Part shown: positions 1-55,412 of the stretch, piece after piece
Position numbering within the stretch: position 1 is the first letter of the stretch
Layout of the letters: every line of letters begins with the position of its first letter
Assembly: GCA_023475265.1 (NCBI GenBank)
Contig: JAMCWE010000133.1
Location: 1 to 55,412 of the forward strand
Reading direction: 5' to 3'
From: Bacteroidota bacterium
Lineage (GTDB): Bacteria > Bacteroidota > Ignavibacteria > Ignavibacteriales > Ignavibacteriaceae
Length of the DNA: 55,412 bases
Notes under the pieces: model-generated
What the model saw: only the letters and a program-made list of their open reading frames with translations
Databases searched by the model: none
Told to the model about the DNA's origin: nothing
Program-made: the position numbers and the translations under genes

Positions 1-83
1 TTGAGTCTTCTTTCTATATCGGAAGTAAAACCAATGTAACGCTTGTTATCTTTTTCACTCAATAGAATATAAACAGTAAACAT
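1..83 (-). CDS. GIY-YIG endonuclease-family protein, 5' part only
   Basis: The minus strand from an ATG at 83 reads into the window edge and gives 27 residues, starting MFTVYILLSEKDNKRYIGFT. The VYIL and YIGFT blocks, with about ten residues between them and an ERRL after, are the opening of the small GIY-YIG nuclease domain (UvrC/YhbQ type). Such single-domain proteins are about 80-100 residues, so roughly two thirds of the gene lies outside the window. Catalytic residues further downstream cannot be checked. No clear ribosome binding site is visible. In many genomes these short proteins are found singly near tRNA genes; role uncertain. Confidence 0.75.
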   Translation of the reverse strand, partial: MFTVYILLSEKDNKRYIGFTSDIERRL

Positions 84-106
84 TTATTGGCAAGATTTTA
101 TAAGAG

Positions 107-180
107 AGGCGCCGGTCGGATTCGAACCGACGAATAAAGGTTTTGCAGACCTTCGCCTTGAGCCACTTGGCTACAGCGCC
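107..180 (-). tRNA. tRNA-Cys (GCA anticodon)
   Basis: The minus strand folds as a cloverleaf with a 7-bp acceptor stem (GGCGCTG with CGGCGCC, one G-U pair), a D arm, an anticodon loop CTGCAAA giving anticodon GCA, and a T arm with GGTTCGAATCC. The discriminator base is U, as expected for tRNA-Cys. The 3' CCA is not encoded. It lies 62 bp downstream of the tRNA-Gly gene on the same strand, so the two are probably one transcript. Confidence 0.95.
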
Positions 181-242
181 TTATTATAAGAACTGAAAAA
201 TAAAATCCACTTTCGTGGATTCGTATTTGGGGATCAAACTTG

Positions 243-315
<73 letters not shown>

Positions 316-582
316 ATTGCATTAAATTATAAGAGATTTACGAAAAATATTCTCTCAATTTTTGCGGCACTAATATAATATGATTAGCCAATTCTTGCAA
401 ATACGTTTCGAGGAATTAAATTCATTTTTTTAATGCTTATTTATTTTTTATTTATTAATTTTAAAATGATTGGTCATGGAACAATATTTAATTCGGGAAA
501 TTGGAGGTAACTTACCTTAGAGTTGATGGAAAAATTTTAGAATTCTTTCAAGACGATATTCAATAATAATCAAAATATTTCT

Positions 583-1851
583 ATGGAAAATAAATTACTG
601 AACGAATTCGAAAATCCCACAAAACTTCATTTCAAAATTCTTTTTATGAGCTGGGCGGGATGGGTATTTGATTTTTATGATCTCATACTTTTTTCTTTTC
701 TTCTTATTCCAATTGGTAAAGAACTTCATCTAACAAATCTTGAATTATCTTGGGTACTTGGTTCATCGTTAGCTGCTACAGCAATCGGCGGAGTGATATT
801 TGGAATTTTATCAGATCGCTTTGGAAGAAAAAATGTTTTGCAGTGGACGATTCTTACATACAGTATTGGAACTTTCCTCTGCGGAATTTCTTCCACGATT
901 TGGATTCTATTATTCTTTAGAATAATTACCGGCCTTGGTGTTGGCGGGGAATGGGCAACTGGACAAACTTATGTCGGTGAAACTTTCCCTGCTAAGGTTC
1001 GCGGAAGATATGGAGCTTTTATGCAAACGGGCGCTCCTTTTGGAATTGTACTTGCTTCAATTATTGGCGGAATTTTAGAGCAGCATATTGGCTGGCGGTT
1101 TTGTTTTTTTATTTCAATTTTGCCTGCGCTTCTAGTTGTGTACACAAGAAAAAGTTTACCTGAATCCGATGTTTGGCTGCAAAGAAAAAAAATAGCAGCA
1201 AATTCAACAACAAGCACGAATTATATGGAAGGAAAAAATATAAGCAGCTTTCTTTTGTTATTCACAAAAAATTACAGGAAGCTTTTTATTCAATGTTTGA
1301 TACTTGCCATATTTGATATGTCCGCTTATTGGTTTACCTACACCTGGCTTCCAGCATATTTACAACAGCAGCGCCAATTTACAATTGTTAAATCTGCGGA
1401 ATGGATGTTGATAACACAAGCCGGTGGATTGCTTGGCTATTTTACTTTCGGCTTCTTTGCAGATCGATATGGCCGGCGGCCGGCTTATACTGTTTACTCA
1501 ATTATTATGGCTATCGGTTTAGTAATGATTACCTTGCTTTGGGAAGCAGTCGCAATTTATCCGCCGTTGATTTTAAGCTTTATGTTTCTTGTTGGATTAG
1601 GCACCGGAATGTTTAGCGGATATGGTCCACTTTTTTCGGAATTATTTCCAACAAATATTCGTAACACAGCTATGGGATCTGCATTTAATCTTGCTCGCGG
1701 AGTTCAATTCTTTACGCCGGTAATCATCGCAACTATCGCAGTTAATTATGGATTAAGTGGTGGAATTTCTCTCGCAGCTTTATTTGCAATATTAACCGGT
1801 GCGTGGATTTGGATTTTCCCGGAAACAAAAGGAAAGAAAATTATTATTTGA
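583..1851 (+). CDS. MFS transporter of the sugar-acid/sialic acid type
   Basis: A 422-residue integral membrane protein with about 12 hydrophobic segments. Both Major Facilitator signature loops are present: GILSDRFGRKN near residue 77 between helices 2 and 3, and GFFADRYGRRP near residue 293 between helices 8 and 9. The motif GVGGEWATGQTYVGE around residue 119 resembles the metabolite:H+ symporter and NanT-like branch, which carry sialic acid, shikimate or other organic acids. Substrate is not decidable from sequence. The gene stands alone between the tRNA pair and a convergent gene. The ATG start has no strong Shine-Dalgarno, but the N-terminus places helix 1 where the family has it. Confidence 0.88.
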   Translation: MENKLLNEFENPTKLHFKILFMSWAGWVFDFYDLILFSFLLIPIGKELHLTNLELSWVLGSSLAATAIGGVIFGILSDRFGRKNVLQWTILTYSIGTFLCGISSTIWILLFFRIITGLGVGGEWATGQTYVGETFPAKVRGRYGAFMQTGAPFGIVLASIIGGILEQHIGWRFCFFISILPALLVVYTRKSLPESDVWLQRKKIAANSTTSTNYMEGKNISSFLLLFTKNYRKLFIQCLILAIFDMSAYWFTYTWLPAYLQQQRQFTIVKSAEWMLITQAGGLLGYFTFGFFADRYGRRPAYTVYSIIMAIGLVMITLLWEAVAIYPPLILSFMFLVGLGTGMFSGYGPLFSELFPTNIRNTAMGSAFNLARGVQFFTPVIIATIAVNYGLSGGISLAALFAILTGAWIWIFPETKGKKIII

Positions 1852-1899
1852 TTTTTAAATAGTAAATAATAACGACAATGAATTGAATAAAAATTATCC

Positions 1900-1944
1900 A
1901 GCCCTTCTCTTCAGTAAAATGAAAATAAACCTTAGAGAAGGGCT
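1900..1944 (-). terminator. inverted repeat between convergent genes
   Basis: An 11-bp perfect inverted repeat, AGCCCTTCTCT (1900-1910) and AGAGAAGGGCT (1934-1944), with a 23-nt loop lies between the convergent MFS and TPR genes. Read on the minus strand it is followed by a short T-rich run, so it best suits the end of the TPR gene. The long loop makes it weaker than a textbook terminator. Confidence 0.45.
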
Positions 1945-1972
1945 ATCGATAAATTAAAAATTTTGCAATCAC

Positions 1973-3439
1973 TTACATTGATTTTAACATTTTATTAGCC
2001 TTCAATCTGGCAAACGATGAATTCAATGACGGAATTTGATTAAAATTAATCGCTTTGTTGTAATGTTCCTTTGCTTTTTCCGTATCACCCTTTAAATGAT
2101 GAGCTTTACCCATCATATACAAATTATACGGATTTTGCATGTTAGCTTCATTAAGTGCTGAGATACATTCATCAGCTTTCTTTTGTTCCAAAGCAATCAA
2201 TGCCTTTAAGCTGTTGGCTTGCTTAATTTGATTTGCATTATTTATTGCTTTTACTCCTTCCATAAATTCATCCGATTTTGAAGCTGCAGTTTTAAAATCT
2301 TTTTTCATTAACGCTACTCTGCCTTCATTGAAGAGATGTCCTAACTTTAAATTGTCTTTTAATTCCTGAGTTGCAGATGAACTATTGAACAGATCAATTG
2401 ATTTCTTGTAATTAGCAAGCGCATCATTGTATTTACTCGATTCAAAAAGTATATCGCCTTTATTATCTAAAGCGACACCCATCAAATATGCATCTTTATT
2501 TTTTTCAGCTAATGAATAGGATTTTTCAAATTCGTTAATAGCCAAAACAAATTTGTTTTCATCTGCATAAGTTACTGCTTTGTAATACAGAGCGGTGATT
2601 CTATCGTTATCAGTTTTCGAAACATCGTACATTTTTTGAAGTCTATTTCTTGCTTCATTATAATTTCCTTTATACATATAATCAGCGGATAAACCTATGT
2701 ATGATGATATAAAATCAGGATTAAGACTTAAGGCTTTTTGATAATTTTCAATTGACTGATCATACTTACCCATTTTCAATAGAAGTTCAGCATAAGAATC
2801 GTAAGGATTCGGTTCATCTGGAATTAGTTCAATATATTTTTTAAAAGCTTTTTCTGCTTCAGTATAATTATCTGTTAACATATAAGAATAGCCCAGCATA
2901 TTATAAGGAGCAGAGTAGCTAGGTACTATGTCGGTTGCCTTTTTAAATTGTTCGATGGCTTTTGGATAGTCTTGATGAGTATAATAGCTTATGCCCAATA
3001 AACTAATGGCCCGTTCATCATTAGGAAATAATGAGACGAGTTTTTGATAGTATTCATGTTCTTTGGTTATGTTAGCATTCACACTGGCTTCAGCACCTAA
3101 AATCATGAGCCGTTCGCCTTCAGATACTTTATCCGACAGTGAGATTGCTTTATTCAAATCATCGAAACTTTCCTGGCTTGTATTTCGATATTGTGCTCTC
3201 ATCAGATATGCCATCGCAAAATTAGGATCTTCATCAATAGCTTTCTGATAATATTCCAGTGACTCCCTGGTGCGAAGTTTTTCTGTAAGGTCTCTTGCTT
3301 TAATAAAATTCTCCCTTGCAGTTTCAGAAGTTGTTGTGATTGGAACCTTTTCTTCGTTCTGTGCTTTACATCCAAATAAACAAATTACTACAAAGGGAAG
3401 AACAAAAATGAAAATCAAACAAGCTTGTAACTTTTTCAT
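1973..3439 (-). CDS. TPR-repeat lipoprotein
   Basis: 488 residues. A hydrophobic leader ends in the lipobox LFGC with Cys24, so the mature protein is probably lipid-anchored. From about residue 40 to the end it is built of tetratricopeptide repeats; recognisable units include AMAYLMRAQYR, YPKAIEQFKKATDIVPSYS, YTEAEKAFKKYIELIPDEP and YDQSIENYQKALSLNPDF. TPR proteins hold together protein complexes and no catalytic domain is visible. It is monocistronic, with a palindrome 35-67 bp upstream of its start. Specific partner unknown. Confidence 0.85.
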   Translation of the reverse strand: MKKLQACLIFIFVLPFVVICLFGCKAQNEEKVPITTTSETARENFIKARDLTEKLRTRESLEYYQKAIDEDPNFAMAYLMRAQYRNTSQESFDDLNKAISLSDKVSEGERLMILGAEASVNANITKEHEYYQKLVSLFPNDERAISLLGISYYTHQDYPKAIEQFKKATDIVPSYSAPYNMLGYSYMLTDNYTEAEKAFKKYIELIPDEPNPYDSYAELLLKMGKYDQSIENYQKALSLNPDFISSYIGLSADYMYKGNYNEARNRLQKMYDVSKTDNDRITALYYKAVTYADENKFVLAINEFEKSYSLAEKNKDAYLMGVALDNKGDILFESSKYNDALANYKKSIDLFNSSSATQELKDNLKLGHLFNEGRVALMKKDFKTAASKSDEFMEGVKAINNANQIKQANSLKALIALEQKKADECISALNEANMQNPYNLYMMGKAHHLKGDTEKAKEHYNKAINFNQIPSLNSSFARLKANKMLKSM

Positions 3440-3473
3440 ATCTCTCTCCTATAAAATTTAATGATTTTATTGA

Positions 3474-3506
3474 ATAGACTTATATAGTATTATTAAATAA
3501 GTCTAT
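3474..3506. promoter_or_regulatory. perfect 10-bp inverted repeat upstream of the TPR lipoprotein gene
   Basis: ATAGACTTAT (3474-3483) and ATAAGTCTAT (3497-3506) form a perfect inverted repeat with a 13-bp spacer, centred about 50 bp upstream of the TPR gene start. Centre-to-centre spacing of the half sites is 23 bp, roughly two helical turns, which fits a dimeric regulator. This reading is inference only. Confidence 0.35.
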
Positions 3507-3871
3507 CTTTGATTTAAGACAGTAATGGTAGAATTTATATTTATGAAGTTTAAAGGTCGGGAGAAAAATTCTTTACTTGGACATTTTACTTAAAACCTTT
3601 AATACAGGTCAAGAATAATGCACACCTAATTTTAACAAAACTCATTATGTCAAGTGTAATAACAAGACCATCCTAGAGTTATCTAAGTTTCGATTAAAAA
3701 TATGGAAGACTAGCGACTTCAATTCAACAAATGTAAATATTGCCGCTGATTAGATATGACAACATAAAAATAAAAGATATAAAAGTCATTGATAATTCTA
3801 AGTAGCAAATTCTATTGTATATTTTATGATCATAAAAACAGAAATTATTTTTATTAAAAGTATCTAAAATA
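3507..3871. other. intergenic stretch without recognised content
   Basis: AT-rich spacer between the TPR gene promoter and the end of the UPF0316 gene. I saw no gene remnant, RNA fold or repeat array here. Confidence 0.4.
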
Positions 3872-4390
3872 TCATTTTCTTGCCCCATGCATAAATCCTC
3901 TGTATGGAATAGAAGCTTGAATTGCTATAAAAGCTTTTTTATCTATCGCCTCAATCATCTTAATTACTTTAGTCTGTTGTTTGCGCGGAGCTAATACAAC
4001 GATTACAGATATTCCGCCCGATCCTCCTTCTGCTGGTAGTATAGTTACTCCAAATTTAGATTTTCTTAATTCATCGGCAATTTGATCGGCGTGATGAAGA
4101 GAAATAATATTTAATTGAACAAAGCCCAATCCTATTTTTTGTTCGATAGTTATTCCTAAAATATTACCAAGACCGAATCCGGTAGCGTATCCGAAAAGAT
4201 TTGGAATATTATCCAAATGTTGAAATACAAATCTTATGGCAAAAATCCAGATAAGCACTTCGAAAAATCCTATTATACCAGCTGTAAATCTTTTGCCTTG
4301 TACTACGTTAATAACCCGGATAGTATCAAGAGTAACATCGCAAATTCTCATCCCGGCTATTATTGCGGCTCCACCAAAAATTCCCCACAT
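3872..4390 (-). CDS. UPF0316 / DUF2179 membrane protein
   Basis: 172 residues. The N-terminal half has three hydrophobic segments, with the characteristic ICDVTLDTIRVINVVQGKR block (residues about 16-34) of the UPF0316 family. The C-terminal half (about residues 100-160) is a soluble DUF2179 domain, recognisable by FGVTILPAEGGSG and a following beta-rich stretch. DUF2179 domains occur in YitT-like membrane proteins and may bind a small ligand; function of the family is unknown. The gene diverges from pcm with 116 bp between the starts. Confidence 0.85.
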   Translation of the reverse strand: MWGIFGGAAIIAGMRICDVTLDTIRVINVVQGKRFTAGIIGFFEVLIWIFAIRFVFQHLDNIPNLFGYATGFGLGNILGITIEQKIGLGFVQLNIISLHHADQIADELRKSKFGVTILPAEGGSGGISVIVVLAPRKQQTKVIKMIEAIDKKAFIAIQASIPYRGFMHGARK

Positions 4391-4506
4391 CGATAACTCC
4401 TTTAAATGTTTACAATAATATTTACTAATTTTCTTTTACTAAACATAATTAAAAAATTAAATAATTTTATTATATCTTTGTTCAATTAAAAAAATAGAAG
4501 ATTTTT

Positions 4507-5151
4507 GTGCTTACATACGAAAGAGAAAGAGAAGAATTAATAGATAAATTATCGGAAAAAGGAATAACCGATATCTACGTTCTAAAAGCGATGGGCAACG
4601 TTGAACGCCATAAGTTTGTTCCTAAAGCAATGAGGCATCACGCTTATAAAGATATAGCTTTGCCTATAGGTTTTGGACAAACAATTTCCCAACCTTATAC
4701 TGTTGCCTACATGACTCAAGCTTTGAGACTTAGAAAAAAATCTAAGATACTTGAAATCGGAACTGGTTCCGGTTATCAGGCAGCAATTCTTGAGAAGATG
4801 GGTATGGATGTTTTTAGCATTGAACGTAACATGGATCTTTACTTAAAAACACGAAAGCTTCTTGATGAAATGGGATTGAGAATCCATACAAAATGCGGTG
4901 ACGGCACAATCGGCTGGGAGGAATTCGCTCCTTACGATGGAATAATTGTAACAGCAGGCTCACCAACAGTTCCAGTTTCATTAAAGAAACAATTAGCAGT
5001 TGGTGGAAGGTTAGTAATTCCTGTTGGTGATAAACAATCTCAAATATTGAAAGTAATTACTAAGATGGAAAATGATAATTTCAATATTGAGGACGTTCCC
5101 GAATTTTCTTTTGTTCCACTAATAGGCAGAGAGGGTTGGAATCAAAAGTAA
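4507..5151 (+). CDS. pcm: protein-L-isoaspartate O-methyltransferase
   Basis: 214 residues, the usual PIMT length. It repairs isoaspartyl residues in aged proteins by SAM-dependent carboxyl methylation. Seen directly: GFGQTISQPYTVAYMTQAL (substrate-binding segment near residue 58) and the SAM-binding loop ILEIGTGSGYQAAILE (about 80-95), followed by the family motif for the second ribose-binding acidic residue (VFSIER). The start is GTG. First gene of a four-gene operon: the next gene (miaA) starts 16 bp before this one stops. Confidence 0.93.
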   Translation: MLTYEREREELIDKLSEKGITDIYVLKAMGNVERHKFVPKAMRHHAYKDIALPIGFGQTISQPYTVAYMTQALRLRKKSKILEIGTGSGYQAAILEKMGMDVFSIERNMDLYLKTRKLLDEMGLRIHTKCGDGTIGWEEFAPYDGIIVTAGSPTVPVSLKKQLAVGGRLVIPVGDKQSQILKVITKMENDNFNIEDVPEFSFVPLIGREGWNQK

Positions 5152-6059
5152 TTGTAATTGCCGGTCCGACTTGTTCGGGCAAAACTTCGCTTGCAATTTT
5201 GCTTGCAGAAAAATTACATTCGGAAATAATCTCTGCCGACAGCAGGCAAATATTTAGGCATCTGGATATTGGAACTGCGAAACCTTCGGCGGAACAATTG
5301 CGAAAAGTTAAACATCATTTTATTGATGTCCTTGAGCCCGAAGAAAATTATAATGTAAGTAAGTTTGAAAATGATGCTTTAAAGATTATTAAAGATTTAT
5401 CATCGAGAAAGAAAATTCCTATTGTTGCGGGCGGCTCAGGCTTATACATTAAAGCTTTGGTAGATGGTATTTTCGATACTGTTGATACTGATGAAGATTT
5501 CAGAAATGATTTGTTGGAAAAAAGAAAATTAAATGGCAATGAATTTATTTATAATGAATTAAAAAAAGTTGATCCGGTTAGTGCCGCAAAAATGCTTCCG
5601 CAAAATTGGAAACGTGTTATGCGTGCGCTGGAAGTTTTTCATTTAACCGGAAAACAAATAAGCGTTCATCATCAAGAACAGAAAAGAAATACGGACATTA
5701 AATTTTTACAATATGGTTTACGATGGCAAAGAGCTGTTCTTTACAACAACATCGAAAAAAGAGTAGATGAAATGATTGAACATGGTTTGGTATATGAAAC
5801 CAAATCTTTAATAGACCGGTACGATAGAAAACTTAATTCATTAAACACGGTTGGATATAAAGAAATTATTTCATATTTGAAAGGTGACATTTCTCTTGAC
5901 CGCGCGACAGAACTGATAAAGAGAAATACAAGAAGATTTGCAAAAAGACAATTAACGTGGTTCAGAGCAGATGACAGAATTATCTGGTTTGATATTAAGT
6001 CTCAAAAGGATTTAGAAATCATTGCGGAAGAAATTATCCGCAGAGAGGATCTTCAATGA
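5136..6059 (+). CDS. miaA: tRNA dimethylallyltransferase
   Basis: 307 residues. Adds a dimethylallyl group to N6 of A37 in tRNAs reading UNN codons. The P-loop IAGPTCSGKTSLA is at residues 8-20, followed by SADSRQIFRHLDIGTAKP with the conserved DSRQ, VLEPEENYNVSKFE, AGGSGLYIKALVDG and the C-terminal RRFAKRQLTWFR. The start is TTG at 5136, overlapping the pcm end; this puts the P-loop at the usual distance from the N-terminus. The 3' end overlaps the AtuA-like gene by ATGA, so translation is probably coupled. Confidence 0.95.
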   Translation: MESKVIVIAGPTCSGKTSLAILLAEKLHSEIISADSRQIFRHLDIGTAKPSAEQLRKVKHHFIDVLEPEENYNVSKFENDALKIIKDLSSRKKIPIVAGGSGLYIKALVDGIFDTVDTDEDFRNDLLEKRKLNGNEFIYNELKKVDPVSAAKMLPQNWKRVMRALEVFHLTGKQISVHHQEQKRNTDIKFLQYGLRWQRAVLYNNIEKRVDEMIEHGLVYETKSLIDRYDRKLNSLNTVGYKEIISYLKGDISLDRATELIKRNTRRFAKRQLTWFRADDRIIWFDIKSQKDLEIIAEEIIRREDLQ

Positions 6060-7429
6060 AAGAAAAAATAAAAATAGCTTCGGGACAAGGATTCTGGGGC
6101 GATTTGATCGATGCACCGTATAATCAAGTTACAAAAGGCGATGTCGATTATCTCGTGATGGATTATCTTGCAGAAGTAACGATGTCGATACTTCAAAAAC
6201 AGAAAAATAAAAATCCAAAGCTTGGATATGCAAAAGATATTCCGGAGCTGATGAAAAGAATTCTTCCTATTTGTAAAGAAAAAAATATCAAAGTAATTAC
6301 AAACGGCGGCGGCGTTAATCCGATTGCGTGTGCTGAAGCTGTAGTTGATGTTGCAAAGAATCTTGGGATAAATAATTTAAAGATTGCTGTTGTTCTTGGT
6401 GATGATATTAAAGATAGAATCGATGATATCATTTTTAAAGGATGCGAACTTAATAATATGGAGACAAATGAATCCATAATTCCGGTTAAAGATAAATTGC
6501 TAAGTGCTAATGTTTACTTCGGTGCATTCCCGATTGTTGAAGGTTTACAGAAAGGAGCTGATATTGTTATAACCGGAAGAACTACTGATACCGGTTTAAC
6601 ACTCGCTCCGATGATTTATGAATTCGGATGGAAGGAAAATGATTACGATCTTCTTTCTGCTGGAACAATTGCCGGACATATTTTGGAATGTGGTGCTCAA
6701 TCAAGTGGTGGAAACTTTTTAGGTGATTGGCAGTCAATTCCAAATATGGCAGAAGTTGGATTTCCAATTGCGGAAGCTTTTCCGAACGGAGAATTTATTA
6801 TTACTAAACATCCAAACACAGGCGGTAGAGTTTCATTTGCAACCGTTGCAGAGCAGCTTGTATATGAAATAGGCGATCCTAAAATGTATATTACACCGGA
6901 TTGTGTGGCGGATTTTACTACAATCAAACTTGAAGATTTAGGAAATGACCGAGTTAAAGTTTTTGATATAAAAGGAAAACCGGCAACTGAGTTTTATAAA
7001 GTATCGTGCTCTTATGAAAGCGGATATTCAGCTTTTGCAACTTTAACTTATTCATGGCCTCAAGCTTTAACAAAAGCAAAAGCAGCGGAACAAATCCTAA
7101 GGAAAAGACTAGAGAATCTTAACCTAAAATTTGATGAGATTAAGAGTGAGTTTGTCGGATATAATTCATGTCATGGACCTTTATCAACAGAGATTAAAGA
7201 GGAAGATATAAATGAAATAATGCTGAGAGTCGGAGTCCGCTCAAATGATTATGCATCTGTGGAAAGATTCGGGAAAGAAATAGCTCCGTTAATTTTAACA
7301 GGACCACCGAGCGTAACAGGATTTGCCGGTGGAAGACCGAAACCAAGTGAAGTAGTTGCATATTGGCCTGCACTAATGCCAAAAACTTTAGTAAAGCCGG
7401 AAGTTAAACTAATAGGAATAGAAAAATGA
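6056..7429 (+). CDS. AtuA-like (DUF1446) protein
   Basis: 457 residues, full length for the acyclic terpene utilisation AtuA-like family (DUF1446). Family hallmarks are GQGFWGDLIDAP near the start, DYLVMDYLAEVTMSIL, ITNGGGVNPIACAEAV, ITGRTTDTGLTLAPM and AGHILECGAQSSGGNF. AtuA itself belongs to the citronellol/geraniol pathway of Pseudomonas, but most relatives are of unknown role and no other terpene-degradation gene (atuB-H) is nearby. It is coupled by 4-bp overlaps to miaA upstream and to its small partner downstream, which together cover the two halves found fused in some homologues. Confidence 0.85.
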   Translation: MKEKIKIASGQGFWGDLIDAPYNQVTKGDVDYLVMDYLAEVTMSILQKQKNKNPKLGYAKDIPELMKRILPICKEKNIKVITNGGGVNPIACAEAVVDVAKNLGINNLKIAVVLGDDIKDRIDDIIFKGCELNNMETNESIIPVKDKLLSANVYFGAFPIVEGLQKGADIVITGRTTDTGLTLAPMIYEFGWKENDYDLLSAGTIAGHILECGAQSSGGNFLGDWQSIPNMAEVGFPIAEAFPNGEFIITKHPNTGGRVSFATVAEQLVYEIGDPKMYITPDCVADFTTIKLEDLGNDRVKVFDIKGKPATEFYKVSCSYESGYSAFATLTYSWPQALTKAKAAEQILRKRLENLNLKFDEIKSEFVGYNSCHGPLSTEIKEEDINEIMLRVGVRSNDYASVERFGKEIAPLILTGPPSVTGFAGGRPKPSEVVAYWPALMPKTLVKPEVKLIGIEK

Positions 7430-7737
7430 AAATAAAATTATTAGAAATAGCTCACGGCAGAAGCGGTGATAAAGGCGATGCTGCGAATATAGGAATTATC
7501 GCTAATGACGATAAAGGATTTGAGATAATTAAGAAACAATTAACAACGGAAAAAGTAAAAACGCATTTTGAAGGAATATGTTTCGGAGAAGTGGAAAGAT
7601 TCGAGCTTCCAAATTTACGAGCATTGAATTTTCTTCTTCATAATACGCTAGGCGGCGGCGGTACTGTTTCGCTTAAACATGATGCACAAGGTAAAACTCT
7701 TGCCGCTGCATTGCTGAGGATGGAACTTGATGTTTAA
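7426..7737 (+). CDS. AtuA C-terminal-domain-like small partner
   Basis: 103 residues. Opening LLEIAHGRSGDKGDAANIGI is the signature of the AtuA-like ferredoxin-fold domain, which in longer homologues forms the C-terminus of AtuA. Here it is a separate polypeptide overlapping the large subunit gene by ATGA, so the two probably form one complex in 1:1 supply. Activity unknown. Confidence 0.85.
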   Translation: MKIKLLEIAHGRSGDKGDAANIGIIANDDKGFEIIKKQLTTEKVKTHFEGICFGEVERFELPNLRALNFLLHNTLGGGGTVSLKHDAQGKTLAAALLRMELDV

Positions 7738-7759
7738 TAATTTAAAATGAATTTGTGTT

Positions 7760-7790
7760 CTTTGCGTGAAGCTTACTTTTTCACGCAAAG
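7760..7790 (+). terminator. hairpin after the AtuA-like operon
   Basis: CTTTGCGTGAA (7760-7770) pairs perfectly with TTCACGCAAAG (7780-7790) across a 9-nt loop. It sits 22 bp after the last gene of the operon. There is no long T run directly after it, so it may be a terminator stem or a dispersed palindrome; the core word CGCAAAG recurs twice just downstream. Confidence 0.5.
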
Positions 7791-7857
7791 TCCGCAAAGA
7801 AAACGCAAAGCATGAAAGGAAATTTTACTTTATGAAAATTAATAATAGGATCATAAA

Positions 7858-8959
7858 ATGTACGAAGATGAATTAAAACAGCTAAATTTATATAAAGAAC
7901 GAGTCTCTAAATTACGAGGTTATCTTTGACGTCGAAAATAAAGACTCAAAGATAATAGACCTTCAGCATAAAACAACCGAGCCTGGTTTTTGGGATGATC
8001 AAATAAAAGCCCAGAAGATATTACTTGAAATTAAAACGCAGCAATCGTGGGTAGATTTGTGGAAAGATGTTGATAAGAAAGCACAAAGCCTTGAGGAATT
8101 TATTCAGCTTGCGCAGATGGAAGAGGATAACTCATTTGCCGGCGAAATTGAAAATGAATTAAAGTCTCTTAATGCTGCAATCGAGAATGCGGAATTTAAG
8201 AATATGCTTAGCGGAAAAGATGATGCGAGGAACTGTATTTTAACTATACATTCTGGTGCCGGCGGAACTGAAGCGCAAGACTGGGCTGAGATGTTGATGA
8301 GAATGTATCTGCGCTGGGGAGAGCAGAACGGTTATAAGATGAGCATTGTAGATATCCTGGAAGGCGACGGTGCCGGAATAAAAAGTGTAACAATTGAAGT
8401 TGAAGGTGAGTTTGCATACGGTTATCTCAAAGCTGAAAACGGAGTTCACAGACTTGTAAGAATTTCTCCTTTCGATTCGAATAAAAGAAGACATACATCT
8501 TTCGCATCTGTTTTTGTAATTCCTGAAATTGATGACACAATAGAGATAGAAATCAATCCTGCTGATTTGAGAATTGATACTTATCGTTCTGGAGGAAAAG
8601 GCGGACAGAATGTTAACAAGGTTGAAACTGCGGTTCGTATAACACATATTCCTTCTGGAACTGTTGCTGCTTGCCAGAGTGAGCGATCTCAGATTCAAAA
8701 TAAAAATAATGCTATGAAACTTTTAAGATCAAAGCTATATCAAGTTGAAAAAGAAAAGCATGAAGCAGAACTTGATGAAGTTGAAAAAAGTAAAATGAAA
8801 ATTGAATGGGGAAGCCAAATACGTTCTTATGTATTTCATCCTTATAATATGGTTAAAGATCATCGCACTGATGAAGAAACATCTGATGTTCAAGGTGTAA
8901 TGGACGGTGATTTGAATAAATTTATAAAAGCTTATTTGATGAAGTTCAATCAGAACTAA
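7858..8959 (+). CDS. prfB: peptide chain release factor 2, with programmed +1 frameshift
   Basis: RF2 reads UGA and UAA stop codons and releases the nascent chain. Translation starts at ATG 7858 and meets an in-frame TGA at codon 24 (7927-7929); shifting +1 on CTT and continuing with GAC from 7928 gives one 366-residue protein, the normal RF2 length. In the second frame the protein shows the stop-codon-recognition tripeptide SPF (in VRISPFDSN) and the catalytic GGQ (in [13 protein letters not shown]). The early frame begins [19 protein letters not shown], as in other RF2s. A MGMT-family gene follows after 32 bp. Confidence 0.97.
7915..7930 (+). promoter_or_regulatory. RF2 autoregulatory frameshift signal
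   Basis: The mRNA reads GAGGT, then TAT, then CTT TGA C. This is the RF2 recoding signal: an internal Shine-Dalgarno-like GAGGT three nucleotides before a CTT slippery codon, followed by UGA C, a weak stop context. When RF2 is scarce the ribosome pauses at UGA and slips +1, making more RF2. The SD-like element is shorter than the E. coli AGGGGG, but its spacing is the same. Confidence 0.93.
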
Positions 8960-8991
8960 TTTCGGAAGAGTTTAAGTTCAAGATCAAGTTT

Positions 8992-9363
8992 ATGAAAAAG
9001 AGCAAAGGCAGCAAAAAGAAAGTTGAAGTAAGAAAGAAAAACCGGAAGGAAGATTTTTTTGATAGAGTATATAAAGTCGTAGCAAAAATTCCGTACGGCA
9101 AGGTTTCTACTTACGGAGATGTTGCTGAAGCTTGCGGGATAAGATCTTCGGCAAGGACTGTTGGTTGGGCATTAAATGGTGCAAAGGAGTCCGGACTGCC
9201 TTGCCATAGAGTTGTGAATAGATTTGGAGCGTTAACCGGTAAACATCATTTCGGTGATCCGTTTATTATGGAAGATTTATTGAGATCGGAAGGAGTTGAG
9301 TTTGATAAAGATGGCTGCGTAAATCTTGAAAAGCACTTATGGAAACCCACAAAGAAAAGGTAG
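8992..9363 (+). CDS. MGMT-family DNA alkyl-repair protein (C-terminal domain only)
   Basis: 123 residues, with a basic Lys-rich N-terminal tail of about 20 residues and then the DNA-binding/active-site domain of O6-methylguanine-DNA methyltransferases. Seen: AKIPYGKVSTYGDVA (helix-turn-helix), ARTVGWALNGA with the arginine finger, and PCHRVVNRFG with the acceptor cysteine. Because the Cys of PCHR is kept, it could be a true methyltransferase rather than an alkyltransferase-like protein, in which this Cys is replaced. The N-terminal MGMT domain is missing, as is common in short bacterial homologues. Confidence 0.88.
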   Translation: MKKSKGSKKKVEVRKKNRKEDFFDRVYKVVAKIPYGKVSTYGDVAEACGIRSSARTVGWALNGAKESGLPCHRVVNRFGALTGKHHFGDPFIMEDLLRSEGVEFDKDGCVNLEKHLWKPTKKR

Positions 9364-9376
9364 ATGGTTAATGATG

Positions 9377-9411
9377 ATGGAAGACGCAAAATATTTTTAT
9401 GCATCTTCCAT
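9377..9411. terminator. hairpin between convergent genes
   Basis: ATGGAAGA (9377-9384) pairs with TCTTCCAT (9404-9411), and an inner GC and A4/T4 tract extend the stem. It lies between the ends of the MGMT-family gene and the convergent LiaF-like gene and could serve both strands. Confidence 0.55.
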
Positions 9412-9436
9412 TTGCCATCATACATCTTACATTAGA

Positions 9437-10381
9437 TTACTCCCAACTGCTTACATATCTGGTAACATGAATTGAAGAAATTCCTGTATCAATCTTAAGG
9501 TAAATTTTCTTCTTTGCCGTGTCAAAATTATCAGTGCGATAAAGGTTAGAATTTATTTTATTAAAATCATCAAAGTCCTTTGAGGAAAGAGATGTATTGC
9601 ATCTAATTTCGCAGCCGACTGATTCGGGAATTCCTATATCAATGCTTGAGACACCTGCTTTGAGTGTCAGATTCGAAACTTCATTTCTATCTCCAAGCTT
9701 AAGCTTTAATGCAGCAGCGCCCATCTTAATATATACATTATCGGTTTTGAAAGGAGAAAGATCAAAATCTAGAGAAGCGGCACCTAAGTCAAAGTTTAAA
9801 TCCCAAGCAGGATTTGTATTCAGCTTCAAGAAAGTTCTGTTTCTATTATGTCCATCGTTAAATATGAAATGTCTTTTTAACATTTTCATATTAACGGTTG
9901 CCTTGTCATCGGAATTAGTGCGATTAATTTCATAATTGTTCTTTACACCTTGTGCAATTGCAGAGACTAAATTATCAGTAGAATCATGAAGTACAAAAGC
10001 ACCGGCGCCGGCAGTTAAATAGAAGTCACATTTTTTAATATTAGAATCATAGGATTCAAAATAATTGGAAGTATCCAGGCTACTATCAAATGTAATATTG
10101 ACTCCATCATCATTTAAAGTGAAAGCATTGTAGAAAAAATTATATGATGAATTAAAGAATCCGAATAATGTTATGGCTAAAATAATAGCTGCTAAACCGG
10201 CAATGAATCCTTTAAGGATTTTGTTTTTTGCGAAGTAAGAAATTCCCCAAAGTATAAATACCACAGGCCAAAATTTCCATATGTCTGTCAGATCAAGATG
10301 AAGCACATCGATATTGTTAAGTAAGATCAATATTCCGATCGAGATAAAAAGCAAGCCCCAGAAAATATGTTTAGTTTTCAT
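9437..10381 (-). CDS. DUF5668/LiaF-like membrane protein
   Basis: 314 residues. The first 80 residues hold three to four hydrophobic helices of the LiaI/LiaF-like transmembrane type, with the motif FWGLLFISIGILILLNNIDV. The remainder (about 95-314) is an extracytoplasmic beta-rich region with repeating NLTLKAGVSSIDIGIP-like strands, typical of the LiaF C-terminal or polymer-forming adhesin-like fold. LiaF-type proteins act in envelope-stress sensing. It follows the PspC gene by 21 bp on the same strand, so the two form an envelope-stress pair. Confidence 0.75.
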   Translation of the reverse strand: MKTKHIFWGLLFISIGILILLNNIDVLHLDLTDIWKFWPVVFILWGISYFAKNKILKGFIAGLAAIILAITLFGFFNSSYNFFYNAFTLNDDGVNITFDSSLDTSNYFESYDSNIKKCDFYLTAGAGAFVLHDSTDNLVSAIAQGVKNNYEINRTNSDDKATVNMKMLKRHFIFNDGHNRNRTFLKLNTNPAWDLNFDLGAASLDFDLSPFKTDNVYIKMGAAALKLKLGDRNEVSNLTLKAGVSSIDIGIPESVGCEIRCNTSLSSKDFDDFNKINSNLYRTDNFDTAKKKIYLKIDTGISSIHVTRYVSSWE

Positions 10382-10402
10382 ATTTATTCTTCCAGGAAGT
10401 TT

Positions 10403-10843
10403 TTAATTATTTTTTGATTTTAAGAGTAAAGCTACGCCAATTGCTATTAGTATCAGCGGCCAAAAATCCCCAAAGTGAAATCTTGGGATAAAGTTATCCA
10501 TTAGAAAAAGTACGCCGATGACTATTAGAATCATACCGCCGATGTTTCTTCTTCTTTGACGATGAAATTCATAAACAGGCTGCTGAGGCGGTTCAGTTTT
10601 AACTTCAGATTCTGATGTTGTCTGTTTAGCAGAAGTATCTGGAGTTACAAATATAAATGGTTCTTCGGGGACCACAATCCACATAATAATATATGCTAAA
10701 AATCCTCCTCCTCCGATAAAGAGAGTAACGATAAAAATGATTCTAACGAGAGTTGGATCTATGTCGAAATATTCAGCTAACCCGCCTGCAACTCCGCCGA
10801 TCATTTTATCTTTTCTGGACCGGTATAATTTCTTGCTGTTCAT
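10403..10843 (-). CDS. PspC-domain protein with C-terminal DUF5668-like segment
   Basis: 146 residues. The PspC domain is at residues 3-60: KLYRSRKDKMIGGVAGGLAEYF, then the membrane helix RIIFIVTLFIGGGGFLAYIIMWIVVP (quoted in parts: RIIFIVTLFIGG and GFLAYIIMWIVVP). After a Pro/Gln linker there are two more hydrophobic stretches, NIGGMILIVIGVLFLMDN and FWPLILIAIGVALLL, resembling the first helices of its neighbour. PspC is an inner-membrane phage-shock component; no PspA or PspB is nearby, so the role here is inferred only as envelope related. Upstream gene of the two-gene unit. Confidence 0.85.
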   Translation of the reverse strand: MNSKKLYRSRKDKMIGGVAGGLAEYFDIDPTLVRIIFIVTLFIGGGGFLAYIIMWIVVPEEPFIFVTPDTSAKQTTSESEVKTEPPQQPVYEFHRQRRRNIGGMILIVIGVLFLMDNFIPRFHFGDFWPLILIAIGVALLLKSKNN

Positions 10844-10983
10844 TTTGTGCCTCCCATAATAAGAGTTTAAGTTTCCGGTGTAATAATATTAAAAATAAAC
10901 AGATGTTAAATGATAATTATTATTATTGGTAATTGCATATGAAAAACGGGAATTAAATAAGATCAATGGTATAAATCTTTACC

Positions 10984-11787
10984 CTATTTTTCTTCATTGT
11001 CTATTATGTTTTTGAAAAAGGCAAAGTGTTTTGCAATTGAATTACTCCAATATTTATGCTCATGTTTACCGGGTCCGGTGATAAAATCAATTTGTATACC
11101 TATTGCTTTACAGCTGTCTGCAAAAGCTTGGTTAACCTTAAAAGAAAAGTCTTCCGTTCCGCAGTCAACAATTATCTTTTTATTTTTATCCTTAAAGCTT
11201 TTTAGCAGATATATATCAGAATATTTTTCCCATCTCTTTTGATGAAGAGTATATGAGCCGAAGACTTTGGGCATTTCCCAGTTGTTAGGGAATGCAGTAA
11301 TATCTAGAATACCGCTTGTACTACCGGCGCTCCTAAAGAAATCGGGATGTTTAAGAAAGAGGTACATTGCACCATGCCCGCCCATGCTTAATCCGGTAAT
11401 GAAGATGTCCTTTTTATCAATATTATATTTCTTAAATATTTCCGGTACTAGATTTTTGAAGAAGAATGTTTCATACTGGCTATTCTTTTTCATCGGGCTG
11501 TCAACATACCATGAATCATAAAAGCCATCTGGACAGACTATGATAAATTCATCTTTAGTTGCAACGCTGTCGAGATTTGTAATATCATTCCACTGTTCAT
11601 AATTGCCCGAGTAACCGTGAAGCATGAATAACAATGGATATGAAGTTTCCGGTTTATAATCTTTTGGATAGAACACGAGAGTAGTATCTGTGTGCGGAAT
11701 ATAATCGGCGTTAATTAAAAGTGTATCCTGTGGAAATATTTCTATGGATAAAAATAAAATGAATGAAAGTATTATTGTCTTTGTCAT
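10984..11787 (-). CDS. secreted alpha/beta-hydrolase, esterase D (FrmB) type
   Basis: About 267 residues from the chosen ATG at 11787, which begins a clean signal peptide (MTKTIILSFILFLSIEIF); a further in-frame ATG at 11814 would add nine residues before it. The catalytic nucleophile is the Ser of GLSMGGHGAMYLF, the oxyanion-hole loop is LLFMLHGYSGNYEQW, and the C-terminal TGPGKHEHKYW supplies the His. This is the esterase/S-formylglutathione hydrolase-like family; the signal peptide argues for a periplasmic or outer-envelope carboxylesterase. Upstream of it lies a 12-bp degenerate repeat block. Confidence 0.8.
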   Translation of the reverse strand: MTKTIILSFILFLSIEIFPQDTLLINADYIPHTDTTLVFYPKDYKPETSYPLLFMLHGYSGNYEQWNDITNLDSVATKDEFIIVCPDGFYDSWYVDSPMKKNSQYETFFFKNLVPEIFKKYNIDKKDIFITGLSMGGHGAMYLFLKHPDFFRSAGSTSGILDITAFPNNWEMPKVFGSYTLHQKRWEKYSDIYLLKSFKDKNKKIIVDCGTEDFSFKVNQAFADSCKAIGIQIDFITGPGKHEHKYWSNSIAKHFAFFKNIIDNEEK

Positions 11788-11814
11788 CGAGTAATATTTG
11801 GTAATGGATGTCAT

Positions 11815-11874
11815 AAGATTGAGTTCATGATTAAGTTCAATTTTAGGATTAAGTTTAAGATCAAGTTCAAGAGA
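11815..11874. repeat. degenerate 12-bp tandem repeat, five units
   Basis: The plus strand divides into consecutive 12-mers: aagattgagttc, atgattaagttc, aattttaggatt, aagtttaagatc, aagttcaagaga. They share an AAGNTNAAGTTC-like core. Related AAGTTCAAG words are found at 8966-8990 and 45041-45065, also between genes. The block touches the upper start codon of the esterase gene and may hold part of its 5' leader. Confidence 0.6.
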
Positions 11875-12010
11875 AAGAACGATTGAAATTATAAATACAA
11901 ATTACAAAAGTGGTTGATATTTATAAATACTTGGGAAGAAAAAGAAGATATATAATCAATTGTAAAATCTTTATGGCTTTTATATTTTTGGGACAAACAT
12001 ATAGGGCAAT

Positions 12011-13648
12011 ATGAAAATAGCGTTAGTTCAGATTGATACGGTAATCGGTGACATAAAGAATAACAAGCAGAAGATTATTGAAGGCTACCAACAGGGAGCG
12101 AATGATGGTGTTGAATTGGTAATCTTCCCGGAGCTTTCACTTGTTGGATATCCGCCGCAGGATTTAGTTGAGAAGGAAGAGTTTAGGCAGGCGGCTATAA
12201 ATGCATCAAAAGAGATTGCATCAATAACCGGGAAGACCGGACTTATCTTTGGTACAATAACAGAGCGTGATGATTTAATCGGAACTGATATTCATAATTC
12301 AGCACTGCTTTGCTTTGAGGGCAAGGTACAATTCACACAGCATAAAACCTTAATTCCTAATTACGATGTATTTGATGAGATGCGTTACTTTGATTCAGCA
12401 AAAGATGTATACGTGTTTGAGTTCCATGGAGAGAAATTGGGAATATCTATTTGTGAAGATATCTGGAATGATGCAGATTACTGGTATAAGCGGAGATACA
12501 GCGTAGATCCTGTTAAGAAGCTGATTGATAAAGGAGCTACTGTTTTAATTAACATATCTGCCAGTCCTTATCATTACGGGCATAGAAAAGACAGGCAGGA
12601 AATGCTTTCTGTACTAACAAGGCGTGATAAGGTTCCACTTGCTTATGTTTGCAATGTAGGCGGACAAACAGATTTGGTATTTGACGGTGCAAGCATGTGT
12701 TTTGATAATTTCGGTAATTTGGTTCTTCTTGGGAAAGCATACAGCGAAGATTATTTTGTATTTGATACTAAAGCTAAATACACTCCAATACTTAAATCAG
12801 AGAGAAGCTTTGAGGAAGAAATTCTTGATGCTTTGATTTACGGATTAAAAGAATATTGCAGTAAGCTTGGATTCAAGAAAGTGCTTGTTGGGTTAAGCGG
12901 AGGAATAGACTCGGCGCTGGTTACTTATATTGCGGTTAAGGCTCTAGGTAAAGAAAACGTTCATGTAGCTTTAATGCCGTCAGAGTTTTCAAGCGAGGGG
13001 AGTATTATAGATTCAAGGAAACTTATTAATAATCTAGGCATCTCATCGGAAGAGATTTCGATTCAGCCTGTTGTGGATAAGACAATTGAAATGCTGGATG
13101 GTTCTTTTAACGGTAAGCATCCTGATGTAACAGAAGAGAATATACAGGCAAGGATTCGAGGGATATATTTAATGGCATTGTCTAACAAGCATAATTATCT
13201 TCTGCTTACGACGGGTAATAAGTCGGAAATGGCAGTAGGATATTGCACGTTATACGGCGATATGAGCGGGGGGTTAGCTGTAATTGCAGATGTATATAAA
13301 ACGGAGGTTTACCGGATTGCGAAGTATATCAACAATGATATAGAGATAATCCCTAATGAAATAATAACTAAAGCTCCATCGGCTGAGCTGAGGTATGGAC
13401 AGAAAGATCAAGATACCCTTCCGGAATATGAACTGCTTGATAAAATATTAAGAATGTATCTTGAGGAAAATAAAGAGATAAATGAAATATCTGAGATTAT
13501 TGGGGATAACGAGTTAGTTAAAAGAATTTTACGTATGGTTGATGTAAATGAATTCAAGCGTAAGCAAGCGGCACCTGCTTTGAGAGTTTCGAAGAAAGCT
13601 TTTGGGTATGGAAGAAGGTACCCGATTGTGCAAGGATGGAGAAAGTAA
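12011..13648 (+). CDS. nadE: glutamine-dependent NAD(+) synthetase
   Basis: 545 residues. Last step of NAD synthesis: deamido-NAD is amidated using ammonia cut from glutamine. The N-terminal nitrilase-type glutaminase (about 1-250) shows the Glu of VIFPELSLVGYPP, Lys of QHKTLIPNYDVFDE and Cys of GISICEDIWND. The C-terminal synthetase carries the ATP pyrophosphatase P-loop VGLSGGIDSALV (about 296-307) and TTGNKSEMAVGYCTLYGDMSGG. Two-domain length matches the bacterial glutamine-using form. Single gene, followed by DsbD after 72 bp. Confidence 0.96.
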   Translation: MKIALVQIDTVIGDIKNNKQKIIEGYQQGANDGVELVIFPELSLVGYPPQDLVEKEEFRQAAINASKEIASITGKTGLIFGTITERDDLIGTDIHNSALLCFEGKVQFTQHKTLIPNYDVFDEMRYFDSAKDVYVFEFHGEKLGISICEDIWNDADYWYKRRYSVDPVKKLIDKGATVLINISASPYHYGHRKDRQEMLSVLTRRDKVPLAYVCNVGGQTDLVFDGASMCFDNFGNLVLLGKAYSEDYFVFDTKAKYTPILKSERSFEEEILDALIYGLKEYCSKLGFKKVLVGLSGGIDSALVTYIAVKALGKENVHVALMPSEFSSEGSIIDSRKLINNLGISSEEISIQPVVDKTIEMLDGSFNGKHPDVTEENIQARIRGIYLMALSNKHNYLLLTTGNKSEMAVGYCTLYGDMSGGLAVIADVYKTEVYRIAKYINNDIEIIPNEIITKAPSAELRYGQKDQDTLPEYELLDKILRMYLEENKEINEISEIIGDNELVKRILRMVDVNEFKRKQAAPALRVSKKAFGYGRRYPIVQGWRK

Positions 13649-13720
13649 AAGGAAGCATGGATGCATGGGAATGCATGAGTGCATGAAAGAAAGCTAATAA
13701 TCAATTAAAGAATAAATAAT

Positions 13721-15499
13721 ATGAAAATTAAGAAACTAACATTTGCAGTAATTCTAATTTTAATTGGAATAGGGAATCAATTTAATTTTGGTCAGACGGA
13801 GAAGAAGGTTGTACAGATAAAAGCGTATAACTCATTTGATAAAGTATATGCCGGAAGTGAATTTAAGCTGGCAGTAAAAGCTGTTATAAGCGATGGCTGG
13901 CATATCAATTCAAATAAGCCTCATGATGATTTCTTGATTCCTACTAAGCTTACAATTGATTCTACTAAGGGATTTACGCTTAAGAATATTGTATATCCCA
14001 AAGCGCAAGATGTGAACTTAAGCTTTTCCGATAAGCCGCTTTCAGTTTGGGAAGGAGCAATTTATTTAGGTGGAATAGTTGAAGCTTCAAAAGATTTAGC
14101 ACCGGGGAAATACATGATTCCAGTGAATGTGGGATATCAGTCATGCAATAACCAGACTTGCCTACCGCCGGCTACGGCTAAGGATACATTAACTTTTGAA
14201 GTGGTTCCTCAGTCAGCGGGTATAAGTGAAATAAACCAAGATGTTTTTAAGAACATAGATGTCAATCTTTCTAATATTAAAACTTCAGATAGGGAAAATG
14301 ATAGTTCTATTTCTTCAGTTTTAGAGCACAGCGGAATATTGCTTAGCTTATTATTTATTTTTATAGGAGGACTTGCGCTAAATCTTACTCCTTGTGTATA
14401 TCCTTTAATACCAATAACTGTCGGATTCTTCGGAGGTCAGAGCGAAGGGAGCACGAAAAAATTGTTCTTGATGGGCTCATTCTTTGTAATAGGAATGGCA
14501 ATTACTTATTCTGTAATAGGAGTTGTTACGGCATTAAGCGGTGCTGTGTTTGGGTCGCTGCTGCAAAATCCAATTGTAATAATATTTATTGCACTGGTTT
14601 TTATAGTACTTTCATTAAGCATGTTCGGTGTATATGAATTTCAACTACCTAATTCATTGGTGGCAAAAGCGGGTGGAGCCAAGAGCGGATATTACGGCGC
14701 TTTCTTTATGGGATTAACGATGGGAATAGTTGCCGCACCGTGTATCGGTCCTTTTGTTTTAGGATTGGTTACTTATGTCGCAGCTAAAGCCGATCCTTAT
14801 TACGGATTTTTGATGTTCTTTGTTCTTGCATTGGGATTAGGTTTGCCGTATTTAATATTAGCTGTCTTCTCCGGTAAGATTAAAAAGCTGCCTAAAGCAG
14901 GCGAGTGGATGGAAGCGGTTAAGCATATCTTCGGATTCATTCTTATAGGAATGGCTATATATTTTCTGCTGCCTTTGTTACCGAAAAACTTTTCAGGTTA
15001 CTTATTACCGGCGTTCATGATATTAACTGCTATTTATCTTTTAGTCTTTGAAAAGTACGGTAATAAGATAAAAGGATTTAGGATTTTTAAGATTGCATTT
15101 TCAATTATCATATTGGCAGCGGCTATTTATTCTTTAATACCATCGCAGAAAGGTGAGATTGATTGGAAGTCATATACTGCGAATACTTCACTTGCAAGTC
15201 TTGGAAGCAGCAAGGGAATGGTTATAGACTTCTATGCTGACTGGTGCATACCTTGTAAGGAATTGGATGCATCAACTTTCAGAGATCCGAAGGTGATTAG
15301 TACTGCTAAGGATTTCTTGACGTTCAAAGCGAATATGACTAAGTCGCTTTCGCCGGAAGTAGAGGCGTTAAGAAATAAGTACAACATTGTTGGTGTGCCG
15401 ACTGTTCTTATTATTAACTCCAAGGGTGAGGAAGTAAAAAGAATAACCGGTTACGTTGATGCGAATGAGTTTTTGAAGATATTGAGCAACGTGAAGTGA
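13721..15499 (+). CDS. dsbD: thiol:disulfide interchange protein DsbD
   Basis: 592 residues with the three DsbD modules. After a signal peptide, the N-terminal Ig-like domain (about 25-160) contains the cysteine pair of SCNNQTCLPP. The membrane domain (about 200-465) has eight hydrophobic helices with the redox cysteines of NLTPCVYPLIP and AAPCIGPFVLG. The C-terminal thioredoxin-like domain has YADWCIPCKELDA near residue 505 and ends with the cis-Pro loop GVPTVLII. It moves reducing power from cytoplasmic thioredoxin to the periplasm for disulfide isomerisation and cytochrome c maturation. Confidence 0.95.
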   Translation: MKIKKLTFAVILILIGIGNQFNFGQTEKKVVQIKAYNSFDKVYAGSEFKLAVKAVISDGWHINSNKPHDDFLIPTKLTIDSTKGFTLKNIVYPKAQDVNLSFSDKPLSVWEGAIYLGGIVEASKDLAPGKYMIPVNVGYQSCNNQTCLPPATAKDTLTFEVVPQSAGISEINQDVFKNIDVNLSNIKTSDRENDSSISSVLEHSGILLSLLFIFIGGLALNLTPCVYPLIPITVGFFGGQSEGSTKKLFLMGSFFVIGMAITYSVIGVVTALSGAVFGSLLQNPIVIIFIALVFIVLSLSMFGVYEFQLPNSLVAKAGGAKSGYYGAFFMGLTMGIVAAPCIGPFVLGLVTYVAAKADPYYGFLMFFVLALGLGLPYLILAVFSGKIKKLPKAGEWMEAVKHIFGFILIGMAIYFLLPLLPKNFSGYLLPAFMILTAIYLLVFEKYGNKIKGFRIFKIAFSIIILAAAIYSLIPSQKGEIDWKSYTANTSLASLGSSKGMVIDFYADWCIPCKELDASTFRDPKVISTAKDFLTFKANMTKSLSPEVEALRNKYNIVGVPTVLIINSKGEEVKRITGYVDANEFLKILSNVK

Positions 15500-15645
15500 G
15501 TGCTGGATTCTAGATGCAAGAAATCGGATTCAATATGCCGGATGCAAGGATTCTGATTGTTGGATATTTAGTGAAGTTGGAACGTCTGAATTTCATGAAT
15601 AAAATTCTTGTAGATTTTAAATTCTATTATTAAAAATATTTAATT

Positions 15646-16180
15646 GTGTATACATTAAGACAGAACAAATTTGATCTTGAAACACCATGTTTGATACTCG
15701 ACCTTGATATCCTTCAGTGTTTGTGCTGCTAAAGTTTCCGAAGCGGAGTTGCTGGCAAAGGCAGGCATCAAAGGAATACTTTTAACCGGACCAATTGCAT
15801 CGACAGGAAAAATTAAGAAGATTATAGAAATTCTTTCAATATGTCCTTCATTGATAGTTACGGTTGATCATCGGGATGAAATTGATAATCTTAATTTAGC
15901 TTTACAGCAAGAGAACCTTTCGATTGATGTATTGATTGATATTGATGCCGGATTAAAAACATTATACAAGGATGGCGCAGTACCGCAAATTCTTACTGAG
16001 GAATTTGTCAATATGAAATATGATTGGTTTGGTGATGAATACGGTAAAATTATTTATACGGAAAACTCAAAAGCTCCAACGCTGGGGACTGTCATTGAGG
16101 TTATTACTTCGCACTGTGATCCTACAATAAATTTGTTTGACAAATTTTATATTACAAAAGGCGAACATTTTGGAAAATAA
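15646..16180 (+). pseudogene. D-threonine aldolase / D-serine dehydratase-like (alanine racemase N-terminal fold), broken
   Basis: The reading frame from GTG 15646 gives VYTLRQNKFDLETPCLILDL, the start of PLP-binding D-threonine aldolase-like proteins, but stops soon. Homology continues in the next frame from about 15715 (CAAKVSEAELLAKAGIKGIL), so roughly 40 residues with the PLP lysine region are missing and the frame is shifted. It then jumps from DVLIDIDAG, normally mid-protein, directly to LKTLYKDG...DWFGDEYGK and SHCDPTINLFDKFYITKG, which form the C-terminal end. A full protein is about 360 residues; only about 175 remain. Confidence 0.75.
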
Positions 16181-16187
16181 TTCTCTA

Positions 16188-16291
16188 AACCATGATTCTT
16201 AGGATTAAAGGATAGGCATGATTAAAAATAAAATCAATTATGAATGAACATCATATTTATAAATCAAGGAAATCTTAAAATCAAGTAAATC
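16188..16291 (+). repeat. degenerate AATCANG/ATCATG repeats ahead of the GxxExxY gene
   Basis: The stretch reads as loosely repeated words of 8-10 bp: ccatgatt, ggattaaagg, gcatgatt, then aaatcaagg, aaatctta, aaatcaagt, aaatcatgg and TTCAGACA just before the ATG. It immediately precedes the GxxExxY reading frame and looks like part of the same inserted element. Confidence 0.5.
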
Positions 16292-16652
16292 ATGGTTCAG
16301 ACAATGGAGTATAAAATGAAATATGAAGATATTACAAAGCGTATAATTGGACGTGCGATGCGTGTACATTCTATTTCGGGTAATGAATTCCAGGAAGTTA
16401 TCTATCAGCGGGCACTTGCTATTGAGATGAATCTTGAAGGATTAACATCTGAGAGGGAAAAAGAAATGCCGATTTTTTATAAAAGTTATAATATCGGCAC
16501 AAGGAGAGTTGACTTTTTTTGTTGAAGAAAAAATTATGGTTGAACTTAAGGCAGTTATAAATTTGGAGGACGTGCACCTTGCACAGGCAAAAAATTATCT
16601 TGAGGCATACAATATGGAAATAGGTAAGATCCGTTCCGGACTTTATAGTTAA
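16292..16652 (+). pseudogene. GxxExxY protein, frameshifted in a T8 run and 3' truncated
   Basis: The first frame gives 77 residues including GRAMRVHSISGNEFQEVIYQ, the GxxExxY-family signature region, and IGTRRVDFFC before a stop. Skipping one T in the run of eight at about 16513-16520 continues as RVDFFVEEKIMVELKAVINL and AQAKNYLEAYNMEIG, which is the normal rest of the family (expected VELKAV...HxAQxxNYLKA). The usual end (LLINFG...) is missing; after MEIG the sequence merges into the antisense of the glyoxalase-like fragment. GxxExxY proteins are PD-(D/E)XK-like, of unknown function, and often on mobile elements. Confidence 0.85.
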
Positions 16653-16748
16653 TTTACATCCTAATACATCGCGGTAAAACTTTTGAACATGTTCTCGCAC
16701 AGAAGAGTGAGCGGTCATCTTTGAATGCTCACCTAAAAATACATTCAT
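16624..16748 (-). pseudogene. VOC/glyoxalase-like protein, N-terminal fragment
   Basis: From ATG 16748 the minus strand reads MNVFLGEHSKMTAHSSVREH, then VQKFYRDVLGCKLTIKSGTD, which matches the first beta-alpha unit of small VOC-superfamily proteins (REHVxKFYxDVLGC). After about 42 residues similarity ends where the oppositely oriented GxxExxY remnant begins. It starts 16 bp after the SRPBCC gene upstream, so it was probably the third gene of that operon. Boundary of the fragment is approximate. Confidence 0.6.
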
Positions 16749-16764
16749 AATAATTCCTCTATGT

Positions 16765-17214
16765 CTATCCTCTGGATCCTTCAAAGATGACGCCTTTGCC
16801 TGAGGCTATTAGTTTGGGTAAACTTTCGCCTACATATTGATTCCATCCTGCCTCGCAGTCCTTATAACACTCTATGCCCGGGACTAATCCGACATGTGTC
16901 ATTTCAATTTGCGTCGTTTTTTTTCCCTCTGAAATGTTCCAGACTATCTTCGTACCGTTCCACTCGGTTTTGTTTTTGAGCCAATCTAAATAACAGCCGG
17001 TGACTTGCCAGACTAATTTCTTGAATGGAATCGCTTCAATTACTTTGAAGTTCACTTTTGTTTCGCCGAAACTAACCTCGAACATATCGTTTAAATTTTT
17101 TGCGCTTCCTTTAAAGCTGTTGGTCCACCAATCGGAGACGTTAGTAATATTTTCAAATGCCTCTTTGGCTGTGACATTCGTTGAGAAGCTTTTTTGATAA
17201 TCTTTCTGTTTCAT
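16765..17214 (-). CDS. SRPBCC / AHSA1-type protein
   Basis: 149 residues. A START-like fold of the activator-of-Hsp90-ATPase-homologue group: N-terminal FSTNVTAKEAFENITNVSDW, then a beta-rich middle (VNFKVIEAIPFKKLVWQVTG) and the C-terminal long helix (CEAGWNQYVGESLPKLIASG). The Trp-rich WW at residue 29 is typical. These proteins bind small hydrophobic ligands; no specific function is assigned. It follows another SRPBCC gene by 24 bp in the same direction and sits behind an AraC regulator. Confidence 0.8.
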   Translation of the reverse strand: MKQKDYQKSFSTNVTAKEAFENITNVSDWWTNSFKGSAKNLNDMFEVSFGETKVNFKVIEAIPFKKLVWQVTGCYLDWLKNKTEWNGTKIVWNISEGKKTTQIEMTHVGLVPGIECYKDCEAGWNQYVGESLPKLIASGKGVIFEGSRG

Positions 17215-17238
17215 TTTATTTCTTCCTTTTATTTAGGG

Positions 17239-17772
17239 TTAATCTTTATCAAGTTGCTTGAAGTAAGCTTCAAGCCAACCGAGAACTCTTTCCCAATGTT
17301 CCGCATTTCCAAAAGCTGCTTCACTTCGGCCTATAAAGCCTTCGTCGCGTACGGTTATGAACGTACCATTTGCAGTTGGGTTAAGGCGGTAAGTTATTGT
17401 TGTTTCCCGGGAGCCTAAAAGCGGATGCTCATCAAATCTTCGTGTCATTACGATTTTGCGAGGAGCGTCAATCTCAGCGAACTCGCCGCAGCCGCCATTG
17501 GTGCTGCCGTCAGTAAAGACGACCTTAACACTCCATTGACCGCAGACCTGTAGGTCCGCTTTCCATTCTGTCCAGCGGTAGAATTCCGGATGTCCCCACC
17601 AGCGTTCAACTTCGTTCGTTGTAAGTGCACGAAAAATACGCTCGGGAGCGGCGGAAATCTCGGCAGTGGCGATTATCGTACCGCTGCCGCCATCAACTAC
17701 TGCACGTGGAGAGTGCCATTTCGAAGCCGTTGGAAATCTGTAATCAGTTTCCGTTTTTGAATCGGTTTTCAC
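17239..17772 (-). CDS. SRPBCC / AHSA1-type protein, GC-rich
   Basis: 177 residues. After a polar lead of about 30 residues, the AHSA1/SRPBCC domain begins IIATAEISAAPERIFRALTT and contains EVERWWGHPEFYRWTEWKAD, GEFAEIDAPRKIVMTRRFDE and TTITYRLNPTANGTFITV, ending in the C-terminal helix EHWERVLGWLEAYFKQL. Base composition is clearly different from its surroundings: parts such as 17461-17520 are about 60% G+C whereas adjacent genes are nearer 35-40%. This suggests recent acquisition. First of two SRPBCC genes in a row. Confidence 0.82.
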   Translation of the reverse strand: MKTDSKTETDYRFPTASKWHSPRAVVDGGSGTIIATAEISAAPERIFRALTTNEVERWWGHPEFYRWTEWKADLQVCGQWSVKVVFTDGSTNGGCGEFAEIDAPRKIVMTRRFDEHPLLGSRETTITYRLNPTANGTFITVRDEGFIGRSEAAFGNAEHWERVLGWLEAYFKQLDKD

Positions 17773-17915
17773 TTATGCTTAACTCCTTTCTTGCTTGTTT
17801 TTTATCATTAACAGTATTGTAAATATTACCCACTCGGATTTTATAAATAACTACATCTTTTATTAAGTCAATTTTAAAGTTTACTTTAACTTAATTATTG
17901 TAAAAATGCGAAATG

Positions 17916-18740
17916 TCAGCGAAGAGAGAGACGGCGGCCAAACTCGTTTGAGACTTGCTGCGTGAATTGGCGGGGAGAGAAGCCGGTCATCCGCTTAAAT
18001 TCCTTTATGAAATGTGCCTGGTCAAAATAATAGTTATTAAGTTCCTCTGTAAGCTCACTGTATGATTTTCCGCTTGCCCAATTGCGGTAGAATTTTTGAA
18101 AGCGGAAAATACCGGCAAGAGTCTTTGGAGAAAAACCAACATGGTTTTTAAAAAGTATTTCAAGATAACGGCGGGTGTAGCCGGTCTTGCGCTCCATTTC
18201 AGTTATTGGAATTAAGCCGTTTGTGGCTTGCAAAGTGTTAACGCAGTATTCAACGATTGAGTTTTGAAGTTGTTTTTTACGAACGCTTTCAAGTAGTTTA
18301 TCTTGTATAAAATTTATTTTTCCTGCAATGCTTTCTATATTGCGGAGCGCTTCGAATATTTTTTTGCCCCACCTGCCTAAAAGCTCTTCAATTGGTAAAA
18401 GACGGTTAGCCGTTTCAACCATCGGTATTCCTAAAATTGGGTAAGCACCGTATGGATAAAACTCAATTCCTATAAAGCCTGTCTTTCCGAATGGAGTGCA
18501 AAGCTGCACCGGGATATCTCTGTTCCCAACAAAATACAAACCTTGCTCTTTGCTTTCATTTGCCTGTCCTTCAGCAAAGGAAGTTATCGAGTTTTGATAA
18601 TTGATAATAAGTATAGGACATCCGTTTGGTACGGCAAGGCTGGTATCAGATAACGGCATTCCAATCGAACTTTCAAATATCCAGATAGATTTAATAAGAG
18701 TCTTTAATTCTATGCGCGGTTCGATAAAAGATAACTTCAT
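17916..18740 (-). CDS. AraC-family transcriptional regulator
   Basis: 274 residues. The N-terminal part (about 1-160) resembles the DUF6597-like sensing domain found in front of AraC DNA-binding domains (SFIEPRIELKTLIKSIWIFE, and NRDIPVQLCTPFGKTGFIG). The C-terminal 100 residues form the paired helix-turn-helix of AraC proteins, with RKTGYTRRYLEILFKNHVG, FSPKTLAGIFRFQKF, and the second HTH ending FDQAHFIKEFKRMTGFSPRQ. It is upstream of the two SRPBCC genes in the same orientation (143-bp gap), and so is the likely regulator of that cassette. Confidence 0.88.
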   Translation of the reverse strand: MKLSFIEPRIELKTLIKSIWIFESSIGMPLSDTSLAVPNGCPILIINYQNSITSFAEGQANESKEQGLYFVGNRDIPVQLCTPFGKTGFIGIEFYPYGAYPILGIPMVETANRLLPIEELLGRWGKKIFEALRNIESIAGKINFIQDKLLESVRKKQLQNSIVEYCVNTLQATNGLIPITEMERKTGYTRRYLEILFKNHVGFSPKTLAGIFRFQKFYRNWASGKSYSELTEELNNYYFDQAHFIKEFKRMTGFSPRQFTQQVSNEFGRRLSLR

Positions 18741-18911
18741 TTTTAAATTTATTGTAATTTATTAATTCCTGTAACGCACAAGTATAATGAAAAATCTTTT
18801 ATCAGAAAACCGAAGTATAAAGAACCTCATTAGGCATGTGCTGTGCTGCACCCTCTAATCAATCTCATGCAGAATAAAAATTAAAAAATAGTTTATGCTA
18901 TGTAAGAATAA

Positions 18912-19055
18912 GATGCATTTCTAACTAATGAATTGAATGATATAAGAAATCTCCCAATTCACGGATACGATGAAATTGATCTCAAGTATGTCTGGAATAC
19001 TGTGAAAAAAGATTTGCCCAGTCTTATAATAGAAATCAAAAAAATACTTTCATAG
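18912..19055 (+). pseudogene. HepT-like (DUF86/HEPN) toxin, C-terminal remnant
   Basis: A 47-codon open stretch after a stop reads ELNDIRNLPIHGYDEIDLKY and then VWNTVKKDLPSLIIEIKKIL before TAG. This is the end of HepT ribonucleases of MNT/HEPN toxin-antitoxin pairs, including the R-x4-H catalytic motif (RNLPIH) and the YxxIDLxxVW block. The first two thirds of the protein (about 70 residues) and any MNT antitoxin gene are absent, and no start codon or ribosome binding site precedes it. A dead remnant. Confidence 0.72.
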
Positions 19056-19060
19056 ATTAG

Positions 19061-19333
19061 TTTGCATTTACACAAGGAAACAAACACCCCGATTTAAGAA
19101 ACACTCATCAATATTTAAGAAATTCTGCCCCTCATTTATGAAAAACCCATCCGCAAAGATGGAACTCCCTTCCGTAATGTTGAAACACTCACCCGCAAGT
19201 ATGAAACTTTCTACTGTAAGCAAGAACAACCTTACTGCGTACTTGAAATTCTCAACTGTAAAAAGGAAATAACCTACTGTATAGTTGTTACTCTTTACTG
19301 CAAAATAGAAACTTCCAACTGTAAAAAGTTGTT
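19061..19333. repeat. array of thirteen exact 21-bp degenerate tandem units
   Basis: Starting at 19061 the plus strand divides into 13 consecutive 21-mers with no indel (starts 19061, 19082, 19103 and so on to 19313). Unit position 17 is G in 12 of 13; units usually end GAAAC or GAAAT; from the fifth unit on, the middle reads CCGCAA, CTGTAA or CTGCAA. Individual units are otherwise strongly diverged. A minus-strand reading frame is open through the whole array and would encode 7-residue repeats, but a start signal and homology are lacking. Flanked exactly by the HepT remnant and the transposase remnant. Confidence 0.85.
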
Positions 19334-19441
19334 CAAGAAGCATTGGAGGGAGAAGTAACCAAGTTCTTAGGTAGGGACTGGTACGAAAGACAAGGAGAAA
19401 AGGAAGAATTTGAAAACCAAATATTTCAAAGAGTTAAATAA
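19331..19441 (+). pseudogene. IS256/Mutator-type transposase, N-terminal remnant
   Basis: 37 codons read VQEALEGEVTKFLGRDWYER, then QGEKEEFENQIFQRVK and a stop. The EVTxFLGRxxYER block followed by a degraded EG-YRNG-like segment is the conserved beginning of many IS256-family transposases. The remaining 350-odd residues and terminal inverted repeats are missing. It abuts the last unit of the 21-bp repeat array. Confidence 0.55.
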
Positions 19442-19886
19442 AAACTAATTAACGGCACAACAATAATTGTCAACATTGTTAAAACTTGAAGACAATTTAT
19501 TAAACTGTTTTATATTTTTTTATTTACTTCAATGAATAAATTTATTATGTTATAATTTAGATGGCCAAAAAATATTATTAGAAAAAAATATAAGTGTTGA
19601 ATAAAAGCATATTCACTGAGTAAAATAAATATTATTGGCAGCTGAAAAATTCAGGGTGGGCAATTCAAACTCAGGGACAAGAAATTATTAATAAGAAAAT
19701 TTAAAGTAGTCATAACTATATGATTTCAAGTGAATTTTTTATTAACAGCAAGTTAAACACAAAGAATTTTGAATAATGAATAAAGATGAATTATTTAATC
19801 ACTTTAAAAAGTTCATAGCAAATTGGGATAATTAAATGTAATAATACCGGGATCTATTATATAAAAACAAAACGAGGAGTCGAATT
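19442..19886. other. AT-rich intergenic stretch without recognised gene
   Basis: About 445 bp between the transposase remnant and the first OmpA gene. I see no conserved RNA or gene. A 19-codon open frame at 19776-19835 has no recognised homologue. The promoter and leader of the OmpA gene must lie here; a GAGGAG ribosome binding site is visible just before 19887. Confidence 0.35.
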
Positions 19887-21164
19887 ATGAAAAAACTAAT
19901 CTTTGTTTATTCCTTAATACTTGCGTTTGGTTTTATCCAAACTTCACAAGCACAATTTTTTGAGAAGCTGAAAAAAAAGACTGAGGAGAAAGTTAAAAAA
20001 GAAGGAGAAAAAAGAGTTGAAGAGAAGGTCAACAAAGGTGTAGAAAAAGCTTATGACGAAGCTGAAAAGCAATTAACTGGAAGCAGTGATAAGAAGAAAG
20101 AAGACTCCACCAAATCGAAAGACAGCCAGAAGAATCTTCAAACGATTAAAGAAACAGAAAACAACCCGCAAGTTGTAATTAATTCTAAATATGATTTTAT
20201 TCCTGGAGAGAAAGTTATCTTCTTCGATGATTTTACATCAGAGAATATAGGAGACTTTCCAATTCAATGGAACACAACAGGTTCCGGTGAAGTAGTAACG
20301 ACAAATCTTTTTCCTGGGAGATGGTTTCATATAACAAACGGAAGAGGAGTAACAACTCTTGATGCACCTGTAACATTACCTGAAAATTATACCATAGAGT
20401 TTGATGTAGTACCGCAAAAGGATCCGAAAAATAACGGAGGCACTACATATAACTTTTATTTAATCAGCACAATTAAACCAAAGGATTTGATATACGGATT
20501 GGCAAGACCTGGAGGCACCGGTATTAAATTCGAATTTGGCTATAATAATTATTACAGCGCTTACTATTCAGATGGAACTCCAGACCAAAGAGGAAGCGTT
20601 GGCGAGAATAGATTGCTAGCAGATAAAAAATATAGAATTTCGATATGGGTACAAAAACAAAGAATCCGTCTGTATAAAGACCAAGAAAAATTATTTGATC
20701 TTCCGAGAGTAGTACCGAAGACCGTAAAATATAATATGGTTCGTTTTGACGGCGGTATCCCGATGATAGGCAATTTCCGCGTAGCAACAGGTTTGCCGGA
20801 TATGCGCAGCAAGCTTCTTACAGAAGGTAAGCTAATCAGCTATGGAATTTATTTCGATGTAAATAAGGATGTTGTAAAGCCGGAATCATATCCTTCGATA
20901 AAAGAAATTGCAGCTATACTAAATGATAATCCAAACGTAAATATTAAAATTGTCGGGCATACAGATTCGGACGGCGATAATAACTCGAACCTTGATTTAT
21001 CAAAGCGCCGTGCAGCTTCAGTTAAGAACGCTTTAGTTAAAGATTTTAATGTAGATGCATCACGAATTGAATTTGATGGAAAAGGTGAAAGTGAACCTGT
21101 TTCGCCTAATGACAGCATTACAAACAAGGCTCTCAACCGCAGGGTAGAGTTTATAAAATTATAG
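19887..21164 (+). CDS. OmpA-family protein with N-terminal charged coiled coil
   Basis: 425 residues. Signal peptide (residues 1-22, ending SQA), then a very Lys/Glu-rich segment of about 55 residues (FEKLKKKTEEKVKKEGEKRV and on) likely to form a coiled coil. Residues about 95-295 form a beta-sandwich-like region with VIFFDDFTSENIGDFPIQWN, as in LamG-like/DUF1080 domains. The C-terminal 110 residues are an OmpA peptidoglycan-binding domain: IKIVGHTDSDGDNNSNLDLS, RRAASVKNAL and NRRVEFIKL. Outer-membrane or periplasmic, anchored to the cell wall. A GAGGAG site precedes the ATG. A second OmpA gene follows after 97 bp. Confidence 0.88.
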   Translation: MKKLIFVYSLILAFGFIQTSQAQFFEKLKKKTEEKVKKEGEKRVEEKVNKGVEKAYDEAEKQLTGSSDKKKEDSTKSKDSQKNLQTIKETENNPQVVINSKYDFIPGEKVIFFDDFTSENIGDFPIQWNTTGSGEVVTTNLFPGRWFHITNGRGVTTLDAPVTLPENYTIEFDVVPQKDPKNNGGTTYNFYLISTIKPKDLIYGLARPGGTGIKFEFGYNNYYSAYYSDGTPDQRGSVGENRLLADKKYRISIWVQKQRIRLYKDQEKLFDLPRVVPKTVKYNMVRFDGGIPMIGNFRVATGLPDMRSKLLTEGKLISYGIYFDVNKDVVKPESYPSIKEIAAILNDNPNVNIKIVGHTDSDGDNNSNLDLSKRRAASVKNALVKDFNVDASRIEFDGKGESEPVSPNDSITNKALNRRVEFIKL

Positions 21165-21261
21165 AATAGTTAAATAGAATATTTTAAATAAAAAATATTG
21201 GAACAAAAAGTTACATCGTTCTTTTTAACCAACTAATATTCAAAACAAATGGAGTGCACCA

Positions 21262-22107
21262 ATGAAAAAAACTATTCTCACTTTAGCTTTATTATTATTA
21301 ATGTCTTATGCAGCATTGGCTCAAACAGACGCTGAAGGATGCAAAGATGATTCCTTATTTACAAGGTTCCCCAATTTCTATATTTCCGAATGCTCTGAAA
21401 ATTATAACGAACTTAAACTTCGCATGAGCAGTGAAAAATCGGAAGTTAAAGAAGGGAACCTCAAATCTATTGTATACTACTTCAATTCCGAATCGGGTGA
21501 AAAAGAAAAAAGTCCTTTGCAAATTATGAAGAATTACGAAAATGCAGTTGTGAAGAACGGCGGTAAAATGGTATACAGAAATACCGATGCTTTGGGTGAT
21601 GAATTGGAAGCTACATTTCATCTTACTGCAAAAGATAAAGAATACTGGGTTAAGATTGGCAGCTTTGGCGGCACGGCTAATGAGGTTGAACATTATACAT
21701 TATATATTTTGGAAATGGAAGCAATGAAACAGGAAATTCAGGCGAGCGAGATGATGAATGCTTTGAATAAGGATGGTTTCATTGCGCTGTATATTAATTT
21801 TGAAACTGGTAAATCTGATATTAAACCTGAGTCTCAGGAGATTGTAAATCAAATTGCAGTGATGTTAAAACAAAACATCGACTTAAAAATAAGCATCGAA
21901 GGGCATACAGATAATGTTGGAAGCGATAAATCAAATCAAACACTCTCAGAAAACAGAGCCACGTCTGTAATGAAGGCGTTAATTGCACTGGGCATTGATA
22001 AGACACGACTTACTTCAAAAGGATGGGGCGCATCAAAGCCAATTGCTGACAATAGAACTGAAGAGGGTAAAGCGAAAAATCGAAGAGTTGAAATTGTAAA
22101 GCTTTAA
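21262..22107 (+). CDS. OmpA-family periplasmic/outer-membrane protein
   Basis: 281 residues. Signal peptide MKKTILTLALLLLMSYAALA; a middle domain of about 140 residues that starts DAEGCKDDSLFTRFPNFYIS and has no assigned function but recurs in OmpA proteins of this kind; and a C-terminal OmpA domain with LKISIEGHTDNVGSDKSNQT, LSENRATSVMKALIALGI and KNRRVEIVKL. It probably binds peptidoglycan through its C-terminus. Shine-Dalgarno GGAG precedes the ATG. Likely co-transcribed with the OmpA gene upstream. Confidence 0.9.
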   Translation: MKKTILTLALLLLMSYAALAQTDAEGCKDDSLFTRFPNFYISECSENYNELKLRMSSEKSEVKEGNLKSIVYYFNSESGEKEKSPLQIMKNYENAVVKNGGKMVYRNTDALGDELEATFHLTAKDKEYWVKIGSFGGTANEVEHYTLYILEMEAMKQEIQASEMMNALNKDGFIALYINFETGKSDIKPESQEIVNQIAVMLKQNIDLKISIEGHTDNVGSDKSNQTLSENRATSVMKALIALGIDKTRLTSKGWGASKPIADNRTEEGKAKNRRVEIVKL

Positions 22108-22186
22108 AATCGTACATTGTTATTAGATTCAATCCCAAAAGAGATGTTTCTTTTAAGAATAGAACACAATGAAACTTAATTAAGCT

Positions 22187-22585
22187 GACTTCTACAGATT
22201 ATAAAGTTGTAACTTCTAAAAAAATATTTAGAGATTGTTAATTTCAAAAAGCATTTTCTTTCTTAGGAATTGCTAATTCTAAATAAGTAATTACATTATA
22301 TTTCTTTCTAAATGTGATATTCAATTTAGAAAAGGAATTTCCTTTCTTGCAAGTATGGATTTCCAAGAAACAAAATGCATTTCCTTTCTTATAAGATTAG
22401 ATAACTAAGAAACAAAAGGCAGTTTCTATCTTATACTACGCAATATTTTTTCCATAATTTGCATTTTGTTTCCAAGAAAACGCATTCCATTTCCAAAATA
22501 ATGCATTTTCTTTCTTAATAAATGCGAAATTTAATTTGAGAAATGCGATTTCTGTCGAAAATAAGCGTTTTTATTAAGAGATAAG
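22187..22585. repeat. array of nineteen exact 21-bp degenerate tandem units
   Basis: Nineteen consecutive 21-mers, starting at 22187 and ending at 22585, with no indel. The approximate consensus is TGCATTTNCT followed by TTCTTAATAAA. Clear examples begin at 22250, 22376, 22460, 22481, 22502, 22523, 22544. Divergence is high but the T-rich centre and A-rich end keep phase. All frames contain stops in part of the array, so it is not coding. Its sequence is unrelated to the array at 19061. Confidence 0.87.
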
Positions 22586-23047
22586 ATCAGCAAAATAATA
22601 CATAAACAGAAGATTGACAGGGAAGAGTCTGTTTTTCAGATTAAAAATGTATGCAGCAGGCTTAAGAAAAAGAAATGAAATTGAGATTAAATAATGGATT
22701 TTATCATGACAGATTTATCGATAAAAAACCCGTCTAGTTTTTTAGAGAAGGGTAGCTGTTTAACATTGTGATTAATTAAGTATATAAATTATTGCACTAC
22801 AATATTTTAAATATTTTATGTATTTAATTAATAATAACATTTCTAAAAAATAATAATCGCACAAATAATCGAATAATCTGTAAACCTTCTAAAGAAAATT
22901 ATTTTCTTTTTTTTGAGTTGTTCATTTACATGATCCAAATTATTGTGAGAACTCGAATAAACGGGAAAGGCATTAATGAATTGAAATGTATTCGAGATTC
23001 TGAGCAAATAAGATTGTGTTGATTTATCATTAAAATGAGAACAACAG
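22586..23047. other. intergenic stretch without recognised gene
   Basis: About 460 bp of AT-rich sequence between the 21-bp array and the kinase remnant. It contains a weak hairpin-like sequence around 22728-22753 (ACCCGTCTA with AGAGAAGGGT), which uses the same GAGAAGGG word as the inverted repeat at 1900-1944. A minus-strand open frame here overlaps the kinase remnant and has no family resemblance. Confidence 0.3.
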
Positions 23048-23365
23048 ATGATCGAAGAGATAGTCACACGATATATGATCAAAGAGAAATTAGGCAACAG
23101 GGGAATGGACGAAATATACAAAAATGAAAATCTCAAACTACCCATAATGATTGCACAGAAATTCATACCATCAGAATTACTCTGCGACGAAAAAGCAAAG
23201 ACAAGATTTATCTACGAAGCACAAGCCGCATCTTCTTTTCAACACAATAAAATTTGTTCGATACATGATATAGAGGAAACAGAAGATGGAAAGTTTTTCA
23301 TGACAGAAAATTGCATCAGTATACGTTCAAGCAATGCGAAAGCAAATCTTCTGTACGATATTTAA
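23048..23365 (+). pseudogene. Ser/Thr protein kinase, N-lobe remnant
   Basis: 105 codons match the N-lobe of bacterial Hanks-type kinases that usually start MIGxTISHYKIxEKLGxGGMG: here IEEIVTRYMIKEKLGNRGMD, then EIYKNENLKLPIMIAQKFIP, SELLCDEKAKTRFIYEAQAA and ICSIHDIEETEDGKFFMTEN. The glycine loop is damaged (GNRGMDE in place of GxGGMGxV); the ATP-binding lysine (here MIAQKF, expected VALKF) survives. It stops before the catalytic loop HRD and DFG. A dead fragment, 28 bp upstream of the hybrid kinase gene. Confidence 0.8.
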
Positions 23366-23392
23366 TTTAAATAATGCGTTGGGAAATTTGAT

Positions 23393-25774
23393 ATGATAAA
23401 TAATAAAATAAAATTTGAAGTAAAAAGAGACAGCACAATAAAAAAAGAAGTTTCCAATAGACTTTTTGTCCCGGTGATTAATGCAGTAAAAGAAAAAGGA
23501 TTATCATTTAAAGATTTTTTAATCGGAACTCCTTACGATGAATCATATTTCTTAAATAAGCGGGAACGAGTTGAATGGTGGGTTTACTGTAAAATTCTTT
23601 CTAATATGAGATCCCATTTTTCCCTAAAAGATTTTGAAAACATTGGAGCTGATTTTGTTAGAAGCGGAATGATGGTTATAGGATTGATAGGATTTTTTCT
23701 TTTAAGCTCAAAGAAAATTTCTAAGTTGTTTGCCGATAAGATACTTCAAAGAATTACTTCTCATGTCTTAGGTCTTCAGATGATGCAAATAGAATTGATT
23801 GGTTCCAAAAAAATTATATTTACACTTTTAGTCGGAGAAGAATATGAGCACATGCCTGAATTTGCTTACGGGAATAAAGGATGTATCAAAGAGCTTGGTA
23901 TTCAATCAGGGTTAAAAGATTGCAAAGTAGACTTACAATTAATTCCTAAAGGTGCTATCTATGAGATGACATGGAAAAAAGAAAGCATCTTCTTTAGATT
24001 TAAAAGAGGATTCCGTTGGCTGTTTAGCATTAATAAAGCGTTTTGGGAATTAACTGATTCAAATGAAGAATTATTAAAGGAATATGAAAAATTAGAGGAT
24101 TATAAGAATAACCTCGAAATAAAGGTAGAAGAAAGAACTGCAGAACTAAAGAAAGCGCATGGCCAATTATCAGAAACAATTGATCTGCTTCAAGAGGCGC
24201 GGGAGATACAAAGCCGTTTTTTTACAAACATATCTCATGAATTTAGAACTCCTCTTACGTTAATACTTGGGCCGGTTAAGCAGATTATTGAAACGACTGA
24301 AGATGAAAAAATTATAGACGAATTAAAAGTTGTTCAAAGAAATGCTAAGAGGCTTTTAGCATTGGTAAACCAACTGCTTGATATATCTAAACTGGAATCA
24401 GGCAGCATGAAACTCCAGGCTAGCTCACAAAACATTGTGCCAATAATAAAAACACTATTGCAATCATTCTGTTCCTACGCAGATCGAAAAAAGATAAATT
24501 TGAAATTCAATTCATTCGAAGATGGAATTATCATATTCTTTGATAAAGATAAAATTGAAAAAATAATCACTAACATTCTTTCTAATGCTTTCAAGTTTAC
24601 ACCAGATGGCGGTAATATTGAAATTACCTTAACAAAAGATGAACAATATGTAAATGTAATAATTAGTGATACAGGGATTGGAATTCCGGAAGAAAAGATA
24701 CCGAAGATATTTGATCGCTTCTACCAGGCTGACGGCAGCCGTACAAAAGAGACAGAAGGTACCGGGATAGGGCTTTCATTGACAAAGGAATTAGTAGAAT
24801 TGCACAAAGGTAAGATTGAGGTACAAAGTAAGGAAGGTAAAGGCACAACCTTTATGATAAGCATTCCTTTAGGGAAAGAACATTTAAAGGATGAAGAAAT
24901 TTTCGAGACATCTGTAAATTTAGGAGAAAGTCATTTAATTCCGGATGAGATGTTTATTCAAGAAAAAATTAATACGGACTTTACTGAATACTTAATTAAT
25001 GATAAATGCGCAAAACCCCTTCTATTAATTATAGAAGACAACTTCGACGTTAGAAGTTACATTAAAGAAAATTTGATTATAGATTACAAAATTCTTGAAG
25101 CAGCAGACGGTTTAGCAGGCTGGAATAAATCTATTGAACAAATACCAGATTTGATTATAAGTGATATAATGATGCCAAAGATGGATGGATTTATGCTGTG
25201 TAATAAACTTAAATCGGACGAAAGGACAAGTCATATTCCAATTATTCTATTAACTGCTAAGGCTACAATTGAGGATAAGATAACATGCCTTAGAACCGGA
25301 GCAGATGATTATATAATGAAACCTTTCGATACCGAAGAATTAAAAGCAAGGATAAAAAATCTAATTGATCAAAGAGAAAGAATCCATGAACATTTCAGGA
25401 AGAATGGATTATTTGAGATTGACGAAGTAAATATTACACCTGTCGACCATAGATTTTTACAAAGAACCATAACAAATATAAATGAGCATATTTCCGATTC
25501 TTCATTCAGCGTAGAAAAACTTGCAGATAATATGGCGGTAAGCAGATCATTGCTTCTTAAAAAAATTGAGGCACTGATCGGTGAGCCGCCGATTGAATTA
25601 ATCAAAAGCACAAGAATGAACAAAGCTGCTAAACTAATAGAAAGTAAATTTGGAAATATTTCTGAGATTGCTCCTGAGGTAGGTTTTAATAATCCATCAT
25701 ATTTCGCCGAATGCTTTAAAAAACAATTTGGTGTTACTCCAACACAATATCAACACGATTCCAGTGATCAATAA
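23393..25774 (+). CDS. hybrid histidine kinase / response regulator / AraC protein
   Basis: 793 residues carrying a full two-component pathway in one protein. Residues 1-205: no clear transmembrane sensor; an unassigned domain with VPVINAVKEKGLSFKDFLIG at the start. About 210-265: coiled coil. HisKA at about 270-335 with the phosphorylated His in FFTNISHEFRTPLTLIL; HATPase at about 385-500 (ISDTGIGIPEEKIPKIFDRF, EGTGIGLSL). Receiver domain at about 540-655 with IIEDNFD, the phospho-Asp of LIISDIMMPKMDGF and the Lys of DDYIMKPFD. AraC-type HTH at about 690-790 (FNNPSYFAECFKKQFGVTPT). It would phosphorylate itself and act directly at DNA. Target genes unknown. Confidence 0.93.
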   Translation: MINNKIKFEVKRDSTIKKEVSNRLFVPVINAVKEKGLSFKDFLIGTPYDESYFLNKRERVEWWVYCKILSNMRSHFSLKDFENIGADFVRSGMMVIGLIGFFLLSSKKISKLFADKILQRITSHVLGLQMMQIELIGSKKIIFTLLVGEEYEHMPEFAYGNKGCIKELGIQSGLKDCKVDLQLIPKGAIYEMTWKKESIFFRFKRGFRWLFSINKAFWELTDSNEELLKEYEKLEDYKNNLEIKVEERTAELKKAHGQLSETIDLLQEAREIQSRFFTNISHEFRTPLTLILGPVKQIIETTEDEKIIDELKVVQRNAKRLLALVNQLLDISKLESGSMKLQASSQNIVPIIKTLLQSFCSYADRKKINLKFNSFEDGIIIFFDKDKIEKIITNILSNAFKFTPDGGNIEITLTKDEQYVNVIISDTGIGIPEEKIPKIFDRFYQADGSRTKETEGTGIGLSLTKELVELHKGKIEVQSKEGKGTTFMISIPLGKEHLKDEEIFETSVNLGESHLIPDEMFIQEKINTDFTEYLINDKCAKPLLLIIEDNFDVRSYIKENLIIDYKILEAADGLAGWNKSIEQIPDLIISDIMMPKMDGFMLCNKLKSDERTSHIPIILLTAKATIEDKITCLRTGADDYIMKPFDTEELKARIKNLIDQRERIHEHFRKNGLFEIDEVNITPVDHRFLQRTITNINEHISDSSFSVEKLADNMAVSRSLLLKKIEALIGEPPIELIKSTRMNKAAKLIESKFGNISEIAPEVGFNNPSYFAECFKKQFGVTPTQYQHDSSDQ

Positions 25775-26044
25775 CTCGTGACTTCTTTTACATTTAGTGA
25801 AAAAAATACTTGCAATCCCCATTATCCCTTCAATTTTAAATCATATATTCAAAATCGATATTTATTTCCGCAAATCTGGTAGAAAAACCTTCTCCCAGAT
25901 ATTATCATTAGATGGTAATTAAATAAACTTTCCAGAACTCTATACCCTGTATTAATCTATTTAACCGCAAGACGGAATCTCGCCTTTAACAGGTAGCGAG
26001 TTTTGTGAAAGTTTTTAACAAATTAAAAAACCGGAGGATACTTT

Positions 26045-26635
26045 ATGAAAACACTAAAATTTTTAGTTGTTTTATCTGCTTTTACGGGGTTTTTCCTAAT
26101 AGGTTGTTCTGAAAAATCACAATTGCCTGTATCACCTGGAGACCAATCTATAGATCAACCAGTCACAATGGAAAAAAACTTACCCAGAGAATTTACCGGG
26201 AAAATGACGCTAACGGGAAGTGATCCTAGCGCGGGTTTTATGAAAGAACCTGACGGTAAATTAATTTTAAGGGGTTTGAAGCAGACAATCCAATTCGATG
26301 TAATATTTAAGGATGGTGGCGCTGATCTACTTAGTGGGTCTGGAGATCTTGAACTAAACTGTAATGTGGACTTTGCTGCTGGCGTAGGCGAATGGTGGGG
26401 AAAGCTGATACTCACTCCAACATCAGATGAGGCAAAAGGCGGACAATGGATTATGACATGGCACGGAAAAGGTATTCTTGGTTCAGATGGATGGACGCTC
26501 CCTTTGAAAGAAGTAGGGCATGGGAATGGGGGAGCATTAACAGGATTACAGTGCTTCATGGATAATAATATCATTGCCCCAGCAGATATGTCAACTTGGT
26601 TAGGTACAGAAAGCGGATACATTAAAACACATTGA
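26045..26635 (+). CDS. lipoprotein of unknown function
   Basis: 196 residues. Leader MKTLKFLVVLSAFTGFFLIG ends at the lipobox IGCS with Cys21. The mature part is mostly beta-rich with many Gly and Trp (GVGEWWGKLILTPTSDEAKG, WIMTWHGKGILG), recalling extracellular domains such as those of lipoproteins with allene oxide cyclase/DUF3224-like barrels, but I cannot assign a family. A GGAGG site precedes the ATG and a strong hairpin follows the stop codon, so it is a stand-alone transcript. It precedes the T9SS-tail genes. Confidence 0.7.
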   Translation: MKTLKFLVVLSAFTGFFLIGCSEKSQLPVSPGDQSIDQPVTMEKNLPREFTGKMTLTGSDPSAGFMKEPDGKLILRGLKQTIQFDVIFKDGGADLLSGSGDLELNCNVDFAAGVGEWWGKLILTPTSDEAKGGQWIMTWHGKGILGSDGWTLPLKEVGHGNGGALTGLQCFMDNNIIAPADMSTWLGTESGYIKTH

Positions 26636-26648
26636 AGCATGCTTAGAA

Positions 26649-26685
26649 AATGGCAGTTATCCAATAAGTCTGGATGACTGCCATT
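26649..26685 (+). terminator. 15-bp hairpin after the lipoprotein gene
   Basis: AATGGCAGTTATCCA (26649-26663) pairs with TGGATGACTGCCATT (26671-26685) over 15 positions with one G-U pair; the loop is 7 nt. It lies 14 bp after the lipoprotein stop codon and is followed by an AT-rich tract. Rho-independent terminator, although the T run is poor. Confidence 0.7.
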
Positions 26686-26730
26686 AAAATAAACTTCACT
26701 AATAAAATAGAAGATTAAAAGAATTGATAT

Positions 26731-27114
26731 ATGATTTCTTTTATGAATTTAAATATTGTAAATACGAATAATTTAGTTCCGACAGAGTTCTATTTGGGTC
26801 AAAATTACCCTAATCCATTTAGTAATTATACTTCTATAAAATTTTGTATTGCTTACAAAACCAAAGTTAAATTGGAAATTTTGGATGCTGATGGAAATAT
26901 TATTAAAACACTTTTAGATGAGATTAAAGAAGCTGGTACCTATGAGTTAAAGATTGATGCCTCAGTTTTCCTTTCCTTCAGCAGGAAGAAGACTGCTGAT
27001 GAGCAAGAAGTAAATGAAGAAACTTTTTTATACAGACTAAAAGCCACGCCCATTGGCGGGCAAGCAGGCAGTTATGAATGTGAAAAGAGAATGAGATTAT
27101 TAAAATTAATTTAA
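26731..27114 (+). CDS. orphan T9SS type A sorting-domain protein
   Basis: 127 residues, nearly all of it a type IX secretion C-terminal sorting domain: VPTEFYLGQNYPNPFSNYTS, VKLEILDADGNIIKTLLDE, AGTYELKIDAS and the final KRMRLLKLI. There is no signal peptide and no cargo domain, which the system normally needs. The strand that usually reads SSGVYFYRL is interrupted by a charged insert (SRKKTADEQEVNEETFLYRL) and a PIGGQAG segment. No Shine-Dalgarno is seen. It may be the tail of a lost secreted protein, i.e. a pseudogene. Confidence 0.6.
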   Translation: MISFMNLNIVNTNNLVPTEFYLGQNYPNPFSNYTSIKFCIAYKTKVKLEILDADGNIIKTLLDEIKEAGTYELKIDASVFLSFSRKKTADEQEVNEETFLYRLKATPIGGQAGSYECEKRMRLLKLI

Positions 27115-27126
27115 TAGAGGCCTATA

Positions 27127-28863
27127 ATGAAAATGTTTTGCTTTTGGATATGCTGTTTAATAATTGTTTCCTTTGTATTCTATGACAGCCATGCACAAAG
27201 CGGTGCGTGGACAAAGAAAGCTGATACACCTAAAGGGAGTGGCTCTACAAGTGAAGTTAATGGAAAAAATTATGTTATAGGAGGATCAAGATTATCGGAA
27301 ATTTATGATACTTTATTCCACACTGATATTGCTGCCGGTAATGTAAGCGGGATGTGGACTGCGGCAAAATCGCCTTACTACATTAATGGAGAAATAACTA
27401 TCCCAAACGATTCAACGCTTACGATAGAACCTGGAGTGGAAGTTATATTTAAAGGACATTATATATTTTATGTTAAGGGTAGGCTTCTTGCCTTTGGGAC
27501 AAATGCAGATACTATAAGATTTACTGCAGCAGATAAACAAACGGGGTGGCACGGGATAAGATTTTTAAATACACCAAAAACAAACGATACCTCCAAGTTT
27601 GTTTATTGTTCATTCAAATATGGGAAAGCTAATACAGGTGAGTACTCTAGTGGTTATAGAAGAGGCGGTGCAATTCTTATTCAGGAATTTGATAAAGTTT
27701 TAATTTCTAACTCATTGTTTCAATTTAATATGAATGATGGGGATATTTCTCCTACAGGTGGTGCTGCTATTTATGTTACTAATGCTAATCCGATAATAAA
27801 AAATAGCACTTTTATTAATAATACCGGCACTACTGATGGCGCCATAATATGCTGGTATTCAAATGCTGTCATATCAAATAATATCTTTTCAAACAATAGT
27901 AGCCCGCATGGTCCAGTTTCTTGCTGTTTTGGCTCCGTTACCGTATCAGGAAATATTATTGCTAATAATGTAACCAATAGAGCCGGTGGCGGAGTTTTTT
28001 GTATGACTTCTCATACTATAATCACAAATAATATCATAACCTTTAATCGATCCTTCGGCAGGGAAGGAGAAGGCGGTGGTATTAAATGTTGGCTTAATGA
28101 CAAATCAATTATTATAAACAACACAATTGCCTATAACAGTGCAGCACATGGCGGCGGGGTTTGCTGTAATAACAATTCCAATCCAATTTTCTTTAATAAT
28201 ATTATTTGGGGCAATACTTCCTCAGATGGTCCTCAGGTTAGTTTATCGGATACTCAGTCAGATCCACATTTTCTATATAATGACATCCAGGGACGCAAGG
28301 ACGCATTTGGTGGCAATGGAGCTGGATCTAAGTATTCAGGAGTATATGAAAATAATATTGACCTAAATCCTTTATTTAAAGATACTGCATCTGGAAATTA
28401 TAGCCTTTCCTCTCCTTCACATTGTATAGGTGCCGGTTGGGATTCTGTAGAAGTCAATGAAGCCTGGTACACAACACCAAAATTTTGCATTGGGGGAAAT
28501 CCTCGTCCAAGCCCCTCAGGAACAAGACCCGATATTGGTGCATGTGAAAGTCTTTTAGGAAGTCCAGTTACAGGTGTTATACAACAACTGACGAAACAAA
28601 TAGAATTTACTCTTTACCAGAACTACCCTAATCCATTTAATCCAACAACTACTCTGTCATTTGTCATTGGTCATTCATCATTTGTTACACTGATAGTTTA
28701 TGACATACTTGGAAGAGAAGTAGCAACTCTCGTCAATGAAGAGAAACGAGCAGGCACTTATGAAGCAACCTGGAATGCAGAAGGATTATCAAGCGGTGTT
28801 TATTTCTATCAATTAAAAACAGGTAATTATGTTGAGACAAAAAAAATGATTTTACTGCGTTAA
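27127..28863 (+). CDS. secreted right-handed beta-helix protein with T9SS tail
   Basis: 578 residues. Signal peptide ending near residue 23 (DSHAQ). Residues 25-55 are a single kelch-like motif (SGAWTKKADTPKGSGSTSEV, then NGKNYVIGG). From about 80 to 470 there is a parallel beta-helix region with repeated ISNNIFSNNSS, ITNNIITFNRS, IINNTIAYNSAAHGGGVCC type coils. The C-terminal 85 residues are a T9SS type A sorting domain (YQNYPNPFNPTTTL, VYDILGREVATLVN, SSGVYFYQL). Probably cell-surface or secreted, with a carbohydrate-related role likely but unproven. It is followed by a second T9SS cargo gene. Confidence 0.87.
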   Translation: MKMFCFWICCLIIVSFVFYDSHAQSGAWTKKADTPKGSGSTSEVNGKNYVIGGSRLSEIYDTLFHTDIAAGNVSGMWTAAKSPYYINGEITIPNDSTLTIEPGVEVIFKGHYIFYVKGRLLAFGTNADTIRFTAADKQTGWHGIRFLNTPKTNDTSKFVYCSFKYGKANTGEYSSGYRRGGAILIQEFDKVLISNSLFQFNMNDGDISPTGGAAIYVTNANPIIKNSTFINNTGTTDGAIICWYSNAVISNNIFSNNSSPHGPVSCCFGSVTVSGNIIANNVTNRAGGGVFCMTSHTIITNNIITFNRSFGREGEGGGIKCWLNDKSIIINNTIAYNSAAHGGGVCCNNNSNPIFFNNIIWGNTSSDGPQVSLSDTQSDPHFLYNDIQGRKDAFGGNGAGSKYSGVYENNIDLNPLFKDTASGNYSLSSPSHCIGAGWDSVEVNEAWYTTPKFCIGGNPRPSPSGTRPDIGACESLLGSPVTGVIQQLTKQIEFTLYQNYPNPFNPTTTLSFVIGHSSFVTLIVYDILGREVATLVNEEKRAGTYEATWNAEGLSSGVYFYQLKTGNYVETKKMILLR

Positions 28864-28957
28864 GAAAAGAAAATAAATAAATGTAAAGAGATGAAATCTT
28901 CTCCTATGCACACCTCTGACGAGAAAGATGTCATCTTAAACAAAGGAGGTAAATAAA

Positions 28958-31120
28958 ATGAAAAAATTATACTTGTTATTTTTTATGCTTTTGTTAATAA
29001 CAAAAGTTTATCCCCAGGAAGGATGGTTTGTACAAAGTCCACTACCTTGCAAGGAGTCCTTAAACGATGTCTACTTTGTAAATGCAAATACCGGAACTGC
29101 GGTTGGTTTTGGACCAATAATAAGGACTACAGATGGAGGAAATAATTGGATTAAGCAGTCAAGTGGATTAACCTATGGTTATCTTACTGGTGTTCACTTC
29201 ATTGACGCAAATAATGGTTGGATTGTTGGTACTGCCGGAACGATTCTTAAGACAACAGATGGCGGAAATAACTGGGAGAGGAAATATTACGCCAACAGCG
29301 ATGATGATTATCTTGCAGATGTTTACTTTACTGATGAAAATAATGGAACGGTTGTAGGTAATGGTTGGATCGGAGGCAATTACAGTGGTAAAATTCTTAA
29401 AACTACTGACGGCGGAAACAGTTGGAGCAGTCAGTTATTAGACCCATCATTACGGTTTAGTGGGGTTTACTTTACAGATGTAAATAACGGAACAACTGTT
29501 GGATATATTCAAAATAGTACAAATACAGAAGGAGTAATACTAAGAACAAAAGATGGAGGGAAAAGTTGGATTAAGCAATCGAGTGGAACAAGCAGCTATC
29601 TTAATGGAGTCTGCTTTACAGATACAAATATTGGAACAGTTGTTGGTGATCTAGGATTAATACTGAGAACAACGGATGGAGGAGAAAATTGGACAAAGCA
29701 ATACACCGATTCTACTAATTGGCTTCGAGGGGTCTGTTTTACTGATGCAAATAACGGGACAGTTGTTGGCAATGGGATAATCTTAAGAACGACGGATGGA
29801 GGAAATAAATGGATTGAGCAATCTAGTGGAACCACAAGCTGGTTTAGTGCTGTTTCCTTTACAGATGCTAACAATGGAACTGCTGTTGGTGGAATATGCA
29901 GTCCAGCAACAATTTTAAGAACCACCGATGGAGGAAACACGTGGGTTAGCCAGGTTAAAGGAACAACAAATCGCCTTCAGCGGATTACCTTTGTTGATTC
30001 AAACAATGGAACGGCTGTTGGCTACGATGGAACAATTATCAATACAACCGACGGTGGAAATAACTGGGTCATTCAATCGAGTGGAACAACAAGCGAACTT
30101 TTTGATGTTTGCTTTACAGACAAAAATACAGGAACTGTGGTTGGTTGGGATATTTATGGAAATTCAAGTACAGTACTCAGGACAACAGATGGCGGAAAAC
30201 ACTGGATTAAAACGTTAATCATTTTGGACTCAGTTGAGCCAAGGGGTGTTTGCTTTATCAATTCTGACGTAGGATTTGTTACCGGTTTTCAAAACAGTTT
30301 GGGAAAGATATTCAAAACAACTGATGGCGGAAACCACTGGATAACTAAATATAGTGGTTCTGGTTATGGTACAGTTTCCTTTCTTGATTCGAATACAGGA
30401 ATAGTTATGGGTTACGACGGAACAATTCTTAGGACAACAGATGGCGGAGAAACCTGGGTAAGTAAGTCAGTCGGGGCAACATATCTTTCTGATGTCTTTT
30501 TTATAGATGCAGATAATATAACAGCCGTTGGTGATAATGGAAAAATTTTAAGAACGACTGACGGTGGAAACAAGTGGATTAGCCAACCAAGCGGAACGCT
30601 AAACCATCTGTATGATGTTCATTTTACAGATACATTTAATGGAACTGCTGTCGGTGATAATGGAACAATTTTAAGAACTAGTGATGGTGGTAATCACTGG
30701 ACTCATCAATCAAATGGGCAAACGTGGCCACCTTTATGTGGGGTCTGGTTCACAGATGCTAATACAGGCTGGGCATGCGGCTGGGACGGTATAATTCTAC
30801 ACACCACAAATGGCGGGATTACATTTATAGAAGAAGAAACGTTAGATAAAATCCCGAATGATTTTTTGCTTTATCAGAATTATCCAAATCCATTTAATCC
30901 AACAACAACTCTATCATTTGTAATTGGTCATTCATCATTTGTTACTCTAAAAGTGTACGATATACTTGGTAGAGAAGTAGCAACATTAGTAAACGACGAA
31001 AAGCCGGCAGGCACTTATGAAGTAACCTGGAATGCAAAAGGATTATCGAGCGGTGTTTATTTCTATCAATTAAATGCAGGTAAATTTTTATCGACAAAGA
31101 AAATGTTGATTATTAAGTAA
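28958..31120 (+). CDS. secreted YCF48/BNR-like repeat protein with T9SS tail
   Basis: 720 residues. Signal peptide 1-19 (MKKLYLLFFMLLLITKVYP). Then 14 repeats of about 45 residues, each ending in a TTDGGxxW or similar Asp-box (RTTDGGNNWIKQ, KTTDGGNSW, RTTDGGENW and others) and containing FTDANNGTAVG; these form a YCF48/sialidase-like beta propeller arrangement. The T9SS sorting domain starts at about residue 630 (YQNYPNPFNPTTTL to KKMLIIK). A strong GGAGG site precedes the ATG. The DNA of its last 250 bp is nearly identical in type to the tail of the gene upstream. Confidence 0.9.
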   Translation: MKKLYLLFFMLLLITKVYPQEGWFVQSPLPCKESLNDVYFVNANTGTAVGFGPIIRTTDGGNNWIKQSSGLTYGYLTGVHFIDANNGWIVGTAGTILKTTDGGNNWERKYYANSDDDYLADVYFTDENNGTVVGNGWIGGNYSGKILKTTDGGNSWSSQLLDPSLRFSGVYFTDVNNGTTVGYIQNSTNTEGVILRTKDGGKSWIKQSSGTSSYLNGVCFTDTNIGTVVGDLGLILRTTDGGENWTKQYTDSTNWLRGVCFTDANNGTVVGNGIILRTTDGGNKWIEQSSGTTSWFSAVSFTDANNGTAVGGICSPATILRTTDGGNTWVSQVKGTTNRLQRITFVDSNNGTAVGYDGTIINTTDGGNNWVIQSSGTTSELFDVCFTDKNTGTVVGWDIYGNSSTVLRTTDGGKHWIKTLIILDSVEPRGVCFINSDVGFVTGFQNSLGKIFKTTDGGNHWITKYSGSGYGTVSFLDSNTGIVMGYDGTILRTTDGGETWVSKSVGATYLSDVFFIDADNITAVGDNGKILRTTDGGNKWISQPSGTLNHLYDVHFTDTFNGTAVGDNGTILRTSDGGNHWTHQSNGQTWPPLCGVWFTDANTGWACGWDGIILHTTNGGITFIEEETLDKIPNDFLLYQNYPNPFNPTTTLSFVIGHSSFVTLKVYDILGREVATLVNDEKPAGTYEVTWNAKGLSSGVYFYQLNAGKFLSTKKMLIIK

Positions 31121-31147
31121 ATGGAAAGGAAGTGAACATATACATAA

Positions 31148-31181
31148 TTATTAGCTCACGGATTAATCCATGAGCTAATAA
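31148..31181. terminator. hairpin between convergent genes
   Basis: TTATTAGCTCA (31148-31158) pairs with TGAGCTAATAA (31171-31181), and the loop contains a short GGATTAATCC palindrome. It lies between the ends of the YCF48-like gene (plus) and the TonB-type receptor gene (minus). Suitable for termination on both strands. Confidence 0.65.
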
Positions 31182-31204
31182 AATAAGATTACGAAATTAA
31201 ATAA

Positions 31205-33637
31205 TTATGAATCTTCACCGCCATTATCACTTTCCATTTCATCACCGTTTTGTTTTTCCTCTTCATTTTTATAATTGTTGAAGTTAAATCTTAGATTAAG
31301 CAAAATCATCGGCGCTTCATTGGAGTGGTAATTGTAGGAATAAAATCCAACACCGGTAGAAGTAGATTCATGTCTTCTTGTTCTAAATATATCTCTTATC
31401 TGCAGAGTTAAAGATAATTTCTTTTCAATGAATTCTTTTTTAACTGAAAGATCGGCTGAGAACATTGCTGATTCTCTCTCTTGAGCAGCAACTTCCTGGC
31501 TATGATATCTAAAGTTTAATTGAGCTTGAAGAGACTCGGTAATTTTAAAAGAGTTATTAAATCTTGCAGACCAATTGAAATTTGTTCTTGAGAAAGCTTC
31601 GTTATTTATAACTCCATCAATTTTATAATCATAAATATTACCCATCAAATTTACATTCCAGAAATTAAACGGATCACTAACTATCATGAACTCGGAACCA
31701 AGCGAATAATCTGTTCCAACATTTTCAAAAGAATTAAGAGTTACATTTTCAGAATAAACTGATTGAACTTCATCAATTACATTATGATTTACGCGATAAT
31801 AAAAATCATTTGACACCGATACTTGTCCAAGCATTGTCTGAAATCCAAATTCGTATGAGTCAATCAGTTCAGGCTTGAGAGAAGGATTTCCCTTTCTAAT
31901 ATTATTTGCATCTTCCCAAGTATAAAATGGTTCAAGAAACCAATTATGCGGCCTATCTATCCTTCGTGTGTAACTTACCATTAATTGCGAACCAATTCCG
32001 AATTTATAAGAAGTATGGAAAGACGGGAAGATGTCCCACTGATCAAGAGAAAAATTTTGATTGTTTCCTAAAAGCTCAATTGTGCGGAATGTATATTCAG
32101 ATCTTATTCCACCTTGAATTCCCAGATTGCCAATTTCATCGGCGTAGATAGAATAAAGAGAAAGCTGACTTACATTAGATTTTGTATTCTGACTAAACAG
32201 AGATTGAAATTCATAATTGCCGTTTGCCGGATTGAAATTATAAAGACCATTTGATTCATCAGAAAGTTCGATTTCTCCTTGAGACCCTGCTTCAAAACGA
32301 TTGGTCTTTCCTAATGGAAGTGTATAATCAATCTTTCCTCTAAACTCAGTAGACGGACCGGCTTCGGTAGTTTTCTTACCATCAAATTGAATGTTGTTAT
32401 TTATTTCAGATGATGATGAAGATTCATCTGAATTACGATGGCTGGCAAAAAATTCACCGGATATTTCATGATCTTTAAGAGAAAACTTATGAGTATAATT
32501 TGTATTAACAGCATAATACCATCCGGAGCGATTGCTGTTCTCTCTGCTAAGATAAAAAATATTTTGAGGATCTAATGTTGACCATTGAACATAGTTGAGA
32601 ACAGAATTATGTTCGCCGCTTCTCTTACCGAATCTTCCGCCAATATTTAATTTGTCATTTTTACTGAGATTAAAATCTAAGCCGCCTCTAATACCGAAAG
32701 AAATTCTTCCTCTTTCACTATCTCCGTTTGAGTTGATAAATGAAGAATTATTACCGGTATCAAATTGCCTGTTTTCTTTACTAGTGCCAGGTGAAAATCT
32801 CCGGTTGTAGTCCATTCCAAAATTATAGTTTACCGAAGAAGTACGGTACTCAAATAAAAAATCGCCGCCGTATTTATCATTAACACCGGCGTTAAGATTT
32901 GTTATTCCGCTTAATCCTAAGTCGGAGTTTGATTTCATTTTGATGTTGATAATACCGGCGTTTCCTTCAGCATCATACTTTGCAGAAGGATTAGTAATAA
33001 TTTCGATGGTCTCAATCGCACTTGCCGGAATTTGCTGAAGAGCATCTTGCGGATCCATAACAGAAGGGCGGTTATCAATCAAGACGGTAAAATTAGTGCT
33101 GCCGCGAAGGCTAACATTGCCATCAACATCAACATTTACAGAGGGAACATTTTCAAGAACATCAGCAACGTTACCGGAAATAGACGTCTGCATCTGGCTG
33201 ACATCTATAACTTTTTTATCGATCTGGTAAGTTACCGGCGATCTGGTTCCCTTAACATCAACACGCTCTAAATTTATGGCAGATGGTTTTATAAAAATAT
33301 TTCCAATTTCTGCTGACAGCTTTGAAGTAGTTATTGAAATATTTCTAATTCTTCTTCTTTCATAACCGATAAATTGAACATTGATAAAATATTTCCCGGA
33401 TGGAATATTGGTTAAAATAAATTTTCCCTCTTTATCGGTAACAGTGCCGGTAACTTGCGTGCTGTCTTTAGAATTAAAAAGAATAATGTTTGCGTATTCT
33501 ATCGGAGCTTTTGCACTTTCATCAAATATTTTACCGGAAATAACTCCGCCGGTTTTATTATCATGTCTTTCCTGACTAAAAACATCACCATCAGTAAAAA
33601 ATAAAGTTAGAACTACAAAGGCAATCTTTTTCAACAT
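31205..33637 (-). CDS. TonB-dependent receptor-like outer-membrane beta-barrel protein
   Basis: 810 residues. After a signal peptide, residues about 30-115 form a CarboxypepD regulatory-like domain (GVISGKIFDESAKAPIEYAN, DSTQVTGTVTDKEGKF). The plug domain follows (VLENVPSVNVDVDGNVSLRG, then IPASAIETIEIITNPSAKYD and EGNAGIINI), and about 230-790 is a large beta-barrel of the outer-membrane beta-barrel type 3 group. The C-terminus carries an acidic tail (EEEKQNGDEMESDNGGEDS). No SusD-like partner is adjacent, so its ligand cannot be inferred. Monocistronic. Confidence 0.9.
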   Translation of the reverse strand: MLKKIAFVVLTLFFTDGDVFSQERHDNKTGGVISGKIFDESAKAPIEYANIILFNSKDSTQVTGTVTDKEGKFILTNIPSGKYFINVQFIGYERRRIRNISITTSKLSAEIGNIFIKPSAINLERVDVKGTRSPVTYQIDKKVIDVSQMQTSISGNVADVLENVPSVNVDVDGNVSLRGSTNFTVLIDNRPSVMDPQDALQQIPASAIETIEIITNPSAKYDAEGNAGIINIKMKSNSDLGLSGITNLNAGVNDKYGGDFLFEYRTSSVNYNFGMDYNRRFSPGTSKENRQFDTGNNSSFINSNGDSERGRISFGIRGGLDFNLSKNDKLNIGGRFGKRSGEHNSVLNYVQWSTLDPQNIFYLSRENSNRSGWYYAVNTNYTHKFSLKDHEISGEFFASHRNSDESSSSSEINNNIQFDGKKTTEAGPSTEFRGKIDYTLPLGKTNRFEAGSQGEIELSDESNGLYNFNPANGNYEFQSLFSQNTKSNVSQLSLYSIYADEIGNLGIQGGIRSEYTFRTIELLGNNQNFSLDQWDIFPSFHTSYKFGIGSQLMVSYTRRIDRPHNWFLEPFYTWEDANNIRKGNPSLKPELIDSYEFGFQTMLGQVSVSNDFYYRVNHNVIDEVQSVYSENVTLNSFENVGTDYSLGSEFMIVSDPFNFWNVNLMGNIYDYKIDGVINNEAFSRTNFNWSARFNNSFKITESLQAQLNFRYHSQEVAAQERESAMFSADLSVKKEFIEKKLSLTLQIRDIFRTRRHESTSTGVGFYSYNYHSNEAPMILLNLRFNFNNYKNEEEKQNGDEMESDNGGEDS

Positions 33638-33839
33638 AAGAACCCCTTTATAAAGATTAATAAAATGTTCAGATTAAATTCTAAACTTTAAACAAATAAA
33701 AATGAGTTTAAGTTTAAAATATTTCCAACATTGAGTATGAAAAATACGAAAAATATTTTTCTCTTTTTAGTCAGGCTACATTGGTATAAATACAAAATTT
33801 ATTTGCTAAAAAGACATTTCAGGAACTCTGTGAAGCATA

Positions 33840-33993
33840 AAGGCGCTGAAAGCGTCTGTATTCAAAATTGGGACAACATCCCAATATATAATATTCATAA
33901 CTTTTATTAATAACCCTGAAAGGGTGAAATAAATCTTTGCTTAACTTCAGTGAATAACTTATTTACTTGGTAGTCACGGTCTAAACCGTGACT
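33840..33993. repeat. cluster of four short palindromes (REP-like)
   Basis: Four compact palindromes follow one another: CGCTGAAAGCG (33844-33854), ATTGGGA-CAACA-TCCCAAT (33867-33885), ACCCTGAAAGGGT (33913-33925) and AGTCACGGT-CTAA-ACCGTGACT (33972-33993). A further partial copy with GTCACGG occurs at 34030-34037. The CCTGAAAGGG and GGGACAACATCCC words resemble repeat units I know from Bacteroidetes/Chlorobi intergenic regions; mobilisation by a RAYT-type transposase is inference. Confidence 0.65.
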
Positions 33994-34059
33994 GATTTTA
34001 CATGTTTTGGTATAATATGCTGGTATTTCAGTCACGGAATGGCTAATTAGAATCCCGTT

Positions 34060-34311
34060 ATAAATATCTTAAATAACCGGACAAGAAGTATGGATGTGGT
34101 AATTGAAATTTGAAATATGCGCGTGGAAAGGTTAAACATCCATATAAATATCTGAAATGCCGGCGAGGGAAGAATAACTACAGAAATAAATATCTGAAAT
34201 GCCCGAAATGAAAGAATAAATGTCCATATAAATAACTGAAATACGCGTATAAATAGAATAAATGTGGACATTTCAAATATAAATATGCGAATTTGAACAT
34301 AATTCAATGGA
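34060..34311. repeat. array of six 42-bp (2 x 21) degenerate tandem units
   Basis: Units start exactly every 42 bp at 34060, 34102, 34144, 34186, 34228 and 34270 (the last is weak). They begin ATAAATATCTGAAATGCC, with the second half AATGAAAGAATAAATGTCC. Within a unit the two halves resemble each other at 21-bp offset (TGAAATGCCCG against ATAAATGTCCA), so the basic period is again 21 bp. A minus-strand frame is open through the array and would give a 14-residue repeat (RAFQIFISVVILPS-like). The sequence is unrelated to the other two arrays. Confidence 0.82.
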
Positions 34312-34631
34312 TTTTGATTACTAATAAAATAAACCAAATAGGTAACAAAAAACAGAAAGGTAAAAGAGCACGAAAATGACCGGGTATATTTCAGATGCAA
34401 TTCACGTTTAACAAACTTTAAAATTGCAGGATGATACCGACGGAGTGGGATTGATTAAAAAGCAAAGTTCGTTTTTATTGAATGTCTTTCTCGGCTTAGC
34501 CAAATCAAGACGGGCAAGCGGAGGACTTTGTAGATACTAATAAATTAATTTTAATGAAATGAAGTATATTCGTTCATCATTGCATATAGCTAAATCTTCT
34601 AATATTTTTGAATAAAACGAAGAGTAAGAAT
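34312..34631. other. intergenic stretch without recognised content
   Basis: About 320 bp between the 42-bp array and the small antitoxin-like remnant. No gene, RNA or repeat recognised. Confidence 0.3.
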
Positions 34632-34694
34632 ATGGATAAGAAAGAAATAGTATTACAAGAAATAGAACAGGTGCCTGATGTTCTTCTGCTCTAA
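34632..34694 (+). pseudogene. antitoxin-like (DUF2281-type) N-terminal remnant
   Basis: A 20-codon frame reads MDKKEIVLQEIEQVPDVLLL and then stops. It matches the first 20 residues of small DUF2281-like antitoxin proteins (M..K..VLQEIEQVPEPLLEEVLDF). The stop replaces the EEVLDF continuation. No cognate toxin gene is beside it. A short match, so this is tentative. Confidence 0.45.
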
Positions 34695-34697
34695 TTT

Positions 34698-34731
34698 AGA
34701 GATGACATCTTAATGAAAAGATGTCATCTCT
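34698..34731. terminator. 14-bp perfect hairpin after the C1 protease gene
   Basis: AGAGATGACATCTT (34698-34711) and AAGATGTCATCTCT (34718-34731) form a perfect 14-bp stem with a 6-nt loop. It begins 11 bp beyond the stop of the minus-strand protease gene. Strong transcription-termination candidate, although the following T tract on the minus strand is short. Confidence 0.7.
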
Positions 34732-34741
34732 CTAAATATTT

Positions 34742-35881
34742 TTACAATCCTAATTTTTCTCTTATATCTTTCGGTATAGCATCTTTATGAACAAGGATTG
34801 CAATTGTCCTCAGCCTAACAAACGGCTCCGAGAGATACCAGTATCCGTCATATTTTTTATCCTTTGTGCCCCAAGAATTTTTTGTGTAATAAAATTTTGT
34901 ACCAGCCTGATCTTTTGCAATTCCGGTAATATGCATAAGATGATCATCAGTAGTTGTGTAATCATCAAATGCTTTTTGTCTTATTTCTTGAGTTATAACT
35001 TTTTCTTTTTCAGGCCCAGCCTTTGTAGTATCATCATTAAGCGGAACTACTGCATAACCTTCTTTCCTGTAAAAATTATCTTTGCCTACATCTCCATCCC
35101 AAGCAATAGAAAAGCCGTTCTGAATAGCATTGTCCATAATCTTAATTAAATCATCGAGCGGTACATTATAATATTCGCCTTCTTCCCAATTATCTGGAAC
35201 TTCTAAAACAAATTTTTTATAGAAAGGATGATGTGTGAAAGAAGTTATTTCAACATAATCTTTTGTGTTTATGCCGAGACTTTCTGCAAAAGTTTTCGGA
35301 GTATATTCTTTGCCATTATATTCAAATTCCTGCGGAACTTTACCAAGATAGATATCGCAAATAGCGTTTACAATATCTTCGTAATGTGGAGTAATCTTAT
35401 TTCTTTCAACAATAGTATTAAGGACTGATTTCAAAACCGCATCCATTTCTGTATTATCATAAAGTGTGTCGCCTGGTTCTAAGCCTGGATAAACTGAATT
35501 GGGAACTGCGCCGTAAGTATCAAATATTTTTAGTACATCATGAGCCTGCCCGCCTTCACCAAATTGATATTTACCATGATATCGAACGTATCTTTCTGCT
35601 TTCAAGGGATAAGTATATCTAACATTGAACATTTCTGAAAGATCATATTTGCCTTTTCCCATTCTCATCAATTCGCTTTCAAGAAATGATTGAGTTGCAA
35701 AATCCCAGCAAGTTCCGGTGTTTGCCTGGTTCTTTACGGATGTAGTATTAACATCATAAATCATTGTAAAAGTATGTCTCTCTTTTTTCTTTTCATCTTT
35801 CTTATCTTTATCCTGAGGATGAATTGACACGATTAAAAAGATAAATAGTAACAGCGTATAAAAAGGTATTTTGAATTTCAT
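34742..35881 (-). CDS. secreted C1 (papain/bleomycin hydrolase-like) cysteine protease
   Basis: 379 residues. Signal peptide 1-22 (MKFKIPFYTLLLFIFLIVSI). The catalytic Cys is in NQANTGTCWDFATQSFLESE at about residue 58, with the oxyanion Gln in VKNQANTG; the His is in TTDDHLMHITGIAKDQAG and the Asn in FYYTKNSWG. This arrangement and the insertions place it in the peptidase C1B/bleomycin hydrolase (PepC) group, but here it is exported. The ring-type C-terminal residues of PepC are not seen. It stands alone; the gene upstream is divergent. Confidence 0.88.
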   Translation of the reverse strand: MKFKIPFYTLLLFIFLIVSIHPQDKDKKDEKKKERHTFTMIYDVNTTSVKNQANTGTCWDFATQSFLESELMRMGKGKYDLSEMFNVRYTYPLKAERYVRYHGKYQFGEGGQAHDVLKIFDTYGAVPNSVYPGLEPGDTLYDNTEMDAVLKSVLNTIVERNKITPHYEDIVNAICDIYLGKVPQEFEYNGKEYTPKTFAESLGINTKDYVEITSFTHHPFYKKFVLEVPDNWEEGEYYNVPLDDLIKIMDNAIQNGFSIAWDGDVGKDNFYRKEGYAVVPLNDDTTKAGPEKEKVITQEIRQKAFDDYTTTDDHLMHITGIAKDQAGTKFYYTKNSWGTKDKKYDGYWYLSEPFVRLRTIAILVHKDAIPKDIREKLGL

Positions 35882-36138
35882 TATTACTCCAACACTTGAT
35901 ATAAAAAATTATAACTTCATAAAGTTATGAAAATTGAATTTAAAAAAATAAGAAAATGTGAAAAGCGGATTATGAACCAAGTTAATCTCGTTTTCTTGAA
36001 AGTCACATTATTCAATTTAAGAAATAGAAATTATAATTATGGTTTCTTATATTTGAACGAAAGTTAAATACATATTTGAATTTTGTATCAAAAACATTTC
36101 TTAGAATAAATTCTGTGTTACAAATATTAGGAGTGTAG

Positions 36139-36591
36139 ATGAATTTAAAAGATAAAATAAACGAAGATTTAAAATCAGCAATGAAATCCGGTAACAAGTT
36201 AAAACTGGAAACGATAAGATCCATTCGTGCACTCATACTTGAATTTGAAAAAAGCGGAACCGGGAAAGAGCTGAATGCAGAAGAAGAAATAAAACTATTA
36301 AGCACCGCAGCCAAGAAAAGAAAAGATGCAATTGAGCAGTACAGGCTTGCCAAACGAGAAGACTTAGCTTCTAAAGAAGAACAAGAATTAAACATCATCC
36401 AGGAATATCTTCCGAAGCAATTAACTGAAGAAGAAATACAAGAAGAAATTAAAAAAGCTGCGGAAAGCATCGGTGCGAGATCAAAGGAGGATTTCCCAAA
36501 GCTTATGCCTCAAGTAATGAAACTTCTTAAGGGAAAAGCCGATGGAAAAATTGTTAAATCAGCAGTTGAAAAATTTTTAGGAATGAATTGA
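36139..36591 (+). CDS. GatB/YqeY domain protein
   Basis: 150 residues, the standard YqeY length. Starts MNLKDKINEDLKSAMKSGNK, then LETIRSIRALILEFEKSGTG, EQELNIIQEYLPKQLTEEEI and GKADGKIVKSAVEKFL. The fold equals the tail domain of GatB, and the protein is thought to be associated with tRNA-amidation or RNA binding; precise role unknown. First gene of yqeY-cvpA-mutS2: its TGA overlaps the TTG start of the next gene. Confidence 0.92.
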   Translation: MNLKDKINEDLKSAMKSGNKLKLETIRSIRALILEFEKSGTGKELNAEEEIKLLSTAAKKRKDAIEQYRLAKREDLASKEEQELNIIQEYLPKQLTEEEIQEEIKKAAESIGARSKEDFPKLMPQVMKLLKGKADGKIVKSAVEKFLGMN

Positions 36592-37106
36592 ATATTTTAG
36601 ATATTATAATTGTTATTGTTGCTCTTGTAGGCTTTGTTCTTGGCTACAAAGACGGCTTTGTTAGAAAGCTCATAGGGCTGATTGGTTTCGGATTGGGAAT
36701 TTATCTGGCAGTTAAGTTTGCGTCGGTACTCGGGAAATACATTGAAAGAACTTTTGCTATTGAGTTTTATCTATCCCAGATAATTGCAGGGATAATGATT
36801 TTTCTTGCAGTCATTTTAATTTTTGCAATAATTAAAAGGCTTGTCCATCCTTTCGATAAAGTAAATAATTGGATCAACCAGCTACTAGGAGGATTTTTCG
36901 GCGCAGTTCAAATACTATTTTTCCTTAGCGCTGTGTTTTTCTTAATGAACATATTCAATGCACCGTCAAAAAAAATTACCCAAAAATCTTATTTGTATCA
37001 AAGAGTTTATAATATTATCCCCGACACTATAAATTATCTTAATGATTATACACCGAAAACGAAAGAGTTGATTAAAGATTATATTAATGAAAAAGATTCG
37101 ATATAA
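36588..37106 (+). CDS. CvpA family membrane protein
   Basis: 172 residues with four hydrophobic helices. Begins MNILDIIIVIVALVGFVLGY and has the CvpA block GYKDGFVRKLIGLIGFGLGI. CvpA-type proteins are linked to colicin V export in E. coli and envelope function elsewhere. TTG start at 36588, overlapping the yqeY stop by four bases (TTGA). Its stop TAA overlaps the mutS2 ATG (TAATG), so the three genes are translated as a coupled set. Confidence 0.88.
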   Translation: MNILDIIIVIVALVGFVLGYKDGFVRKLIGLIGFGLGIYLAVKFASVLGKYIERTFAIEFYLSQIIAGIMIFLAVILIFAIIKRLVHPFDKVNNWINQLLGGFFGAVQILFFLSAVFFLMNIFNAPSKKITQKSYLYQRVYNIIPDTINYLNDYTPKTKELIKDYINEKDSI

Positions 37107-39454
37107 TGATATCCTCATCCGTACTTGAAAAATTAGAATACCAAAAAATCTTACAATACATATCTAAGTATTGTATTACCGATAAAGGTAAAGACAAAAT
37201 CCTTTCAACTGAGCCGATCTCTGAACTATCAGCAATTAAGTTAGAAGGCGATTTGGTAAATGAAGCAAAAGAAATATTAATAAAGCACTCACTGCCGCCG
37301 TTGGAATATTTACCAAACCTTGATGAAGCAATAGCGACAAGCAATATTGAAGGTGCGATATTAGAAAGCAAAAAGATTTTAGAAATATTAAAGCTTGCCG
37401 TAATTTCCAGAAATTTAATACACTATTTAAAACAAAACTATGAAATAGTACCTCTGCTTCTAGAATTTTCAAATAGATTATTTTCAGATAAGCTGTTTGA
37501 ACATTACATTCAAAAAATTATTAACGACAACGGCGAAGTAAAAGACAACGCTAGCGCTAAGCTTTTAGAGATAAGAAAAGAAATTAGAATAAAGAATGAC
37601 GATCTCATTAAATCGGTAAATAGAATTATCAAATCGCTTGAAGAAAAAGATATTGTCAGAGAAGAATACCTTACGTTGCGCGATGGAAGAATTGTAATTC
37701 CGGTGAAGGCAGAGCACAAGCGGCACATACGCGGATTTATTCATTCGGAATCTTCTACCGGACAAACTGTATATATAGAACCAGAAGAAACCCTTGAACT
37801 GAACAACGAAATTGTTTCATTATCATTTGCAGAGAGAAGAGAAATTGAAAGACTGCTTAGAGAGGTTACTAAAAGAATTGGTGAAGTAAGCGGCCAATTA
37901 AAAGAATCTCTTGAAAATATTTCCTATATAGATTCGATCTTTGCCAAAGCAAATTATTCAATGGAAATTATCGGCTCATTTCCGGAGATAAATAAAAAGA
38001 AACCGTTTGCAATTTATGATTCGCGACATCCGATACTTCTTAAAAAATTCGGAAAGGGAAATGCAGTTCCGCTTAATATTAAAGTTGAAGACAAAAATAT
38101 TATTTTGATCACCGGGCCAAATGCAGGCGGAAAAACTGTCGTACTTAAAACAATCGGCTTGCTTACATTAATGGTTCAATCTGGAATTCACATTCCAGCA
38201 AGCCCGGATTCTAACTTCCATTTTTTCAAGAATGTTCTACTTGATATTGGCGATGCTCAATCGATTGAAGATGATCTTTCAACTTTCAGCTCTCACCTTT
38301 CTAATATAAATATGATCTTAAATTCTGCAGATGCAGATTCGCTAGTTTTATTAGATGAAATAGGAACGGGCACTGATCCGGCGGAAGGATCTGCACTTGC
38401 TGCTTCGACATTAATATGTTTGCGGGATAAACTTTCAACTGTATTTGCGACGACACACCACGGCAGCTTAAAATTAATTGCAAACGATCTTACCGGATTT
38501 GAAAATGCAGCAATGGAATTCGATACGCAAAATTTGAAACCAACATATGTTTTCAAGCAGGGGATTCCCGGTTCCAGTTATGCTTTTGAAGTTGCAAAGC
38601 GAATCGGCTTTGACGATTGTTTTCTTAACCTTGCTTCCCAATATCTTGACAAGGATAAACATAAAGTTGAAAACTTTCTTGTTGATATAGAAAAAAAATC
38701 TCAAGAGCTTGAAGGGAAGTTAAAGAAAATGGAGATTGAAAATTCAAGATTAGCAGGCCTATCAAATTTATATAAGCTGAACATAGAAAAGCTTGACAGA
38801 GAAAAGAAAGAAATTTTGAAACGCGCAAAAGCGGAAGCGGATGATTATTTAAAAGGAATCAATAAAAAGATAGAGCAAGTGATAAAAGAATTAAAAGAAT
38901 CGCATGCAAAAAGTGAAGTGATTAAAGAATCGCAAAATATTGTTAAGGAAATAAAAGAGAAAAATAAAATACTTTTCAAAGAAGATATTGATTTAAATGT
39001 GGAAAACCATAACTTTGTTGTCGGAAATTCCGTTGCAATAAAAGACACGCAATCTGCCGGAGAAATTTTAGAAATTTCTAAAGATGGAAAGAAAGCAACC
39101 GTGCAGGTCGGCAAAGTAAAAATGCAGATCGATGTTAAGAATCTTGTTCTTACAAAAAAAGAAAAGTCGAAAGCTGAAAGTTCCGGCAATGGAAGTTATA
39201 ATATTTCAGTGCCGCAATTACGCTTAGACATTAGAGGCGAAAAACCGGAAGAAGCAGAATTTGAAGTGATAAAATTTATTGATAATGCATACTCTTCCGG
39301 TCTTGAGAGAATAGAAATTCTTCATGGTAAAGGAACCGGAGTGTTGAAGAAAACTGTTCAAGAAATTTTAAAGAAGCACTCGGGAGTAAAAAAATATTAT
39401 TTTGCACCAATTGAATTTGGTGGTGACGGGATAACAATTGCTGAGTTGAATTGA
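37106..39454 (+). CDS. mutS2: endonuclease MutS2
   Basis: 782 residues. ABC-type ATPase of the MutS family without the mismatch-recognition N-terminus. MutS2 suppresses recombination and rescues colliding ribosomes. Seen: the MutS core and clamp regions (about 1-300), Walker A GPNAGGKTVVLKTIG at about 337, Walker B LVLLDEIGTGTDPAEG and the D-loop, a coiled coil of about 130 residues (510-640), a KOW-like linker and the C-terminal Smr nuclease domain with LRLDIRGEKPEEAE and EILHGKGTGVLKK. All parts and the expected length are present. Confidence 0.95.
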   Translation: MISSSVLEKLEYQKILQYISKYCITDKGKDKILSTEPISELSAIKLEGDLVNEAKEILIKHSLPPLEYLPNLDEAIATSNIEGAILESKKILEILKLAVISRNLIHYLKQNYEIVPLLLEFSNRLFSDKLFEHYIQKIINDNGEVKDNASAKLLEIRKEIRIKNDDLIKSVNRIIKSLEEKDIVREEYLTLRDGRIVIPVKAEHKRHIRGFIHSESSTGQTVYIEPEETLELNNEIVSLSFAERREIERLLREVTKRIGEVSGQLKESLENISYIDSIFAKANYSMEIIGSFPEINKKKPFAIYDSRHPILLKKFGKGNAVPLNIKVEDKNIILITGPNAGGKTVVLKTIGLLTLMVQSGIHIPASPDSNFHFFKNVLLDIGDAQSIEDDLSTFSSHLSNINMILNSADADSLVLLDEIGTGTDPAEGSALAASTLICLRDKLSTVFATTHHGSLKLIANDLTGFENAAMEFDTQNLKPTYVFKQGIPGSSYAFEVAKRIGFDDCFLNLASQYLDKDKHKVENFLVDIEKKSQELEGKLKKMEIENSRLAGLSNLYKLNIEKLDREKKEILKRAKAEADDYLKGINKKIEQVIKELKESHAKSEVIKESQNIVKEIKEKNKILFKEDIDLNVENHNFVVGNSVAIKDTQSAGEILEISKDGKKATVQVGKVKMQIDVKNLVLTKKEKSKAESSGNGSYNISVPQLRLDIRGEKPEEAEFEVIKFIDNAYSSGLERIEILHGKGTGVLKKTVQEILKKHSGVKKYYFAPIEFGGDGITIAELN

Positions 39455-39504
39455 TTGAAAGTGATTTTTCTTGGGAAACAGGTATAAAGGAAATAAGGTA
39501 TATT

Positions 39505-39580
39505 GGTATAAAGTTATAAAGGTATAAAAATATGGAAGTATAAGTTATGAAGAGTCATTATACCTTTATATACTTATACC
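39505..39580. repeat. long imperfect palindrome of GGTATAAAG words
   Basis: The 22 bases at 39505-39526 are inverted at 39559-39580 with two mismatches; the arms contain GGTATAAAG repeats and the 32-nt loop is AT-rich. Extra AAAGGAAATA outside the left arm is matched by TATTCCTTT outside the right arm, so the palindrome extends further. It lies between mutS2 and the biotin carboxylase gene and could form a hairpin or cruciform. No T run, so a simple terminator is uncertain. Confidence 0.65.
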
Positions 39581-39637
39581 TCTATTCCTTTCATTCTGCG
39601 AAAATAATTTTATATAAGTAAGGATGTAGGGTTAAAT

Positions 39638-41140
39638 TTGTTCAAAAAAATTCTAATTGCTAACAGAGGAGAGATTGCTGTAAGAATAATCCGTGCTTGC
39701 AGGGAGATGGGAATTAAATCTGCGGCAATATATTCGGATGCAGACAAAACTTCACTTCATACACGGCTTGCAGATGAAGCTCATTACATGGGAGAATCAA
39801 CTGCATCCCAATCTTATCTGAATAAATCAAAAATTATAGACCTTGCAAAAAAAATTAAAGCAGATGCAATTCATCCCGGCTACGGATTCTTTTCAGAAAA
39901 CTCTGATTTTATAAAAACACTTGAAGATGAAAAGATCACATTCATTGGGCCTTCATCAAAATCAGTTTCAATGATGGGGAATAAAACAGCTGCACGAGAA
40001 TTGATGTCTAAAAGCGGTGTTCCAATTGTTCCAGGAACGACTAAACCAATTTCTTCAGTTGATGAAGGAATTGATTCAGCAAAGCAAATTGGCTTTCCGG
40101 TTTTGCTTAAAGCGGCGGCAGGCGGCGGCGGTAAAGGAATGAGAAAAATTTCTTCAGTGCAAGAATTTAAAGATGCATTTGAAGCAACTAAAAGAGAAGC
40201 GATGAAATCCTTTGGTGATGATTCCATCTACATTGAAAAGTATATTGAAAATCCGCGACACATTGAAGTACAGGTAATTGCGGACAAACACGGAAATTAT
40301 GCTCATCTTTTTGAAAGAGAATGTTCAATACAAAGAAGGCATCAAAAAATAATTGAAGAAGCTCCATCTTCCTTTATAGATTCTGAGACAAGAAATAAAA
40401 TAACGCAAGCTGCAGTCAATGCAGCAAAAGCATGCGGATACTTTAATGCCGGTACAATCGAGTTCTTAATGGACTCAAAGAAAACTTTTTATTTCCTTGA
40501 GATGAACACAAGACTTCAGGTAGAACACCCTGTTACTGAATTAATTTCCGGAATTGATTTGGTAAAAGAACAAATAAATATTGCATTAGGTCATAAGCTT
40601 TCATTTAAGCAGGAAGATTTGAAAATTATTGGTCATGCGATTGAAAGCAGGATATACGCCGAAGATCCAGCAAATAATTTTTTACCTGCCACAGGGATTA
40701 TCTCGGAATATAAAATTCCATCCGGGCCAGGAGTTCGTGTGGACGATGGATTCGGAACCGGTTCAGAAATATCTGTTTATTATGATCCGTTAATTTCAAA
40801 ATTAATTGTTTGGGCAAAAGACAGGACAAGTGCAATACATCGGATGAATAGAGCGTTAAGCGAATATCAAATTACCGGATTGATTAATAATATTTCATTT
40901 CTTAAGTCAATATTTAGCGACGAAAAATTTATACACGGACAAATTGACATCAATTTTCTAGAAAGAGAAATTGGACATATTATAGAATCATCAAATGAAA
41001 ATAATATTTTATTTGAAGATGCGGCTGCAATTATTTCTGCATTATTAAAAGAAAAAGCTCTTGTAAGAAAGAAAGAAGATTCTTATTATTCGCCCTTAAA
41101 GAATGACAACAATAATTGGTCAAGCTTGCAGTATGATTGA
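39638..41140 (+). CDS. accC: biotin carboxylase subunit of an acyl-CoA carboxylase
   Basis: 500 residues. Carboxylates protein-bound biotin with ATP and bicarbonate. FKKILIANRGEIAVRIIRAC starts the N-terminal domain; the ATP-grasp has KAAAGGGGKGMRKI near residue 157 and EKYIENPRHIEVQVIADKHG, with catalytic EMNTRLQVEHPVTE and IESRIYAEDP toward the C-terminal domain. It is longer (500) than a typical fatty-acid accC (about 450), and the adjacent carrier gene with linker suggests an acetyl- or propionyl-CoA carboxylase alpha split into two. The start is TTG. The gene overlaps its partner by a few bases. Confidence 0.93.
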   Translation: MFKKILIANRGEIAVRIIRACREMGIKSAAIYSDADKTSLHTRLADEAHYMGESTASQSYLNKSKIIDLAKKIKADAIHPGYGFFSENSDFIKTLEDEKITFIGPSSKSVSMMGNKTAARELMSKSGVPIVPGTTKPISSVDEGIDSAKQIGFPVLLKAAAGGGGKGMRKISSVQEFKDAFEATKREAMKSFGDDSIYIEKYIENPRHIEVQVIADKHGNYAHLFERECSIQRRHQKIIEEAPSSFIDSETRNKITQAAVNAAKACGYFNAGTIEFLMDSKKTFYFLEMNTRLQVEHPVTELISGIDLVKEQINIALGHKLSFKQEDLKIIGHAIESRIYAEDPANNFLPATGIISEYKIPSGPGVRVDDGFGTGSEISVYYDPLISKLIVWAKDRTSAIHRMNRALSEYQITGLINNISFLKSIFSDEKFIHGQIDINFLEREIGHIIESSNENNILFEDAAAIISALLKEKALVRKKEDSYYSPLKNDNNNWSSLQYD

Positions 41141-41633
41141 ATATGTTGTTACATTGAATGATAAGAAAAAGAAAGTCGCTCTTTCCGGCAATTCAAAAAT
41201 ATTTGTCGATAAAAAAGAATATGAGTGCGATCTAATTCCTTTAAAAGGTTTGAACTATTTGCTTAAGGTAAACAATATTTTTTTTGAAGTGACTGCAAGA
41301 AAATTTGACAACTATAAGTTTTCAGTTTCAATAAAAGGTAATAATTTTGAAACCGCAGTTCGATCTTTATTACAGGAAAAAGCTAGTGAGCTGCTTGAAA
41401 TAAAATCTTCAGTTCATCATAAAACTGAAGTAAAAGCACCTATGCCAGGAATGATTTTAAAAATTAAAAAAAATGCTGGAGAAATAATTTCACAGGGTGA
41501 GACGATAATGATTTTGGAAGCTATGAAGATGGAAAATGATTTACGAGCACCTAATTCCGGTTTGATAAAAAATATTTTAGTAAAAGAGGGGACCGCCGTT
41601 GAAAAGGGTGCAGCCTTGTTTACTATTGAATAA
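41133..41633 (+). CDS. biotin carboxyl carrier protein
   Basis: About 166 residues from the ATG at 41133, which matches the conserved start MIEYVVTLNDKKKKVALSG better than the in-frame ATG 30 bp upstream. The first 90 residues form a beta-rich BT-like linker. The C-terminal 75 residues are the biotinyl domain: VKAPMPGMILKIKKNAGEI, then ILEAMKMENDLRAPNSG with the biotinylated Lys of EAMKMEN, and KEGTAVEKGAALFTIE. Overlaps the end of the carboxylase gene by 8 bp; the two form the alpha part of an acyl-CoA carboxylase. No carboxyltransferase is in the window. Confidence 0.93.
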   Translation: MIEYVVTLNDKKKKVALSGNSKIFVDKKEYECDLIPLKGLNYLLKVNNIFFEVTARKFDNYKFSVSIKGNNFETAVRSLLQEKASELLEIKSSVHHKTEVKAPMPGMILKIKKNAGEIISQGETIMILEAMKMENDLRAPNSGLIKNILVKEGTAVEKGAALFTIE

Positions 41634-41696
41634 AATTAATAATGCTTAACAATATCATAATTAACTAACTTGAACATATCATAAAATGGAGGTCAT

Positions 41697-42935
41697 GTGA
41701 AAGTAAAATTTATTACTTTCGTTATATTCCTGGCAATAACTTATACCGAAGTTTTTGCCGGTGGTTTCCAACTAAACGAGCATAACGCACGAGCTATGGC
41801 TATGGGCGGTGCTTTCACTGCAATTTCTAACGACCCATCTGCAATTTATTTTAATGGTGCCGGCTTAACACAATTAAGCGGTACAAATTTTCTTTTAGGT
41901 TCAACTTTGATTGCGCCTGTATTTGCATTTAGAGGCGTTAGTCCTGCGGTAACTGAATACGATGCAACAAAACAAACATTTTTCCCGACTCATTTTTTTG
42001 CTTCTTATAAATACAATCCCGATCTTGCTTTTGGCCTTGGTTTTACAAGTCCATTTGGTTTAGGTTCTAAATGGGATGATAATTGGATTGGGAAATATTT
42101 GGCAATTGAAACAAGCTTACAGGTTTTCACAATATCTCCTGTAGTTGCATATAAATTAACTGATCAGATCTCCATAAGCGCAGCTTTAGTTTATAGTTTT
42201 GCAAATGTAAAAATTTCAAAGAAGACACCTCAAACTCCTTTTGAGGGAGATGCCTTTACTTCGTTAGATGGAAAGGACAACTCTGCCTGGGGATATAATT
42301 TAGGATTCATGTATAAACCTACTGATGATTTATCATTCGGAGTTTCATTCCACAGCCAAATTAAATATACATTTAAAGGAACGGCGACAACAACAGGCGC
42401 TCAGCAGCTGATTTCTCAATTACCAAACGGCGATGCTACAGCCGGATTAACAACGCCTTTCAATTTAGCTATTGGTGCTGCATATAGAGTTCTTCCCGAA
42501 TTATTATTGTCTGCAGATTTTCAATACGTTGGTTGGAAGAGTTATGATACATTATCTATAACATTTACTCAACAAAATTTGACAGTAGCAAGCCCAAGAC
42601 TATATGATAATTCTTATATCATCCGTTTGGGCGCCGAATATAATTTAACTCAAGATTTAGATTTAAGAGCAGGAATTTATTACGATAAGAATCCAGTTAA
42701 ACCGGAATATGTAAATCCGTCATTACCGGAAGCAAACAGGCTGGGATTCAGCTTTGGCGTAGGTTATAAACTTATGAATAACTTATCAGTTAGTGCGGCA
42801 TATTTATTTATTAGAAACAGTCAACTAACAGTAACTGATTCACAAGAAAGTTATTCACCAGGAATTTCTCCTTTTAACGGAACGTATAATGCATACGCAA
42901 ATCTTATTTCTTTAGATTTTTCATATAGTTTATAA
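41697..42935 (+). CDS. OMPP1/FadL/TodX-type outer membrane transport protein
   Basis: 412 residues. Start GTG at 41697, with GGAGG before it. Signal peptide 1-22 (to FAGGFQ). The mature N-terminus GGFQLNEHNARAMAMGGAFT, then SNDPSAIYFNGAGLTQLSGT, is the plug sequence of the OMPP1/FadL family, followed by a beta-barrel of aromatic-rich strands. These are porins for hydrophobic compounds such as long-chain fatty acids. It lies between a carboxylase and a lipase-like lipoprotein, consistent with lipid handling, but that link is inference. Confidence 0.92.
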   Translation: MKVKFITFVIFLAITYTEVFAGGFQLNEHNARAMAMGGAFTAISNDPSAIYFNGAGLTQLSGTNFLLGSTLIAPVFAFRGVSPAVTEYDATKQTFFPTHFFASYKYNPDLAFGLGFTSPFGLGSKWDDNWIGKYLAIETSLQVFTISPVVAYKLTDQISISAALVYSFANVKISKKTPQTPFEGDAFTSLDGKDNSAWGYNLGFMYKPTDDLSFGVSFHSQIKYTFKGTATTTGAQQLISQLPNGDATAGLTTPFNLAIGAAYRVLPELLLSADFQYVGWKSYDTLSITFTQQNLTVASPRLYDNSYIIRLGAEYNLTQDLDLRAGIYYDKNPVKPEYVNPSLPEANRLGFSFGVGYKLMNNLSVSAAYLFIRNSQLTVTDSQESYSPGISPFNGTYNAYANLISLDFSYSL

Positions 42936-42952
42936 GGAAGGAGAAAATAAAA

Positions 42953-44416
42953 ATGAAAAAGATATTTAATTTAGCTTTAGGAATTTTTGTTACAATATTA
43001 ATTTTTTCTGGATGCCAAGATAGAACTAATTTAACCGCTCCAACAGTTTCTCCACAAAGCGGAAGTGCTGATTTAACAAGATATGTTTCAATTGGAAATA
43101 GCTTAACTGCAGGTTACCAATCCGGAGCTTTATATCAAAGCGCTCAGGTTTATGCCTACGATAATTTAATTTCTAAACAAGCAGGAACAACCTTTGCTAT
43201 GCCTTTAATTTCCGATCCTGGAATCGGCGGGAGAATTAAAATACAATCTCTCGATATAGCAAAGGGTGAAATAGTATTGGCATATGACGGTAGTACAGGG
43301 ACCCCGGAAAATTTAACATACCCGGCGCCATATAATAACCTAGGAATACCAGGCGCATTAGTTTATGATGTTTTGAATGCAACAAGCTCAACAACATGTG
43401 CATCGTATGTATTTGGAAATCCTGCGACAAGAACTCCAAATCCATTTTTTGATATTATCCTTAGAGGAAGTGGTTCACAATTTGCGCAAGCAAAATTATT
43501 ACATCCAACATTCCTTTCATTATGGATTGGAAACAATGATGTATTAGGCTTTGCAACAAGTGGTGGTTTTTCACCGTCTGCGCCTACGCCTACCGCACAG
43601 TTTCAATATTTGTTTTCTCAATTAGGTGACAGCATTGCATCATTGGGAGCTAAGGTTGCAGTTGCAAATATTCCTGATGTTACATCAATCCCATTCTTCA
43701 ATACTGTAGGACCATTAATGGCAATGGAAATTCCGTGGGGAGTAATAAGATTGCTTGGAGCTCCGGGTTTAGTTTATCAAAAACACGGTGAAACAATTGC
43801 AACAGGAGTTGCTGATTCATTATCATTATTAACCGGTGGCGTATTGATTACATTAACTGCTAGTAATTATGCAACATTAGTTGGAAAACCTGGCGGACAA
43901 TTTTACCGTGATAATCATTATCCAGCACTTCCTCCTGGTATTGATACAACAAAACCATTTGGACTTCATCCGCAAAACCCTTGGCCGGATGCATTAATAC
44001 TTGATGCATCAGAAATTAATACTGCAAAAACATCCACAGCTGCTTTCAATGCAGCTATTGCAGCCGTTGTGGCAAAATATCCAAATCAATTTGCTTTGGT
44101 TGATATTAATTCAATTTTTAATAATATACGCGCACATGATTTTTCAGGCGGTACGGTATATAATGGTGTTAGATTCTTTACCTCGTATATTACCGGAGGA
44201 TTGTTTAGCTTAGACGGTGTTCATCCGACAGATCAAGGTCAAGCAATAATAGCAGACGAATTTATAAAAATTATAAATAGTAAATTCGGTGCAAATTATC
44301 CTTTAGTTGATGTTGCATCTATTCCTGGAAGTTTAATACTAGCTAAACGTGGTCTTTTTACTGGAACAAAACTACCTTATTTTGAACCAGGGGCTTTTGA
44401 TCATTTGCTTTATTAA
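42953..44416 (+). CDS. SGNH/GDSL-hydrolase-like lipoprotein
   Basis: 487 residues. Leader ends in the lipobox FSGC (Cys21). The SGNH fold is indicated by the nucleophile block YVSIGNSLTAGYQSGAL (GNSL in place of GDSL), the oxyanion Asn in SLWIGNNDVLGF, and the catalytic Asp-His pair in LDGVHPTDQGQAI. A lipid-anchored esterase/lipase is likely. It follows the FadL-type gene by 17 bp with a very strong GGAAGGAG site, so the two are co-expressed; a pairing of porin and lipase suggests uptake of fatty substrates. Confidence 0.85.
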   Translation: MKKIFNLALGIFVTILIFSGCQDRTNLTAPTVSPQSGSADLTRYVSIGNSLTAGYQSGALYQSAQVYAYDNLISKQAGTTFAMPLISDPGIGGRIKIQSLDIAKGEIVLAYDGSTGTPENLTYPAPYNNLGIPGALVYDVLNATSSTTCASYVFGNPATRTPNPFFDIILRGSGSQFAQAKLLHPTFLSLWIGNNDVLGFATSGGFSPSAPTPTAQFQYLFSQLGDSIASLGAKVAVANIPDVTSIPFFNTVGPLMAMEIPWGVIRLLGAPGLVYQKHGETIATGVADSLSLLTGGVLITLTASNYATLVGKPGGQFYRDNHYPALPPGIDTTKPFGLHPQNPWPDALILDASEINTAKTSTAAFNAAIAAVVAKYPNQFALVDINSIFNNIRAHDFSGGTVYNGVRFFTSYITGGLFSLDGVHPTDQGQAIIADEFIKIINSKFGANYPLVDVASIPGSLILAKRGLFTGTKLPYFEPGAFDHLLY

Positions 44417-44422
44417 TTTTTA

Positions 44423-44454
44423 TTTGAAGGGATGGGTTTTCTCATCCCTTCGAA
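44423..44454 (+). terminator. hairpin after the porin/lipase operon
   Basis: GAAGGGATG (44426-44434) pairs with CATCCCTTC (44443-44451); flanking TTT/GAA add pairs. Lies 9 bp after the lipoprotein stop, with a short T-containing tail (GAATTTC). A likely terminator. Confidence 0.75.
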
Positions 44455-44543
44455 TTTCAATATTATGAACTTAAAAATTTCTTTTTCGTCCAAACACTGA
44501 AAAAGAAAAATAATTTCTATCTAAGTAATTTTAGGCTAATAAA

Positions 44544-45029
44544 ATGGAAATCCGGAAATTTTACTTTTCAATTTTTATAGTTCTTTCTTTAATTTTAGCA
44601 TCATGTTCATCTTCACAAAAAGCAACAGAGAATAGTTCAAATAATGAAACACAGAATTCCGAACAAACAAATAAGCAGGCAGGAAAAGATTCACTTTATA
44701 TATTTGACCAGGTGCCGCCAACGCAATCGTCTAAAGTAACAAACCAGCCTGAACCCAAGCAGCAAGTAGAACTTCAAAATACAACAGCAACTTTTTATAT
44801 TGTTCAGATCGGCGCATTTACAACTAAAGACCGTGCAGATGAATTTGTTGCAAAAAGTAAGAACAAAGTAAACGACGAACTAAATGTAGTATTTAATCCT
44901 TCTGTAAACTTATATGTTGTTCAGCTTGCTACTCACTATGCATCTCATGATGAAGCGGAAAAAGTTAGAAATGAGCTTTGGAATGATAAAGAGTTCAAAG
45001 ATGCTTGGATAGTTACTGAACAGAAATAG
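44544..45029 (+). CDS. SPOR-domain lipoprotein
   Basis: 161 residues. Lipobox LASCSS with Cys at about 21. A polar linker rich in Ser, Asn, Gln and Thr spans about 25-85. The C-terminal 75 residues are a SPOR domain (TFYIVQIGAFTTKDRADEFV, VNDELNVVFNPSVNLYVVQL, ATHYASHDEAEKVRNEL). SPOR domains bind denuded peptidoglycan, often at the division septum. Single gene; ssb follows after 138 bp. Confidence 0.88.
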   Translation: MEIRKFYFSIFIVLSLILASCSSSQKATENSSNNETQNSEQTNKQAGKDSLYIFDQVPPTQSSKVTNQPEPKQQVELQNTTATFYIVQIGAFTTKDRADEFVAKSKNKVNDELNVVFNPSVNLYVVQLATHYASHDEAEKVRNELWNDKEFKDAWIVTEQK

Positions 45030-45167
45030 AAAGTTATATTTGTTCAAGTTCAAGTAAGTTCAAGAATAAAGATGAGTTAAGATTTTTCTTTCGTATTGAT
45101 AGAATTTAAATAAAAGAATTACTAAATTAATTTTATAAACAAATAATTATTCCAAAGAGGAGGTTCT

Positions 45168-45593
45168 ATGGCTTTTTCACTTAATAAAGTAATGCTGATT
45201 GGAAATTTAGGCAGGGACGCGGAAACACGTTTTACTACAAATAATGTATCCGTAACTAATTTTACTTTGGCTACAACAAACAGCTATAAAGGAAAAGACG
45301 GTAATTGGCAGAACGAAACTACGTGGCATAATATTGTAGCTTTTAATCTTTCAGATTACTTTAAAGAAAATTTGAAAAAAGGTAAAAAGTTTTATGTAGA
45401 AGGAAGATTAACAAAAAGAGATTATACGGATAAAGACGGTATAAAAAGGTATTCTACTGAAGTTGTATCCGAAAAGATTATTCCTTTGGAATCAGCTGGT
45501 GGTGAAGCTTCAATGCAGGAAGAAACTCCTCGTAATGGAAGTGTTAGCGAACCAGAAATTCAAACCGAAGAGAATGACGATCTTCCGTTTTAA
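45168..45593 (+). CDS. ssb: single-stranded DNA-binding protein
   Basis: 141 residues. OB-fold starts FSLNKVMLIGNLGRDAETRF and contains NFTLATTNSYKGKDG, TTWHNIVAFN and KFYVEGRLTKRDY. The C-terminal tail is shorter than in E. coli but ends in the acidic NDDLPF (E. coli DDDIPF), which recruits other replication and repair proteins. GGAGG precedes the ATG. Confidence 0.95.
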   Translation: MAFSLNKVMLIGNLGRDAETRFTTNNVSVTNFTLATTNSYKGKDGNWQNETTWHNIVAFNLSDYFKENLKKGKKFYVEGRLTKRDYTDKDGIKRYSTEVVSEKIIPLESAGGEASMQEETPRNGSVSEPEIQTEENDDLPF

Positions 45594-45642
45594 TTTTTAT
45601 TAAAATTAATATGTTAAACAATGCAGAGGGTAAAAATAATTT

Positions 45643-46935
45643 TTGCACATTGAATGGCCTTACAAGCTGATATTATTATTAATATCATTTTTCTTTTCTG
45701 CATTCTTTTCAGGTTCGGAGGTATCTCTTTTTTCAATTGATCGAAAGAAGATTAAAGATAATCTGATTTCCCATCCTTATACGGAAAGATATCTTTCGCA
45801 ACTTTTAGATCATCCAAGAAGATTATTAGTAACAATTCTAATTGGTAATACAATTGTTAATGTTGCTGCTTCAATAATTGCAGTTTCATTTGCATTGGAT
45901 TATTTCGCTCATTCAGATTTATCTATAAATCTTTTACTTACCATTCAAATTATCCTTCTTACTTTTTTAATGGTTATTTTCGGTGAATTAGCTCCAAAAG
46001 TTTGGGCATCTAAACAGCCAATATCTTTTGCTAAGTTTGTCGCTTTTCCATTGTACTGGATAAGCGTGATATTATTTCCAATTGCCGAGACGTTAACTGA
46101 ATTGATTAAGCTATCCGTTTCAAAAATAAAATTTGATAAAACCAAGACAGCAATTTTGCCGGAAGAATTGACCGAACTAGCTGACCTGAGCCATGAGAGA
46201 GGCGCTTTAATTCAAGAGGAACACGGATTAATAAACAGCATAGTTAGTTTTAAATCCGTCCATGTTCACGAAGTAATGACTCCAAGAGTAGATATGACTT
46301 GCGTATCTCAAGACGCAAATTTTGATGAGATATTGGAAATCATAACTTCATCCGGACATAGCAGAATACCAATCTTTGAAAATGATTTAGATAAAATTAA
46401 TGGAATTATTTACGCAAAGGATTTGCTTCCTTATATTAAAAATATTGAGCTAAGAAAAAATTTATCATTATCTAAAATTGGACGAAAACCAATGTTCGTT
46501 CCGAAAACGAAGATGATAAATGATTTAATGCATGAATTCCAGGAAAAGAAAATGCATATAGCCATTGTGGTTGATGAATACGGCGGAACAGCGGGATTGA
46601 TTACGCTTGAAGATATCCTTGAAGAAATACTTGGCGAAATAAGAGATGAATATGACAAAGAAGAAATTCTTATTTCCAGGTTAGGAGAAAATAAATATTT
46701 AGCTTTAGGAAAATTGCCGGTAGAAGAATTAAAGCAATTAACCAGCGATGAAATTACTTTTCATGAAGGAGAATATGAAACACTCGGCGGTTTAATTTTA
46801 AATTATTCCGGTCATATACCGAAAGAAGGTTATTCTTTTCAATTAGAAAATTATAAATTTACAGTAAAAGAAGTTTCGAATAAGCGAATTAAGAAAGTAT
46901 TAATAGAAAGGCTTTTAAATAGGGAAGAAGATTAA
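45643..46935 (+). CDS. CorC/HlyC-type (DUF21 + CBS) membrane protein
   Basis: 430 residues. Start TTG. The DUF21/CNNM transmembrane domain (about 1-185) has FFFSAFFSGSEVSLFSIDRK and VTILIGNTIVNVAASIIAVS. Two CBS repeats follow (about 205-325; VMTPRVDMTCVSQDANFDE, SGHSRIPIFENDLDKINGII), and a C-terminal CorC_HlyC domain (about 345-425; LPVEELKQLTSDEITFHE). Family members are implicated in magnesium/cobalt efflux or in haemolysin-like activity. TAATG links its stop to the next start. Confidence 0.92.
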   Translation: MHIEWPYKLILLLISFFFSAFFSGSEVSLFSIDRKKIKDNLISHPYTERYLSQLLDHPRRLLVTILIGNTIVNVAASIIAVSFALDYFAHSDLSINLLLTIQIILLTFLMVIFGELAPKVWASKQPISFAKFVAFPLYWISVILFPIAETLTELIKLSVSKIKFDKTKTAILPEELTELADLSHERGALIQEEHGLINSIVSFKSVHVHEVMTPRVDMTCVSQDANFDEILEIITSSGHSRIPIFENDLDKINGIIYAKDLLPYIKNIELRKNLSLSKIGRKPMFVPKTKMINDLMHEFQEKKMHIAIVVDEYGGTAGLITLEDILEEILGEIRDEYDKEEILISRLGENKYLALGKLPVEELKQLTSDEITFHEGEYETLGGLILNYSGHIPKEGYSFQLENYKFTVKEVSNKRIKKVLIERLLNREED

Positions 46936-47285
46936 TGAAAAAAGGATGTTTTGTAAAGACCATAGTTGTTCTAACAATTTTCACGGCAGTGATTCTTTAT
47001 ATTGTTAATCGAAAATTTAATGAAGTAATTTTAAATCCTAGCAAGAGTCTAATTATCAACCAAATAAACCGCGATCTCAATTACGTAAAAGATTCTCCTC
47101 AAAAAGATTCGCTTCAAATATTAATAAAGGATTATATTACCGGTATAAAAAAAATAGATAATGTTTCCGATAAATCTATAAGTGAATTTATTGATACATT
47201 AAAAGAAGCTTTACAGGACAGCACAATTGATAGTACAGAATATAAAAAGCTTTACAGAATATTAAAACCTAAAGAACATTCATGA
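46935..47285 (+). CDS. small membrane-anchored protein, unknown
   Basis: 116 residues. One N-terminal hydrophobic helix (FVKTIVVLTIFTAVILYIVN) and a soluble Lys/Asp-rich helical remainder with no known motif. It lies between the CorC-like gene and the MlaD-like gene, overlapping each by 1-4 bp (TAATG and ATGA), so it is part of that operon. May serve the MlaD-like transport function but there is no sequence proof. Confidence 0.65.
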   Translation: MKKGCFVKTIVVLTIFTAVILYIVNRKFNEVILNPSKSLIINQINRDLNYVKDSPQKDSLQILIKDYITGIKKIDNVSDKSISEFIDTLKEALQDSTIDSTEYKKLYRILKPKEHS

Positions 47286-48196
47286 GAGACCAAAGGAAAG
47301 TAGAAATAAAAGTCGGCATAACAGTAATAGTCGCGCTATTAATATTTTTATGGATATTGGGCTGGGCTAAAAATTTTAGTTTTACTGCTAAAGACAATTT
47401 TATAAAAGTTAGATTCAATAATGTTGCCGGTTTAGAAGTCGGAGACTATGTTACAGTAAATGGTGTGAAGAAAGGAAATGTTCAAGATATAAAAATTGAA
47501 AGTAATGATGTTATGGTAACGCTGTCAGTTAACAAAGATGTTGACCTAAAAAGCGACGCAATATTTGGAATATCAATGATTGATTTAATGGGTGGGAAAA
47601 AAATTGATATCAAACCAGGAAGTTCTTCGGATCCTATCGATTATAATAAAATTCAAAATGGAATCTTTTATTCGGATATTCCGGAAGTTATGTCGTTTGT
47701 CGGTTCAATGGAAAATGATTTAGTTGTAACTTTAAAAAATGTTAATGTTACTCTTAACTCGGTAAATAAATATTTAACCGACCAAAAATTGAATGAGAAT
47801 ATTAAATCTTCATTATCAAATTTAAGCCAGTTAACAGAGAAATTAAATTTGATGATAGATGAGAACCGTATCAATTTAAAAAAGCTAACTGAAAATAGTG
47901 TTGATATTACCAATCAAGCTAAGGATTTTATTGCGCAGAATAAAAACAATATTTCTGCTTCAATCAGCGAGGCAGATGGAATTTTAAAGAAGACTGATAC
48001 TTTAGTAACTAAGTTAAATGATTTCACCAATGACGTCAAATCAAGAAATAATAATTTAGGTAAAATAATGTACGATGATAAATTGTACGACAATCTTACT
48101 CAATCAATAAAACAAGTTAATGAACTTACCAAAATCCTCATCGAGCAACTTCAAAACAAAGGATTTAAAGTTGATGCGAAAATTCATCTCTTCTAG
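47282..48196 (+). CDS. MlaD-family (MCE domain) protein
   Basis: 304 residues. N-terminal membrane helix (VEIKVGITVIVALLIFLWIL), then the MCE domain (about 38-115) with FIKVRFNNVAGLEVGDYVTV and NGVKKGNVQDIKIE. The C-terminal part is a long coiled-coil/helical stretch (about 150-290). MlaD proteins form the periplasmic ring of phospholipid ABC transporters between inner and outer membranes. Partner ATPase and permease genes (mlaE/mlaF) are not in the window. Overlaps the preceding small gene by ATGA. Confidence 0.9.
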   Translation: MRDQRKVEIKVGITVIVALLIFLWILGWAKNFSFTAKDNFIKVRFNNVAGLEVGDYVTVNGVKKGNVQDIKIESNDVMVTLSVNKDVDLKSDAIFGISMIDLMGGKKIDIKPGSSSDPIDYNKIQNGIFYSDIPEVMSFVGSMENDLVVTLKNVNVTLNSVNKYLTDQKLNENIKSSLSNLSQLTEKLNLMIDENRINLKKLTENSVDITNQAKDFIAQNKNNISASISEADGILKKTDTLVTKLNDFTNDVKSRNNNLGKIMYDDKLYDNLTQSIKQVNELTKILIEQLQNKGFKVDAKIHLF

Positions 48197-48221
48197 TTTG
48201 ATACAAAATGGAAAATGAACT

Positions 48222-48599
48222 ATGGTATTTGGAATAGGAATAGACATAATTGAAATTGACAGGATAAAAAGCAGCATAGAAAAGTACGGCGATCATTTTC
48301 TAAATAAGATTTATACTGAAACCGAACTGAACTACTGCATGAGCAAAGGCAATAAGTATCAGCATCTTGCAGCAAGATTTGCGGCTAAGGAAGCGGTGTT
48401 CAAAGCATTGACGACAGGCTGGAGTAGGGATGTCGGCTGGCAGGATATTGAAATTTATAATGAACCTAACGGCATGCCTTTAGTAAAATTAAAAGGAGAT
48501 TTAGAATCATTTCTTTCCAACGGCAAAAATTTGAAAATCTCTATGAGTCATTCCAGAGATTATGTTACGTGTGTAGCCATCATTTATAGAGAAATATAA
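48222..48599 (+). CDS. acpS: holo-[acyl-carrier-protein] synthase
   Basis: 125 residues, standard length. Transfers phosphopantetheine from CoA to acyl carrier protein. VFGIGIDIIEIDRIKSSIEK at the N-terminus carries the Mg-binding Asp; HLAARFAAKEAVFKAL has the second acidic residue and Lys; the C-terminal MSHSRDYVTCVAII closes the family pattern. Follows the MlaD-like gene by 25 bp, same strand. Confidence 0.95.
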   Translation: MVFGIGIDIIEIDRIKSSIEKYGDHFLNKIYTETELNYCMSKGNKYQHLAARFAAKEAVFKALTTGWSRDVGWQDIEIYNEPNGMPLVKLKGDLESFLSNGKNLKISMSHSRDYVTCVAIIYREI

Positions 48600-48724
48600 A
48601 CCAACGAAAAATTTATTCATTGGAAATTCCTTCACCATTTTTTTATATTATCGCAGCTAAAATAGAAATTTTGTAGAATTAGCCATTTAATAATTATAGA
48701 AATAAACTTTTGTGGCGATAATTT

Positions 48725-48928
48725 ATGGTAATTTCTAAATCAACTTTTAATATTTTAAGCTACGGCTCTCTTACGATAGTAGCACTCTTTATTGTGTTAA
48801 TATACACTCACATTGCACCGCAAGAAACATTTCTATATTTATTAATAATTTCTATATTCCTGCTTGTTGGAAGAATATTTTTAAGAATCTATTATATAAA
48901 ACAAAATAAAAATAATTACGGAGGCTGA
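48725..48928 (+). CDS. small two-helix membrane protein, unknown
   Basis: 67 residues. Two hydrophobic helices are predicted (ILSYGSLTIVALFIVLIYTH and TFLYLLIISIFLLVGRIFL) with a short basic tail. No known family. It starts with ATG after a 125-bp gap from acpS, and its stop is inside the GGAGG sequence that precedes the HNH gene. Reality of the gene is likely but not certain. Confidence 0.5.
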   Translation: MVISKSTFNILSYGSLTIVALFIVLIYTHIAPQETFLYLLIISIFLLVGRIFLRIYYIKQNKNNYGG

Positions 48929-48971
48929 CTTCGAACCTGCTAAAAGAGTTAATGGTAAATTAAATGCGAAG

Positions 48972-49463
48972 GTGTTGATATTAAACCAAAGCTATGAACC
49001 ATTAACAGTATGTAACATAAAAAAAGCAATAATTCTAATTTATCTGGGTAAAGCGGAATTAGTCTTAAATGATAAAAGAAAAGAAATAAGGAGCATAAGA
49101 AATAGTTTCCCGTGGCCAAGTATTATTCGATTAAATTATTTTATAAATGTTCCTTATAAAAAAGTTGTCCTAACAAGAAAAAATATTTTAAGACGAGATG
49201 CTTACAAATGCAGTTACTGCGGAAGAAGTGATTTACCTTTAACGATCGATCATATTATTCCCAAATCTAAAGGCGGAAGTGATTCATGGGAAAATCTTGT
49301 TTGTGCATGTACTTTTTGCAATAATAAAAAGGGAGACCGTACACCTGACGAAGCAAGCATGAATTTACTTAATAGACCTTTTAAGCCAAGCCATATAATG
49401 TTTATCAAACACGTTGTCGGCAAGCTTGACGATAACTGGAAACCATATCTTTATCTTTCATAA
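48972..49463 (+). CDS. HNH endonuclease
   Basis: 163 residues from GTG 48972. N-terminal LILNQSYEPLTVCNIKKAII, then LVLNDKRKEIRSIRNSFPWP; the HNH zinc-type core is KCSYCGRSDLPLTIDHIIPK, SKGGSDSWENLVCACTFCNN and KKGDRTPDEA, with the CxxC pairs and the DH dipeptide intact. Widespread stand-alone HNH proteins of this type are of unknown cellular role. The frame is open upstream to 48900, and GGAGG at 48920-48924 suggests the real start might be farther up with a non-standard codon; GTG gives the length seen in relatives. Confidence 0.88.
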   Translation: MLILNQSYEPLTVCNIKKAIILIYLGKAELVLNDKRKEIRSIRNSFPWPSIIRLNYFINVPYKKVVLTRKNILRRDAYKCSYCGRSDLPLTIDHIIPKSKGGSDSWENLVCACTFCNNKKGDRTPDEASMNLLNRPFKPSHIMFIKHVVGKLDDNWKPYLYLS

Positions 49464-49710
49464 ATTTTTCAAATTAAATCAAACCAAAATTCCTAGTTGC
49501 TTTACTGTTTAATTGCTAAATTGTCTCTCACAAAAATCTTCAATAAACTTTTTAAATAAATTCATTCTAATAATTGAAATTTTCAAATTTTATATTGATG
49601 TGATTTAACCGGACTTTTATTTCACAAACAAAATTTAATTGGTTAAATAAAGATTATTTACACCAATATTATTATTTTTCAAAACATTATTCTAAAATAT
49701 TTTCTAACTT

Positions 49711-50691
49711 ATGGCGAAAAAAAGAATCTTAAGCGGAATGAGACCTACCGGTAAATTGCATATCGGGCATTATGTAGGAGCTCTTGAAAATTGGATAAGA
49801 CTTCAAAATGATTACGAAAGCTATCATCTTATTGCTGACTATCATGTTCTAACAACCAAACTAGAAACTGATGAAATTTATAACGATTCAATTGACATGC
49901 TGATTGACTGGCTTGCTTGCGGATTGGACCCTGTTAAAAGCCCAATATTCAGACAATCAAAAATAAAAGAGCATACTGAATTGCATTTAATTTTCAGCAT
50001 GCTGATAACCGTAAACCGGCTTGAACGAAATCCGACTTTAAAAGATCAAGTAAGAGACTTGCATATTGAACAAATAATATACGGACATTTGGGTTACCCG
50101 GTTCTTCAAACTGCCGATATCCTTCTTTACAAAGGTAATGCAGTTCCGGTCGGAGAAGATCAAGTTCCTCATGTTGAGTTTTCCAGAGAGATTGCGAGAA
50201 AGTTTAATAATCAATATGGAATAGTTTTTCCGGAACCAGAACCATTACTAACAAATTTTGCTAGACTGCCGGGACTTGATGGGCAAGCGAAGATGAGTAA
50301 GTCGCTTAACAATACAATTCTTCTTTCTGATGAGCCGGAAATTGTTAAAGCAAAATTGAGAAAAGCTGTTACCGATCCAAACAAAATTAGAAAAGGCGAT
50401 CCGGGAAATCCCGATATTTGCTTAGTGTTTACATATCATAAAAAATTTAATTTAAAAGAAATTCCTGAGATTGATACAAACTGCCGTTCCGGAGCGCTTG
50501 GCTGTGTGGATTGCAAATTAAGATGCGCAGCTAAAATATCAGAAATGTTGGAACCGATTATTGAAAAGCGAAAATATTACGAACAAAGAATTGAGGAAGT
50601 TGTTAATATTTTGAATGAAGGCGAAAGCAGAGCTAGAGTAATTGCACAACAAACAATGAGTGAAGTTCGAGAAATAATGAAGCTGGGATAA
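49711..50691 (+). CDS. trpS: tryptophanyl-tRNA synthetase
   Basis: 326 residues. Class I synthetase charging tRNA-Trp. Starts MAKKRILSGMRPTGKLHIGH with the HIGH signature (HIGHYVG); the KMSKS signature is in LDGQAKMSKSLNNTILLSD. C-terminal half includes LGCVDCKLRCAAKISEML, with the CxxC-like Cys cluster seen in some bacterial TrpRS. ATG start; long AT-rich leader of 247 bp without recognised structure. Followed by scpA after 3 bp. Confidence 0.95.
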   Translation: MAKKRILSGMRPTGKLHIGHYVGALENWIRLQNDYESYHLIADYHVLTTKLETDEIYNDSIDMLIDWLACGLDPVKSPIFRQSKIKEHTELHLIFSMLITVNRLERNPTLKDQVRDLHIEQIIYGHLGYPVLQTADILLYKGNAVPVGEDQVPHVEFSREIARKFNNQYGIVFPEPEPLLTNFARLPGLDGQAKMSKSLNNTILLSDEPEIVKAKLRKAVTDPNKIRKGDPGNPDICLVFTYHKKFNLKEIPEIDTNCRSGALGCVDCKLRCAAKISEMLEPIIEKRKYYEQRIEEVVNILNEGESRARVIAQQTMSEVREIMKLG

Positions 50692-50694
50692 AAT

Positions 50695-51414
50695 TTGTAC
50701 AAAATTAAATTAGATCAGTTTGAAGGACCTTTAGATCTTCTTCTGTTTTTTATTAAACGAGATGAATTAAATATCTACGATATTCCAATTTCAAAAATTA
50801 CAAAAGAATTTCTTGAATATGTTAATCTGATAAAAATGTTAGATCTGGAAATTGCCGGCGATTTCATTTTGATGGCTTCAACTTTAATGCATATAAAAGT
50901 TAGAATGCTTCTTCCGCGGGAATTGGATGAGAAGGGAGAAGAAATTGATCCGCGTGCGGATTTAATTAAAGCATTGTTAGAGTATAAAAAATATAAGGAA
51001 ATGTCAGATGAACTTTCATTTATGGAATCGGGCCAAAGGAAAATAAATTTCCGTGGAAATTTTTCCGAGGATGAAAAAGTAGCACCGCCGGAATATGAAA
51101 CTTTATTAAGGAATGTTTCAATCTTTGATTTGGCAAAAGCATTTAAGAAAGCTCTAGACAGCATTAAGCCGGAAGTTTTCCATGAAATAAAAAAAATAAA
51201 TATCTCGATTGACGAACAAATATCGTACATTTTGAATAAGTTAGATGAGCTTAAAGAAATTCATTTTTTAAGTTTGATTGACGGTATGAATGAAAAGCTT
51301 AGGATAGTAATTACGTTTATTGCGCTGCTGGAAATTACAAAAATGGGCATGATAGGAATAAAAGAATCACCAAGTTTTAATGACTTTGTTTTATATAAAT
51401 TGGACAATGGATAA
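50695..51414 (+). CDS. scpA: segregation and condensation protein A
   Basis: 239 residues. Kleisin subunit of the SMC-ScpA-ScpB complex that organises chromosomes. Starts (TTG) as YKIKLDQFEGPLDLLLFFIK, the family N-terminal block; ends in the winged-helix region (IHFLSLIDGMNEKLRIVITF, ALLEITKMGMIGIKE). Gap to trpS is 3 bp; end overlaps scpB. Confidence 0.95.
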   Translation: MYKIKLDQFEGPLDLLLFFIKRDELNIYDIPISKITKEFLEYVNLIKMLDLEIAGDFILMASTLMHIKVRMLLPRELDEKGEEIDPRADLIKALLEYKKYKEMSDELSFMESGQRKINFRGNFSEDEKVAPPEYETLLRNVSIFDLAKAFKKALDSIKPEVFHEIKKINISIDEQISYILNKLDELKEIHFLSLIDGMNEKLRIVITFIALLEITKMGMIGIKESPSFNDFVLYKLDNG

Positions 51415-52060
51415 TATTTATAACTCAATTATTGAAGCATTAATATTTGCTTCCGACGAACCAATAAATTTTTCTGATCTTATCAAAGCCATCAAAGGAA
51501 TTGACGGAGAAGAAATTCAAATTTCTGCTGATGATGTAGCGAATTGTGTTGACGAATTAAATCAAGTTTATGATGAAAAAAATGTTGCATTTAAAATCAT
51601 GAAAATAGCCGGCGGTTATTTATTTGCAACTAAACCTGAATATGCAAAATATATCGGTTATCTTTCATCTGAAAAAAGTAAAAGAAGATTAAGCCAGGCG
51701 GCGTTGGAAACCTTAGCAATTATAGCTTATAAACAGCCTATAACAAAGCCGGAGCTAGAAACGATAAGAGGCGTCAACTCCGATTATATATTAAATACAC
51801 TACTTGAAAAAAATCTTATTGCCATTACAGGAAGAGCAGAAACGATTGGAAGACCGCTTCTATACGGAACAACGATTGAATTCCTAAAATATTTTGGTTT
51901 GGATAAATTGAGCGATCTTCCAAAACCACGCGAGATAGAAGAGATAATGAAAGACGAAGACTTTTTAGAGCAGAAACAAAAAATAATGATGAACATCATC
52001 GAAGAAAATATTGAGAATGAAACTCAAGAAGATCCAGAAAATATAAATGACACAGATTAG
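51407..52060 (+). CDS. scpB: segregation and condensation protein B
   Basis: 217 residues from ATG 51407, which gives MDNIYNSIIEALIFASDEPI and overlaps the scpA stop; an ATG 27 bp upstream is also in frame but encodes an unlikely leader. Contains LSQAALETLAIIAYKQPITK and RGVNSDYILNTLLEKNLI, the two winged helices of ScpB. Works with ScpA and SMC. Ends with an acidic tail. Next gene overlaps by 14 bp. Confidence 0.95.
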   Translation: MDNIYNSIIEALIFASDEPINFSDLIKAIKGIDGEEIQISADDVANCVDELNQVYDEKNVAFKIMKIAGGYLFATKPEYAKYIGYLSSEKSKRRLSQAALETLAIIAYKQPITKPELETIRGVNSDYILNTLLEKNLIAITGRAETIGRPLLYGTTIEFLKYFGLDKLSDLPKPREIEEIMKDEDFLEQKQKIMMNIIEENIENETQEDPENINDTD

Positions 52061-52760
52061 AATAAACAAATTCATTTCTGAAAGCGGAATATCTTCAAGA
52101 AGAAAAGCGGAAGAATTAATTTTACAAGGAAGAGTTAGTGTAAATGGGAAAACCATTTCCGATCTTTCTTTTAAAGTTGATGCTGAAAATGATAAAGTGT
52201 TTTTAGACGGAGAAAGAATATCGCCTAAAAAACATTTATACTTTCTTTTGAACAAACCGAAAGGAATTGTAACCACGACTAATGATGAAAAAAATAGAAA
52301 AACTGTTATTGATCTAATTAATACAAAAGAAAAGATTTTCCCTGTTGGAAGATTGGACTACGATACCACCGGCGCATTGATATTAACTAACGATGGCGAT
52401 TTTTCTAATTTGCTTACTCATCCTAAACATAAGGTACCGCGTGAATATGAAGTAAAGATTGATAGGCAATTATTGGAAGAAGACAAAGAGAAATTATTGC
52501 ATGGTGTTTACCTCAAAGGAATGAAGGGTAAATTCAATCATGTAATTTTCCAAACTAAAAATAATAGAAGAACAATAAAGATAACTGCTGTTGAAGGTCG
52601 AAACCATTTTGTTAAAAACATGTTCAATGCACTTGGCTATACAGTTTTATCTTTAAATAGAAAAAGTTTTGCTGGTATTGATGCAGATATTCCAATCGGC
52701 CAATATAGAGCTTTAAAAAAAGAGGAAATATCGGGAGTAATTGAAACTTATGGTAAATAA
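52047..52760 (+). CDS. rluB: RluB/RsuA-family pseudouridine synthase
   Basis: 237 residues. S4 RNA-binding domain (residues 1-60: RINKFISESGISSRRKAEEL) followed by the pseudouridine synthase domain with the catalytic Asp of GRLDYDTTGALILTNDGDF, LLNKPKGIVTTTND, and VEGRNHFVKNMFNALGYTVL. This type modifies U in large-subunit rRNA (RluB) or small-subunit rRNA (RsuA); RluB is favoured by its place behind scpAB. The end overlaps the PBP4 gene start. Confidence 0.9.
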   Translation: MTQIRINKFISESGISSRRKAEELILQGRVSVNGKTISDLSFKVDAENDKVFLDGERISPKKHLYFLLNKPKGIVTTTNDEKNRKTVIDLINTKEKIFPVGRLDYDTTGALILTNDGDFSNLLTHPKHKVPREYEVKIDRQLLEEDKEKLLHGVYLKGMKGKFNHVIFQTKNNRRTIKITAVEGRNHFVKNMFNALGYTVLSLNRKSFAGIDADIPIGQYRALKKEEISGVIETYGK

Positions 52761-54252
52761 ACTTTCGCTTATTTTATTTTTCATCTTTACGATCTCAGTA
52801 ATTTCATACTCACAAGAAGTTCCAAAAGATACTGTTCAAAAGTATGCTTATTCTACAATACAGGAATTCTGGTCGCAAATGAATGATATTTTTAATGATC
52901 CGAATTTCAGTAATGCAGAATGGGGAGTAGTTATTCAATCACTTGAAACAGGTGAATATCTTTATAAAAGAAACGAAGATAAATTGTTTATGCCTGCTTC
53001 AAATCTAAAATTGTTTACCTCAGCCGCGGGATTAATAATTCTTGGAAGCGAATATAAATTCAGAACAAATATTTTCATGAATGGTTATGTTGATGGTTCG
53101 GTATTGAAAGGAGATTTAGTTATTCAAGGCAGAGGTGATCCTTCAATATCCGGCAGGTTTTATAATGGCAATATGCTAAAAGTTTATACTGATTGGGCTG
53201 ACTCACTTGCTAACGAAGGGATTGATGAAATAACCGGAAATATTATTGGTGACGATAATGCTTTTGATGAAGTTGGACTTGGCGCTGGATGGGCGTGGGA
53301 TTATGAAAGCAACTGGTTTGCAGCACCTTCAAGCGCTATTTGTTTTAATGATAATTGTATTGACATTGTTGTAACGGTAAATAAAAAAACACGTCAACCG
53401 GAAGTTACAGTTTCGCCTGATACTAAATATGTAATTATATTAAATAAGGTAACAACTGTTCCGAAAGACTCGATAACTTCAATTGATGCATATCGTGAGT
53501 TGGGAACAAATGTAATTACAGTTTTCGGAACTATCAGAGATAATTCTGATTCCGTGAAAACTTATGTTACCGTTAATAATCCTACTCAATATGCCATGGT
53601 GGTTTTTAAAGATGTTTTAAGAAAAAAAGGAATTATAATAGACGGATATCCTATTGACATAAATGATATGACCACTTCTATTGACTACAATAAGATGAAA
53701 CTTTTATTTACTCAAGATTCACCGCCGCTAAAAGATATAATCAAAGTGATTAATAAGAACAGTCAAAATCTTTATGCGGAACAATTATTAAAAACAATTG
53801 GACTTGAAACAAAAGGTTTTGGAAATGTAGAGAACGGCGTGAGCGCTGAAAATAAAGTATTCAAAGATATGGGAATAAATCCGGAAAGTATGAACATAGT
53901 GGACGGCAGCGGTTTGTCGCGGTTAGATCTTGTTACGCCTAAACAAATTGTTTCCTTATTAAGTTATATGTATAAGAGCAAATATTTTATTCCATTTTTT
54001 AATTCATTACCAATTGCCGGTGTAGATGGAACGTTGGGCGATAGACTACAAAACACTAAAGCTCAGGGAAAGATACGCGCAAAGACTGGATTTATTGAAG
54101 GTGTTAGAAGTCTTTCCGGATATGCTTTTACCGGTGACAATGAACCAATTGCTTTCTCAATTATAGTTAATAATTTTAATGTGCCGGTAAAGCTGGCTGA
54201 GAATATTCAAGATTTAGTTTGTTTGCGTCTTGCAAACTTTAAAAGAAAATAA
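52750..54252 (+). CDS. dacB: D-alanyl-D-alanine carboxypeptidase/endopeptidase (PBP4 type)
   Basis: 500 residues from ATG 52750; a TTG at 52741 in the same frame is less likely. Signal peptide 1-22. PBP4-class serine peptidase acting on peptidoglycan: SxxK in LFMPASNLKLFTSAAG, SxN in INKNSQNLYAEQLLK, and KTG in IRAKTGFIEGVRSLSGY. Regions between carry the PBP4 inserts. Exported, trims cross-links in the periplasm. Confidence 0.92.
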   Translation: MVNKLSLILFFIFTISVISYSQEVPKDTVQKYAYSTIQEFWSQMNDIFNDPNFSNAEWGVVIQSLETGEYLYKRNEDKLFMPASNLKLFTSAAGLIILGSEYKFRTNIFMNGYVDGSVLKGDLVIQGRGDPSISGRFYNGNMLKVYTDWADSLANEGIDEITGNIIGDDNAFDEVGLGAGWAWDYESNWFAAPSSAICFNDNCIDIVVTVNKKTRQPEVTVSPDTKYVIILNKVTTVPKDSITSIDAYRELGTNVITVFGTIRDNSDSVKTYVTVNNPTQYAMVVFKDVLRKKGIIIDGYPIDINDMTTSIDYNKMKLLFTQDSPPLKDIIKVINKNSQNLYAEQLLKTIGLETKGFGNVENGVSAENKVFKDMGINPESMNIVDGSGLSRLDLVTPKQIVSLLSYMYKSKYFIPFFNSLPIAGVDGTLGDRLQNTKAQGKIRAKTGFIEGVRSLSGYAFTGDNEPIAFSIIVNNFNVPVKLAENIQDLVCLRLANFKRK

Positions 54253-54263
54253 TCGGAGGTTTT

Positions 54264-55412
54264 GTGGATAACAACATTCAACAGGATGTTAACGTATTAA
54301 TTAAAAGAAGATTTGAAGAACTTGAAGAATTAAAGTCAAACGGATTTGAACCATTCGCTTATTCATACGAAGTAAATTCAAACTCTGATGACATAAAAAA
54401 TAATTATAAAGATGATGAAAAGAGAGTTGTTAAAATCGCCGGCAGAATTATGGCTTTAAGAAGAATGGGCAAAGCATCTTTTGCGCATCTTCAAGATCAG
54501 CAGGGAAGAATTCAAATTTATTTAAGAAAAGATGATATCGGTGACGCTTACGATGCATTCAAATTGCTTGATATCGGTGATATAATAGGAGTTGAAGGTT
54601 TTGTATTTAAAACAAAAACCGGAGAAATTTCAGTTCATACAACTTCGATGAACTTGTTATCTAAAACTTTGCGCCCTCTGCCAATTGCAAAAGAAACGAC
54701 CGATGAATCCGGCAACAAAATTATTCACGATCAATTTGCAGATAAAGAATTGAGATACCGCCAACGTTATGTTGATTTGGTAGTAAACCCTGAAGTTAGA
54801 GATGTTTTTATAAAACGAAGCAAGATTGTTAGTGCAATGAGAAGCTTTCTTGATTCCGAAGGATATCTTGAAGTTGAAACACCAATATTGCAACCCTTAT
54901 ATGGCGGAGCTGCTGCTAGGCCATTCACAACCTTTCACAACACACTGGATACAACTTTATACTTAAGAATTGCAGATGAACTTTATTTGAAGCGTTTGAT
55001 CGTCGGAGGGTTTAATGGAGTTTATGAAATTTCGAAAGATTTTCGCAATGAAGGAATGGACAGAACACACAATCCAGAATTTACAATGATGGAGTTGTAC
55101 GTGCCATATAAAGATTATGAATGGATGATGTCATTTGTAGAAAAAATGATTTACAACATCAGCAAGAACGTTTTTAATAAACTTGATTTTGAATACGACG
55201 GCAGGCAAATTAATTTCGGTTCAACATGGAATAGAGTTTCAATGATTGACGAATTAAAAGAGAGAATAGGAATTGATGTTCTGTCTGCTGATGTAAAACA
55301 ACTGAAAGAATCGGCGATAAAATTAGGAGTAGATATTAAAGGACTTGAAACCAAAGGTAAATTGATTGATGAAATTTTTAGTGCAGCGGTTCAGCCAGAA
55401 TTAATTCAGCCA
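54264..55412 (+). CDS. lysS: lysyl-tRNA synthetase (class II), 3' part missing
   Basis: GTG at 54264 preceded by GGAGG; the frame is open to the window end, giving 383 codons. N-terminal DNNIQQDVNVLIKRRFEELE, the anticodon-binding OB fold (about 55-150, AGRIMALRRMGKASFAHLQD), ELRYRQRYVDLVVNPEVRD, and class II motif 2 (ISKDFRNEGMDRTHNPEFTM). Motif 3 lies outside the window. Normal length is about 495-510. Eleven bases after dacB on the same strand. Confidence 0.95.
   Translation, partial: MDNNIQQDVNVLIKRRFEELEELKSNGFEPFAYSYEVNSNSDDIKNNYKDDEKRVVKIAGRIMALRRMGKASFAHLQDQQGRIQIYLRKDDIGDAYDAFKLLDIGDIIGVEGFVFKTKTGEISVHTTSMNLLSKTLRPLPIAKETTDESGNKIIHDQFADKELRYRQRYVDLVVNPEVRDVFIKRSKIVSAMRSFLDSEGYLEVETPILQPLYGGAAARPFTTFHNTLDTTLYLRIADELYLKRLIVGGFNGVYEISKDFRNEGMDRTHNPEFTMMELYVPYKDYEWMMSFVEKMIYNISKNVFNKLDFEYDGRQINFGSTWNRVSMIDELKERIGIDVLSADVKQLKESAIKLGVDIKGLETKGKLIDEIFSAAVQPELIQP

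What the first reader, a model, noticed from the sequence alone, without database searches (positions are those of the whole stretch)
19061..34311. Three unrelated intergenic arrays share an exact 21-bp period
The arrays at 19061-19333, 22187-22585 and 34060-34311 have different consensus sequences but the same 21-bp spacing (42 = 2 x 21 in the third) and no indels, despite heavy base divergence inside units. Neutral tandem repeats this diverged should have gained indels. 21 bp equals two turns of B-DNA, so each unit presents the same helix face. That fits phased DNA bending, a protein that coats DNA at two-turn intervals, or a copying process with a fixed 21-nt step. Coding cannot explain all three, because the second array has stops. 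This is the best candidate here for an undescribed element class.
Basis: partly seen in the sequence, partly recalled or inferred. Interest (0 to 1): 0.75.

Follow-up and report, generated by a model that had tools for sequence, protein, structure and literature searches.

The report
Helix-phased repeat arrays beside helical-protein genes
The three repeat arrays look like left-over copies of a little-noticed bacterial genetic unit, in which a string of 21-base repeats (two turns of the DNA helix) sits beside a gene for a small helical protein that may bind it; no description of such a unit was found.

Summary
The arrays at 19.1, 22.2 and 34.1 kb have 21/42-bp periods far above chance. In 1.2 Mb of the same genome, 20 of 22 non-coding periodic regions are 21-based (these three included). 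They are not isolated minisatellites. In related genomes such arrays lie beside genes of four small protein families without a Pfam or NCBIfam match above cut-off: 48 of 67 gene loci have one, against 4 of 95 control windows from gene-bearing genomes (1 of 95 with 21 as the fundamental period). The three window arrays match arrays beside such genes elsewhere in the genome: A1 next to an 'ETG' gene, A2 and A3 next to 'MTKY' genes; A3 still carries a broken gene remnant. Arrays beside the single-domain families (KPV, MTKY) are palindromic; those beside ETG and HB3 are not, so array symmetry tracks the linked protein. Two arrays average about 20.5 bp, which argues against coding and for helical phase. 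Evidence that selection removes indels is only moderate and depends on alignment settings. Best model: phased DNA-site arrays read by a cognate helical protein. Linkage is shown; binding is inferred and untested, and the acidic HB3 and MTKY proteins weaken it.

The parts
19075..19328 (.). Array A1: 12 units of 21 bp, ETG-type (core, read by eye, approx. GAAAnTCTCnACTGyAAA), not palindromic (z -0.2); no gene remnant found beside it
   Evidence: 80% identical over 127 bp to the array beside the ETG gene on contig C115 (E 7.8e-27); array-profile similarity z 9.7; tblastn
22204..22576 (.). Array A2: 18 units of 21 bp in 42-bp alternation, palindromic (z 3.9); orphan, MTKY-type
   Evidence: 80% identical over 99 bp to the array beside the MTKY gene on C26 (E 8.6e-17); profile z 7.1; no gene remnant by tblastn
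34027..34297 (.). Array A3: 13 units of 21 bp in 42-bp alternation, palindromic (z 2.2); MTKY-type
   Evidence: 34036-34423 is 86% identical (333/388) to C123:27942-28330 on the opposite strand; profile z 9.2; A3-like DNA also in same-genus genomes G554 and G049
34376..34537 (+). Decayed MTKY/Fn3 gene downstream of A3: a start region that soon hits a stop, then a piece in another frame that resembles the middle of the family protein
   Evidence: nucleotide homology to the L156 copy runs through the gene start; the frame 34412-34537 reads ...LQDDTDGVGLI..., compared by eye with ...LEDDTDGMGFI... in the full-length C267 protein; the tblastn did not report this piece
19325..19438 (+). Short ORF piece abutting A1 that resembles an IS256-type transposase N-terminus; likely a mobile-element remnant, not part of the unit
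   Evidence: reading of the translation, family name recalled; a Pfam scan of 36 aa of it gave no family

Best explanation
SHOWN: in the host's phylum (by the labels of named relatives, Bacteroidota including Ignavibacteria) there is a recurrent two-part chromosomal unit. One part is an array of about 10-24 units of 21 bp (rarely about 20.5). The other, usually 40-300 bp away, is a gene for a small protein of one of four families: KPV (about 126 aa), MTKY (about 204 aa with an Fn3-like tail), ETG (about 240 aa, internally duplicated) and HB3 (about 235 aa). The KPV and ETG models are all-helical; HB3 and MTKY were not modelled. The array is upstream of the gene in all 18 HB3, 9 KPV and 3 MTKY loci measured, and upstream in 5 and downstream in 5 of 10 ETG loci. 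The three window arrays are orphaned or decayed copies: A1 of ETG type, A2 and A3 of MTKY type. Unit symmetry differs by linked family. INFERRED: each array is a run of DNA sites for its own protein, held at two helical turns so that neighbouring molecules lie on one face of the duplex and cooperate. KPV and MTKY would bind as symmetric dimers on palindromic units, the larger ETG and HB3 on asymmetric units. The nucleoprotein array most likely autoregulates the adjacent promoter or organises the local chromosome. Orphan arrays arise by duplication and loss of the gene and may be extra sites or debris.
For: Linkage at z>=6: HB3 23 of 27 loci, two of them at about 20.5 bp; ETG 10 of 15 genes and 2 of 2 in IMG/VR contigs; KPV 11 of 19; MTKY 2 of 4 full-length, a third at 5.0 or 5.7. 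Together 48 of 67 (46 by the strict rule) against 4 of 95 windows of 3.6 kb from 11 gene-bearing genomes, of which 1 has 21 as fundamental; p 8e-21, strict 2e-19. Split: own genome 15 of 18 loci against 17 of 284 windows; other genomes 33 of 49 against 4 of 95. Further controls: 0 of 16 Fn3-only hits, 0 of 29 relatives' protease loci. Symmetry follows family: median palindrome z KPV 3.1, MTKY 3.35, ETG 0.15, HB3 0.1; p 1.4e-7. ETG is an internal duplication (hhalign E 1.3e-9). Protein identity and array similarity correlate: rho 0.22, p 6e-4 over 229 pairs; KPV alone 0.63. Columns conserved within an array change less between orthologues in the two gene-linked pairs (p 0.006; 0.011). Mean period 20.5 bp in two arrays.
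Against: No binding was tested. HB3 proteins are acidic (pI 5.0-6.9) and the two MTKY proteins measured 5.2-5.4; ETG is mixed; only KPV is mostly basic. No DNA-binding fold was recognised: Pfam shows only sub-threshold matches and Foldseek finds no match at E<=0.001 for either model. Indel avoidance is weak: with whole arrays, 6 indels for 181 substitutions in arrays against 24 for 227 in flanks (p 0.012), 5/194 against 17/230 with dearer gaps (p 0.046), 25/149 against 42/187 with cheap gaps (p 0.34); a first count with one array trimmed gave p 2e-5. The column test for L058/L221 also falls to p 0.12 at dearer gaps, and the orphan pair A3/L156 shows no column constraint (p 0.65-0.70). Six KPV loci of one genus (g73) have no array; two ETG loci of G307 and one of G481 have none of period 21; four HB3 loci have none (two contain stops); MTKY L268 has none. 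Many arrays of the own genome have no such gene nearby. The protein-array correlation could be shared ancestry; in ETG (p 0.12) and HB3 (p 0.06) alone it is not significant.
Confidence: 0.55

Rival explanations
1. The arrays act as RNA: a long leader (or 3' region) of the linked gene whose repeated hairpins bind the protein or control expression.
For: Usually upstream and close to the gene. Three of four KPV-linked arrays tested fold far better than shuffles (z -6.4, -3.5, -4.5) and A2 does too (-2.8).
Against: The three HB3 and two ETG arrays tested and A1, A3 do not (z -0.3, +3.2, -0.2, -1.3, 0.05, 0.8, -0.06), nor does KPV L223 (+0.9). Half of the ETG arrays are downstream of the gene. A period held at about two B-DNA turns, including about 20.5 bp, has no obvious reason in RNA.
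Confidence: 0.16
2. Neutral minisatellites: each array is a tandem amplification that decays by mutation, and the neighbouring genes merely sit in regions where repeats are tolerated or arise.
For: Array sequences differ from locus to locus; many arrays are orphans; paralogous copies exist; indel avoidance is not robust to alignment settings.
Against: Linkage to four families across the phylum (48 of 67 against 4 of 95); family-specific symmetry; one shared period where chance amplification would give many (20 of 22).
Confidence: 0.08
3. The arrays are recombination, attachment or mobility sites of a mobile cassette, and the helical protein serves insertion or spread.
For: Patchy distribution (HB3 12 of 247, ETG 10 of 395, KPV 7 of 197 genomes); different neighbours at the loci read; dispersed copies; two ETG units in contigs called viral.
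Against: No plasmid match for one KPV, one ETG and one HB3 protein and no phage match for the HB3 protein; no recombinase recognised by eye at the nine loci; L149/L220 and L058/L221 share flanking DNA in related genomes, so units can be stably inherited.
Confidence: 0.13
4. The arrays encode seven-residue repeat peptides.
For: 21 nt is seven codons; A1 and A3 have open frames.
Against: Open frames are 22 of 55 against 16.9 expected; A2 lies in no long open frame; 20- to 20.5-bp arrays break frame; symmetry is at the DNA level.
Confidence: 0.02

Closest known systems
ParB (omega) / parS of plasmid pSM19035 and similar small-protein centromere/operator arrays
   Same: A short site repeated contiguously in direct or inverted orientation and read by a small dimeric protein; at least four contiguous repeats are needed for function (passages of PMC9499535)
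   Different: There the repeat is 7 bp, the protein is ribbon-helix-helix and a ParA ATPase partners it, on a plasmid. Here the period is 21 (or about 20.5) bp, the modelled proteins are helical without a recognised DNA-binding fold, no ATPase partner was recognised at the loci read, the units are chromosomal and most have their own sequence
Plasmid replication iterons
   Same: Tandem sites near two helical turns apart beside the binder's gene (recalled)
   Different: No Rep protein recognised; many arrays per chromosome; no plasmid match for three of the families
BrickBuilt minisatellite/MITE of Porphyromonas gingivalis
   Same: Intergenic tandem arrays in many copies in a Bacteroidota genome (abstract of PMC4596501)
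   Different: One 23-nt sequence inside a MITE with inverted-repeat ends in P. gingivalis; no linked protein family mentioned in the abstract
TAACTGA heptamer repeats of Beggiatoaceae, Cyanobacteria and Bacteroidetes
   Same: Intergenic direct-repeat arrays upstream of genes, patchy across phyla including Bacteroidetes (abstract of PMC4679880)
   Different: One heptamer sequence, mostly short sets, no pattern in the downstream ORFs; here 21 bp, many sequences, recurrent gene families

Membership tests
ParABS / omega-type partition system | ParA-type (or ParM/TubZ) NTPase gene with the site-binding gene | tested here: inconclusive
   None recognised by eye among the ORFs around the nine loci listed; no family search of neighbours was made
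ParABS / omega-type partition system | RHH or HTH DNA-binding protein | tested here: not met
   No RHH or HTH match in Pfam for the members scanned of the four families (10 HB3, 12 plus 2 KPV, 2 MTKY, 1 ETG); KPV and ETG models all-helical without a PDB match at E<=0.001
ParABS / omega-type partition system | Several contiguous short sites read by the adjacent gene's protein | tested here: inconclusive
   Contiguous arrays beside the gene: met. Binding: not testable with these tools
Plasmid iterons | On a replicon beside rep and origin | tested here: not met
   tblastn of one KPV, one ETG and one HB3 protein in 72,556 plasmids: no match at E<=0.01; MTKY not searched
BrickBuilt-type MITE | 23-nt unit of constant sequence | tested here: not met
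   Period 21 or about 20.5; no constant unit sequence
BrickBuilt-type MITE | Terminal inverted repeats around the array | not tested
   No search for terminal inverted repeats was made
CRISPR array | Identical repeats with unique spacers, cas genes | tested here: not met
   Units diverged, 21 bp, no spacers; Rfam finds only two tRNAs in the window; no cas gene noticed by eye
Coding heptapeptide repeat | Frame kept open | tested here: not met
   22 of 55 open against 16.9 expected; 20.5-bp arrays
Neutral minisatellite | Indels accumulate with substitutions as in neighbouring DNA | tested here: inconclusive
   Whole arrays of three pairs: p 0.012, 0.046 and 0.34 under three alignment settings; the p 2e-5 came from trimming one array
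Neutral minisatellite | No fixed gene partner | tested here: not met
   48 of 67 gene loci against 4 of 95 control windows

The most novel reading that the evidence does not exclude
A new class of chromosomal DNA-organising or autoregulatory unit of Bacteroidota: several families of small, at least partly helical proteins without assigned function, each co-diverging with a private array of helix-phased sites, palindromic for single-domain proteins and asymmetric for the larger ones, with orphan arrays seeded through the genome. It would be a natural library of protein-array pairs using a so far unrecognised mode of DNA recognition.
Probability: 0.46. Interest if true: 0.88.

Novelty: categorically new. 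Interest (0 to 1): 0.76.

Why it matters
Four protein families with no assigned function gain a constant genomic partner, and a scattered repeat class gains a gene. If the proteins read the arrays, this is a DNA-recognition system found only by its spacing, with many ready-made protein-array pairs for testing how specificity and symmetry evolve. It also gives a simple way (scan for lag 21 beside small ORFs) to find more such families.

Tried and rejected
Coding heptapeptides, RNA hairpins as the general rule, A-tract bending as the general rule (GC-rich arrays), a fixed 21-nt copying step (about 20.5-bp arrays), neutral minisatellite (the indel test alone does not exclude it), plasmid or phage element (no match; no KPV relative in viral contigs; two ETG relatives in IMG/VR contigs, both with arrays). 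Orthologous position of A3: five close relatives (four of the genus, one of the family) carry the neighbouring protease gene but no 21-bp array within 1.5 kb, so A3 is lineage-specific there, though A3-like DNA occurs elsewhere in G554 and G049. Structure search gave only generic helical bundles. hhalign links KPV to ETG only weakly (probability 16%; 1.7-17.7%) and HB3 to neither; HB3 shows no internal duplication, so a common fold of the four families is not claimed. HB3 and MTKY proteins were not modelled. Rfam finds only two tRNAs in the window. In relatives, L108 and L110 looked periodic but are most likely coding repeats, and L143 11399-11742 has lag 63 without 21; all three were dropped. 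L063 and L184 are doubtful members of the 20 of 22. In one search the 55 arrays and their limits were chosen by hand from loci already found.
Full report
Observation. A lag scan of the window gives, outside coding repeats, exactly the three reported places: z 10.4 at 19.1 kb, 9.5 at 22.3 kb and 9.5 at 34.1 kb, at lag 42 with clear signal at lag 21. Simulated windows never exceeded 5.75 (30 simulations). The window is contig C58 of an unnamed 4.77-Mb, 270-contig assembly. A KPV protein of this genome is 94% identical to one in a MAG labelled Bacteroidetes, and the other named records with relatives are labelled Bacteroidetes, Ignavibacteria/Ignavibacteriales, Cytophagales, Chitinophagaceae or uncultured bacterium. 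'Bacteroidota' below rests on these labels.

In 1,196,309 bases of the same genome I found 22 non-coding periodic regions (z>5.5, lags 10-130); 20 are 21-based, the window's three included, and two of them show a one-base slip. Coding repeats in the same stretches have mixed periods (123, 126, 72, 102 and others). Two of the 20 are doubtful (L063, L184), and many stretches came from contigs listed as hits of A1 or A2, so a genome total of some 60-80 is only a rough extrapolation. In 743,492 bases of 19 relatives of the family I accept one clear non-coding 21-bp array (L140), after dropping L108, L110 and L143. The class is therefore patchy.

What lies beside the arrays. Reading the ORFs around each array showed small proteins of recurring kinds. 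I call them KPV (126 aa...LGGTRKSERKKPVRK), ETG (ETGHAKNV...), HB3 (about 235 aa...FYNEYxAARVIKDLG) and MTKY (with a C-terminal Fn3-like part). No member scanned has a match above a curated cut-off: Pfam for 10 HB3, 14 KPV, 2 MTKY and 1 ETG proteins, NCBIfam for 10 HB3 and single members of the others; PADLOC gave nothing for HB3. The four-helix-bundle protein beside L158, which does match TIGR02436, belongs to none of the four.

Linkage. Together 48 of 67, or 46 by the strict rule used for the controls. Control windows of 3.6 kb from 11 gene-bearing genomes (the loci themselves are 1.6-6.4 kb long): 4 of 95 by the strict rule, and only 1 with 21 as the fundamental period. Fisher p 8e-21, strict 2e-19. 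Split by genome: own 15 of 18 loci against 17 of 284 own windows; others 33 of 49 against 4 of 95. Stretches of the family gave 5 of 185 windows. Loci hit only through an Fn3 domain: 0 of 16. Relatives' protease loci: 0 of 29. Misses: six KPV loci of one genus (g73), L227 whose upstream side is off the contig, L231 with a sub-threshold array; ETG L203 and L214 of G307 (an AATAATCC repeat at L203), L211 (gene with two stops; another repeat) and two contig-end fragments; HB3 L278 and L280 (with stops), L282 and L293; MTKY L249 (below threshold) and L268.

Geometry. Over 55 arrays the median is 13.8 units, range 9.9-23.6. In the 40 gene-linked loci measured, the array is upstream of all 18 HB3, 9 KPV and 3 MTKY genes and on either side of ETG genes (5 up, 5 down), mostly 40-300 bp away. 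L276 and L285 read near 0.9 kb, L288 overlaps, and the gene readings of L276 and L228 are fragments, so their distances are unsure.

The three window arrays. A1 matches the C115 array beside the ETG gene (80% over 127 bp; profile z 9.7). A2 matches the C26 array beside an MTKY gene (80% over 99 bp; profile z 7.1). A3 is part of a 388-bp repeat, 86% identical to C123:27942-28330, and the homology runs into the start of an MTKY gene that is broken in both copies. tblastn finds no gene remnant at A1 or A2. So the window holds orphans of two protein types. A3-like DNA is also found in two other genomes of the genus.

Spacing. I first counted indels in three related pairs (L149/L220, L058/L221, A3/L156) with the L058 array cut short and got 1 indel for 157 substitutions in arrays against 29 for 251 in flanks, p 2e-5. 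Repeated with whole arrays the counts are 6/181 against 24/227 (p 0.012), 5/194 against 17/230 with dearer gaps (p 0.046) and 25/149 against 42/187 with cheap gaps (p 0.34). The core of each array is aligned almost without gaps and the degenerate end of L058/L221 is not. So avoidance of indels is suggested, not shown. Columns well conserved within the array change less between the two gene-linked orthologous pairs (p 0.006 and 0.011; the second varies from 0.001 to 0.12 with gap settings), and not in the orphan pair (p 0.65-0.70).

Helical phase rather than frame. Two HB3 arrays (L235, the same place as L271, in G095; L239, the same place as L274, in the own genome) have best lags 82/62/20 and 41/61/102, a mean near 20.5 bp, with single steps between conserved words of 18-22 bp. 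Fully open frames are not in clear excess (22 of 55 against 16.9).

Symmetry follows the protein. Against column-permuted nulls the unit consensus is palindromic for KPV (median z 3.1, n 9) and MTKY (3.35, n 4), but not for ETG (0.15, n 10) or HB3 (0.1, n 21); Mann-Whitney p 1.4e-7. In L223 and L233 (KPV) I read the 42-bp period as the same half-site in alternating orientation. ETG is an internal duplication of one domain (hhalign E 1.3e-9); KPV is single. The simplest reading is that a symmetric dimer of a one-domain protein needs a palindrome and the larger proteins do not. HB3 showed no duplication, so this explanation is tested only for ETG.

Array and protein sequence. Array similarity rises with protein identity within families (rho 0.22, p 6e-4 over 229 pairs; KPV alone 0.63, p 3e-4; ETG and HB3 alone not significant). 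Examples: HB3 L283/L290 at 92% and z 8.7; MTKY L250/L265 at 71% and z 7.9; three ETG loci L204/L207/L208 at 58-67% and z 5.3-6.1. Counter-examples: ETG L213/L218 at 69% and z 1.6; HB3 L279/L287 at 65% and z 1.9; KPV L196/L222 at 49% and z -0.8. Shared ancestry is not excluded.

Mechanism. Shown: the linked unit, the common period, the family-specific symmetry. Suggested: constraint on spacing and on motif columns. Inferred: that the linked protein is what reads the array, that reading is of DNA, and that the result is autoregulation or local chromosome organisation. The AlphaFold models are helical: KPV pLDDT 88, pTM 0.58, a 20-residue and a 54-residue helix; ETG pLDDT 79, pTM 0.68, from two sequences only, two similar helical halves. 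Neither matches a solved structure at E<=0.001. KPV proteins are mostly basic; HB3 and MTKY are acidic, ETG mixed, which counts against plain DNA binding and leaves room for another binder. RNA folding explains some KPV-type arrays and A2 but not the ETG and HB3 arrays tested, A1 or A3.

Known systems. Closest in working principle is the pSM19035 parS/ParB array of direct and inverted heptads (passages), but the RHH fold and plasmid setting are not met and no ATPase partner was recognised at the loci read. BrickBuilt (abstract) and TAACTGA repeats (abstract) are the nearest described repeats found and differ in period, uniform sequence and lack of a linked gene family in what I read. Searches for a prior description (listings; open-licence PMC only, no preprints) found none, so novelty is stated against that library only.

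Noticed in passing
L305 15992-16201 (G221): A GC-rich 21-bp array (88% identity at lag 21) with an inverted repeat in each unit and none of the four gene families beside it: an orphan array in a distant family of the phylum.
   Followed up: partly
L225, L226, L229, L230, L232, L199: KPV genes of one genus (g73) have no 21-bp array, and their C-terminal tails differ from the KPVRK tail of the array-linked ones: possible loss of array and change of tail together.
   Followed up: no
L203 1235-1335; L214 about 1790-2070: ETG-family genes of G307 have an octamer repeat (AATAATCC at L203) or another 8-bp-based repeat beside them instead of a 21-bp array.
   Followed up: partly
window 18930-19055: Piece upstream of A1 whose translation resembles a HepT-type C-terminus (recalled, not tested); with the transposase-like piece after A1 it suggests a decayed mobile region.
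   Followed up: no
window 28958-31120: YCF48/BNR repeat protein with 120- to 126-bp coding repeats and a secretion sorting tail: the main other periodic signal of the window, coding and ordinary.
   Followed up: yes
L158 3679-4026: A four-helix-bundle (23S rRNA intervening-sequence type) gene lies about 340 bp from an array with 20/21-bp units: possibly a further helical family with an array.
   Followed up: no
L223 240-552, L233 2673-2883: 42-bp arrays in which the half-site TTAGTTT alternates in orientation every 21 bp, in two different MAGs with KPV proteins 69% identical.
   Followed up: partly
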